DNA from: Loxodes magnus
Taxonomy: Eukaryota > Ciliophora > Karyorelictea > Loxodida > Loxodidae
NCBI GenBank assembly: GCA_946699065.1
Contig: CAMPDV010000010.1
Location: 1,550,001-1,614,000 of the forward strand
Reading direction: 5' to 3'
DNA length: 64,000 nucleotides
The position numbers and the translations under genes were made by a program. Below, piece by piece: positions 1-64,000 of this stretch; position 1 is the first letter of the stretch; every line of letters starts with the position of its first letter. The notes beneath the pieces were generated by a model. The model saw only the letters and a program-made list of their open reading frames with translations. It made no database searches and was not told the origin of the DNA.

Positions 1-1
1 A

Positions 2-1441
2 GTATAGAAAAAGATAGTGAAGGTTTGAATGGATGAGGGATAAGTAGAAGGAAGTGAATGAGTAAAAAAGTTCGATATTGATGCAAAGTGACTCTAGAAG
101 ACTTTACCTTAAGGAAAAAGTATTTTGTATATAATGAGAAAAGAAGGCGAAGTTTTTCCTTTGCCTGATATTGATACTCACTAGATATGACTGAAAAAGT
201 TAGATCAGCCTAGCTTCTAGATTAGTTCTCAAGCCTAGCTATATAACTTAGCCCGATAAGCTCTATTTGACGACTTTTCTTATTTTCTAGTAGCAATAAA
301 AGGAACTTAAGGCTAGATACTTGCAGAGAAGGTTTCGCTAGTCTATCCTGATGTGGTTGTTTGTATAATGGAATAATAAATAGCAAACTAGATGTTTGAA
401 TAGGATGGCAATGATATATGGCTATGTAGACCTTACAGTAAATATGATAGGAACTTTAAGCCAATTTTAGGATCACAATTGTAAAAAATACCATATAAAT
501 AGACTTAAAATCAAGTAAAGGACTAGGAAAATACTTAATAGAGTAGTTACGATCTGAATGAATTCCTTAGATGGATAGACTAATTCTGCTCCACTGATAT
601 ACTCTATGTAGATAACTTAGACAAAATTCCTTTATTATTAAACTCACTTAGAGCAAGAAAATGCAAAAAGGTCCTGTATGTTATGACTTCAAATATACCA
701 GTTTAAAGTAAAAAGTATAGGAAACTGCTTGAAAGCTTAAAAGGCTTAAAATAAGAGAATTTAGAAATTGCAATTATCTCAAATGATTTAGTATGCAGAT
801 AATTAGGCTTAGTTAGAAACAGAAAGCTAAAGAGATGGGAGTAACCTGAAATTCGATTGGTGTATATGGATAAATATGTTAGCACTTAGGAAAAAGAGGT
901 TGTTGAAGTTGAAGGGAAGCAAGTGGAAAGATACAAAATAATTGAGAAAGGGAATATTGAACATGATTACTGGCTAAAATACTCTTATAGTAATGCCTTT
1001 GAATTTACGCAAGAGAAATTATAGGAGTTTCTAGATAAAGCAGAAGCGGGACAACTTGAACATTATTATGAAAACACATAGGACTATGGGAAGCACACTA
1101 TAAGAATTGAAGGTCGAAAATTGAATTCCTTAATACTAGAAAATAAGAAAATTACAGTATTAGAAATATTTGGAAAATATTGTCCTGGCTGTAGAGCTAT
1201 AAAAAAATAGGTAGAAGGTGTTGCTTAAGAAATGAAGGAAAAATTAGGAGTTTAAGTCTACAGAATATGCTGTGATACAGACTATACACCCGAACTTAGA
1301 GGAATGAAGCCTTTTACTCCTGTCTTTTGGGTTTTTCAACCTGAAAATAAACCATAAATGTTTGATGGAAAGGTAGAAGATTTATTTCAGTTTGTTGAAA
1401 AAATAGTAAAGAATGAAAAAGAAGCTCAGAAGAGTAAATGA
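2..1441 (+). CDS. Thioredoxin-domain protein, 5'-truncated
   Basis: The reading frame is open from base 2 to a TGA at 1439-1441 (479 residues in the window) only if TAA/TAG are Gln and internal TGA is Trp. The TGA-Trp codons near the 5' end fall in sensible contexts such as KVWMDEG, SEWVKK and AKWLQK. The C-terminal 110 residues look like a thioredoxin fold: a beta strand, then a CPGC redox motif in FGKYCPGCRAIKKQ, then the PFTPVFWVF strand with the family cis-proline. The first 360 residues are not recognised; they are mixed charged and hydrophobic with no signal peptide in view. By family this would be a thiol-disulfide oxidoreductase or redox-binding protein; substrate unknown. The start lies left of the window. 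The neighbour on the right is convergent, 172 bp away. Confidence 0.8.
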
Positions 1442-1613
1442 AATTTCTCATAAAATTCTTAAATTTAATAAGGTGTTTTATTTTCATCCACCCTTAAAAT
1501 GTTTATACCTATATACTATATAAAATAGATATAAGCTATTAAGTAACTTTAATGACATATTGTGATCTACTGCCTTAAGTAAAAATTATAAAACATTTCA
1601 ATATTCGATTTTT

Positions 1614-4226
1614 TCAATCAATGTACCTATATCCTTTCCAGTCCTCAGAAGGTTTCCCATTAAACTCTTGAATAAATCTCTAAAGATTCTTACTTGGACC
1701 ATCATCTGGAAATATGTCTAGACACAATTTTAACAATTCTAACGCTTCAGTTCAATTTCCTCTTTCATATTATGTGACTGCCTCTTTAAAATTTGAGTAT
1801 AGTTAGAATGGAATTTTCTTCTGCATATAAACTAAATCAGCATCTGTCTTTCAGATTATAGCTGCATCAATTAATTTCCCACTACTGTCAGATTATATTT
1901 TATCTTGGTCACTTATTTTAATTATTTGTCCAATATTATGATTTTCTGGCATTGAAGCGGATTCATCAGAAGTATCAAAAGTGTAAATAGGCTAAAGTTA
2001 AATACTTACAAATGGATCTTCTATTTCTGCAATCTAAATAACATCTATTTTTCTTGCATTGTTTTAAGCTTATTCACTCATTATCTCATAAAATTATTAC
2101 GATACTATTATTTTAACTTCGTAGATATCAAGTGCTGCATTAACTAACCTTTCAACCACTTTTTAATGCCTACTAATATAAGCAGCTTCGATCTTGTAAT
2201 CCAAAGATCCTATAACTCCTTCTATTGCTGTTCCTACATGTAATGCAAGTCCAATTTTTACTCGATAGTTTTCTTTGTATTTCTATATTTTAGGATGTCT
2301 TTAGTAGGCTGATATATCAGATGCCCTTTAAATTTCAGCTACTATCTTAATAAAACTTATTAATGCTTTATCAGCTTACTCTTATACTTCTGACTTAGAC
2401 TTTTTATCATTCTATATCTCTTAAAAGTCTTCTTGTTAAAGTAAATATTCCTTATCCTCACCTTTATCTTCATTTTCTTCATTTTCTTCATTTCCTTCAT
2501 TTTCTTTTTCTTCCTTAGGCAAACTATTATATTCTTAAAGTTGACTCTATTAGTCTTAAGTATCTCCTGGTAACCTTCAGATAATTAAATAAGATCCAAA
2601 ATTATTATTTTAAGGACATCCTTATCAAGCTGTCGCGCATTTATGAACAACATTGCTTATCTTATTGAAAAACACTAATACTTCGTCCATTAGCTATTCA
2701 GTAATCATTGAAAAATCCTAGACTTAGCATCAACCAAATATTATGTTTATCTTTTCCCCTTAATTCATTAAGTCTAAATTTCCCTAAGTCTTCTTTAATC
2801 ATTTCCTTATTATTTTAGTGCCATCCTCTCCAAAGCTATGTATAGACAACATTCTAATTTTACGAATTTACTACTCCAGTATACTTTTTGGTGCTTATTT
2901 GTCCTTTTTCTTTTTTAAAGGGTTATTTGCTAGCTATTCAACCAATGTTATCATAGAAGATATGGGTACTATTATAATTCTTTCGATATCTAACGTGAGG
3001 GTAAAATTCGCACCTGCTATTACAAATCCTACAAACACTGTAATCACCATGTTATAAATAGCCTAGTTTTTAGTATCAGCTCTTATGTCAAACCTAGCAT
3101 AAGCTTAAAGATTATCACAACCAATATCTTGTTCTGTGCAGATTCTAGGATTATAAACTATAAGCTCCATCTCTTCAGTTCTTAGTTCACATTTATCTGA
3201 TATTTGCTTTAAAGCACAATGTTCGTCTTAGTTCCAAATCCTGTTTTTTTTCTTATCCTTTACTACTTACAAAATGTTTCCCATCTTCCCTCCGTTAGTG
3301 AAGTCCGGCATATAAAGCCATAACAGAGGATACCTAGCATCTTCTCCTTCTTTATCCTCTGAATTTCTTGAATACCTTCATAATAAATCATTTCATCCAT
3401 ATACATTAACCCAAGGAATGGGAGAAGAATCACAAGCTAAATTATCCAAACCCGTACAATTAGACCTACCAATCCAAAAGATCTATTACAACCCATAGTT
3501 CTTCGCATTATCAATAGGCACCTACTACAAGATAGGGAGGAAGAACAATATGGCGAGAACAAGAATGATAACTCTCCTAGTAGTTTTATCAGATAGTTTT
3601 TTACCAAGCATAGCAGGTTCCATTTCCCTCTGTTAATCATTGGTATGAGTTTTAGAATTACTATTAATTTAATAGTTTTATAAAGATTTTTACGATGACT
3701 GAGCATCTATATCATCTATCTTAGTTTTAACACAGTATTTATATAACTTTACGATACGAATCAACCTAATTAATCTAAAACTTTTAAGTAGTTTTTGAAT
3801 GTTATTAGCGGCTGAGTCTTATCGCTTCCCACTGGTCTAGTGATCTACCTCTACTGTTTTTCTTTCTATATGAAACACTTGGTAAAAGGGTTCTATCACC
3901 CATGGTATGTCTATAATTAGTGATAAAGTGGCAATTAGATCTAACCAGAAAAAAAATTAGAATTTGTAATTATCGAAGACTAAAGAGTTTACTACAAGCT
4001 CTAGGGAAAAAAGCACTAGGCAAACCATAAAAGTTGAGTAAAAGGCCTTATCAGATGGTAAAGTGGTAAAACATAATCGTACATCATCTCCAAAAAGCGC
4101 TCAAAGTGTAAAAAGTGTCATGATGATTGTAACTCATTTTCCATCAGAAAAATCACGTAACCTCTATCTTAATCTAGTTTCATGCTCAAAAGAATGGTTT
4201 TTTTCTGAGCCAACTTTCGTACTCAT
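1614..4226 (-). CDS. Class III adenylyl/guanylyl cyclase-like protein with N-terminal membrane domain, probably catalytically inactive
   Basis: There is one uninterrupted frame of 871 codons with no intron, starting at ATG 4226-4224 and ending at TGA 1616-1614. Several internal TGA read as Trp (TLWALFGDD, IFGWCQVQDF, ATAWQGCP). Residues about 30-250 carry membrane segments resembling the channel-like N-terminus of large ciliate cyclases, with a juxtamembrane stretch SDKTTRRVIILVLAILFF. A second membrane-proximal region (ERIIIVPISSMITL) precedes the cyclase homology domain, recognisable by GLALHVGTAIEGVIGS and a C-terminal DWKGYRYID. Both metal-binding aspartates appear lost: the usual FxFCDI reads FGWCQV, and the second NIGD-type motif reads NNFGSY. 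By family it would make cAMP or cGMP at a membrane; as read it is more likely a regulatory pseudo-cyclase. Its first 244 bp are duplicated as stubs in the next two units. Confidence 0.82.
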
Positions 4227-4947
4227 GTTAAACTTTTTTTAACTCATGTATTTATATATTAAACACTTAATTAGCCTTATAAACTTCTAATTCTGACTTA
4301 TTTCTACTTAATCAATAATAACAAAAATGCTAGTTTTTAAGTAATATTCTAAACTAAAATATAATAACACAAACAACTGAAAAGCAAAAGATAAAATTGT
4401 CTAGTTTAGATAGGATGCTGAAATTGCTTTTCTGGCTTTATTTTTTGCGTTAATTTTAAGTATTAAACTTAGCATATTTAACTAAAGGAAGATTTTTTAT
4501 TTTAGGTGTTCTACTATAAGTATATATGTTAACTCTCTATCTTGAATCCGAAGAGTTTTGATTAGGTAAGCTAAGCAATTAATAGAAATTGATTGATTGA
4601 GCTGACTACATAAAATGCTGAAGTCTGAAGATTTCAGTAATATAAACTAAAATTAGCTCAAAAAGAAAACTTAGCAGCAATAGGATTAAATTCACTCAAC
4701 TAAAATGTAGCAAAAAGTGTAAGATTAAAGATAAATCTTATATGCTATCAAATAGTAAATAGCTTAAAATTTCAAAAGCAAAACAAGAATTATAAATATA
4801 CTTCACCACTTAAACTAGTTTCGTACCATACTATATTATTTAGCGTTTGAATTGTTAAAGTTATAGTTATAGTGGTAATATAGTAAAGCTATTCTTTAGT
4901 TTTATTCTTTAAAGTAAAATAAGGCAAATTTAAATGAAGAGTAAGGG
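4227..4947. other. No gene seen (cyclase 5' flank to ARPC2 3' end)
   Basis: AT-rich DNA upstream of the cyclase start, present in all three units with small differences. It probably holds the cyclase promoter and the ARPC2 3' flank. No protein-like frame, RNA gene or repeat was recognised. The same holds for 22269-22989 and 40582-41302. Confidence 0.6.
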
Positions 4948-6012
4948 TCATCTTGTGGTAGGATTAAAACTAATACTCGGTCTACTCGAAATGTAATTAA
5001 ACTATGCCTTCCACAACGTGTTTCTTCTAATCTCAGTAGTAACGGATTTCTTTCCTTTCACGTCCTTGTAGGTTTTTCCTTTCTACTCTGGAATGGCTCT
5101 GTTCAAAACTTGTAATCAGGCATCCATTCTTCTACGCATTCTTTAATGTAGATATGTCTTAGCAGCATGGAGTTAGAACTAGAGGTATTAGCGAAAGCCA
5201 GCCATGATTTGAGCTTTTGTAGCTGTGCTCTGTTATGACTTTATAATTTGCTCCTCAAGAATTGTTAATGTTAAGTACCCTTATTAACTTTCTCTAGGAG
5301 TAAAGTCAGATAAATGATTTGGTTGCTTTTCACTAAAGCTTGAAATAGGAGCATTTGCTACATGTTTGTGTACATCCAAAAATTCCTATAAACGTGTTTC
5401 ACTTATAAAGTTAACTTACCGCTATAAAGACCCTTAGCATAGCTGCATCAGTCTAGTCTTTAAAGTTGAGTGTGAATGTTATGAAGATTCTCTAATTAGC
5501 TGGAACTATGAAATAGTACTCTTCTCTTGGCATCTGACATTCTATAGCTTTGAAGCTTGCTAACTGCTTATTCTTCAAGGCATCAAGAGCGTTTTGAATG
5601 GGAGCTCCTATAAAACTTAACCTGAAAGTAGCCAAAATCTAAGCTATATGCGTGACAAGCTATTCTCTCTCCTATGTTTAGACATCAGGAAGTAACTTTG
5701 CATCTATCACCACTGTAAAATTACTGTCTTCCACTGGTTCTTTAACTTCAAATAGTTAAGGCTTAAAAACTCTATCTATATAGCTCTTAGAGCCAAATTT
5801 CATGAAGGAGTCAAAGAATTGATAGTAAACCGAAAAGCTAAAGAACATGTTTTTTAGTTCAATTTTATAGCAAAAATCATCATAGTCACGAGTCATAAAT
5901 CCCACTTGCTATGTTTCTTAGATGGGATTTCTGAATATCAAGTAACTAAAACTTACATCAAAATATCATATACCTTTGTATATGTATCCAGATGCACTGG
6001 GTTAAGTTCCAT
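4948..6012 (-). CDS. ARPC2: ARPC2, Arp2/3 complex 34 kDa subunit (intact copy)
   Basis: Subunit of the Arp2/3 complex that nucleates branched actin filaments; ARPC2 forms the core that contacts the mother filament. The product is 334 residues against about 300 usually. The C-terminal helix is diagnostic: FRQYLQFQLHAAKTYLHQRM, then a VLNRA motif, matches the human pattern of a dyad ending in SRMR/TRMR and VLNRA. Introns of 26 nt (5931-5956) and 34 nt (5386-5419), both GT..AG, restore a frame of 335 codons. The Trp before LQVLNRA is TGA (5116-5118) here but TGG in units B and C, so the copies differ synonymously. This is the only unit that retains a 110-bp coding segment (5212-5321). Start ATG is 6012-6010. 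Confidence 0.88.
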
Positions 6013-6353
6013 TTTAATTTATTTAACTTATATTTAAATAAAATACTTTCCCATTGCTAGTCTCTCATTTCTATTCCTATTTTTAAACTAGCAATTCATA
6101 CTTTAAACATCATCAACACGTTTTATAGTGATCCTCAGATACAATTGCACTCTGTACTACTCCATCAATTTTCGCGTCTTAATTATTAAAATACCATAAG
6201 TGTCACTTTTTTAAGTTTAACACCAAAATATTTTTAGACAAAACGACTAATTAAATTTACTTAAACGGCTTAATAAAACATATGAAGAGATGCTCTTATG
6301 AGGATAATTAGTTTTAATTTAGCTTTTAAATAAATATGATTATGTTATGTTCT

Positions 6354-7396
6354 TCAGTCCTTCTTTACTGTCTTGCTTGATTCGTTAGTCTTCTATATTT
6401 CATCCTCCTATTTTTTCCCCTTATTTGCTTGAGCTTACTATTGCATTGCTAAATATTTACTTGCTGAATAGATAAAAGAGCCAGCCATACTTAGAGAGAG
6501 TCCTATTATTAGATTTCTAGTTATAATCACATCTCCGAATAAGAATCCTAGTAATGTACCTACGATACTCTTAACCTCTCCTGTCATAGCAGTAGTTAGA
6601 GGTGAATTGATTATGTTATTCATGTTGATTGTAATACTCAAGAAAATTCCTAAAGAGCAAGAGCCTAAAAATACAAGCCAGAAATTAGGATCTGCATATT
6701 TATCATAGTTCGCTAGTCTTGTTGATTCAGCCAAAATAGTAAGGACTAGAAGAATAGGAATGCCAGTTAAACTGTTATAATAGGTTTAAGTCATAGCATT
6801 GCTTCCCATATTGCTCTACTTAGCTATTTAGGCACTTTTCTAGAATTATAAAGTAGTGAAGGTGTTGTTTAAAATAACAAACACATATCCAAATATATCT
6901 GCAGTAAGATCATTCAAGGCTGCAATAGTAGTGCCTATCGCGATCATTATAATCGAAATGGTGACTCCAATAGATGACTTTTTCTTTAAGAAAAAGATGT
7001 CATACAAGTATATTTGGCAGGTATTAAATCTTCTAAGAGCAATAAACATTGGAACGTTTACTAAGCTTAAGCCTGCTACTCCACAACATACATTGCATAG
7101 GAAATAAATTGTCAAATTGTATTAGTATTTCAAAGCAGTCCATGAGAAACTTGGCATTTCTACTGAGTGAATAAGGGTACCAGGTTTATGTCCCTTTGGA
7201 ATTATAATCTTAACAATCTCGCATACGAAAACATTGACAATAAACTAGGCCAGCAGAATCTTTAAATAATAAAACTTACAGTGAAGGTAAATTTAAAAGA
7301 GTAAGCAGTAAAAAGCATCTTGTTTATCATAGTCAGAAATAGGGAAATGCTTCCGTTTGATAAACAAATCAAAAACGCGTTCAATGAGTCAGACAT
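6354..7396 (-). CDS. Nucleotide-sugar transporter, SLC35/VRG4/GONST-like (unit A)
   Basis: A multipass Golgi/ER transporter that by family exchanges nucleotide-sugars (GDP-Man, UDP-GlcNAc or similar) for the nucleoside monophosphate. It encodes 340 residues, the usual length, with about ten hydrophobic segments. Family hallmarks are FIALRRFNT, IAALNDLTADIFGYVFV, and NSPLTTAMTGEVK followed by a glycine-rich segment and SASKY. A 20-nt intron (7260-7279, GTAAGT..AAAG) restores the frame; the total is then exactly 341 codons. The C-tail is Gln/Lys-rich and ends at TGA 6356-6354. Copies in units B and C differ by a few residues and are also intact, which suggests selection on this gene. Substrate cannot be read from the sequence. 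Confidence 0.88.
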
Positions 7397-7887
7397 TATT
7401 ATTAATTAATTTACTAAACTTTAAGTTAAAACAATATATTAAATAACTGTTAAGAAACTGATCATTTTAGATTAGAATGTTTTTTCCTTTGTAGAAAAGA
7501 AAGGAGCTTATAATAATTTGATGGGCTGTGTATCTTTATATGAAAAATGTTAGTGGGTTCTGATTAAAAAAGCGAAAATTTAATAGCACTAAATCAATAT
7601 ATTTATTTTAAAATACCAATATAGTTTAGTAGCATAAACACATTTTAAAAATACTGCTATAAAAATTTAAGAAATATGCAAGATGAATAAGTTAAAATAA
7701 AAATATGTATGAATACTTACTTTATTTAATTAACTCGTATTTAATATTATTGAGTTATAAAATAGATTTCTGATTGATGCTTTCGGAGTGAAATGGAAGA
7801 TATAGAGATAATATTTTAGATTCTTCCTATGATAAAATTGTAAATTAATGAAGTTAATTCTACTGAAACATTCTGAATAGCCATTCA
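7397..7887. other. No gene seen (between transporter and gene X)
   Basis: AT-rich intergenic DNA, presumably the transporter promoter and the gene X 3' flank. The copies (25337-25834, 43650-44147) differ by small indels not in multiples of three, as expected for non-coding DNA. Confidence 0.6.
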
Positions 7888-9079
7888 TCAACTCCCTTTA
7901 TTTTTATTTGACTTTCCTTTTTGTCGTTATCCACCTACTTACTTCCTTCTATATATTTTACACTTATAAATGAGTTAGTTTTAACTTCAATTTATGTCTC
8001 TTTTTTCTTGATTTAATCTAAATTTTTTATGCTTTTTTGATTTTATTAATTACCATTTATTACTTTATGCTAAAAAGGTTAGCTTTTAAGTTTCTAATTC
8101 TTATTTAATGTTAATTACTTCCATTTATGGAATTTCTTATTGATATAGATAAGAAAGATTTTCTTTAGTTTTTCCTTTATCACTATTTACTAACTCTAGA
8201 ACTAGCGTAGTATTCTTAAGGATTTAGTTACTAAGACTCTTTAATAATGCTAATACCCAACTCTCATTTATTGCTTTACCATTTTTTGGTATTTCTTTCA
8301 GACCTTAAAAGCGAAGCATAAACCAGCAGGTAATTCAGTTTAAATCTCCTCTAAGGTTTACTGACTAGCTTGCTTTATTTACATTAGTAAACTTTACTTC
8401 TTAGCAATTTACTTTTTATCTGTCAGTGTTTTGTTAATTTCTTAGTTGGTTTAATTTTATTTGTCTTACTACTTTTTTAGCTGTTTCCATTTATGGAAAG
8501 TTAAAAGAAGAATCTTCTGTTAATAGAAGTATTTAGAAATCTAAAGTTTAGCTATTCCTTTTATAGAGAACTACTAAATAGCAAGTCATCCCAGTTTTAT
8601 CTTACTTAAATACCATTCTACAGTTTTGTGATTTACTATCATCATAAGTCTCTACAGTTTTTATTAGACATTTTGTAGGTAAAAGATATCCTTTTCTCTC
8701 TTTCCTTCACTTATCTATCTCTTTTTCTCGTTCTACCTTTTTTTACTCATACATCCTCCATTTCTCTTTTCCTATAAGTTATCCATCTGTTAAAAATTAT
8801 GCCTCTCTTCTCCTTGTTACTCTAATTAGCGCTAATCTTTATAAGAAAGCTGCTAAACTGCTTCAACTACTATTTCATTATTCCTTTAGATAGGAAATTT
8901 AAATTTACTACATTGGGATAAATCCTCACGCGCATTATCATATGATTAGTTAACAAAGAAATCGTTAGAATCTTTCGAATCATCCTCATAATTTAGCAAT
9001 GCCTGATCTATTGATACGCACTAATTTAGTCTTCTTTACTTATTCCAATCAAGTCATTATGAGAAATATACTTTTTGTA
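7888..9079 (-). pseudogene. Gene X, 3' fragment (unit A)
   Basis: The 3' part of an unrecognised gene whose full version is in unit C (44148-46012). The acidic segment NYEDDSKDSNDFFVNQ, a Gln/Glu/Lys-rich stretch, a 20-nt intron and the C-terminal Lys/Arg/Gln-rich tail to TGA 7890-7888 are retained. The 5' half is gone: the sequence is joined directly to the K+ channel at about 9080, out of frame with it. Length differences from B and C in the last exon are multiples of three, consistent with coding history. Confidence 0.68.
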
Positions 9080-9747
9080 TAGAACTGAGTTGTAGTAGTA
9101 GTCTACATGTGACTGTGTTGGAGGGTTATAGTTTTAAAAAGTTTGATTATAAAGCATCAAATTAGGATGGATAGCGTTTATTATAATCTCTCTTATCATA
9201 AGCTTTCTCATACCTACTTATTTCAAAGTTTCTACTTCTCCATATGTTCACTTTGCCTTGAAGAAATCCAGCTCAGAGTTATACCTCATTTTAATCCCAA
9301 TGAGTAATATCAAAGTGGAAAAACTCGAAAGAATTAAGTAAAATTTAGCAGCTTGTGTACTAAAAGGCCATTCAGAGAATAGTTAATTTCCTGTAAGTTC
9401 ATATTCAAAAATTCCAGCAGCAATACCAGTCACAGACCACAAGCAGTTAATGAGAGTAAACAACTTTATTTTTTCCAAGTTATGAGCTATTTTCTGCTAC
9501 CCTTCAAACTAAATCTTGCCTACTGTTTTCCTTCTTTTCAACAGCATTTCATCCTCTTGGTATATTTTCACACTATAACCTGTTTATGTAGAGCTATGTC
9601 TAGAAAACGTAAACCACTTAGCCCTATTTCGTATTATACTATCATATATACTATCATATATACTATCATATATACTATCATATATACTATCTGTCTATGA
9701 AAGAGTTTTCTAATATTATAGCTTACCTATTTATTAAGATGCGACAT
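9080..9747 (-). pseudogene. K+ channel 5' fragment (unit A)
   Basis: The N-terminal third of the SK-like channel described in unit C: start ATG 9747-9745, MSHLNK, a short GTAAGC..TTAG intron, then two hydrophobic segments and the SVDYYYNS region. The pore and C-terminus are missing because about 2.9 kb present in C is absent here. A CAA/TAA Gln codon in C/B is TGA in A, so this copy also carries a Gln-to-Trp (or stop) change. It contains four copies of an in-frame tetrapeptide repeat (see 9637-9692). Confidence 0.78.
9637..9692 (-). repeat. 12-bp coding minisatellite (DSIY)n in the channel N-terminus
   Basis: The tandem ACTATCATATAT unit encodes Asp-Ser-Ile-Tyr on the minus strand. Four full units plus a partial occur here and in unit B (about 27595-27650). 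Unit C has a single degenerate unit (about 48855-48872). All length differences keep the reading frame. Confidence 0.85.
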
Positions 9748-10738
9748 TTATACCTTCAAGATACAAGAAAAGCTAACAGCTATTATAAGCATTACAAAAT
9801 TTTAAGAATGCAACAGTAATTTTTGCCTTAGCTTGATAATTTTGGATCCTTTTGATCTAAATGATTAAAGATATTAAGGGTAAAATAGCTTGAGGAAGGT
9901 TAATATTTAAAAATAAAAGAAAGTAATATATAAAATAGATAGAAGCTTAATATGATAGGATGTATATTCTAGTACTAATATAAGTTACTTAGGATATTTA
10001 TAATTTCATTAAACTAATTCAAGAACTATAAAATAGAAAAGAGCATCAAAGTGACTAGTCTTCCTTCCTTTATTCAAACTAACTTGCTTTTATACACTTG
10101 GCAGTAATGGAGATAATGTGCTTTTACTTAAATTTAAATGAAGTCAGTTAAAGAATCCATACTCTGATATTACATTTTTATAGCCGAATATTCGTAATAT
10201 GATTCACCATATCAGAAGGTATTTAAGTAAAAGCCTTGAAATATACTAGATTGAAGTTAAATAGAGCGCCACCCTAGAGAATTTAGCAATTTTATGAGAC
10301 AAAAAGTGAATCAAAAGTTCTTGTAGGATGTCTCTAAAGAAATTAACTCATATCTACTGCGAGAAGATACACCAATTATATTAAAAATGATTACAGAGCG
10401 TTCTCTTTGATAACTTATACGAAATTTGACAAATAACTTTGCCTAGAAACAATTTAAATTTATAAAATGAGAACATACTAGAATTAATTTTATAATGAAG
10501 AGAGATTTTATGAAGGAATCTGTTATTAGGATATATAGCAAGATGATTGAGCTTTGAGATTTGATGATCATAAACTTTAATTTTTAGTTTAATTTGCATG
10601 ATTACACCAATATATTAGGTAACTACTTCACAATACTACTAAATATTGAGACTCTTATAGTTTATTATTATAGGATGAATGTGAGTTGAAATGATTAAAT
10701 TAAACGCAGGTTTATCCTGACCTTAATATAAAATCTAT
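9748..10738. other. Intergenic, no gene supported (channel 5' flank)
   Basis: AT-rich DNA upstream of the channel start. Unit B is nearly identical, but unit C (48930-49915) has many substitutions and indels of all sizes. Protein-like frames are not conserved, so I call this non-coding. Confidence 0.6.
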
Positions 10739-11257
10739 AAATAAATTTGATTATAGAGCGCGTAGCACTCTCGTTGGTGCGCAGCTCTTTAAAAAAAAAT
10801 GTTTCATACTGACAAGAATGTTTGTTACTGATAAAATTATCAGATACTGATAAACCTTGTTTAATACTGGTATAATTATTCAGTACTGATAAAAATGTTC
10901 AATACTGATATAATTTTAGAATACTCGTAATCTTTAATACTTGCTGGAGGTCCAAGGACATGGCAGGATTGTGTCTCATTGCATTTCCAAAGCAGAGGAC
11001 GAATGTGTCAACTATGGGTACTTAAATTCCCCACCTCTGATGAAGCTCGCAATATTATTCCTTTTGTTTCAGAATTAAAAATAAACTAAGACAAGCCAAT
11101 CCAGTGTCGAAGGTCTAAGAATCTTATGTCTCGAGGCCAAACCAAAGCAGAGGAAGACATAAAGTCGATTATGGGTACTTAACTTCCCCAACCTCTGATG
11201 AAGATGACCTTGTTGTTCACCATCGAACAACTATGGCGGTTTTAAAAAATATATTAT
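10739..11257 (+). ncRNA. Insertion with putative structured RNA, two tandem modules (unit A)
   Basis: This 519-bp block is present in A and B (28697-29218) and cleanly absent from C, where flanking TAT is single. It holds a strong hairpin (10755-10788, arms AGAGC/GCTCT with inner GCAC/GTGC) followed by a run of A, then degenerate TACTGATA repeats (about 10806-10925), then two modules. Each module has an outer stem CAGAGG/CCTCTG (10993-10998 with 11034-11039; 11148-11153 with 11192-11197) enclosing two hairpins: GAC..GTC, and GGG with CCC around TACTTAA. After the second module comes a 7-bp hairpin GTTGTTC/GAACAAC (11212-11231), then TTTT. It is more GC-rich than its surroundings. Function unknown; strand is assumed from the trailing T run. 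Confidence 0.45.
10806..10925. repeat. Degenerate TACTGATA-type tandem repeats
   Basis: About six imperfect copies of a phrase like ATACTGATAAAA spaced 20-26 bp apart, between the hairpin and the first RNA module of the unit A insertion. The same array occurs in unit B (about 28763-28883). Confidence 0.7.
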
Positions 11258-12402
11258 GATAATAAAAGTACATGCATTATGTTTCACCTAAACACTTCTA
11301 TTAACATTTAGTTACTTTATATAAAGATATACTAGATAGTATTAAGGTTCGTAATAATACTTAAAGAAATTATTATATTTCGTGAAAATTACATGAATAA
11401 CTAATTTAATTTGAGAACAACAATCTCAAAAGTAGTTAAAGTTATCATCTTAGTCGTTTTAAACTCAGAATTGTTCTTTTTTTTCTTAATTATACTAGGA
11501 TAGATTATAATCCTTTGCTCAATGTAATTTCTGAATAAATCACAGGGAGAATTTAAATATTTAGCTGCTATAGATATTTATCTTCTCTTTCAGCATTTGA
11601 TTCTCCTATTAGTTGTAATCAATATTTACTATTATTAGATATATTCCAGTGGTTTAATTTCTGAGATCTACTGTTATAAAGACGGACTATAAAAAGTTCC
11701 TTCTTTTTATTTCTGGTGATTTTCATCTTTCTGTTTAAAATTTAAAAAGAGTGACGGCTTTCTTTACCTTAAGGTAATTATGCTTTACTTATATAAATTA
11801 AATCCCTTTGTTGAGTTAAAAAATTAATCGGAATTTAAGCTTTCTAAGGATTAAATTTAGTTGACTCTTCTTTTGAGTTACTTATATAATAAATAGATAG
11901 ATATATCTTTATCAAGAGGCTAGATTAAGCTTTTGATACTTTTAGAGATCTTCTTTCTATAGGAAGCGAGATATCTCTATGCATGCTCTTAATAGATATA
12001 TAATTGAGCTAATATGTTTTAGATTGCATATCTAAATAAATACTCAGATCGTTAAAATAATTACTGTCCATACCAACTTCACTTATTTTCTCTATTCAAT
12101 CCTTTTTTGACTTTTAATAGTTTAACTACTAGCTAACTAGGATAAACTTGTCTTTCATTGAGTCCTTGCAAGTAATATAGAACGAAAAAGCTACCTCAGC
12201 AAATAACCGATTGATTTTGTATAATTAAAGGTATTTTTTAAGGATTAGCTATGGTTAATATTCTTTCTTCCTTTGCAAAGAAGAGTTTATTATCAATTAG
12301 GACCAATTTTGCACTTTCTATTATTATTTTTAGAATCCTAACACACTAAGAAACTACTTAAAGTTAAGCTTCTAAGGTTTCTACTAGAATAATAGCAGAG
12401 AT
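11258..12402. other. AT-rich region, no gene supported
   Basis: Long open frames exist on the minus strand, but with TAA, TAG and TGA all readable any AT-rich DNA appears open. Between A, B and C this stretch has single-base indels (for example one A near 11680 and one base near 11828) that would break every frame. I treat it as intergenic. Equivalents: 29219-30364 (B) and 49916-51480 (C). Confidence 0.55.
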
Positions 12403-12679
12403 AAGACAACAACAAGTTAATGGAAAAACTTGAACTTGCAGAGGAAATAGAATCGAGACTCATGACCTAAATAAGAGATCTTAATGCATTTTGAAATATA
12501 TCACAAGACTAGAGCAGTTAATCTCATAACTAGCAATAGAAGCAGAAAGAACTGATCAGCAAATTAGAAAAATAGAAGTAAAACAGTACAAATTGCAGCT
12601 TTAAATGGAATTGAAAGAATAAAGGAATGATCCAATGATAATTGAAGGTGAAAATAACTCAAGATTTAAACCTAAGCAA
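12403..12679 (+). mobile_element. LINE ORF1 coiled-coil fragment replacing the synthase 5' end (unit A)
   Basis: The segment between shared sequence CAGAGAT and CTCAAGACTATT is unrelated to unit C, which has about 2.95 kb of genes Y and synthase here. One frame reads LAEEIESRLMTQIRDLNAFW (TGA as Trp), clearly similar to LAEEIKSRFMSQERDLNAFW in the ORF1 element at 14203-15180, followed by Gln/Lys-rich coiled coil. It is therefore a decayed ORF1 piece rather than host coding. An identical copy lies in unit B at 30365-30641. Confidence 0.65.
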
Positions 12680-13068
12680 CTCAAGACTATTACATCTTTA
12701 TACTAAATAAGTGGCCTCGTTATATAATCTTAGCAAGTCTATGGATGACAGTCGTTATAGAGAATTTCTTTATCATTGCATTAAGGCATCATTATTCAAT
12801 CGGTTTGGTCATAGGAGCTTACATCTCTGCTTTATTATATAACGACTACATGCATCTAAACTGGGATCCTTTTCTCTAGATTTCAGAAAAAATAGACAAG
12901 AAAGGCGGAAAGCTCTCTAAGACTCAATACTCCTCATAAGAGAAAGCAATCAGGGAAGCTAATAAAAAGAAGTGTAAACTAAGAAAGAAAATAAAGAGAT
13001 TAATGATAGCTAAAATGTAGAAATACAGATGTATTAATTAAAGCTAGAAGAGGAATAAGACAAATGAT
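12680..13068 (+). pseudogene. Sphingomyelin-synthase-like 3' fragment (unit A)
   Basis: This matches the last part of the synthase in unit C (from DYYIFILNKWPR onward) and lacks everything upstream, including the first His motif. The catalytic HHYSID motif reads HHYSIG here, so the acid residue is lost, and the acidic C-terminal tail is out of frame. Joined to a retroelement fragment on the left, it cannot make a working enzyme. Confidence 0.8.
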
Positions 13069-13277
13069 ACAAGTATCTTACATTTAATTATAATTTAAAT
13101 AGCCAAAGAAACTTATTCAGTTTTGCCCTTATTAGATATATGCTAACTTAATAATAAGTCTAATGAGTATATTCTATTCTGTATTTATCGTAATGAATCA
13201 TATAGAGTCAAAGATAGAGAACATTTAGATATGATTTTTTAAAGGATTTAGATAGAATGAAATAATGAGAATTCTAA

Positions 13278-13633
13278 TAAAAAAATGGTAGAAGATCTCA
13301 AGAAGAGTTTTTTCCAGCTTCATAGAAAAAGGAAAGAAAATAAGAGACTTCTAATTCTTCTTCTACATCCTCTTCTTTAATAACTCAATAATTTTCTTAG
13401 GTTTTTTAATCCAAATTATAAAACTTAGGATAATCTTAAATTGAATAAGAAACTAAATCAACAGAAACTGACTAGAACAAGCTAGACTTTTCATTCCCAG
13501 GGAGTACCAGAACTCCAAAAAAACTGAGAGTTTCGAACTTTTTTAAATCTCAAAGAACGAACTCTTGAGGTATGTAATGAAGGAGTTTAAAATCCCCGGA
13601 GATACGAACACTTTATAGTATATTATTATTATA
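13278..13633 (+). mobile_element. 356-bp retro-insertion with 10-bp target duplication (unit A)
   Basis: Flanked by AGAATTCTAA at 13268-13277 and 13634-13643, absent from unit C, and ending in a TATTATTATTAT tail, as in the other short elements. The plus strand carries a Ser/Gln-rich frame ending in a basic segment (STRTPKKLRVSNFFKSQ) and TGA near 13568. In unit B (31240-31595) two one-base indels compensate each other within this frame, a hint that it was coding. Source gene unknown; it may be an ORF1 C-terminus or a retrocopied host mRNA fragment. Confidence 0.6.
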
Positions 13634-14202
13634 AGAATTCTAACTGGAGATTAAGAGTAATTAATATGATGGATAAGTATGATCTTTAGTAATTTTTAGA
13701 GTTTTATAATGTATTTTGCTAATTAGAAATAGTTAATTTGATTAGTATAACGCAAAAGATATAGTATTAATGAAGGTTTCAGGTATTAAACTCTTTGTAA
13801 CTTAAATGAGAAACCATTAAGCTATTAAGGCTTTAAATTTTCAAAGTAAAACGAAAGAGAAAAATATAGAAAGTATACATAAGATAGTCTATTTAGAAAC
13901 TAGAGGCTTTAGCTATATTCAAATTTGCTTTGATGTGTTGATTGTTATGATGTAAGCCATTAGAAGATTAGAGGCAAGTATAAGTATAGAAAGAAAATCG
14001 AAAGCTATGCTAAAAGCTAAAAAAGACAGTAACAACATTTCTCTTTGATATTTAAAAAGATAAATCTATATAAAAAGAAAAAGTAAAAAAGTAAAATAAA
14101 GTCATTCTAAATGGAATATTAGAGAAAGGCATTATTATGCAAGAGTTTCAAAATGAAATTATTGTTCTAATTCATAAATTACGAAAGTAAAATCATAAGT
14201 AT

Positions 14203-15180
14203 AATAATAATAATATTAATTTTAAGTTTTCTGTTTTAGGGATTTCCAACCCCGTCAGGAAGACAGCAGTTCATGCTCCCTGCTGTTAAATATAAAAGTT
14301 CGGGTCGCCCAATTTTAGCGAGATTGGGAACTCAGATTTTTCAAGGTTTTCCCTCCTTTAACTTGCCTTGATTCCATCTTAATCTTGTATATTGAACCAT
14401 CCGGGTTGCAATACATTCTTTTCATTCTTGCTTCTTCTTTTGTTCTTCTTTTGTTGTTCTTTTATCCAATAGTTTCTTTATTTATATTAGAATTTCTAAC
14501 ACTTCCGATAAAAATGTCATACACTTCCACAGAAGAAACATTTCTTTTTTATTTTTAATTATTTTCCTTGATTTGTTTGCTCTTCCTAGGCTTCGATTTC
14601 CATTTGTATAGCTACAGTTTCGCTTTACTCTTTCTTAAAGTTTGCAATTTCTCTTCTACTTTTCCGAGTCTGTTATCCAGTTCAGTCTGTTTCTAAAACT
14701 GATTTTAGGATTCGTTAATCTGACTTTGTGAGCTATTTCAAAAGGCGTTAAGATCTCTTTCCTAGGACATAAATCTTGACTTTATTTCTTCTGCTAGGTC
14801 TAGCTTTGTCATCAGCATATCATTGTCCTTCTTCAATCTCTTGACCTCTTCCTGGAGGTTCAGTACCACTTTGATGAGCTACTCCATGCTCATCTGGCCA
14901 GAAGGGTTGAACTCTGATACCTTCTGGTGGAGAACAGACTTCATCTGTTTCCTCGGTTTCTCGTTTGAGGTTGGAATTTCCGTGTGTATATTCTTCAAGG
15001 TTGGCTTTCGTTCGTTTTGTTATATTCCAAGTTGTTAGTTCAGTGTTGGTTAAGGTTGTGATAGAGAAGATTGTTAAGATTATTAAGACTTGATTTCTTG
15101 CTTGCTCCCTTCCTTTTTGGCTTAGGAAGAGGTGTTATAGAAGCCTGACTTGAAACTTTCAACTATTTTTTTAATTATAG
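14203..15180 (-). mobile_element. ORF1-only retroelement, 978 bp (unit A)
   Basis: Minus-strand insertion flanked by 12-bp AATCATAAGTAT duplications (14191-14202 and 15181-15192), with an (ATT)n tail at the left end. ORF1 starts at ATG 14944-14942 with a coiled coil (VVLNLQEEVKRLKKDNDM). In a neighbouring frame lies a CCHC zinc knuckle, CFFCGSVWHFYRKC (spacing C-X2-C-X4-H-X4-C, Trp as TGA). The frame change between the two suggests decay. By family, LINE ORF1 is an RNA-binding gag-like protein. No endonuclease or reverse transcriptase is present, so mobilisation would depend on an ORF2 in trans. Absent from unit C. Confidence 0.8.
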
Positions 15181-17899
15181 AATCATAAGTATTAAATGTT
15201 CTTAATTTAATTAAAAAGAGTTAATTTAAAATATAAATAAAAAAGTTTGAAATATAGAATTCACTAGTTTTTAATAATGACTCTTCTTTAATTAATTTCA
15301 AAGAAACTGCAAATTTATTGGAAAAGCAAAGGCAGGAGCAATAAAACCTACAAACGAAAGATTGAAGTTGATACAAATTGAATAAGTAAACCTAATAATG
15401 AATTTACTAAGGTTACTACTTAAAAATTGTAGTCACAAACTGGAAAACAAATTTATACATATTACTTTAAAACTGCTTAGAAGCTCTATTCAACGTGGGC
15501 ATTAATTGTAGCGTATTATGAAAGTGAAAATAACCTATAAACAGATAGACAGATTAACCACCTAAAATAGTACCGCCAAAGATACGAAACAATTACCCAA
15601 GAAATGTTTCTAAAAATTTGATATAATCCTAGATAGTTAGAATTCTAAAGATATAGCTTCAAATCCTATCTAAATTAAAATAAAGATATCCTTTTATGGT
15701 AGTCAAAAAGAACATGAACTTAAGATTAATGCTTGAATAATGCTAATTGATAATTCTATTAAATTTAAAATAACGAAATTAGTCAGAAATAAAACAATGT
15801 TACTGGTACTGCTAATTAAAATAATCATTATTTACCTGATCTTTAAAACAAACAACCTTAAAATTAAACTGCTGACTTAAGAAATGTAATATAAATAGAA
15901 TAATTAATTAGTCTAATGAAAACTAGATTACTTAAGAAATAAAGGTACTTAAACATAATATAAAAAGACTAATAGATAAGAACCAATAGATAAATGAAAG
16001 ACTAGTTAATATAAAAGCAAATATGAACGAGATGTTTAAACTTAGATAAATAACAAAGAAATATCAAAAGTATATTATAACATTTATGTAAATTACATTT
16101 ATTAGAAATCTAAACTATTATAGAGCAATTTTTAGTCACTCAAATCTGATATGTAGCAATATCAAAATAACTAGTTCATAAAATTACTTAAACAAACTTC
16201 TTCACATATTAGAGTAGAAAAATAGTTTAAACGGATGAAATAATGAGTATAGTTAAAGAAATTTAGATGTAATAGAAAACTATGAGAATTAAGTAAATTA
16301 AATAGATTAACTATAATCTAATTAAGAGATTAAAAGCCAATGCTAATTAAAGCTTAAATGATAGGAGCAAATAATTCATAACGATAAAGCTTTAATAAAA
16401 TTATAAATTTTACTTAAATTGAAACAGATAACTTTCTAAATAAAACTTATCAGTGGTAATAGTAGATCATATTAAAACAGTACTAATATTTACTTCAACA
16501 AGATACCTAATAACAAATAATAGCCGAATCTGAACAGTTATATTCTTAATATTAAAAACTATAAAACTAAAGAAAGTAATTTATAGATTGATATTAAAAA
16601 GCTTAAATGGATATTTTAACTTTGGATATCCAATTAGATAAGTAAAGATAATAAAACTATGAAATAAATATAACTTTTCAAAATTAATTCTATTAGAAAT
16701 AAGGAAATTCAAACGATTAGAGAATTAGTTTAAAATTAATCTAGCATATAAGAGAATCAGTAATTTTGGAAGAAGTAATACGCAAATGCATAAATTTAAA
16801 CTTGATATGGATATATCTAAAGAGATAATTCAAATTAATAATAAACAGCTTTTCTGTGTAAAAAATTTACTCAAACAAATATAATCAAGCAATACAAGTT
16901 AATTTAAACTTAAAATAACTAATAGGAAGCATCAACTAGTACTATTATATCAAAGAACTAATACTGTCAAGTTAAATTGCTAGATGAAGATTTTGTTTTA
17001 CTATAGCATTAATATCACTAACTCAACTTAAATTTCAATTAAATTAAATTTCCAAAAATATGTAGACACTTGAGATAATAAACCAGGAGTTTTAAAAACT
17101 TAATTCAAATTTGATAAAAGATATATTTAATTATTCTACTAAAAACTGGAAAAAGGTTAATAAAACTAAATAGATTTGATTGATGTTATTTATAAGAATT
17201 AAAAGTTACTTTCATATATTAATCTTAATATTCTTAAAAGGAAACATGAAGAAGAAGATAAATAATTAAACAAGCAAACGTGTGATTAAACATAATAATA
17301 AAAAAAAATGATTAAATAATATGTTATTTCAATCTAACTGTCTATAACTTTAAGCATTTATTAAATCAGAAACTTGAAGATGACCATAGTATGAAATTTA
17401 CAATATATAAGGTAGATATGTCACAGTTACTTAAGATTTAGAATAAGGTACATGTGATAGTGTTAAAAGTAAAATTGATATAGATAGAAAGTTACTTTAA
17501 AAATATAAGACGTAAGTAATATATATTTTGATACAATATTTTTATTACATCCTGAGCATGGAAAAAGATTAGTACATATTTAGATTAACCAATAAGGATA
17601 AAAGTGTTTCTGTATTTACGAAATTGGACTACTTGCAGAATCGGAAAAAATTAGAAAGGACTAATAAATTAAAAATTTGGAGATGGAACATATAAGTATT
17701 AATGGAATGGCTAGCAAGTGCTTGAATATTGAAGAATTATCAGAGATAATAGTATAGATATTTTTTCAATAAACGAAACAAGATAAAAAGAAAATTTTCC
17801 TCCAATATTGATAAATGGATTTAAAACATATTTTAAGAACTTAGGGAAAGGAGAAGATGTACGCCTAATTGTAGCAGAATAATTGAATACTACAGAATG

Positions 17900-20800
17900 C
17901 ATACATAAGTTAGAAAACAAAATAAATCTACTCTTAAAATTAGTCTGGATGATATTTATTCACATCTTGTTACATGTCTGATAGCGGAAAAAATTAAGAT
18001 ATTAAAGATTTGCGTATGAACAAATAAATGCATTGCTGAATTTATATAATGATAATCCACATATACTGATGGGAGATTTCAATGTTCTTTTATAAGGTTT
18101 CGGTGACAATGCTGAAAATACTTATGATAATACCATTAGGCTATAAGAATTTTTATTATAAAATGATGTTGAGATAGTGAATGATAGCAACATTAATACA
18201 TGTATTCACTAAGGAACAGGAAAAATATATTGTAATCATTATATCATATAAGCAACCATTTGAATATTAATTAGTTTGCAAATTTCACTTCTCATAATAA
18301 TAGTTTATTTTCTGATCATATTCCAATCACTGTCAACTTTATCAATAATTCTATAGTCTATTGGGAAAAGATAACTCAGAGAAATATAAAATAAATAGGT
18401 TATAAGATGCAATAGATAGGCAAAAATATTAAGAATCTTTCTTACAAACTTATCTAGAATTCTTTTAGATAGATTAAGATAATCTTGAAGATTAATATGA
18501 ATGCATCAAAAGTAACATTTAAGACAATCCTGATTAAACATTAGGTTCGTTTATTCCAGACTTTAATTATACCAAACTTCCTCGAGATCTTACAAAGAAA
18601 TATATAGAGGCAAAAAGAGCTTATTCAGAATATAAGGATGCTAACATTAAATTTGGAAAAATAAACTAACAAGTAACTAATCTTCATGAGACAGCAAAAC
18701 GACTTTGGAAAGACTTCAAGTATAATCTATAAAAATAAAAAAATAAAGCAAAAAAGAAATTTTTACTTCTCAATGGAGATTCTAAGGAAATGTTTTCACA
18801 AGCTAAGAAAATTCTAAATACTATGAAGAAAAATAATATGAACTTTAATTAAGAGATCAAAAATAAATTAATGAGAAAATTGTGTTTTTAACAAGCATTT
18901 AAATCTAACTCAATAATAGATAAATCTTAGTAATTAAGAAATAGACAAAATATACGATAGTATATAAGAAATTAAAGAATATCCACTCTCATATTTATAA
19001 GGATTTTATCTTTTTACCATACAAGAAATTTAAGAAATTATAAAAGAAATTCCGAATGGAAAAACAGCTGGTCAAGACGGAAAAAAAGGTGAACTTCTGA
19101 AATATGGCGGATAATGTTTGGTATTAATTCTTCACTCATTTCTGAATAATATGTTAAGGCTTGGAAGAATTCTTTAAGAATTAAATACTTCAATAATAAT
19201 TCCAACATTTAAAAAAGGGAATAAAAAAATAAGTAAAGAATGGAATAATAGGTCCGTCTTTCAAAAAACTAAATAAGGAAAGCAAGAAAGCAAGCGACGA
19301 AAGAGGAACTAAAAAAATAAAAACAATAATAAGAATCTAGCTCTTCACCTGAAGGAAAAATAATGATAGATCCAGCTGAGTCAGTTAATCCACAAATTTA
19401 GAGTAACAACTTTCTTCAAGATTAAATTGAAAAATTGAAAGCAATGATCACTAAATAAGATGAAATGATATTCAATTACGGAGATCGAATTTGAGAACTT
19501 ATGGATTGCATCGAAGATTAAAACAACGAATTAAAAATATTTAGAAGCTAGCTAATAAAAAGTAGTTTAGTTACAGAATAGTAATCATGAGAAATGTCAT
19601 AATCAAATTTTAAATAATCTCAATGCATGATTATAGAAGAAACTCCAATCCAATTTTAGAATACATAATAAAATAAACCTAGTTAAGAATAGGCAAGTAC
19701 GGATTTAACTAAAAGAATTGGACAACTGGAAAATAAAATATTTAAAAAGAAGAACACTGAAAAATAAATAAAAAATTGTTGGTATTGCTACTCACGGAAT
19801 CACTTACTAAGACACTGCAAAGAATGAAAGAATTTACAGATAAGAGAAGAGCGGAAAACATGAAGAGCTTTAAATAAACTATGGATTACTGAAAATGGAG
19901 TTTACAGACAAAAACTTTTAATACGCAACAAAGAAAATTAACAGTGGTAACCATCCACTTATAAAAAAGGTCGGGGAAGACTTACCATGTAAAAAAATTG
20001 GTCTGCAGGTACCTGGTTGAAAGCCCAGGGATAGCAAACTTTTATTTAGCACTAAATTCATTTATTTTTTTATTAAAAAAGGGAATAAAGATGATTGGAA
20101 AAACTGAAAACCTATTTCTCTTATTAATATGATCTAAAACTATACGATAAAGCTTTAACAAAAAGACTATACAATCTGATTTATTAGATAAATATGATTC
20201 ACCCTTCTCAAATGGGATTCATGAAAAATAGATAAAAAACTTAATAGATTTGAATAATATAACAATTAATTGATAACTATCGGAAATGTGCAAAAGAGGG
20301 AACTAAATTGATAGCAACATTGATAGATGTCGAAAAAATGTTTGACTCAATAGAAAGAAGATTTTTATTTGATTAACTTATGAGAGTTAAACTACCATTA
20401 GAAATAGAAATAGCCTTAGAATTGTTTTACAAAATCCTAAATTCTTCGTTTAACATAGATGAAAATAACACTAGAGCATTATAATACAACAATGGAGTTA
20501 TGAAAGGAAGTTCGCATGGACCAGTTTTAGCATTGTTGTATTATGATGTAGTAATTAGATATTCGGAAGGTAAAAGTGCCTAATTGGGATTCAAATGCCA
20601 GGGCTTGTATGTTAGCTTCGCTTGCAGAGGATAGCAGATTATTTTATTCTTCTTTCCAAATCTGCAATTTAATGTAGAATCTAATAAATGAAACAAATAA
20701 AGTTTTTGCATGAACTCACTTAAAGATCAATGTTACCAATCCTGAATACATCTACTTTCTAAAAAAGAATCAGAAATAATAAATTTTAAATTTATGATTA

Positions 20801-21900
20801 GGAAATTAACCAATTGCTTAAAAAGAACAAGTAACATATTTAGGAGTTATTCTACATCAGAAGAAGAATTTGAAACCCCATTGCAAAGAAGTTGCATTCA
20901 AATATATAGTTACAATGAAGAAAGCTGTTTTTAACTGATGAGATATAAGAATGTAACTCCTTGACATTTTAAAACTTTATGTAGACTTTTTACGATACCT
21001 AAAGCAGAATATGGAGGAAATTTAGTACCATGAAGTATTAAAAAAGGAGTAACTGGAGTTCTGAACAGAATTGAATCAAACATGTGATTGATTTCAAGAA
21101 AAACTTTTTAATTAGCAACTTCAACATTTAATGAATCATGCTATATAGACCTGAATTTATTACCCTTTAAGTACATTATGGCTATAAAATTCTTCAGATT
21201 CTACTATAAAATGAAACAAGAAAGTACTGATTTTCCAAAATCAACAAAAGGCTCTCTTTTCATTAATATATGGAAAAAAGGATTTCAACACTACGATTAA
21301 GTGTAGCAATTATCAGACTTTATACCTTCAATCTGCAGAATTAATAGAATAATTCCAATCTTAAAACTTTTACCAAACATATAAGAGAAAAAATACAACA
21401 ATATTTCTATAAAGTAGCTACTAAAAAATTTATGTGAATGAAAACAGCTAAAGTATATACTGAATAATTTGGTAATTTATAGCAATTTCCACAAATTACT
21501 TATACGAAATTAAACAAATAGTATAGGCAAGAAATTATCAGTATATATAGACTTAGAACCTAAACTTATAATTTTCGTAAGGATCTTTAAGATCGTCATT
21601 ATCCTATTGATAATTCCGATTGATTGTGTGGAGAGTATGAAACTTTCTAACATATCTTTAAATATATATACTATTCTAATATAAGGAATTGACTATCAGA
21701 AAAGATCGAGAATTATGACTTAAGGCTGTCACATACTATAAGATCAAGAATATATAAACTCATTTTAAAGGTTTAGATTGGAGTATTTAGACTTATAGAT
21801 CAAAATATTTTCACAAGAAGCTAATTACAAGGAGACTTAAGATTCTAGAAATGGAGAAGAAAAAAGGAAGAAACTAAATATGAGTAGAAAGAGAACTAAT
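17900..21900 (+). pseudogene. LINE ORF2: APE endonuclease plus reverse transcriptase, disrupted
   Basis: The endonuclease shows MGDFNV (about 18069) and FSDHIPITVNF (about 18308). The RT shows NGKTAGQDG, IPTFKKGNK (interrupted at 19209 by an insertion and resuming at 20073 as KKGNKDDWKN), block A LIDVEKMFDSIE (about 20313), block B GVMKGSSHGPVLALLYYD (about 20494), and a block C equivalent LASLAEDSRLF (about 20611) where the usual ADD is AED. A YLGVIL block follows (about 20838), then a C-terminal CGEYETFQHIF. Frame changes between motifs show it is broken. It would have nicked DNA and copied element RNA in the nucleus. Confidence 0.8.
19226..20072 (+). mobile_element. ORF1-only retroelement nested in the RT of the A/B LINE
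   Basis: An 847-bp insert bounded by a 17-bp target duplication TTAAAAAAGGGAATAAA (19209-19225, 20073-20089). It splits the RT motif IPTFKKGNK. It encodes a Lys/Gln-rich N-terminus with SSSSPEGKIMI, a coiled-coil middle and a CCHC knuckle CWYCYSRNHLLRHC (C-X2-C-X4-H-X4-C), then a basic tail. No ORF2. The copy in the other LINE sits at the same site (38047-38891), so it predates the duplication. Confidence 0.85.
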
Positions 21901-22002
21901 TAAAGAAAAATGATGAGATTAAGACAATAATAAAAACAATTTAAATACATCTACTAGCGCCTTTAATTGAAAGAAGCAATTCTTGCAATTAAAGACGTCA
22001 AA

Positions 22003-22032
22003 AAACTCTTTTAGTTTAAATTTAAAGAGTTT
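22003..22032. repeat. Inverted repeat at the LINE / unit B junction
   Basis: Perfect 9-bp arms AAACTCTTT (22003-22011) and AAAGAGTTT (22024-22032) lie around a 12-bp AT spacer exactly where LINE sequence meets the cyclase stub. The same structure lies at the next junction (40317-40325 and 40338-40346). The right arm is native cyclase coding sequence. Confidence 0.85.
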
Positions 22033-22268
22033 ACTATAAGCTCTAAGGAAAAAAGGACTAGGTAAACCATAAAAGTTGAGTAAAAGGCCTTATCAGATGG
22101 TAAAGTGGTAAAGCATAATCGTACATCATCTCCAAAAAGCGCTCAAAGTGTAAAAAGTGTCATGATGATTGTAACTCATTTTCCATCAGAAAAATCACGT
22201 AACCTCTATCTTAATCTAGTTTCATGCTCAAAAGAATGGTTTTTTTCTGAGCCAACTTTCGTACTCAT
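22025..22268 (-). pseudogene. Cyclase 5' stub (unit B)
   Basis: A copy of the first 80 or so codons of the cyclase (start ATG 22268-22266), cut off at the LINE junction; the frame runs into LINE sequence. If the promoter was copied it could be transcribed, but no domain is complete. Confidence 0.85.
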
Positions 22269-22989
22269 GTTAAACTTTTTTTAACTCATGTATTTATATA
22301 TTAAACACTTAATTAGCCTTATAAACTTCTAATTCTGACTTATTTCTACTTAATCAATAATAACAAAAATGCTAGTTTTTAAGTAATATTCTAAACTAAA
22401 ATATAATAACACAAACAACTGAAAAGCAAAAGATAAAATTGTCTAGTTTAGATAGGATGCTGAAATTGCTTTTCTGGCTTTATTTTTTGCGTTAATTTTA
22501 AGTATTAAACTTAGCATATTTAACTAAAGAAAGATTGTTTATTTTAGGTGTTCTACTATATGTATATATGTTAACTCTCTATCTTGAATCCGAAGAGTTT
22601 TGATTAGGTAAGCTAAGCAATTAATAGAAATTGATTGATTGAGCTGACTACATAAAATGCTGAAGTCTAAAGATTTCAGTAATATAAACTAAAATTAGCT
22701 CAAAAAGAAAACTTAGCAGCAATAGGATTAAATTCACTCAACGAAAATGTAGCAAAAAGTGTAAGATTAAAGATAAATCTTATATGCTATCAAATAGTAA
22801 ATAGCTTAAAATTTCAAAAGCAAAACAAGAATTATAAATATACTTCATCACTTAAACTAGTTTCGTACCATACTATATTATTTAGCGTTTGAATTGTTAA
22901 AGTTATAGTTATAGTGGTAATATAGTAAAGCTATTCTTTAGTTTTATTCTTTAAAGTAAAATAAGGCAAATTTAAATGAAGAGTAAGGG

Positions 22990-23944
22990 TCATCTTGTGG
23001 TAGGATTAAAACTAATACTCGGTCTACTCGAAATGCAATTAAACTATGCCTTCCACAACGTGTTTCTTCTAATCTCAGTAGTAACGGATTTCTTTCCTTT
23101 CACGTCCTTGTAAGTTTTTCCTTTCTACTCTGGAATGGCTCTGTTCAAAACTTGTAACCAGGCATCCATTCTTCTACGCATTCTTTAATGTAGATATGTC
23201 TTAGCAGCATGGAGTTAGAACTAGAGGTATTAGCGAAAGTTTGCCATGATTTGGTTGCTTTTCACTAAAGCTTGAAATAGGAGCATTTGCTACATGTTTG
23301 TGTACATCCAAAAATTCCTATAAACGTGTTTCACTTATAAAGTTAACTTACCGCTATAAAGACCCTTAGCATAGCTGCATCAGTCTAGTCTTTAAAGTTG
23401 AGTGTGAATGTTATGAAGATTCTCTAATTAGCTGGAACTATGAAATAGTACTCTTCTCTTGGCATCTGACATTCTATAGCTTTGAAGCTTGCTAACTGCT
23501 TATTCTTCAAGGCATCAAGAGCGTTTTGAATGGGAGCTCCTATAAAACTTAACCTGAAAGTAGCCAAAATCTAAGCTATATGCGTGACAAGCTATTCTCT
23601 CTCCTATGTTTAGACATCAGGAAGTAACTTTGCATCTATCACCACTGTAAAATTACTGTCTTCCACTGGTTCTTTAACTTCAAATAGTTAAGGCTTAAAA
23701 ACTCTATCTATATAGCTCTTAGAGCCAAATTTCATGAAGGAGTCAAAGAATTGATAGTAAACCGAAAAGCTAAAGAACATGTTTTTTAGTTCAATTTTAT
23801 AGCAAAAATCATCGTAATCACGAGTCATAAATCCCACTTGCTATGTTTCTTAGATGGGATTTCTGAATATCAAGTAACTAAAACTTACATCAAAATATCA
23901 TATACATTTGTATATGTATCCAGATGCACTGGGTTAAGTTCCAT
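22990..23944 (-). pseudogene. ARPC2: ARPC2 pseudogene (unit B)
   Basis: Identical in plan to the copy in A, but 110 bp of coding sequence are missing between two 8-bp ATGATTTG repeats; one copy remains at 23246-23253. The deletion shifts the frame after SFSEKQPNH, so the filament-contacting C-terminal helix is lost. The codon before LQVLNRA is TGG here (23158-23160). Confidence 0.87.
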
Positions 23945-24293
23945 TTTAATTTATTTAACTTATATTTAAATAAAATACTTTCCCATTGCTAGTCTCTCAT
24001 TTCTATTCCTATTTTTAAACTAGCAATTCATACTTTAAACATCATCAACACGTTTTATAGTGATCCTCAGATACAATTGCACTCTGTACTACTCCATCAA
24101 TTTTCGTGTCTTAATTATTAAAATACCATAAGTAAAGCACCGTCACTTTTTTAAGTTTAACACCAAAATATTTTTAGACAAAACGACTAATTAAATTTAC
24201 TTAAACGGCTTAATAAAACATATGTAGAGATGCTCTTATGAGGATAATTAGTTTTAATTTAGCTTTTAAATAAATATGATTATGTTATGTTCT

Positions 24294-25336
24294 TCAGTCC
24301 TTCTTTACTGTCTTGCTTGATTCGTTAGTCTTCTATACTTCGTCCTCCTATTTTTTTCCCTTGTTTGCTTGAACTTATTATTGCATTGCTAAATATTTAC
24401 TTGCTGAATAGATAAGAGAACCAGCCATACTTAGAGAGAGTCCTATTATTAGATTTCTAGTTATAATCACATCTCCGAATAAGAATCCTAGTAATGTACC
24501 TACGATATTCTTAACCTCTCCTGTCATAGCAGTAGTTAGAGGTGAATTGAGTATGTTATTCATGTTGATTGTAATACTCAAGAAAATTCCTAAAGAGCAA
24601 GAGCCTAAAAATACAAGCCAGAAATTAGGATCTGCATATTTATCATAGTTCGCTAGTCTTGTTGATTCAGCCAAAATAGTAAGGACTAGAAGAATAGGAA
24701 TGCCAGTTAAACTGTTATAATAGGTTTAAGTCATAGCATTGCTTCCCATATTGCTCTACTTAGCTATTTAGGCACTTTTCTAGAATTATAAAGTAGTGAA
24801 GGTGTTGTTTAAAATAACAAACACATATCCAAATATATCTGCAGTAAGATCATTCAAGGCTGCAATAGTAGTGCCTATCGCGATCATTATAATCGAAATG
24901 GTGACTCCAATAGATGACTTTTTCTTTAAGAAAAAGATGTCATACAAGTATATTTGGCAGGTATTAAATCTTCTAAGAGCAATAAACATTGGAACGTTTA
25001 CTAAGCTTAAGCCTGCTACTCCACAACATACATTGCATAGGAAATAAATTGTCAAATTGTATTAGTATTTCAAAGCAGTCCATGAGAAACTTGGCATTTC
25101 TACTGAGTGAATAAGGGTACCAGGTTTATGTCCCTTTGGAATTATAATCTTAACAATCTCGCATACGAAAACATTGACAATAAACTAGGCCAGCAGAATC
25201 TTTAAATAATAAAACTTACAGTGAAGGTAAATCTAAAAGAGTAAGCAGTAAAAAGCATCTTGTTTATCATAGTCAAAGATAGGGAAATGCTTCCGTTTGA
25301 TAAGCAAATCAAAAACGCGGTCAATGAGTCAGACAT
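24294..25336 (-). CDS. Nucleotide-sugar transporter (unit B)
   Basis: Same 340-residue protein as at 6354-7396, with the same 20-nt intron and TGA stop. Differences are conservative (for example Ile to Leu in MNNILNS, Ser to Asn in EVKNIVG, Phe to Leu in GSLIYSASKY). Start and stop codons and all motifs are kept. Confidence 0.87.
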
Positions 25337-25834
25337 TATTATTAATTAATTTTCTAAACTTTAAGTTAAAACAAATATATAAACATACTGCTAAGAAACT
25401 GATCATTTTAGATTAGAATGTTTTTTCCTTTGTAGAAAAGAAAGGAGCTTATAATAATTTGATGGGCGGTGTATCTTAAGATGAAAAATGTTAGTGGAAT
25501 AGTAGTTCTGATTAAAAGGGCTAAAATCTAATGATATTAATCAATATATTTATTTTAAAATACCAATATAGTTTAGTAGCATTAACACATTTTAAAAATA
25601 CTGCTATAAAAATTTAAGAAATATGGAAGATGAATAAGTTAAAATAAAAATATGTATGAATACTTACTTTATTTAATTAACTCGTATTTAATATTATTGA
25701 GTTATAAAATAGATTTCTGATTGATGCTTTCGGAGTGAAATGGAAGATATAGAGATAATATTTTAGATTCTTCCTATGATAAAATTGTAAATTAATGAAG
25801 TTAATTCTACTGAAACATTCTGAATAGCCATTCA

Positions 25835-27039
25835 TCAACTCCCTTTATTTTTATTTGACTTTCCTTTTTGTCGTTATCCACCTACTTACTTCCTTCTATC
25901 TATTTTACATTTATAAATGAGTTAGTTTTACCTTCTATTTCTGTCTGTAATTCTGTCTCTTTTTTCTTGATTTAATCTAAATTTTTTATGCTTTTTTGAT
26001 TTTATTAATTACCATTTATTACTTTATGCTAAAAAGGTTAGCTTTTAAGTTTCTAATTCTTATTTAATGTTAATTACTTCCATTTATGGAATTTCTTATT
26101 GATATAGATAAGAAAGATTTTCTTTAGTTTTTCCTTTATCACTATTTACTAACTCTAGAACTAGCGTAGTATTCTTAAGGATTTAGTTACTAAGACTCTT
26201 TAATAATGCTGATAGCCAACTCTCATTTATTGCTTTACCATTTTTTGGTATTTCTTTCAGACCTTAAAAGCGAAGCATAAACCAGCAGGTAATTCAGTTT
26301 AAATATCCTCTAAGGTTTACTGACTAGCTTGCTTTATTTACATTAGCAAACTTTACTTCTTAGCAATTTACTTTTTATCTGTCAGTGTTTTGTTAATTTC
26401 TTAGTTAGTTTAATTTTATTTTTCTTACTACTTTTTTAGCTGTTTCCATTTATGGAAAGTTAAAAGAAGAATCTTCTGTTAATAGAAGTATTTAGAAATC
26501 TAAAGTTTAGCTATTCCTTTTATAGAGAACTACTAAATAGCAAGTCATCCCAGTTTTATCTTACTTAAATACCATTCTACAGTTTTGTGATTTACTATCA
26601 TCATAAGTCTCTACAGTTTTTATTAGACATTTTGTAGGTAAAAGATATCCTTTTCTCTCTTTCCTTCACTTATCTATCTCTTTTTCTCGTTCTACCTTTT
26701 TTTACTCATGCATCCTCCATTTCTCTTTTCCTATAAGTTATCCATCTGTTAAAAATGATGCCTCTCTTCTCCTTGTTACTCTAATTAGCGCTAATCTTTA
26801 TAAGAAAGCTGCTAAACTGCTTCAACTACTATTTCATTATTCCTTTAGATAGGAAATTTAAATTTACTATATTGGGATAAATCCTCACGCGCATTATCAT
26901 ATGATTAGTTAACAAAGAAATCGTTAGAATCTTTCGAATCATCCTCATAATTTAGCAATGCCTGATCTATTGATACGCACTAATTTAGTCTTCTTTACTT
27001 ATTCCAATCAAGTCATTAGGAAAAATATACTTTCTGTAT
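25835..27039 (-). pseudogene. Gene X 3' fragment (unit B)
   Basis: Same truncated gene as in unit A, joined to the channel fragment at about 27040. A 12-bp in-frame length difference from A near 25935 keeps the frame. Confidence 0.65.
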
Positions 27040-27706
27040 AAAACTGAGTTGTAGTAGTAGTCTACATGTGACTGTGTTGGAGGGTTGTAGTTTTAAAAAG
27101 TTTGATTATAAAGCAGCAAATTAGGATGGATAGCGTTTATTATCATCTCTCTTATCATAAGCTTTCTCATACCTACTGATTTCAAAGTTTCTACTTTTCC
27201 ATATGTTTACTTTGCCTTGAAGAAATCCAGCTCAGAGTTATACCTCATTTTAATCCCAATGAGTAATATCAAAGTGGAAAAGCTCGAAAGAATTAAGCAA
27301 AATTTAGCAGCTTGTGTACTAAAAGGCCATTCAGAGAATAGTTAATTTCCTGTAATTTCATATTCAAAAATTCCAGCAGCAATACCAGTCACAGACCACA
27401 AGCAGTTAATGAGAGTAAACAACTTTATTTTTTCCAAGTTATGAGCTATTTTCTGCTACCCTTCAAACTCAATCTTGCCTACTGTTTTCCTTCTTTTCAA
27501 CAGCATTTCATCCTCTTCGTATATTTTCACACTATAACCTGTTTATGTAGAGCTATGTCTAGAAAACGTAAACCACTTAGCTCTATTTCGTATTATACTA
27601 TCATATATACTATCATATATACTATCATATATACTATCATATATACTATCTGTCTATGAAAGAGTTTTCTAATATTATAGCTTACCTATTTTTTAAGATG
27701 CGACAT
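27040..27706 (-). pseudogene. K+ channel 5' fragment (unit B)
   Basis: Same truncated channel as in unit A, with start ATG 27706-27704. The Gln codon that is TGA in A is TAA here and CAA in C. Pore and C-terminus absent. Confidence 0.76.
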
Positions 27707-28696
27707 TTATACCTTCAATGTACAAGAAAGCTAACAGCTATTATAAGCAATACAAAAGTTTAAGCATGCAACAGTAATTTTTGCCTTAGCTTGATAATTT
27801 TGGATCCTTTTGATCTAAATGATTAAAGATATTAAGGGTAAAATAGCTTGAGGAAGGTTAATATTTAAAAATAAAAGAAAGTAATATATAAAATAGATAG
27901 AAGCTTAATATGATAGGATGTATATTCTAGTACTAATATTAGTTACTTAGGATATTTATAATTTCATTAAACTAATTCAAGAACTATAAAATAGAAAAGA
28001 GCATCAAAGTGACTAGTCTTCCTTCCTTTATTCAAACTGACTTGCTTTTATACACTTGGCAGTAATGGAGATAATGTGCTTTTACTTAAATTTAAATGAA
28101 GTCAGTTAAAGAATCCATACTCTGATATTACATTTTTATAGCCGAATATTCGTAATATGATTCACCATATCAGAAGGTATTTAAGTAAAAGCCTTGAAAT
28201 ATACTAGATTGAAGTTAAATAGAGCGCCACCCTAGAGAATTTAGCAATTATATGAGACAAAAAGTGAATAAAAAGTTCTTGTAGGATGTCTCTAAAGAAA
28301 TTAACTCATATCTACTGCGAGAAGATACACCAATTATATTAAAAATGATTACAGAGCGTTCTCTTTGATAACTTATACGAAATTTGACAAATAACTTTGC
28401 CTAGAAACAATTTAAATTTATAAAATGAGAACATACTAGAATTAATTTTATAATGAAGAGAGATTTTATGAAGGAATCTGTTATTAGGATATATAGCAAG
28501 ATGATTGAGCTTTGAGATTTGATGATCATAAACTTTAATTTTTAGTTTAATTTGCATGATTACACCAATATATTAGGTAACTACTTCACAATACTACTAA
28601 ATATTGAGACTCTTATAGTTTATTATTATAGGATGAATGTGAGTTGAAATGATTAAATTAAACGCAGGTTTATCCTGACCTTAATATAAAATCTAT
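27707..28696. other. Intergenic, no gene supported (unit B)
   Basis: Counterpart of 9748-10738, nearly identical; nothing recognisable. Confidence 0.55.
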
Positions 28697-29218
28697 AAAT
28701 AAATTTGATTGTAGAGCGCGTAGCACTCTCGTTGGTGCGCAGCTCTTTAAAAAAAAATGTTTCATACTGACAAGAATGTTTGTTATTGATAAAATTATCA
28801 GATACTGATAAACCTTGTTCAATACTGGTATAATTATTCAGTACTGATAAAAATGTTCAATACTGATATAATTTTAGTATACTCGTAATCTTTAATACTT
28901 GCTGGAGGTCCAAGGACATGGCAGGATTGTGTCTCATTGCATCACCAAAGCAGAGGACGACATGCGTCAATTATGGGTACTTAAATTCCCCACCTCTGAT
29001 GAAGCTCGCAATATTATTTCTTTTTCGTTTCAGAATTAAAAATAAACTAAGACAAGCCAATCCAGTGTCGAAGGTCTAAGAATCTTATGTCTCGAGGCCA
29101 AACCAAAGCAGAGGAAGACATAAAGTCGATTATGGGTACTTAACTTCCCCAACCTCTGATGAAGATGACCTTGTTGTTCACCATCGAACAACTATGGCGG
29201 TTTTAAAAAATATATTAT
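28697..29218 (+). ncRNA. Structured-RNA insertion (unit B copy)
   Basis: Counterpart of 10739-11257. In the first module the inner hairpin reads GACGACATGCGTC where A has GACGAATGTGTC. The loop differs but the GAC/GTC pairing and outer CAGAGG/CCTCTG stem are kept, mild support for structure. Confidence 0.42.
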
Positions 29219-30364
29219 GATAATAAAAGTGCATGCATTATGTTTCACCTAAACACTTCTTTTAACATTTATTTACTTTATATAAAGATATACTAGATAG
29301 TATTAAGGTTCGTAATAATGCTGAAAGAAATTATTATATTTCGTGAAAATTACATGAATAACTAATTTAATTTGAGAACAACAATCTCAAAAGTAGTTAA
29401 AGTTATCATCTTAGTCATTTTAAACTCAGAATTGTTCTTTTTTTGCTTAATTATACTAGGGTAGATTATAATCCTTTGCTCAATGTAATTTCTGAATAAA
29501 TCACAGGGAGAATTTAAATATTTAGCTGCTATAGATATTTATCTTCTCTTTCAGCATTTGATTCTCCTATTAGTTGTAATCAACATTTACTATTATTAGA
29601 TATATTCCAGTGGTTTAATTTCTGAGATCTACTGTTATAAAAGACGGACTATACAAAGTTCCTTCTTTTTATTTCTGGTGATTTTCATCTTTCTGTTTAA
29701 AATATAAAAAGAGTGACGGCTTTCTTTACCTTAAGGTAATTATGCTTTACTTATATAAATTAAATCCCTTTGTTGAGTTAAAAAATTAATCGGAATTTAA
29801 GCTTTCTAAGGATTAAATTTAGTTGACTCTTCTTTTGAGTTACTTATATAATAAATAGATAGATATATCTTTATCAAGAGGCTAGATTAAGCTTTTGATA
29901 CTTTTAGAGATCTTCTTTCTATAGGAAGCGAGATATCTCTATCCATGCTCTTAATAGATATATAATTGAGCTAATATGTTTTAGATTGCATATCTAAATA
30001 AATACTCAGATCGTTAAAATAATTACTGACCATACCAACTTCACTTATTTTCTCTATTCAATCCTTTTTTGACTTTTAATAGTTTAACTACTAGCTAACT
30101 AGGATAAACTTGTCTTTCATTGAGTCCTTGCAAGTAATATAGAACGAAAAAGCTACCTCAGCAAATAACCGATTGATTTTGTATAATTAAAGGTATTTTT
30201 TAAGGATTAGCTATGGTTAATATTCTTTCTTCCTTTGCAAAGAAGAGTTTATTATCAATTAGGACCAATTTTGCACTTTCTATTATTATTTTTAGAATCC
30301 TAACACACTAAGAAACTACTTAAAGTTAAGCTTCTAAGGTTTCTACTAGAATAATAGCAGAGAT

Positions 30365-30641
30365 AAGACAACAACAAGTTAATGGAAAAACTTGAACTTG
30401 CAGAGGAAATAGAATCGAGACTCATGACCTAAATAAGAGATCTTAATGCATTTTGAAATATATCACAAGACTAGAGCAGTTAATCTCATAACTAGCAATA
30501 GAAGCAGAAAGAACTGATCAGCAAATTAGAAAAATAGAAGTAAAACAGTACAAATTGCAGCTTTAAATGGAATTGAAAGAATAAAGGAATGATCCAATGA
30601 TAATTGAAGGTGAAAATAACTCAAGATTTAAACCTAAGCAA
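30365..30641 (+). mobile_element. LINE ORF1 coiled-coil fragment (unit B)
   Basis: Same fragment and same junctions as 12403-12679, so it predates the A/B duplication. Confidence 0.62.
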
Positions 30642-31030
30642 CTCAAGACTATTACATCTTTATACTAAATAAGTGGCCTCGTTATATAATCTTAGCAAGT
30701 CTATGGATGACAGTCGTTATAGAGAATTTCTTTATCATTGCATTAAGGCATCATTATTCAATCGATTTGGTCATAGGAGCTTACATCTCTGCTTTATTAT
30801 ATAACGACTACATGCATCTATACTGTGATCCTTTTCTCTACATTTCAGAAAAAATAGACAAGAAAGGCGGAAAGCTCTCTAAGACTCAATACTCCTCATA
30901 AGAGAAAGCAATCAGGGAAGCTAATAAAAAGAAGTGTAAACTAAGAAAGAAAATAAAGAGATTAATGATAGCTAAAATGTAGAAATACAGATGTATTAAT
31001 TAAAGCTAGAAGAGGAATAAGACAAATGAT
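30642..31030 (+). pseudogene. Sphingomyelin-synthase-like 3' fragment (unit B)
   Basis: As in unit A, but the HHYSID catalytic aspartate is kept and the downstream LYCDPFLYISEK is undamaged. It still lacks the whole 5' two-thirds of the gene and has a frameshifted tail. Confidence 0.8.
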
Positions 31031-31239
31031 ACAAGTATCTTACATTTAATTATAATTTAAATAGCCAAAGAAACTTATTCAGTTTTGCCCTTATTAGATA
31101 TATGCTAACTTAATAATAAGTCTAATGAGTATATTCTATTCTGTATTTATCGTAATGAATCATATAGAGTCAAAGATAGAGAACATTTAGATATGATTTT
31201 TTAAAGGATTTAGATAGAATGAAATAATGAGAATTCTAA

Positions 31240-31595
31240 TAAAAAAATGGTAGAAGATCTCAAGAAGAGTTTTTTCCAGCTTCATAGAAAAAGGAAAGAA
31301 AATAAGAGACTTCTAATCCTTCTTCTACATCCTCTTCTTTAATAACTCAATAATTTTCTTAGGTTTTTAATCCAAATTATTAAAACTTAGGATAATCTTA
31401 AATTGAATAAGAAACTAAATCAACAGAAACTGACTAGAACAAGCTAGACTTTTCATTCCCAGGGAGTACCAGAACTCCAAAAAAACTGAGAGTTTCGAAC
31501 TTTTTTAAATCTAAAAGAACGAGCTCTGGAGGTATATAATGAAGGAATTTAAAATCCCCGAAGATACGAACGCTTTATAGTATATTATTATTATA
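31240..31595 (+). mobile_element. 356-bp retro-insertion (unit B)
   Basis: Counterpart of 13278-13633 with the same AGAATTCTAA duplications (31230-31239, 31596-31605). A minus-one and a plus-one indel relative to A cancel out within about 20 bp. Confidence 0.6.
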
Positions 31596-32164
31596 AGAAT
31601 TCTAACTGGAGATTAAGAGTAATTAATATGATGGATAAGTATGATCTTTAGCAATTTTTAGAGTTTTATAATGTATTTTGCTAATTAGAAATAGTTAATT
31701 TGATTAGTATAACGCAAAAGATATAGTATTAATGAAGGTTTCAGGTATTAAACTCTTTGTAACTTAAATGAGAAACCATTAAGCTATTAAGGCTTTAAAT
31801 TTTCAAAGTAAAACGAAAGAGAAAAATATAGAAAGTATACATAAGATAGTCTATTTAGAAACTAGAGGCTTTAGCTATATTCAAATTTGCTTTGATGTGT
31901 TGATTGTTATGATGTAAGCCATTAGAAGATTAGAGGCAAGTATAAGTATAGAAAGAAAATCGAAAGCTATGCTAAAAGCTAAAAAAGACAGTAACAACAT
32001 TTCTCTTTGATATTTAAAAAGATAAATCTATATAAAAAGAAAAAGTAAAAAAGTAAAATAAAGTCATTCTAAATGGAATATTAGAGAAAGGCATTATTAT
32101 GCAAGAGTTTCAAAATGAAATTATTGTTCTAATTCATAAATTACGAAAGTAAAATCATAAGTAT

Positions 32165-33142
32165 AATAATAATAATATTAATTTTAAGTTTTCTGTTTTA
32201 GGGATTTCCAACCCCGTCAGGAAGACAGCAGTTCATGCTCCCTGCTGTTAAATATAAAAGTTCGGGTCGCCCAATTTTAGCGAGATTGGGAACTCAGATT
32301 TTTCAAGGTTTTCCCTCCTTTAACTTGCCTTGATTCCATCTTAATCTTGTATATTGAACCATCCGGGTTGCAATACATTCTTTTCATTCTTGCTTCTTCT
32401 TTTGTTCTTCTTTTGTTGTTCTTTTATCCAATAGTTTCTTTATTTATATTAGAATTTCTAACACTTCCGATAAAAATGTCATACACTTCCACAGAAGAAA
32501 CATTTCTTTTTTATTTTTAATTATTTTCCTTGATTTGTTTGCTCTTCCTAGGCTTCGATTTCCATTTGTATAGCTACAGTTTCGCTTTACTCTTTCTTAA
32601 AGTTTGCAATTTCTCTTCTACTTTTCCGAGTCTGTTATCCAGTTCAGTCTGTTTCTAAAACTGATTTTAGGATTCGTTAATCTGACTTTGTGAGCTATTT
32701 CAAAAGGCGTTAAGATCTCTTTCCTAGGACATAAATCTTGACTTTATTTCTTCTGCTAGGTCTAGCTTTGTCATCAGCATATCATTGTCCTTCTTCAATC
32801 TCTTGACCTCTTCCTGGAGGTTCAGTACCACTTTGATGAGCTACTCCATGCTCATCTGGCCAGAAGGGTTGAACTCTGATACCTTCTGGTGGAGAACAGA
32901 CTTCATCTGTTTCCTCGGTTTCTCGTTTGAGGTTGGAATTTCCGTGTGTATATTCTTCAAGGTTGGCTTTCGTTCGTTTTGTTATATTCCAAGTTGTTAG
33001 TTCAGTGTTGGTTAAGGTTGTGATAGAGAAGATTGTTAAGATTATTAAGACTTGATTTCTTGCTTGCTCCCTTCCTTTTTGGCTTAGGAAGAGGTGTTAT
33101 AGAAGCCTGACTTGAAACTTTCAACTATTTTTTTAATTATAG
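32165..33142 (-). mobile_element. ORF1-only retroelement, 978 bp (unit B)
   Basis: Counterpart of 14203-15180, same AATCATAAGTAT duplications (32153-32164, 33143-33154) and zinc knuckle. Confidence 0.8.
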
Positions 33143-36100
33143 AATCATAAGTATTAAATGTTCTTAATTTAATTAAAAAGAGTTAATTTAAAATATAAAT
33201 AAAAAAGTTTGAAATATAGAATTCACTAGTTTTTAATAATGACTCTTCTTTAATTAATTTCAAAGAAACTGCAAATTTATTGGAAAAGCAAAGGCAGGAG
33301 CAATAAAACCTACAAACGAAAGATTGAAGTTGATACAAATTGAATAAGTAAACCTAATAATGAATTTACTAAGGTTACTACTTAAAAATTGTAGTCACAA
33401 ACTGGAAAACAAATTTATACATATTACTTTAAAACTGCTTAGAAGCTCTATTCAACGTGGGCATTAATTGTAGCGTATTATGAAAGTGAAAATAACCTAT
33501 AAACAGATAGACAGATTAACCACCTAAAATAGTACCGCCAAAGATACGAAACAATTACCCAAGAAATGTTTCTAAAAATTTGATATAATCCTAGATAGTT
33601 AGAATTCTAAAGATATAGCTTCAAATCCTATCTAAATTAAAATAAAGATATCCTTTTATGGTAGTCAAAAAGAACATGAACTTAAGATTAATGCTTGAAT
33701 AATGCTAATTGATAATTCTATTAAATTTAAAATAACGAAATTAGTCAGAAATAAAACAATGTTACTGGTACTGCTAATTAAAATAATCATTATTTACCTG
33801 ATCTTTAAAACAAACAACCTTAAAATTAAACTGCTGACTTAAGAAATGTAATATAAATAGAATAATTAATTAGTCTAATGAAAACTAGATTACTTAAGAA
33901 ATAAAGGTACTTAAACATAATATAAAAAGACTAATAGATAAGAACCAATAAATAAATGAAAGACTAGTTAATATAAAAGCAAATATGAACGAGATGTTTA
34001 AACTTAGATAAATAGCAAAGAAATATCAAAAGTATATTATAACATTTATGTAAATTACATTTATTAGAAATCTAAACTATTATAGAGCAATTTTTAGTCA
34101 CTCAAATCTGATATGTAGCAATATCAAAATAACTAGTTCATAAAATTACTTAAACAAACTTCTTCACATATTAGAGTAGAAAAATAGTTTAAACGGATGA
34201 AATAATGAGTATAGTTAAAGAAATTTAGATGTAATAGAAAACTATGAGAATTAAGTAAATTAAATAGATTAACTATAATCTAATTAAGAGATTAAAAGCC
34301 AATGCTAATCAAAGCTTAAATGATAGGAGCAAATAATTCATAACGATAAAGCTTTAATAAAATTATAAATTTTACTTAAATTGAAACAGATAACTTTCTA
34401 AATAAAACTTATCAGTGGTAATAGTAGATCATATTAGAACAGTACTAATATTTACTTCAACAAGATACCTAATAACAAATAATAGCCGAATCTGAACAGT
34501 TATATTCTTAATATTAAAAACTATAAAACTAAAGAAAGTAATTTATAGATTGAGATTAAAAAGCTTAAATGGATATTTTAACTTTGGATATCCAATTAGA
34601 TAAGTAAAGATAATAAAACTATGAAATAAATATAACTTTTCAAAATTAATTCTATTAGAAATAAGGAAATTCAAACGATTAGAGAATTAGTTTAAAATTA
34701 ATCTAGCATACAAGAGAATCAGTAATTTTGGAAGAAGTAATACGCAAATGCATAAATTTAAACTTGATATGGATATATCTAAAGAGATAATTCAAATTAA
34801 TAATAAACAGCTTTTCTGTGTAAAAAATTTACTCAAACAAATATAATCAAGCAATACAAGTTAATTTAAACTTAAAATAACTAATAGGAAGCATCAACTA
34901 GTACTATTATATCAAAGAACTAATACTGTCAAGTTAAATTGCTAGATGAAGATTTTGTTTTACTATAGCATTAATATCACTAACTCAACTTAAATTTCAA
35001 TTAAATTAAATTTCCAAAAATATGTAGACACTTGAGATAATAAACCAGGAGTTTTAAAAACTTAATTCAAATTTGATAAAAGATATATTTAATTATTCTA
35101 CTAAAAACTGGAAAAAGGTTAATAAAACTAAATAGATTTGATTGATGTTATTTATAAGAATTAAAAGTTACTTTCATATATTAATCTTAATATTCTTAAA
35201 AGGAAACATGAAGAAGAAGATAAATAATTAAACAAGCAAACGTGTGATTAAACATAATAATAAAAAAAAATGATTAAATAATATGTTATTTCAATCTAAC
35301 TGTCTATAACTTTAAGCATTTATTAAATCAGAAACTTGAAGATGACCATAGTATGAAATTTACAATATATAAGGTAGATATGTCACAGTTACTTAAGATT
35401 TAGAATAAGGTACATGTGATAGTGTTAAAAGTAAAATTGATATAGATAGAAAGTTACTTTAAAAATATAAGACGTAAGTAATATATATTTTGATACAATA
35501 TTTTTATTACATCCTGAGCATGGAAAAAGATTAGTACATATTTAGATTAACCAATAAGGATAAAAGTGTTTCTGTATTTACGAAATTGGACTACTTGCAG
35601 AATCGGAAAAAATTAGAAAGGACTAATAAATTAAAAAATTGGAGATGGAACATATAAGTATTAATGGAATGGCTAGCAAGTGCTTGAATATTGAAGAATT
35701 ATCAGAGATAATAGTATAAATTATTTATCAATGAACGAAATCTGATAAAAAGAAAACTTTCCTCCAATATTGATAAATGGATTTAAAACATATTTTAAGA
35801 ACTTAGGGAAAGGAGAAGATGTACGCCTAATTGTAGCAGAATAATTGAATACTACAGAATGCATACATAAGTTAGAAAACAAAATAAATCTACTCTTAAA
35901 ATTAGTCTGGATGATATTTATTCACATCTTGTTACATGTCTGATAGCGGAAAAAATTAAGATATTAAAGATTTGCGTATGAACAAATAAATGCATTGCTG
36001 AATTTATATAATGATAATCCACATATACTGATGGGAGATTTCAATGTTCTTTTATAAGGTTTCGGTGACAATGCTGAAAATACTTATGATAATACCATTA

Positions 36101-36801
36101 GGCTATAAGAATTTTTATTATAAAATGATGTTGAGATAGTGAATGATAGCAACATTAATACATGTATTCACTAAGGAACAGGAAAAATATATTGTAATCA
36201 TTATATCATATAAGCAACCATTTGAATATTAATTAGTTTGCAAATTTCACTTCTCATAATAATAGTTTATTTTCTGATCATATTCCAATCACTGTCAACT
36301 TTATCAATAATTCTATAGTCTATTGGGAAAAGATAACTCAGAGAAATATAAAATAAATAGGTTATAAGATGCAATAGATAGGCAAAAATATTAAGAATCT
36401 TTCTTACAAACTTATCTAGAATTCTTTTAGATAGATTAAGATAATCTTGAAGATTAATATGAATGCATCAAAAGTAACATTTAAGACAATCCTGATTAAA
36501 CATTAGGTTCGTTTATTCCAGACTCTAATTATAGCAAACTTCCTCGAGATTTTACAAAGAAATATATAGAGGCAAAAAGAGCTTATTCAGAATATAAGGA
36601 TGCTAACATTAAATTTGGAAGAATAAACTAACAAGTAACTAATCTTCATGAGACAGCAAAACGACTTTGGAAAGACTTCAAGTATAATCTATAAAAATTA
36701 AAAAAAATAAAGCAAAAAAGAAATTTTTACTTCTTAATGGAGATTCTAAGGAAATGTTTTCACAAGCTAAGAAAATTCTAAATACTATGAAGAAAAATAA
36801 T

Positions 36802-37644
36802 AATAATAATAATAATGAACTTAAAGTTAAAAAGTCTTGCAATACCTGGAATCTCAACCAGTTTCTTGCTGCCATTTTTTTAACGTGGATGGATACCACG
36901 ACCAAGTTTTTTACGTGGGAGGTAACCACTAAAAATCTTCCGAGTTTCCAGCAAATATTTTTCTTTTATAGACTCCGGCTTCAGTAATTCATAGCCTATT
37001 AAGAGTCTTTCACGTTCTTAATTGTTCTTTTAATTATATTTATTTTCAGCCACCACAATTTTTTAATAAATGTCATCTTGACTTGCAATACCAACATTGT
37101 TTGGTTTATCTTTTCAAAGGTTTTTTCTAAAATACTTTTTTTTCAAGCTGATTTATTCGTTTTATTAAATCTTATTCAATATTTTCATTTTTCTATTTTT
37201 CTGCAACATCTTTTTAAATTAATTCCTTTTCAATGATCATGTCTTAATCTTGTTTAAGGTTCGTTTGAGACTATTAGTATAATTATTGTTCAGTTACTAA
37301 ATTATTCTGGATTAACTGACGTCTAATTATTAACAATTCATTATTTTGATCATCTATGAAGTTCATTAATTCTCTGATTTTTTCTCCTTGGTTGTAAATT
37401 ATTTCTTGATACTCAGAAATTTTATTTTTCATTTAATCGAGCTATAAAAAAACTTCTGAATTCTCTCCAATCTTACCTGGATTATTCTGAGCTGTTCCTA
37501 TCATAATTTTACCTTCTGATGAGGAGCTCGATTTCTCTTCTAGTTTTTGTTATTTAAGTAATTGTTTAGCCGCTTTCCTTTTTGCGTTTCTAGTTAAGTT
37601 TTTGGAAAGGCGAATAGTCTGTTCCATTTTTTTTTTTTTTATTT
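36802..37644 (-). mobile_element. ORF1-only retroelement private to the B/C LINE
   Basis: Minus-strand insertion with 14-bp duplications TGAAGAAAAATAAT (36788-36801, 37645-37658) and an (ATT)n tail at the left end. The empty site is seen intact in the other LINE near 18823-18840. ORF1 starts at ATG 37627-37625 (MEQTIRLSKNLTRNAKRKAA), then SSSSSEGKIMI, coiled coil, and a CWYCKSRWHLLKNC knuckle with TGA as Trp. It is related to the nested element at 19226-20072 but clearly a different copy. Confidence 0.85.
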
Positions 37645-38046
37645 TGAAGAAAAATAATATGAACTTTAATTAAGAGATCAAAAATAAATTAATGAGAAAA
37701 TTGTGTTTTTAACAAGCATTTAAATCTAACTCAATAATAGATAAATCTTAGTAATTAAGAAATAGACAAAATATACGACAGTATATAAGAAATTAAAGAA
37801 TATCCACTCTCATATTTATAAGGATTTTATCTTTTTACCATACAAGAAATTTAAGAAATTATAAAAGAAATTCCGAATTGAAAAACAGCTGGTCAAGACG
37901 GAAAAAAAGGTGAACTTCTGAAATATGGCGGATAATGTTTGGTATTAATTCTTCACTCATTTCTGAATAATATGTTAAGGCTTGGAAGAATTCTTTAAGA
38001 ATTAAATACTTCAATAATAATTCCAACATTTAAAAAAGGGAATAAA

Positions 38047-38891
38047 AAAATAAGTAAAGAATGGAATAATAGGTCCGTCTTTCAAAAAACTAAATAAGGA
38101 AAGCAAGAAAGCAAGCGACGAAAGAGGAACTAAAAAAATAAAAACAATAATAAGAATCTAGCTCTTCACCTGAAGGAAAAATAATGATAGATCCAGCTGA
38201 GTCAGTTAATCCACAAATTTAGAGTAACAACTTTCTTCAAGATTAAATTGAAAAATTGAAAGCAATGATCACTAAATAAGATGAAATGATATTCAATTAC
38301 GGAGATCGAATTTGAGAACTTATGGATTGCATCGAAGATTAAAACAACGAATTAAAAATATTGAGAAGCTAGCTAATAAAAAGTAGTTTAGTTACAGAAT
38401 AGTAATTATGAGAAATGTCATAATCAAATTTTAAATAATCTCAATGCATGATTATAGAAGAAACTCCAATCCAATTTTAGAATACATAATAAAATAAACC
38501 TAGTTAAGAATAGGCAAGTACGGATTTAACTAAAAGAATTGGACAACTGGAAAATAAAATATTTAAAAGAAGAACACTGAAAAATAAATAAAAAATTGTT
38601 GGTATTGCTACTCACGGAATCACTTACTAAGACACTGCAAAGAATGAAAGAATTTACAGATAAGAGAAGAGCGGAAAACATGAAGAGCTTTAAATAAACT
38701 ATGGATTACTGAAAATGGAGTTTACAGACAAAAACTTTTAATACGCAACAAAGAAAATTAACAGTGGTAACCATCCACTTATAAAAAAGGTCGGGGAAGA
38801 CTTACCATGTAAAAAATTGGTCTGCAGGTACCTGGTTGAAAGCCCAGGGATAGGAAACTTTTATTTAGCACTAAATTCATTTATTTTTTTA
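38047..38891 (+). mobile_element. ORF1-only retroelement nested in the RT of the B/C LINE
   Basis: Counterpart of 19226-20072 at the same site; the right target duplication has lost one A (38892-38907). Confidence 0.83.
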
Positions 38892-40337
38892 TTAAAAAGG
38901 GAATAAAGATGATTGGAAAAACTGAAAACCTATTTCTCTTATTAATACTGATCTAAAACTATACGATAAAGCTTTAACAAAAAGACTATACAATCTGATT
39001 TATTAGATAAATATGATTCACCTTTCTCAAATGGGATTCATGAAAAATAGATAAAAAACTTAATAGATTTAAATAATATAGCAATTAATTGATAACTATC
39101 GGAAATGTGCAAAAGAGGGAACTAAATTGATAGCAACATTGATAGATGTCGAAAAAATGTTTGACTCAATAGAAAGAAGACTTTTATTTGATTAACTTAT
39201 GAGAGTTAAACTACCATTAGAAATAGAAATAGCCTTAGAATTGTTTTACAAAATCCTAAATTCTTCATTTAACATAGATGAAAATAACACTAGAGCATTA
39301 TAATACAACAATGGAGTTATGAAAGGAAGTTCGCATGGACCAGTTTTAGCATTGTTGTATTATGATGTAGTAATTAGATATTCGTAAAGTAATACATGAG
39401 ATTGATTTCAAGAAAAATTTTTTAATTAGCAACTTCAACATTTAATGAATCATGCTATATAGACCTGAATTTATTACCCTTTAAGCACATTATGGCTATA
39501 AAATTCTTCAGATTCTACTATAAAATGAAACAAGAAAGTACTGATTTTCCAAAATCAACAAAAGGCTCTCTTTTCATTAATATATGGAAAAAAGGATTTC
39601 AACACTACGATTAAGTGTAGCAATTATCAGACTTTAAACCATCAATCTGCAGAATTAATAGAATAATTCCAATCTTAAAACTTTTACCAAACATATAAGA
39701 GAAAAAATACAACAATATTTCTATAAAGTAGCTACTAAAAAATTTATGAGAATGAAAACAGCTAAAGTATATACTGAATAATTTGGTAATTTATAGTAAT
39801 TTCCACAAATTACTTATACGAAATTAAACAAATAGTATAGGCGAGAAATTATCAGTATATATAGACTTAGAACCTAAACTTATAATTTTCGTAAGGATCT
39901 TTAAGATCGTCATTATCCTATTGATAATTCCGATTGATTGTGTGGAGAGTATGAAACTTTCTAACATATCTTTAAATGTATATACTATTCTAATATAAGG
40001 AATTGACTATCAGAAAAGATCGAGAATTATGACTTAAGGCTGTCACATACTATAAGATCAAGAATATATAAACTCATTTTAAAGGTTTAGATTGGAGTAT
40101 TTAGACTTATAGATCAAAATATTTTCACAAGAAGCTAATTACAAGGAGACTTAAGATTCTAGAAATGGAGAAGAAAAAAGGAAGAAACTAAATATGAGTA
40201 GAAAGAGAACTAATTAAAGAAAAATGATGAGATTAAGACAATAATAAAAACAATTTAAATACATCTACTAGCGCCTTTAATTGAAAGAAGCAATTCTTGC
40301 AATTAAAGACGTCAAAAAACTCTTTTAGTTTAAATTT

Positions 40338-40581
40338 AAAGAGTTTACTATAAGCTTTATCGAAAAAAGACTAGGAAAACCATAAAAGTTGAGTAAAAGG
40401 CCTTATCAGATGGTAAAGTGGTAAAACATAATCGTACATCATCTCCAAAAAGCGCTCAAAGTGTAAAAAGTGTCATGATGATTGTAACTCATTTTCCATC
40501 AGAAAAATCACGTAACCTCTATCTTAATCTAGTTTCATGCTCAAAAGAATGGTTTTTTTCTGAGCCAACTTTCGTACTCAT
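40338..40581 (-). pseudogene. Cyclase 5' stub (unit C)
   Basis: Third copy of the cyclase N-terminus (ATG 40581-40579), ending at the LINE junction; slightly more diverged near its truncated end. Confidence 0.84.
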
Positions 40582-41302
40582 GTTAAACTTTTTTTAACTC
40601 ATGTATTTATATATTAAACACTTAATTAGCCTTATAAACTTCTAATTCTGACTTATTTCTACTTAATCAATAATAACAAAAATGCTAGTTTTTAAGTAAT
40701 ATTCTAAACTAAAATATAATAACACAAACAACTGAAAAGCAAAAGATAAAATTGTCTAGTTTAGATAGGATGCTGAAATTGCTTTTCTGGCTTTATTTTT
40801 CGCGTTAATTTTAAGTATTAAACTTAGCATATTTAACTAAAGAAAGATTGTTTATTTTAGGTGTTCTACTATATGTATATATGTTAACTCTCTATCTTGA
40901 ATCCGAAGAGTTTTGATTAGGTAAGTTAAATAATTAATAGAAATTGATTGATTGAGCTGACTACATAAAATGCTTAAGTCTAAAGATTTCAGTAATATAA
41001 ACTAAAATTAGCTCAAAAAGAAAACTTAGCAGCAATAGGATTAAATTCACTCAACGAAAATGTAGCAAAAAGTGTAAGATTAAAGATAAATCTTATATGC
41101 TATCAAATAGTAAATAGCTTAAAATTTCAAAAGCAAAACAAGAATTATAAATATACTTCATCACTTAAACTAGTTTCGTACCATACTATATTATTTAGCG
41201 TTTGAATTGTTAAAGTTATAGTTATAGTGGTAATATAGTAAAGCTATTCTTTAGTTTTATTCTTTAAAGTAAAATAAGGCAAATTTAAATGAAGAGTAAG
41301 GG

Positions 41303-42257
41303 TCATCTTGTGGTAGGATTAAAACTAATACTCGGTCTACTCGAAATGTAATTAAACTATGCCTTCCACAACGTGTTTCTTCTAATCTCAGTAGTAACGG
41401 ATTTCTTTCCTTTCACGTCCTTGTAAGTTTTTCCTTTCTACTCTGGAATGGCTCTGTTCAAAACTTGTAACCAGGCATCCATTCTTCTACGCATTCTTTA
41501 ATGTAGATATGTCTTAGCAGCATGGAGTTAGAACTAGAGGTATTAGCGAAAGTTTGCCATGATTTGGTTGCTTTTCACTAAAGCTTGAAATAGGAGCATT
41601 TGCTACATGTTTGTGTACATCCAAAAATTCCTATAAACGTGTTTCACTTATAAAGTTAACTTACCGCTATAAAGACCCTTAGCATAGCTGCATCAGTCTA
41701 GTCTTTAAAGTTGAGTGTGAATGTTATGAAGATTCTCTAATTAGCTGGAACTATGAAATAGTACTCTTCTCTTGGCATCTGACATTCTATAGCTTTGAAG
41801 CTTGCTAACTGCTTATTCTTCAAGGCATCAAGAGCGTTTTGAATGGGAGCTCCTATAAAACTTAACCTGAAAGTAGCCAAAATCTAAGCTATATGCGTGA
41901 CAAGCTATTCTCTCTCCTATGTTTAGACATCAGGAAGTAACTTTGCATCTATCACCACTGTAAAATTACTGTCTTCCACTGGTTCTTTAACTTCAAATAG
42001 TTAAGGCTTAAAAACTCTATCTATATAGCTCTTAGAGCCAAATTTCATGAAGGAGTCAAAGAATTGATAGTAAACCGAAAAGCTAAAGAACATGTTTTTT
42101 AGTTCAATTTTATAGCAAAAATCATCGTAATCACGAGTCATAAATCCCACTTGCTATGTTTCTTAGATGGGATTTCTGAATATCAAGTAACTAAAACTTA
42201 CATCAAAATATCATATACATTTGTATATGTATCCAGATGCACTGGGTTAAGTTCCAT
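41303..42257 (-). pseudogene. ARPC2: ARPC2 pseudogene (unit C)
   Basis: Same 110-bp frame-breaking deletion as unit B (remaining ATGATTTG at 41559-41566) and same TGG codon (41471-41473). It shares ancestry with B, not A. Confidence 0.87.
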
Positions 42258-42606
42258 TTTAATTTATTTAACTTATATTTAAATAAAATACTTTCCCATT
42301 GCTAGTCTCTCATTTCTATTCCTATTTTTCAACTAGCAATTCATACTTTAAACATCATCAACACGTTTTATAGTGATCCTCAGATACAATTGCACTCTGT
42401 ACTACTCCATCAATTTTCGTGTCTTAATTATTAAAATACCATAAGTAAAGCACCGTCACTTTTTTAAGTTTAACACCAAAATATTTTTAGACAAAACGAC
42501 TAATTAAATTTACTTAAACGGCTTAATAAAACATATGAAGAGATGCTCTTATGAGGATAATTAGTTTTAATTTAGCTTTTAAATAAATATGATTATGTTA
42601 TGTTCT

Positions 42607-43649
42607 TCAGTCCTTCTTTACTGTCTTGCTTGATTCGTTAGTCTTCTATACTTCGTCCTCCTATTTTTTTCCCTTGTTTGCTTGAACTTATTATTGCATT
42701 GCTAAATATTTACTTGCTGAATAGATAAGAGAACCAGCCATACTTAGAGAGAGTCCTATTATTAGATTTCTAGTTATAATCACATCTCCGAATAAGAATC
42801 CTAGTAATGTACCTACGATATTCTTAACCTCTCCTGTCATAGCAGTAGTTAGAGGTGAATTGAGTATGTTATTCATGTTGATTGTAATACTCAAGAAAAT
42901 TCCTAAAGAGCAAGAGCCTAAAAATACAAGCCAGAAATTAGGATCTGCATATTTATCATAGTTCGCTAGTCTTGTTGATTCAGCCAAAATAGTAAGGACT
43001 AGAAGAATAGGAATGCCAGTTAAACTGTTATAATAGGTTTAAGTCATAGCATTGCTTCCCATATTGCTCTGCTTAGCTATTTAGGCACTTTTCTAGAATT
43101 ATAAAGTAGTGAAGGTGTTGTTTAAAATAACAAACACATATCCAAATATATCTGCAGTAAGATCATTCAAGGCTGCAATAGTAGTGCCTATCGCGATCAT
43201 TATAATCGAAATGGTGACTCCAATAGATGACTTTTTCTTTAAGAAAAAGATGTCATACAAGTATATTTGGCAGGTATTAAATCTTCTAAGAGCAATAAAC
43301 ATTGGAACGTTTACTAAGCTTAAGCCTGCTACTCCACAACATACATTGCATAGGAAATAAATTGTCAAATTGTATTAGTATTTCAAAGCAGTCCATGAGA
43401 AACTTGGCATTTCTACTGAGTGAATAAGGGTACCAGGTTTATGTCCCTTTGGAATTATAATCTTAACAATCTCGCATACGAAAACATTGACAATAAACTA
43501 GGCCAGCAGAATCTTTAAATAAGAAAACTTACAGTGAAGGTAAATCTAAAAGAGTAAGCAGTAAAAAGCATCTTGTTTATCATAGTCAAAGATAGGGAAA
43601 TGCTTCCGTTTGATAAGCAAATCAAAAACGCGGTCAATGAGTCAGACAT
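42607..43649 (-). CDS. Nucleotide-sugar transporter (unit C)
   Basis: Third intact 340-residue copy, with a protein the same as unit B wherever I compared them, a 20-nt intron and a TGA stop. Three intact copies would raise gene dosage if all are expressed. Confidence 0.87.
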
Positions 43650-44147
43650 TATTATTAATTAATTTTCTAAACTTTAAGTTAAAACAAATATATAAACATA
43701 CTGCTAAGAAACTGATCATTTTAGATTAGAATGTTTTTTCCTTTGTAGAAAAGAAAGGAGCTTATAATAATTTGATGGGCGGTGTATCTTAAGATGAAAA
43801 ATGTTAGTGGAATAGTAGTTCTGATTAAAAGGGCTAAAATCTAATGATATTAATCAATATATTTATTTTAAAATACCAATATAGTTTAGTAGCATTAACA
43901 CATTTTAAAAATACTGCTATAAAAATTTAAGAAATATGGAAGATGAATAAGTTAAAATAAAAATATGTATGAATACTTACTTTATTTAATTAACTCGTAT
44001 TTAATATTATTGAGTTATAAAATAGATTTCTGATTGATGCTTTCGGAGTGAAATGGAAGATATAGAGATAATATTTTAGATTCTTCATATGATAAAATTG
44101 TAAATTAATGAAGTTAATTCTACTGAAACATTCTGAATAGCCATTCA

Positions 44148-46012
44148 TCAACTCCCTTTATTTTTATTTGACTTTCCTTTTTGTCGTTATCCACCTACTT
44201 ACTTCCTTCTATCTATTTTACACTTATAAATGAGTTAGTTTTACCTTCTATCTATTTTACACTTATAAATGAGTTAGTTTTACCTTCTATTTCTGTCTGT
44301 AATTCTGTCTCTTTTTTCTTGATTTAATCTAAAGTTTTTATGTTTGTTTGATTTTATTAATTACCATTTATTACTTTATGCTAAAAAGGTTAGCTTTTAA
44401 GTTTCTAATTCTTATTTAATGTTAATTACTTCCATTTATGGAATTTCTTATTGATATAGATAAGAAAGATTTTCTTTAGTTTTTCCTTTATCACTATTTA
44501 CTAACTCTAGGACTAGCGTAGTATTCTTAAGGATTTAGTTACTAAGACTCTTTAATAATGCTGATAGCCAACTCTCATTTATTGCTTTACCATTTTTTGG
44601 TATTTCTTTCAGACCTTAAAAGCGAAGCATAAACCAGCAGGTAATTCAGTTTAAATATCCTCTAAGGTTTACTGACTAGCTTGCTTTATTTACATTAGCA
44701 AACTTTACTTCTTAGCAATTTACTTTTTATCTGTCAGTGTTTTGTTAATTTCTTAGTTGGTTTAATTTTATTTTTCTTACTACTTTTTTAGCTGTTTCCA
44801 TTTATGGAAAGTTAAAAGAAGAACCTTCTGTTAATAGAAGTATTTAGAAATCTAAAGTTTAGCTATTCCTTTTATAGAGAACTACTAAATAGCAAGTCAT
44901 CCCAGTTTTATCTTACTTAAATACCATTCTACAGTTTTGTGATTTACTATCATCATAAGTCTCTACAGTTTTTATTAGACATTTTGTAGGTAAAAGATAT
45001 CCTTTTCTCTCTTTCCTTCACTTATCTATCTCTTTTTCTCGTTCTACCTTTTTTTACTCATGCATCCTCCATTTCTCTTTTCCTATAAGTTATCCATCTG
45101 TTAAAAATGATGCCTCTCTTCTCCTTGTTACTCTAATTAGCGCTAATCTTTATAAGAAAGCCGCTAAACTGCTTCAACTACTATTTCATTATTCCTTTAG
45201 ATAGGAAATTTAAATTTACTACATTGGGATAAATCCTCACGCCCATTATCATATGATTAGTTAGCAAAGAAATCGTTAGAATCTTTCGAATCATCCTCAT
45301 AATTTAGCAATGCCTGATCTATTGATACGCACTAATTTAGTCTTCTTTACTTATTCCAATCAAGTCATTAGGAAAAATATACTTTCTGTATAACCCAATT
45401 TCTCTTTACTATATCTTAAATATCCTTTAATTTCTCCTTCTCATTCTATTGCTTCATTAATCTCCATACTGATACTAGCCTCTGTGATATCTAATGCTAG
45501 ATAGATTAAGATAGTATCACCAATTTCTAGTTTACCACCATTCTTTCTATATCATTCTATCTTAGCGCTTATCCTATTTTTTTACCTTATTTTGGAAGTT
45601 TAACTATACATGGCTGTTGTTTTTTAGGAGTGCAAACTACTGAACTCTAGTATGAGATAAATTACTTATCCTTCTTGTTTCGATTCCTGACTCTTCTATT
45701 TCTACATGAAATCAGCGATCTTACTCTGTTTTAACTTTCATATCTTAGTTCTCCTGCCTTACTTCTTTACTTCTGGTATAACTTAATTATCCTTGCTATT
45801 TTATCCACTTTTTACTTCTTTTCTACGAAGGAGCGATTGACAGCATTAGTTTAACTTCTACTCACTTTTGGGTTTTACTAAATAGAATCACTAACACTTT
45901 TATCTTATTTTTTAGGCTCTTAATGAGACTTTAGAATGGGATGTATTTTATCAAACTTGGTTAGCCTGTTCTTAACAGACTACAGAATGGAGTTTTAATT
46001 CTTAGCTTTCAT
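44148..46012 (-). CDS. Gene X, unrecognised protein (complete copy)
   Basis: I do not recognise this family. Starting at ATG 46012-46010, four GT..AG introns of 19 nt (45744-45762), 25 nt (45561-45585), 19 nt (45332-45350) and 20 nt (45002-45021) leave exactly 594 codons. Visible features are a basic N-terminus, a charged motif DRWFHVEIEESGIETRRIS, and a compact hydrophobic/charged region KLEIGDTILIYLALDITEA. After that come an acidic stretch NYEDDSKDSNDFF, a Gln/Glu-rich region, and a Lys/Arg/Gln-rich tail ending at TGA 44150-44148. A 39-bp tandem duplication in the tail is in frame. The start is uncertain; similar codon use extends some way upstream. A and B keep only its 3' part. Confidence 0.6.
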
Positions 46013-46475
46013 TTATTACTTCTGAACTATAAGTACTTTAAAATAAACTAGCTAGAGAAATTACTTTAAAGGGCTATATTTAGACTTTTAGAAAGTATCA
46101 CTAAAGGAAGAAAGGCTAATTGATACTCTATAGACTAGCTATAGAGAGAGCTATCGTTAATACTTGCTACTCTCTTCATCTTCTTTAGCTTTACAAGTAT
46201 AAAGTTGATAGATATACTCATTACCTCATGCTCTGGTAGTATAAGTATAGAAGCCAGAAATAGTAAAGCTAAAATTACACTTTACAAGACAATATTTTGA
46301 TGGTTCTGTAGATACACAAGAGTAGGTTATAATAACACTGCTGTAGCAGGAGATAGAATTCCTATTCCTTTCTACCTAAATAATCTTATAATAGCAGCTT
46401 TTAAAAGATACTAACAGTGTTGCTTTCTAGAGGAATCTAAAAGTTTACATTATTAACTAAATAAAAATAACTAAA
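46013..46475. promoter_or_regulatory. Intergenic between divergent genes
   Basis: This lies between gene X (-) and the small basic-protein gene (+) and so probably holds both promoters, unless gene X starts further upstream. No motif was recognised. Confidence 0.35.
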
Positions 46476-47099
46476 ATGAGCAATAATCAAAGGTTAACTA
46501 GTCTTAACCAGAGTGCAAAGTAAAAAAGCTTAAATATTCGAGTTAAGAACAGTACCAAGGATAAACCTCTTACACTTTAAGAACTTGAATCGCCAATAGA
46601 TCAGAGGCAGTCATTTTAAAAATAAAGACGTTCATGAACACTAAATCAGTAGAATAGAAGTTACTCTATTAATCTAGTGAACAAGAGTCTTGATGTCTCC
46701 AATATCAATAATTATAAGTCATGTTTTATTAGCTCCTTTATTAAAAAGTTTGAAAGTCCTAAAATGGTAAAAGCTGATCATTAACTTGAGTAATATGCAA
46801 AGAAATCTCTAGAAATGCTGCAAGAACCTAAAAAGACTACATTAAGGAATTAGAGCTCTAATTAAAAGATAGACCCTTTCAGCTCCTAAAGCAATTTATA
46901 TCTTAAATAAAAAAAAGACATCAAAAAGGATAACTCTGGTTCCTAACTCAGCAAAGGTAACATTAGCTTCCAAAAAACTAAAACTAATTTGATCAAGTTG
47001 AAGAAAAGGAAGGTATCAGTGAATATTTTACTAGATAAGTTTCCTGAATTAAAAACTTTTTGTAGTAAGCCAATCAATGGAAGGAAATCAATGATTTGA
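46476..47099 (+). CDS. Small basic Ser/Asn/Lys-rich protein, unknown
   Basis: Intronless frame of 208 codons from ATG 46476-46478 to TGA 47097-47099, with TAR as Gln and one TGA as Trp (RRSWTLNQQNRSYS). Rich in Lys, Ser, Asn and Gln, with RRxS/T-like sites that kinases could use and a short hydrophobic patch CFISSFIKKFE; no signal peptide or membrane segment. I do not recognise a family. It is unique to unit C and convergent with the channel gene 106 bp away. The absence of frame-shifting features and a clean ATG-to-TGA span support it. Confidence 0.55.
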
Positions 47100-47205
47100 T
47101 GCAAATCAAATTGCTTATAAAATTTTTCTTTTTACTTATTCTTTTTCACTTTACTACATCTCTTTTTCCATTTTACCCTTTAGGCCAAAACTCAATCATC
47201 TGACT

Positions 47206-48929
47206 TCATTTTATTGAAACTTATTATAAACATACCTTTGTATTTATATTGTATGTATTTGCATATTCAATTTTACTTACCATTTACAAAATATTATCAC
47301 TACAAGTTTACTTTTGATATATCAAAAAGAATGAAAAGATAAAAACAAACTAGATTGTTTAGTCGTCAAGTGTTCTTATATCATAGTCTTTCTAACTAAG
47401 TTACTCTACTTTATCTATTTCTTTTGATTACTGAAAGTTTACTTGCTTAATGGTTACTCTCTTAACGCTTTATTTACTCATGTCAGTTTTAGCTCTTTAC
47501 TTATTATCGTATTCTTGTTCCAGATTTCTCACTCTTTTAAATATGTTTTAGCATATGGTTCCAATGTCGTCTACTTTGCGTGTCATAATATCTGCGTCTT
47601 TTTTCAATAGTCTTATGTTATGGTAAATATTCGCTTCTGAATCCGCGTCTTTCAAACTACGTACATAGATTAAACGTTTCTTCTAGAAAGACAGGCAAGA
47701 ACTTCTGAACTTAGAGAAGAAGATTCCTATCATTTCTGGAGAATGTTTCATTCTTTTTTTTACGCAATAGTACTTAAATCCTTCTGCAATAACCTAAGAG
47801 GCTAAATTTGATAGTTCCTCTTTAAGCTTTAATCTATTTAGCAAGGTGAAACTTTTAGATTCACTCTTAGAAAAAGAAAGCATAGAGTTAACTATTATAA
47901 CCATAAAGCTCACTATAATAACACCTCAAAAGCAAACATTGACACCCACAAGTCTTCCTGTTTAAGTTACAGGATAATAGTCTCCATATCCTACTGTAGT
48001 CATTGTAACAACTACATTTCACATGCAGTTTCAAAAATTGCCGAAGTCCATTCCTGTTATTTAAGACAGAGGCCTCTCACAAATTCTTATAACATACGAA
48101 TTAATCAGCAATATTGTAATTAACAGATATGAAAGTACCTTCTGAGGATTGTTTTCCATCTTGCATTTTATCGAAAAAAGAGAATCCGCTATACATGAAT
48201 ACATTTCACATACTCTGTAAGCTCTCATGTTACAGAATTCACTTTCATAAATTCAGTGATCAATCAGGTGGCTTAATCTGTAAAAGCTTATGACAAGTAG
48301 AACTGAGTTGTAGTAGTAGTCTACATGTGACTGTGTTGGAGGGTTATAGTTTTAAAAAGTTTGATTATAAAGCATCAAATTAGGATGGATAGCGTTTATT
48401 ATAATCTCTCTTATCATAAGCTTTCTCATACCTACTGATTTCAAAGTTTCTACTTCTCCATATGTTTGCTTTGCCTTGAAGAAATCCAGCTCAGAGTTAT
48501 ACCTCATTTTAATCCCAATGAGTAATATAAAGGTGGAAAAGCTCGAAAGAATTAAGCAAAATTTAGCAGCTTGTGTACTAAAAGGCCATTCAGAGAATAG
48601 TTAATTTCCTGTAAGTTCATATTCAAAAATTCCAGCAGCAATACCAGTCACAGACCACAAGCAGTTAATGAGAGTAAACAACTTTATTTTTTCCAAGTTA
48701 TGAGCTATTTTCTGCTACCCTTCAAACTAAATCTTGCCTACTGTTTTCCTTCTTTTCAACAGCATTTCATCCTCTTGGTATATTTTCACACTATAACCTG
48801 TTTATGTAGAGCTATGTCTAGAAAACGTAAACCACTTAGCTCTATTTCGTATTATACTATCATATATATTATCTGTCTATGAAAGAGTTTTCTAATATTA
48901 TAGCTTACCTATTTATTAAGATGCGACAT
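47206..48929 (-). CDS. SK-like small-conductance K+ channel (complete copy)
   Basis: A six-segment potassium channel subunit of the small-conductance, calmodulin-gated type, expected in the plasma or ciliary membrane as a tetramer. Start ATG 48929-48927; a 17-nt intron (48892-48908) follows codon 7; 568 residues in all. Early segments (LFTLINCLWSVTGIAAGIFE, YLILSSFSTLILLIGIK), then LDFFKAKQTYG as in SK S2-S3. The pore reads FWNCMWNVVVTMTTVGYGDY, with the GYG filter and both Trp encoded by TGA (48031-48033, 48019-48021); S6 is GVIIVSFMVIIVNSML. The C-terminus has basic and heptad-like helices (LLNRLKLKEELSNL; NLEQEYDNKQ) where SK channels bind calmodulin. Stop TGA 47208-47206. A and B hold only the 5' third. 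Confidence 0.87.
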
Positions 48930-51498
48930 TTATACCTTCAATGTACAAGAAAGCTAACAGCTATTATAAGCTCTACAAAAGTTTAAGTATGCAACTCTAA
49001 TTTTACCCTTAGCTTGATAATTTTGGATCCTTTTGATCTTTTATATAAAGGGCAAAATAGCTTGAGGAAGGTTAATATTTTAAAATAAGAGAAAGTAATA
49101 TATAAAATAGATAGAAGCTTAATATGATAGGATGTATATTCTAGTACTAATGTAAGTTACTTAGTTTAAATAATCAGAATTTCATTAAAATAAATCAAGT
49201 ACTATAAAATAGATGAGAGCATCTAAATGAAAAGTCTTGTTTCTTTTGATTAAACTGACTGACATTTGTTCACTTAGCAGTAATGAAGATGATGCTTTTT
49301 TACTTCAATTTAAACGAAATTAGTTAAAAGAATTCATACTCTGATATTACATTTTTACCATCCAATATTTATAATATAATTCACGAAATCAGAAGATGTT
49401 TAAGTAAAAGCCTTGAAATATACTAGATTGAAGTTAAACAGAGCACTACAGAGAATTTAGCAAATATATGAGACAAAATATGAATCAAAAGTTCTTGTAG
49501 GATGTTTCTAAAGAAATTAACTCATATCTACTGCGAGAAGATACACCAATTATAATAAAAATAATTACAGTGCGCTCCCTTTGGTAACTTACACGAAATT
49601 TAACAAATAACTTTGCCTAGAAACAATTTAAATTTATAAAATGAGAACATACTAGAATTAATTTTATAATGAAGAGAGATTTTATGAAGGAATCTATGAT
49701 TAGGATATATAGCAAGATGATTGAGCTTTGAGATTTGATGATCATAAACTTTAATTTTTAGTTTCATTTGCATGATTACACCAATATATTAGAAAACTAT
49801 TTCACAATACTACTAAATATTGAGACTCTTATAGTTTATTATTATAGGATGAATGTGAGTTGAAATGCTTAAAATTAAACGCAGGTTTATCCTGATCTTA
49901 ATATAAAATCTATGATAATAAAAGTACATGCATTATGTTTTACCCAACACTTCTTTTAACATTTATTTACTTTATATAAAGATATATTAGATAGTATTAA
50001 GGTTTGTAATAATACTGAAAGAAATTATTATTACATCTCGTGAAAATTACATGAATAACTAATTTAATTTGAGAACAACAATCTCAAAAGTAGTTAAAGT
50101 GATAGAATTCTTAAATTTCTACCAATCTTAGTCATTTTAAGCTCAGGATTAACTTTTTTTGCTTTATTATACTTGGATAGATTATAATCCTTTGCTCAAT
50201 GTAATTTCTGAATAAATCACAGGGAGAATTTAAATATTTAGCTGCTATAGATATTTATTTCCTCTTTCAGCATTTGATTCTCTTATTAGTTGTAATCAAT
50301 ATTTGCTATTATTAGATATTCTCCAGTAATTTAATTTCTGAGATCTACTGTTATAAAAGACGGACTATACAAAGTTCCTTCTTTTTATTTCTGGTGATTT
50401 TCATCTTTCTGTTTAAAATTTAAAAAGAGTGACAACTTTCTTTACCTTAAAGTAATTATACTTTACTTATATAAATTAAATCCCTTTGTTGAGTTAAAAA
50501 ATTAATTGAATTTAAGCTTTTTAAGGATTAAGATTAGTTGACTCTTCTTTTGAGTTAATTATATAATACATAGATAGATATAGCTTTATCAAGAGACTAG
50601 ATTAAGCTTTTGATACCTTTAGAGATCTTCTTTCTATAGGAAGCGAGATATCTCTATCCATGCTCTTGATACATATATAATTGAGCTAGTAAATTTAAGC
50701 TTTTCTCTGATCAATTGATCAATATAAGGTTATTAGCATTATGAGTGGAGTTAGGGAAATTATCCTTTTATTATCGCTTGCAGCCTTTATTATTTTTCAG
50801 TTTTTCATTTCTTGGCTATAATTTTCCTTCCTATATCCATAAAATTAGACGCCTTTCAAAATTAAAGTAAATAAATCTTGTATATTATAAGCTTGACAAT
50901 AACTTACAGTAGCTCTTCTATTATGTCCTTTTTAATCTTAGTTAAAGCAATTAAATCAATCTTGTATGAAGATACTTACTAGTCTATAATAATAAACATT
51001 TAAAGATAATATAAATACTTTCTAAAGCTTTTCTCTGTATAAATATGATGATAAATACTTATTTAAATATTGCTTCAAGTAGTTATTTTTTAAATGTTTA
51101 TCTATATATAAATACTCAGTTTGCTAAATAATCACTTTCCATACCTGCTTCACTTATTTTATCTATCTAATCCTTTTTATACTTTTAATAATATAACTAC
51201 TAGCTAACTAGGATCAACTTGTCTTTCATTGAGTTCTTCAACAATTAGTAATATAGAACGAAAAACTGACTTCAACATACAACCGATTGAATTTGTATAA
51301 TTAAAGGGATTATTTAGGGATTAGCTATGATTAATACTCTTTCTTTTCTTTGCAACCTAGAAAGGAAAGTTTAATATCAATTAGGAAAGAATTTGAACCT
51401 TTTATTAAGATTCTACTTTCTATTGTTATTTTTAGAATCCTAACACTTAAATTGAAACTGTTTAAAATTAGGCTTCTAAGATTCCTACTAGCCTAATT
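48930..51498. other. Intergenic, no gene supported (unit C)
   Basis: Matches 9748-12400 of unit A but more diverged and without the 519-bp RNA insertion (the empty site is near 49912). Indels break all frames relative to A and B. Confidence 0.55.
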
Positions 51499-52840
51499 TC
51501 AAGTTTTGCCTAATATAATAGCAGAGATCTATATCTTTACTACCTCCATATATTCCAAACCTTTTATTTTGCTAAAAATGCCTCAATCATCATAATCCTA
51601 GCTATACTCCTCTAAGTTAATCCTACCCTTACTTATTTCTTAGATTGACTTAAAAGATTTTAATTAAATTACTTTCAAAATGCTATTTAACAAAAAAGCT
51701 ATTTCATTTAAACATATGATTATACAATAATACAAGTAAAGGAAGTTGAATAATGATCTTTTATACTACAGTAATTATATCAAAACATATTCTCAAGCTC
51801 TAATCTTTAAGACTTGAGTAAACTAAACCCATTTAAAATCTAATAGCTCTATTCAATTCAACTTTGAAACCTGGACAATAGTTCATGTTTAGTTAGCTAT
51901 TACTCCAACATTTATATTTGAATAGAGTTTCTTGGTTTTAATTTCACTCTATTGCTCTAAGATTTAGAAACTATTCTTATAAATAAGAGGAGCCAAAGTT
52001 GTATCTAGGTGTTATATCTTCAATTAGATAAGCAAATCTAATCTTTCATTAAGGCAAAGACTGGCCAACTTCTTAATTTTAAGCCAAATTAAAGTTTATA
52101 TTACATTACTTGAACAGTCTTCCATTGCTGCTATTTTAAGCTTTATTTTACTATTTAGTTAATAAATAGAACAAGCTTAATCTTATATTTTCTATGTTAA
52201 TTATTGATTCTAATCTAACTATTTAAATCTTCATTATATAGTTTTCTATTCTATCACTAAGCATTTTATGAGATGCTGTTGAAGCTCTTTATTGTATCTG
52301 TACCTTTATATGAGAAAGCTCTTATTACTTAAGTTCTAGAACTAAAGACATCTACAGTCTAACCCTTTTTTTAGACCTTAATCCCACCTTCTCTCATATT
52401 TACATCCAGTCTTTTATATTCTTCCAATCCAGCTTCTTTCTAGACTGTAAAATCTAAGAATTGCAATCCAAATTGTTTACTCTGAAAGGTAAATAAATTA
52501 AAGTGATGATTATAATAAATCTTCAAAGAAGGCATATGAATGTAAAGCTCTAATAGCATTAAATAAAATAATAAGGCTAAGTAGACTAAGAATCGCTAGA
52601 TTATGGTTTATGTTATTATCTAATCCAACTATTCTAATATTTAGTTAAAGTGAAGATACAGCCTAGCTAAAATATATTAAAATAGACAAAAACAAAACTT
52701 AAAAATGCTAATTCATAAGTTATAAAAAATCAAGAGAAAAGCATCTAAAATTTGATGTCTTAATTTGCTTATTGCTTTAAAACCATCTTCATAATCCTTA
52801 TATTCTAACTAAGAAAATAGGTACAAATATGTATAAAAGG
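51499..52840 (-). CDS. Gene Y, putative membrane protein, exon structure unresolved
   Basis: Found only in unit C. Protein-like minus-strand frames run from about 52840 to a TGA at 51501-51499. Near the N-terminus is a hydrophobic region (ILDAFLLIFYNLWISIFKF; FLVYLALLFYLMLLELYI), then KEAGLEEYKRLDVNMREGG. Further on, in another frame, come IRFAYLIEDITPRYNFGSSY and YCPGFKVELNRAIRFQMG, and finally SKGRINLEEYSQDYDDWGIF before the stop. Frame changes imply several short introns that I could not place with certainty. No family recognised. Divergent from the synthase gene at 53264. Confidence 0.45.
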
Positions 52841-53263
52841 GTTTGAGAATTGACAGGATATTTACTGATATAAAGGATCGCAAAAGTAAATAAAAATGGA
52901 AAAGTTTACAATTTATTAAAAGTTAAATCTAAATAAACAAGATGGTAAATAAATTCCAAGGTACTCATATTATAATAATAATACGAAAGTAAATTAAGTT
53001 AAAACTATTCATATGATGAGGATGTGTTTAGAAGTTAATTAAATGAATAATACTTTAATCCTTAATAATTAATCCATCTTTATGTTAAAAGATAGTATTC
53101 GCTAGGAGTTTTAACGTGATATTTTGAAAAGATAAAAAGCTTATTTCTATATCTAAGAAGGATTAATTTTCTAATGCAAGAGCGATTTATTTTTCATTGA
53201 ATATATTTAAATCAGATCTAAAATTCATATACTAAAGGCATATTTTTTCAATAATCACTAAAG
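52841..53263. promoter_or_regulatory. Intergenic between divergent gene Y and synthase
   Basis: AT-rich DNA likely to hold the promoters of both genes; no motif recognised. Confidence 0.35.
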
Positions 53264-54862
53264 ATGAAGATGTCACTACCCTAAAGTAAAGTTCTGTGGA
53301 TTCTTTGCTGGTTTTACTTTGTGTATGTCATACCTAACAACCTTTCAAACTATTTTTATTATCACAGAAAAATTGTAAGGGATCTTGGTTGGGAGTGAAC
53401 TTATTAACTACCGAAAGATGCTGACTACTTGCCTTTTATTTGTACCATTTTGTCATTTGTGATAGCTATCAAGATAAACAAGCCTAAATTAAGAATTACA
53501 GTCCTTAAGATGTTTCTATTAGGCTATACTTTAAAAGCTGCTACAATTCTATCAACTTAGTTGCCAGATACTCGACCGGAGTGTTGGAATTAGGGGGAAA
53601 AGTTTATAATAGAAGTTTTTTTTTCTTTTCCTATTTATTCCTGTGGAAGCCTGGTTTTCTGTTCTTACACTTTTAATTAGTGTGTACTGGCTACGGTGAG
53701 TCACATTAAATCAAAACAAAAGCTGAAATGAACATTATGAATTCTTATGGCTATTTCGATTTACTGTACATTGTCACAGCGAATGAACTATAGTGTATCT
53801 GTAACGGTTGGTATATATGCGGCTATTTTGGTAGTACTGTATTTCATTGCTCCTTCTTATAATAGAACAACATATCAAATGACATGAAGCAAATTTACTC
53901 TTAGGGATATTTATAATAATGCTAGAGAAAATTTGTGCATTGAATGGTAGGAATTTTAGAAGCATAAATGGCTTTATTGTTATTGTATATGGAGTAGCTT
54001 TTTTAGCTCTTTGTGGAGTAGAAATTTCGCGTATTAAATTCATTAACCGAACCCTTTACTGAATGATCTTTACTTCAAAATTATACCTGAAGCAAACAAA
54101 TCGCTAGAGCTAATTGAAAAGCCAATGTTTTGGTATTAAGGGAAAGTATCATCATGAATTTTTTGTTTGTTATGAATCTAAAAGAAATCTAACGAGAGAC
54201 CAAGTTACATTCAAATTATATTTAGAATATGTTGGTTGTGAACAATATCTCACTTCATGAGAATCTCAACTTATCTACTTACTTCTCTTCCTGGTCCTGA
54301 CGAGCATTGTGTTGCGGGTACAGAACGATTTTGAACTTTGTATGACCCGCCTGATGACTTAATTGATACATTTAGTAGATTTACGACAAGTAAGGTTCAC
54401 TGTGGTGATCTTACATTTTCAGGACATGAAATCCACTTAGTAATATTTATGCTTTTTGCTCAAGACTATTACATCTTTATATTAAATAAGTGGCCTCGTT
54501 ATATAATCTTAGCAAGTCTATGGATGACAGTCTTTATAGAGAATTTCTTTATCATTACATTAAGGCATCATTATTCAATCGATTTGGTCATAGGAACTTA
54601 CATCTCTGTTTTATTATACAACGTATACATGCGTCTATACCGTGATCCTTTTCTCTACGTTTCAGAAAAAATAGACAAGAAAGGTGGAAGGAAAATCCTC
54701 TAAGACTCAGTAGAGGGAAACAACTCCTCATTAAGAGAAAACAGTCAAGGAAGTTCATAAAAAGAAGAGTAGTCTAAGAAAGAAAATAAAAAGATAGATG
54801 ATAGTTAAAATGTAGAAATACAGATTTAGAAATTTAAGCTAGAAGAGGAGGAAGACAAATGA
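53264..54862 (+). CDS. Sphingomyelin-synthase-related protein with two tandem domains
   Basis: One frame of 533 codons, ATG 53264-53266 to TGA 54860-54862, with no intron needed. The second half matches the SMS/SMSr (PAP2-C) fold: NPLLNDLYFKIIPEANKS like the LPD motif, ISTYLLTSLPGPDE, CGDLTFSGHE with the first catalytic His, and HHYSIDLVIGTYIS with the second His and Asp. This enzyme class moves a phospho-head group between lipids at Golgi, ER or plasma membrane. The first half repeats the pattern (ATILSTQLPDTRPECWN; SCGSLVFCSYT; NYSVSVTVGIY), but all three catalytic residues are replaced. A TGA at 53885-53887 lies between the halves and could be Trp (fusion) or stop (two genes). The acidic Lys/Glu tail ends the protein. 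Confidence 0.8.
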
Positions 54863-55955
54863 TACAAGTATCTTACATTTAATTATAATTTAAATCTAAA
54901 TAACTAAATAACTAAATAAACTTACTTAGCTTGCATTTATTAGATATATATTATCTTAATAGTTAGTCTAACGCTTATATCTTAGACTGTATTTATCATA
55001 ATTAATATAGAGTCAATAATTAAGAGAACATTTAGATATTACTTTTTTAATGGATTTGGAAAGAACGAATAATTAGAATAATAGCTGAAGATTAAGGCTA
55101 TTAATGTGAAGGATAAGTATAATTCTGAGTATTTTTAGGAGTATTATTATGTAATTTGCTAATTAGAAATAACTTATTTAATTATTATTATAATAACGGA
55201 AAGGATATAATATTAATTAAGGTTTTAGATATTAAACTCTTTGTAACTTAAATGAGAAACCTACAAACTATCAAGACTTTTAATATTAAAAGGAAAACGA
55301 AAGAGAAAATATACAAAGTGTATATTAGATAGCCTATTTAGAAACTAGAGGATTAAAATATATTCAAATTTGTTTTGATGCTTTTATTACTATGATGCAG
55401 ATAACTAAAGTATTAGAGGAAACCATAAGTATAGAAAGAATAAATGACAGCTCGAAAGTTATTCTAAAAACTAGGAAAGACAGCAGCAAAATTTCTCTTT
55501 GATATTTACAAACATAAATCCGTATAAAAGGCAAAGCCAAAAAGCAATCTGAAGTCTATATAATATAGCATATTAGAAAAAGGGCATTATTATGGAAGAA
55601 TGACAAAATGTTAATATTTTTTTCTAATTCATAAATTAAGAAAGTAAAATCAAAGTATTTCAATGCTCATTGTTTAATTAAAAAGAGTTTCTTTAAAGCT
55701 TAAGTAAAAAGGCTCTATTATGTAAAATATTTTTATACGCTAAATTATGCTTTTAACTCAAATAAGAAGCAAAAATATATCAAGAGATTAGGAAAAATAT
55801 GAAGATGTATGAGAGAAGACGGAGAAGAAGGCATATAGATATTGAAATGGAAGGATAATTTGATTTCTAATAAATTGGATACCGGTAATTTATAATTGTA
55901 TGAGAAAAGGTAGTATAAAAGGGAGTAAAAGTTAAATAAAAATCATATTTTTAAA
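54863..55955. other. No gene seen (synthase 3' flank and ABC promoter)
   Basis: To about 55690 this matches the flank in A and B without their retro-insertions; after that the DNA is unique. Presumably the synthase 3' end and ABC promoter. Nothing coding recognised. Confidence 0.55.
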
Positions 55956-58097
55956 ATGGATAACGCTTAACAAGATTTTTAGAAGTTACTTGAATTTAAG
56001 TAATCCCTTTGTTCAGGTAACACTTGCCCTATAAATGTACAAAACCTTAATTGCTTCACTCCTAATGGTATGCAAATACTTACTGATATTGGATTTAAAG
56101 CTGAAGTTGGAGAATTGGTAGCTATGATGGGACCTTCTGGAAGTGGTAAAACTACTCTGTTAAATTTCTTAGGAAATAGACCTTCAGGTAATCTTAGGTT
56201 CAAGGTAGAAAGTTTTATGTGTGGTACTCAAAACATAAAAGACTGTTTTTGGAAGAAGATAAAATTTGTGCAGCAAGAAGACTTTTTGCATGGATTTATG
56301 ACAGTATATGGTATCATGGATTAGTATGTTACTCTAAATTATGGAATTAAAGTAAGTGCAGAAGAAAGAAATCATCTTATAAATTAGGCCTTGAGTTTAA
56401 CAGGTTTACATGACTGTAAAGATACTCCAATTGGAGATATTTTTAGAAAAGGTATTTCTGGAGGATAAAAAAGAAGACTTTCCGTTATTCTTGAGTTAAT
56501 AGCGAGACCTTAGATTCTGGTACTAGACGAGCCTACAAGTGGATTAGATAGTGCATCTGCTTTTCACTTAATGAAACTTCTGAAAAGTTTAGCTCGAAGT
56601 TTAAATGCAATTGTCATCATGTCACTACATTAGCCAAGTTCGGAAATTTGGGATTTAGTAGATCGCTTAATAATTTTATCCAAGGGAAAACTAATGTATG
56701 AAGGCCCTAGATCCAAATGTCTAGAAGCATTTGAGAGTTATGGCAATAAATGTCCTCTTTAGTACAATCCAGCTGATTTTGTTATTAATGCTATAAACAA
56801 TGATTTTAATCCAAAGTTGGATGTATAACTGATAGCTATTAAATTTGCTGAATGGAAAACCAAACAGCCCCAGGAATTTGCTCCTGATTTATCAAACTAT
56901 GAAATAAACTCCGCTATAGTAAGACTTGATAAAAACCTATCATCTATTAATCTAACATAGGCTGGATTTTTTTCCCATTTTTTATCTTTACTTTGGAGAA
57001 ACTTTTTAAATAATGCGATGAATCCAGGGATATTTTTGGTTAGATTGGGTATGTATGTAATGCTTAGCGCTTTAATTGGATTGATGTACTTCGATTTAGA
57101 AAATGATACCATCGATGATTAGAGCATTAATTCCAGAGTTTCGGTGTTTTTTTATGTCTGCGCTTTCTTAGTGTTCATGTCAATAGCAGCCATGCCTTTC
57201 TTCTTAATGGAAAGGGCTATTTTTGAAAAAGAGTACAGAAACAATTTATATGGAGTCGTTCCTTATTGCTTCGCGTAAACGATAGCCTCAGTACCTGGAG
57301 TATTTGTAATTTCATTAATTTCTAGCTCCATTATAGTATCAATGCTATAAGTCCATGGATTTGGAATTTTTCTTTTAGATCTTACATTCGCTCTTTTAGC
57401 AGCTGAGTAGCTAGCTATTTTAACTGCTACTTTAGTTCCTCACTACATAATAGGAATGGCAGCAATCAGTGGATGTTATGGCTTCTTCATGCTTTGCGAG
57501 GGATTTATGATCGTTAAAAGCAAAATTCCTGACTATCTAATATGGGGTTATTATCTAGCTTTCCATTCTTATTCCTTCAGGATTTTCATGTACAACGAAT
57601 TTGACGATCTAGGCTAAACGAAAAGTCAAAGATTCCCAACAGGTAATGATGTCCTAGATTTTTACGATATGAAAGATAAAAATATCGGCAGAGATTTAGG
57701 AATTCTACTTATATACTGGGGTGGATTCTTCGTTCTAAACATCGTTACAATGTTGATAAAGTATAGAAGAAAGATGCCTAAAATAGGGGATATGCTAAAA
57801 CAGAACAATGTCGATGAAGAGTTTGACTTACTTAATTTTGCAAACTCTTTTCTTCAGTTTTTTTATAAAAATCTGATTAAATAAATTCATTATATCTGTT
57901 ATATTATAGTACCTGTATAGTAAAGTACATTTATATATATCATTAAGATATTATCAATAAGATTCTCTAAAGCTTGCTATTTGGTAAATGTGATGACTAT
58001 ATATGCGATATATCTTTTAATTGGTTTAATTAATATAAGGTATTCATGCTAGTGTCTATTCTATTAACTTAAGTCTCATTGCTAGTTGTTTATTTGA
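55956..58097 (+). CDS. ABCG/White-type half-transporter
   Basis: ATP-driven membrane exporter half-molecule, expected to dimerise. ATG 55956 is followed by the nucleotide-binding domain: Walker A GPSGSGKTT (about residue 60), Q-loop VQQEDFLHGFMTV, signature ISGGQKRRLSV with TAA as Gln, Walker B ILVLDEPTSGLDS, and H-loop SLHQPSSE with TAG as Gln. Six membrane segments follow (for example VRLGMYVMLSALIGLMYFDL; FFYVCAFLVFMSIAAMPFF; LLIYWGGFFVLNIV), in the usual NBD-TMD order of the G family. In the UAR=Gln code the frame runs on past a TAA at 57882 for 71 low-complexity codons to TGA 58095-58097. That TAA may be the real end if TAA can terminate. Every Trp checked here is TGG. Substrate unknown. 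Confidence 0.88.
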
Positions 58098-58356
58098 TAA
58101 CTGGACAAAGAGTTAAATATGCTAGCAGTAGTTACAAGTAGATCGTTATTAGCCTTCTTAATGAGTTTATTATCTTTACTGACATTTGAGCTTTTAATTA
58201 TCTCTCAAAATAAGTGGATTATCCATTTCCTTTAAAGCAACAAATAGACTACTTTACATATGATTGATTAAGCTATTCTTAAATAATTAGAAGAGCTTTA
58301 GAAGTATAAATCGCATAACAGTTGAACGAAGTGGAAGCTTCGTTGAAAGCTAACAG
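58098..58356. terminator. Convergent 3' region between ABC and MYB genes
   Basis: About 260 bp between two TGA stops facing each other; presumably both polyadenylation regions. No sequence signal was verified. Confidence 0.3.
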
Positions 58357-59878
58357 TCATTACAGAAATGAACCAGTGAAGTAGAAGGTCAAATAATGTT
58401 AATACAATAGCAATTAGATTTACAATTTAGCAGTTATTTACAATTAATGTTTAATAATCTAAAATTAATAAAATTAATACTCCGGATCAAAGGTCTGATT
58501 TTTGTTGCTGCTATTTTTTTCCATATCTTCGTTGAAACTTTTTGCATTTAGATCTTAAGCGCTACCTTAATATAAATATCCATTTACTGGCAAACTGTAG
58601 TATACGCTAGCGTAAGGTTCTTCTGCGTTATAAGGATGATCAAAATATGGCATAGACTAAGGGTGAAATTACTATAATTCTATGTTTTCTAAACTTTAGC
58701 TGCTTTTTGATTATGGTTGCAGGTTCATGTAGCTATTTCATTAGTTTTATGTTAGGTTTGAAAATTGCTGCTAAGAGTCTTGAAAAGGTTGTCTTACATC
58801 GAATGAATTTGGTCGCTAAACATAATAGCATTAGTTGTAATTTATTAAAGAGCTGAAGGGAGGAGATAAAAATTGTGTTGCTTGTTGCTAAACCGGAAAT
58901 TGTTCATATTCATATGGAATTTGATTATTTATCTTTCCTTGACTATGATGTTATTCTTTATCCAAATGATTCCTAATAATTACAAATAAGCTTACTTATC
59001 AAATTAACTTTTAGAAACGACTTCTTGCTTAACTAGCTCTTTTTTCATTTTTGCATTTTGTTTTTGTTAATTAAAGTTCTGAAGCTACTTAATGATAATT
59101 TTGCCTCTATTTCTAACTTAATTTTCATTCCTTCCTTCTAATAGCTTAGTAATTTCAGCTCACTTTGCCCCTATTTATTAGTAAGAAGACATTATAATTT
59201 TATCTTCCTCCTGAGTCCAATTTCCCTCTAATATAAAACCTTACTTTTGAGATTCGGATCTACATGGTTATTTCATCTTTCTCTAGCCATTTTTCCTTTT
59301 CTAACCTTTTACTATCCATGAATTTCCTTATTAAGTATCTCTGCTATTTCCTGTCAAGAAAATATTTTGTTGTCTGTTTTTAGTTTAAGAAGTAATTAGT
59401 CTTCTTCAGAGCTTCACTTCTTCTGCTTTTTTAGTCTGTTATCTAAATTATATCCGTAAAATGCTCTTGGAACTGAAAGCGAGATACCTTCCACACTTCC
59501 ACCTCTCTATTTCCTCTTTCTCTATTTCTTGCTAGAAGGTTACTAAATGGTTTACTCATCTTCTTTTACATTTTTTGAAGGAGGAAATTTGCTGTTCGAA
59601 GGCTATAAATTAATAAGAGAAGAATTAGAAGCAACAGTGTTGAAAGAAAGCTATGTTGACAAGGTAGAGCTTTACTACGGATTAAGCATATGATCAGAAA
59701 AAAAATCTTAGCTTTTAGCTTGGTTACAGGCTTACTAGAAGTAAGGTTGCTAAATTTGATTAACGAAATCTGGGTTTTAAGGTAAAGACTATTCCGGAAT
59801 TCACGTGAGAAACTGCTAAGGGCCTGGTACTTATAAATACTATTTCTACTGATCAAAGTTTTGTTTATAGTTGTCCAT
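58357..59878 (-). CDS. R2R3-type MYB DNA-binding protein
   Basis: Nuclear sequence-specific DNA-binding protein by family. Start ATG 59878-59876; introns of 17 nt (59228-59244) and 23 nt (58973-58995) leave exactly 494 codons. The N-terminal 160 residues are Gln/Ser/Asn/Pro-rich and disordered, with a basic KKQRKRKQRGG patch (possible nuclear signal). The first repeat is KKWSSEEDQLLLKLKTDNK..FSWQEIAEIL..RERWNNHVDPNLK. The second repeat is GNWTQEEDKIIMSSYQ..GAKWAEITKLLEGR..QVRNR, with its second Trp encoded by TGA (59160-59162). The C-terminus is Gln/Asn/Tyr-rich. The last about 30 codons are low complexity, so the true stop may be an earlier TAA. Confidence 0.85.
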
Positions 59879-61772
59879 ATTTATATAAACTAAAGGATGA
59901 TTTTTGTATTTCGTTTTAAAACTTCTTACATACTTGCTTTTTAATTTAAATCTTCACAAAAACATACACCTAAACATTATATCCCTCACTTTAAATTATA
60001 AAGATCTTCATTTACCCTTTCATAGTTGTGCTTACAAATCCATATTTTACAGAAAATCTCTTAGTGTCTTTTTATTCTTTTCGTGAAGTCATTTAGCGTA
60101 GTGAAAAATATTTAGTAATAGGTAATTTTATGTAAGCCCAACTATTTGTATCGTGTTTAATACTGTGACTTATAACTATTAACATTTCTCTTAATATTCT
60201 ACCTAGTAAGTTTATTATAGCCCTATAAATTAAAAATATGAATCTTTAATATAAACATACCGTATATTAAAAGAGCAGCATTTAGGTAATATAGACAAGT
60301 GTTTTTATAAGGTATTAATAACAGAGCTTTAGTTAAATATGTAGTGTTACTATTTTTAATCTTTGTAGGTTATAATACCTTATTTAAGGTAAAGAGTGAC
60401 TACTTTTTCATATATATCAGAATAGTTCTCAGTAGGTTACTGCCTTAAATATTAAAGTGATAACAATTACGATATTCACTGCCTAGTTTCTCATACCTTA
60501 TAGAGTTAAGTATCTATAAGTCCTTACTTAATAATATGCCGTGAAAATAATTGTTATCATATGTTCTATATATAAATCAGCAGTGAGAGTTGATTAATAT
60601 ATCGGTGAAATAACCTAAGGTAGTTTATGTTAGATAGATTAGTTTTCTAGGTTAAATAGATTGCTAACTAGCTTTTGGGATTGTTAGTGTTTTAGTAACT
60701 GTTGCTAATACTAAGAGTATATACAATATCAAACACAAGATATAGAATAAACCATTTGCTTTTGATATTAAGACTCTATGGTAAGCTTTAACTAAAGAAA
60801 TAGAATTAGGAAAGGTAAACTGTAAATAGATGGTTATGGGTATAAGAAAACAGTTAAGTCTATTTCACTCAGTTTGTTGCATTGTTATAATAGCAAATGA
60901 ACATATTTTTAAGCAGAACTAGTCTTAGGTCTTTAACTATTTATTGCACTAGCTTAAAATAATTTTAGTGCATTCTTTAAAGTTAAAAATCAGAAATCAC
61001 AGTAGAGGTAAAATCTTATCATGTATATTAACACTTACCGTGTGACTATTAATAAGGGATTCTCTTAGTAAGAATCGAGGAGATATTCAATGTATGAATA
61101 GTTTAAGAAAGCAGCATCCCTAGATTTGTAAATGTAAATTATTTATTTTTCTCGAAAGGTTCTTTAGGTAAACAATCCTGAGAGAGAATGAAAGTAAAAT
61201 GAAAAAGCTATACAATAACTCCCTTTTTTATATAAGCAACTTTAATTCATTTAAGTATACTATGAACTAAACTTATAAAAGACATTTGGAAATAACTAGA
61301 AGCTTCTAAATATAGTTAAGATTAGTACATGAAAGAATTTAAAGAAGTTAAAAGATAAATTATTAATACAACAAATCTAAAAGATATCTATTAGAGAATA
61401 TTAAACAATTATTAGTACTCCTTTAACATATCACTCAATGTTCTTACTCAGTGAACGGAATTAAAAATATAACATAAGTGCTAGATTCTTCTTCTTTTAG
61501 CTAGAGCATAAAAAAGTTAAAGATGTACTTATAGATGGAAAGCGTAAAGCTAAGTTATTATTATAATCTTCTATAGATCTAATTTATGCAAAATAGTGTA
61601 GCAATATAAGTAATACATGCATCATCATTTCATTGCATATTCTCATAGAATAAGCAGTATATTTGACTATCTTCTCTTATAATATAAAAATTGACATTTT
61701 CTGATATAATAATAGAAATATAAAAATGGTAATAAATTAGCTTAGATAGATGATCAGTTTAATTCAATGAGA
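59879..61772. other. About 1.9 kb with no gene recognised
   Basis: AT-rich, single-copy in this window. It holds the MYB promoter at one end and the DHHC 3' flank at the other. Frames are open only because all stops are readable; none shows a motif, clean ATG-to-TGA structure or repeat. Confidence 0.5.
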
Positions 61773-63825
61773 TCATATTTTCTTATAAATGTTTTTTTCC
61801 TTACTACAAGGTGAGCAGCCATTACAACATTTTGCTTCTTCTTCTTCCTCACCATAATCTTCTGTTACTGAAGATTCACTCATATAATGCACATCTCCTT
61901 AGTTCGACCTTTCGCTTATCGCTCCTGACTATTCATTTTTTTTATTTTGCTTAGAAAATCTTTCCGAGGTAGTTTAGTCTAATATTAAGTTTTTGACCTG
62001 AACACAAAGCAATATTCTGAAATTAAGAATCTTACAAAACAGGGAAAAGGAAAAAGAAAGCAATAAGGAAAACGAAAAGAGAAAAGGTTATTTCAAATAT
62101 GTTATCAAGACTATCTTATATACTTGTGTAGTTTACTATCATTGCAAGCAAACCTGAAATCAAACTCAACGCCACAAAAAATACATAGAAAATGAAAATT
62201 TTGTGATTACTAAAGGCTTTAAATGTACTTACACTTCTCCTACACAGTTTCTAATCCAAGGACAGTGATGGTCGAATTTTTTAACACATTTATTACAACA
62301 GTGACAATGTCTTGAACGAGGAGGACGGAAAACTATGCATGTTGGGCATACTAAACTAGGATCATATTTTTCATATAGTTGCTGAAGTAAGTAATATTAC
62401 CAAAAGTGTTTAATTTGAATTTGTCTTAATATATCCAGGATCAGTTTTTACTATATAGGCAAAAGTAGATAAAGTTGAAAGGACAATAATAGCGTGCAAA
62501 TGTGACTATATTTCTCCCAAGCTTGGTAGTATGAAAAAGAAAATTCATAGATTTCCAATGAAATAGAGAATAACAAATGTTAGGAAAGAGAAATAATCCT
62601 CATTATATGGAGCTAGAGGAGTTTTTATTCCAATTCTCTCAAGTATACCTGGCTCTTTTAAAAGAGGAATTAAAGCAGACATTTAGTTTTCAACTGCAAT
62701 ATCCATTGGAGTGCGGCCTCTATAATCCGTCGCATTTCTATTAGCTCCTTTTATTAATAGATATCTTACAATTCGTATATTTCCAGCCATTGTGCCAAGA
62801 TGAAGAGGAGTGAGTCCATCTTAATCCCTGCTTTCCACTGAATGGCCTCAACTTAAAAGCAGCAAAACTGAATATTCGTTACCTAGATAAGCAGCTCAAT
62901 GAAGAGGAGTGGAACCATTATGATCTTGTTCATCAACAGAACATTTCATTTCTCTCAAATAGGTCATCACTAAAACGGCATCAGCTTAAGCTGCAACATG
63001 CATTACTGTTAATCCTTATGAGTTTTTCTAGCTAAGTTGACATCCTTTCTCCACCAGAATCTTTACAAGCTAATGATTTGACTTAAAACAGGCAAAATGT
63101 AAAGCTGTAAAGCCTTCATTTGTTTTTTAATTTAAGAATTTTGGAAGTCTCTATTCTAACTAAGCTTTATGCTCTTCAGGTTAAATTTCTTCAGACGTAG
63201 GATTAAGAGGAATAGATGCCACTTCTTTAGGACTATTCATTCTGTTATTTTTTGGTGTGTCCATAGAAGAAAGTCTTACTCAATCAATCAAAAAGGATGC
63301 AATATGTGCTTGATTGTTCAAGCAACTAACATGTAATCCTGTATATTTGTTATTATCACATATTATAGTCACATCTAGTTTTGCAGCTATTGATTAAACA
63401 TCACGTAAACTACCTTCCTTACAAGCTTTTAAGAATCTTTCAAGTTATGATTCAATAGGAGTTGTACCTCTTGACTCATCAGGTGATGTGATTTAATCTG
63501 GAAAAGGCGATACACTTTGTGACTCCATATAAGAAGGAGTTCCCATCTAATATAGATCATCTTCTCTGTTATTTAAAGGCTTATTCTATTCTTATTATTG
63601 CTCACTTTGCTCTGAAGCTATTTCATCTTCTGGAACTATAAGTTAAGCTTGAATTTTGAAGCTTTAAGGTCTTGATTCCATTTTTAATAAGAAAGGCAAA
63701 TAGCTAAGTATGGGAATTAAAAGGTTGAAATTAACAATAAATTCTTTTGAATGAAATTCAAATAACCAAGCTAAACAACCCTCACTATCTTTCTCACTAA
63801 CATACTCTAGTAAATGTTCCTTCAT
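61773..63825 (-). CDS. Ankyrin-repeat DHHC palmitoyltransferase (Akr1/HIP14-like)
   Basis: Membrane S-acyltransferase that by family attaches palmitate to protein cysteines, usually at Golgi or endosomes. Introns of 19 nt (62382-62400), 23 nt (62210-62232) and 19 nt (62017-62035) leave exactly 664 codons. N-terminus Gln/Ser-rich; then ankyrin repeats ([39 protein letters not shown] with TGA-Trp at 62896-62898; [24 protein letters not shown]). Two membrane segments follow, then the Cys-rich domain [17 protein letters not shown] ending DHHCPW, then two more membrane segments. The tail is acidic and Cys-rich ([18 protein letters not shown]) to TGA 61775-61773. The start is uncertain: 63825 is the longer choice, 63681 (MESRPQSFK) the alternative. 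Confidence 0.87.
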
Positions 63826-64000
63826 TGTCCTTATAAACGTACAATTATAGACATTTGGTTAATTGAAGGTAAAATAAAATTAACAATTTAAAATGTTTAT
63901 CAAAAGAAGTCTGTTTCACTACTAGACTGATCTTGTTGATAGGTTTCCTAAAGGTTAAAAAATTACATGTGTTTCAACTGATACGTACTCTCTTTCAAAT
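63826..64000. other. Window edge, unassigned
   Basis: Upstream of the DHHC start. In-frame sequence continues to look protein-like for some 15 codons, so the DHHC gene may begin further up, or this is its promoter. Confidence 0.4.

Follow-up and report, generated by a model that had tools for sequence, protein, structure and literature searches.

The window, by which we mean the whole 64,000-nucleotide stretch of the Loxodes magnus assembly that was analysed (C10:1550001-1614000), contains three units, here termed A, B and C, whose starts were located by self-comparison (A 3981 = B 22023 = C 40337). All three are arranged head-to-tail, the two internal joints are identical (22022/22023 and 40336/40337), and the length and identity of the repeats are far above chance level. 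By this comparison, the tandem triplication proposed in an earlier reading of the same letters (the sequence-only reading) is present in the assembled sequence. Each unit opens with a left block, which in A carries the 5′ end of a channel/cyclase-like gene, an intact ARPC2 gene, a transporter gene and the 3′ part of a gene termed X. The right part of the units holds pieces of an SK-type channel gene and a synthase-like gene, with a LINE there in A and B. Coordinates are collected in Table 1.

Table 1. Features of the array and its flanks (positions in the window)
Feature	Unit	Coordinates	Strand	Remarks
Channel/cyclase-like gene	left edge of A	1580..4226	-	spans A's left edge; named by eye, without confident Pfam match; start and end approximate
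Left breakpoint		3981..3990		3982-3990 (AAAGAGTTT) also at C 55682-55690
Left block	A	3981..9080
Left block	B	22023..27040
Left block	C	40337..45393
ARPC2 (PF04045)	A	5002..6012	-	complete; 34-nt and 26-nt introns and start assigned by eye
ARPC2	B	23128..23765	-	broken by 110-bp deletion at 23245/23246
ARPC2	C	41441..42078	-	broken by same deletion as B
TPT/SLC35-like transporter	A	6352..7396	-	intron 7260-7279
Transporter	B	24292..25336	-	open; ends by alignment offset
Transporter	C	42605..43649	-	open; ends by alignment offset
Gene X	C	44139..46225	-	without confident Pfam domain; 5′ end approximate
2.9-kb piece	C only	45394..48297
SK-type Ca-activated K channel	C	47356..48900	-	four TGAs read through; start and stop provisional
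Channel fragment	A	9081..9735	-	without pore, S6 and tail; B copy 27041-27694
Synthase 3′ remnant	A	12680..13070	+	B copy 30642-31030
Synthase-like gene	C	53255..54859	+	single ORF, two PAP2_C stretches
LINE left flank	A	15178..15234		homologous to C 55645-55702, the right breakpoint
Full-length LINE	A/B joint	15235..22022	+	3′ end touches cyclase fragment at 22023
Nested 847-bp element	in A/B-joint LINE	19226-20072
Same LINE	B/C joint	33197..40336	+	start by offset; 857-bp insert and 505-bp deletion relative to A copy
ABCG-type transporter	right of C	55809..57827	+	immediately right of duplication breakpoint; once in window

Whole-assembly searches covered 705,730,643 bases in 7843 contigs. 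A query spanning 5000-8000 returned 7 matches, of which 5 represent the three places in the array and the rest are bits of 64 bp and 195 bp. The X/channel piece returned 12, of which the highest-scoring besides the window's own sequence is 70% identical. The matches listed include no second contig for the 2.9-kb piece, for the left block or, a dispersed repeat inside it excepted, for A 9081-12393 (for the last, the best 40 of 1012 candidates were scored). An interspersed repeat of about 535 bp is inserted at 10739-11254 in A (28697-29215 in B) and is absent from C; it is 93-96% identical to 37 places listed outside the array, of 1012 candidates. No published report of this locus was found in the literature, judged from titles and abstract openings.

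The window fits the karyorelict nuclear code (table 27), in which TAA and TAG encode glutamine and TGA is readable as tryptophan, and the genes of the sequence-only reading therefore need to be judged under this code. Specifically, the channel frame of unit C is open across four TGA codons, one of which aligns with a tryptophan of SK channels, and two more presumably fall at tryptophan positions of ciliate K channels. Furthermore, a TGA codon in the ARPC2 of A corresponds to TGG in B and C. Plain code 6 was rejected on the strength of the open channel frame and the TGA/TGG swap, and a premature stop in the ARPC2 gene of A was rejected because that TGA represents tryptophan. The coding ends of the synthase and the transporter fall at TGA, and those of the channel and ABCG genes have no near TGA downstream. 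We also rejected a reading of the locus as germline DNA interrupted by IESs, in the manner of a scrambled hypotrich micronucleus: the genes are long ORFs once TGA is read as tryptophan, and the small gaps examined are GT-AG introns. The sequences CCCCAAAA and TTTTGGGG were looked for and neither was found, which counts against the same reading. The genome report for L. magnus states, in its passage on the subject, that classical IESs were not detected (PMC11441545).

Judged in this way, ARPC2 is complete in unit A. In B and C it is broken by a common 110-bp deletion, bounded by 8-bp ATGATTTG repeats, which takes away part of the C-terminal region and shifts the frame. A search of the whole assembly with PF04045 (best candidates scored) found six stretches, all inside the array, and no ARPC2 copy outside it. 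Profile positions 2-138 and 137-242 are covered in A only, and B and C are without about 139-200. The earlier claim that ARPC2 is intact only in A is thus borne out.

Gene X and the channel, which had been described as intact only in C, are indeed so, A and B being without the 2.9-kb piece. Its loss removes the start of gene X and deprives the channel of its pore, S6 and tail, such that only the part of gene X up to 9080 in A and 27040 in B is kept. The channel of unit C has a best PDB match at E=1.8e-15. Within gene X, a 39-bp tandem duplication (44205-44290) is found in C only, and a 12-bp in-frame repeat of the channel fragment (9635-9691) is expanded in A and B relative to C by 36 bp. Over this fragment B keeps two states that agree with a paralogous region on another contig (C13) and A and C share the other states, which tells against the history preferred below; the changes are too few for a comparison of synonymous and nonsynonymous substitutions.

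The synthase is likewise intact only in C, as had been stated, since its front is missing in A and B. A separate gene Y, listed beside it in the sequence-only reading, was not found; under the right code this part of C is the one ORF given in Table 1. The ORF aligns with its paralogue on C13 in one frame over 492 residues. In the HHYSID motif of the remnant, which we take to be catalytic, the Asp is changed to Gly in A and kept in B. Across 83 codons of the remnant, with C13 as the outgroup, there are 2 synonymous and 1 nonsynonymous changes on the C lineage, 2 and 7 on the AB lineage, and 0 and 3 on that of A.

The transporter ORF, of 340 codons plus TGA and interrupted by a 20-nt intron, is open in every unit, in agreement with the earlier claim. 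It matches TPT (PF03151) at E=6e-5 and 23 bits, under the 30-bit cut-off, and a phmmer search of PDB gave nothing at E 0.1. A single synonymous change separates the B copy from that of C; from that of A it is separated by 7 synonymous changes and 8 that are nonsynonymous. Because B carries both sets of lesions, the transporter is its sole intact gene, which also had been recognized.

Two additional genes fit this pattern. The channel/cyclase-like gene is whole only at A's edge, with only its 5′ piece recurring at 22023 and 40337, and the ABCG gene is present, within the window, only past the right edge of C. In both fetched paralogues of the former, on contigs C119 and C112, the gene continues across the position equivalent to 3981. 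On C13, channel, synthase, Myb and ankyrin genes follow one another in the order of C and rightward, once each in the 30 kb fetched, and this collinear block has about 67-73% nucleotide identity to the C region, with similarity extending beyond the right end of the window. The continuity on C119 and C112 and the gene order on C13 thus mark the left edge of A and the right edge of C as original, and a single ancestral locus as A-left joined to C-right. Part of the complementarity is the geometry of the breakpoints: after a tandem duplication, a gene cut by the left breakpoint stays whole in the first unit alone, and sequence past the right breakpoint is found only behind the last. The stretches fetched from C13 gave no match to ARPC2, the transporter or ABCG. 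As a separate observation, 46513-63999 is collinear with C13:1161077-1176737 as an old paralogous block, possibly from a large-scale ancient duplication. A repeat-rich part of the cyclase-like gene (2448-2516) resembles short tandem arrays on many contigs.

Divergence among the units changes along their length. In the left block B and C differ by 0.54%, A and B by 1.44%, and A and C by 1.70% (overall range 0.5-1.7%). Of 91 variable sites there, B equals C at 64, A equals B at 19, A equals C at 6, and all differ at 2; the contrast of 64 with 19 has p=7e-7. Beyond 9081, the difference between A and B is 0.81% across 12,431 sites, and C is 6-20% away by block. Up to about 9735, in the channel fragment, A and C are still close, differing at 9 of 618 sites, and from about A 9736 on, A/B versus C behave as an older pair, with 70-99% identity in 100-bp steps. 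A-C divergence is 13-20% in right-part blocks Q3-Q5 and 6% in two other right-part blocks. Coding constraint as the cause of this unevenness is unsupported, as none of eight blocks showed codon periodicity between A and C.

On these comparisons B reads as a mosaic, its left part nearest C and its right part nearest A, and so it carries both lesion sets. The unit is best explained as the product of exchange between an A-like and a C-like copy. One clean exchange is insufficient: the divergence of A from B varies across the right part (45/2998 versus 46/8488, p=1.8e-6), so that more than one exchange, or conversion, is needed. The similarity of A and C throughout the left block, and in the channel fragment to about 9735, makes it probable that the ARPC2 and X/channel deletions postdate a homogenisation of the left half and that the synthase loss predates it. 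Complementary loss within one locus, as the sequence-only reading had it, therefore holds at the level of ORFs, with ARPC2 lacking another copy in the assembly search, but between two complementary copies (A-like and C-like) and not among three.

Both internal joints are occupied by the LINE. The 943 bp preceding each later unit are a high-copy repeat (best 40 of 3932 candidates scored), and the family is 6.04 kb long, three fetched copies (contigs C526, C3085 and C46) being 99.4-99.6% alike. By comparison with these reference copies, the 5′ limit maps to A 15235 (two copies; the alignment of the third is 14 bases longer) and the 3′ limit to 22022-22026. In four other copies examined the flanks diverge right past the last LINE bases, where the cyclase fragment begins here. 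A match to Exo_endo_phos_2 is weak (20.8 bits; cut-off 27.4). On the other side, a 975-bp insert with 12-bp direct repeats breaks the homology to C before the LINE; homology resumes at 15178 and reaches the LINE 5′ end. With its 3′ end at the left breakpoint and its 5′ flank matching C 55645-55702, the LINE therefore appears to bridge both breakpoints. The array LINE is 9-13% from young reference copies, which measures one lineage. A-C divergence, which measures two, is 13-20% in three blocks of the right part and 6% in the other two; the age of the LINE thus appears compatible with that of the duplication in three of the five blocks. Nonallelic homologous recombination between two flanking LINEs was rejected, since neither A's left edge nor C's right edge retains a LINE. 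An 857-bp retroelement piece present in B only (36788-37644) lies between 15-bp direct repeats (TGAAGAAAAATAATA); its similarity to an inverted stretch at 19220-20075 is about 65%, and to C13 near 1157.5 kb it is 67%.

We consider it somewhat better than an even bet (about 55%) that the array derives from two source copies and a recombinant B, through a LINE-bridged tandem duplication followed by reciprocal loss and, after that, by unequal exchange. A block from the 5′ end of the channel/cyclase-like gene to just before the ABCG gene would have been tandemly duplicated to give copy 1 (A-like) and copy 2 (C-like). The likeliest origin would be LINE retrotransposition primed at the 3981 site, with the other end joined to the downstream site (about C 55702) on the sister chromatid. 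The left half would later have been homogenised between the copies, a step that the 1.70% between A and C in the left block, against a more diverged right part, seems to require. Copy 2 would have lost ARPC2 by the 110-bp microhomology deletion, and copy 1 would have lost gene X and the channel by the 2.9-kb deletion, as well as the synthase front. B may then have arisen when the two left blocks exchanged unequally, taking the left part of copy 2 and the right part of copy 1, and a unit so composed would for that reason keep only the transporter. The array structure, the lesions, the original order at the two edges, the affinities of the parts of B, the LINE position and the finding of a complete ARPC2 in A alone are seen in the sequence; the LINE as cause, the order and timing of the events, and B as a real unit are inferred. 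More tentatively, at odds short of even, a LINE retrotransposition in a germline lineage may itself have bridged the two sites and produced the duplication, the copies may have become mutually dependent because one retained what is apparently the sole complete ARPC2 and the other the channel and synthase, and the three-unit array may be one crossover product, the other of which would be a clean single-copy locus.

The alternatives we weighed are not mutually exclusive. One that is possible, if rather doubtful, is that the 9-bp microhomology AAAGAGTTT at both breakpoints produced the duplication and that the LINE inserted into the joint afterwards. The shared 9 bp were read off the sequences, and at least 9 shared bases occurred in 15 of 3000 random window pairs. 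Insertions of this family leave repeats of 17-18 bp in two of three fetched copies and of 9 bp in the third, and the array LINE is flanked by 8 bp (AAAGAGTT) without a clear target-site duplication. A LINE landing at a later time, no more than a few bases from the joint, would leave a similar picture. An independent insertion must, however, have hit a spot about 20 bp or less from the joint in a unit of 18 kb, and no clear 17-bp repeat surrounds the array LINE. The 20 bp left of the LINE match the far side in C at 15 of 20 positions and the cyclase site at 12 of 20.

It is unlikely, in our estimate, that the third unit is an assembly artefact in which each chromosome carries a two-unit array (A-like, C-like) and the haplotypes were strung together, leaving B as a patchwork from the other haplotype. 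The sections of the genome report on the assembly give a heterozygosity of 0.6% for L. magnus and describe collapse at a 96% identity threshold, with no unzipping or phasing (PMC11441545). Differences between copies of 0.5-1% are near that heterozygosity, and the B-C left (0.54%) and A-B right (0.17-2.1%) values bracket it; a haplotig of these sequences is absent among the matches listed. In contrast, B has marks of its own, namely the 857-bp insert with its 15-bp direct repeat and the 505-bp deletion, though alleles could too. The number of units is not secure, as the copy count rests on one unphased assembly. Under such stringing, the two-copy complementary state would still hold. Finally, three ordinary tandem copies decaying at random, with complementarity from chance and breakpoint geometry, are very unlikely: breakpoints by themselves explain the cyclase-like gene and, in part, ABCG, but the ARPC2 and X/channel deletions are shared in opposite groupings (B+C and A+B), which disfavours independent decay.

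The preferred history, with two source copies and a recombinant B, combines features of several known processes. In reciprocal gene loss, or fractionation, most genes of a duplicated block survive as a single working copy, some in one duplicate and some in another. The array resembles this in that its lesions hit different genes in different copies and leave one intact copy of each at the ORF level. It differs in that the losses lie inside one tandem array and were apparently followed by exchange, yielding a unit in which the two lesion sets are combined. Tandem arrays are also known to evolve in concert through unequal exchange, and the close left blocks (0.5-1.7% apart), the more distant right parts (6-20%) and the mosaic middle unit are like products of that process; unlike the usual arrays of this kind, there are here about three units with several unrelated genes in each. 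The LINE, of a 6.04-kb family with 3932 search candidates, is like the L. magnus families that the genome report, where it treats repeats, describes as 5-6-kb non-LTR elements with thousands of copies (PMC11441545). In its account of such events, a study of L1 in human tumours describes tandem duplications whose two ends are bridged by one LINE, as in the array, the cDNA being joined, in the model given there, to a sister-chromatid break downstream of the integration site; it also reports microhomology at the 5′ joint for L1-mediated deletions (PMC7058536). Unlike those cases, the array is in a ciliate, is apparently old, contains a full-length LINE of another family, and has its cause deduced from anatomy only.

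An Arp2/3 subunit, ARPC2, complete in one unit only would mean that the array could not drop that unit without losing the gene. If the array is real, it represents reciprocal loss caught in progress at one locus, where outgroup paralogues polarise the changes, and its mosaic middle unit shows exchange that yields dead-end and clean products. With the proposed origin, it would also provide a case from evolution of the LINE-mediated tandem duplication described in the tumour study (PMC7058536).
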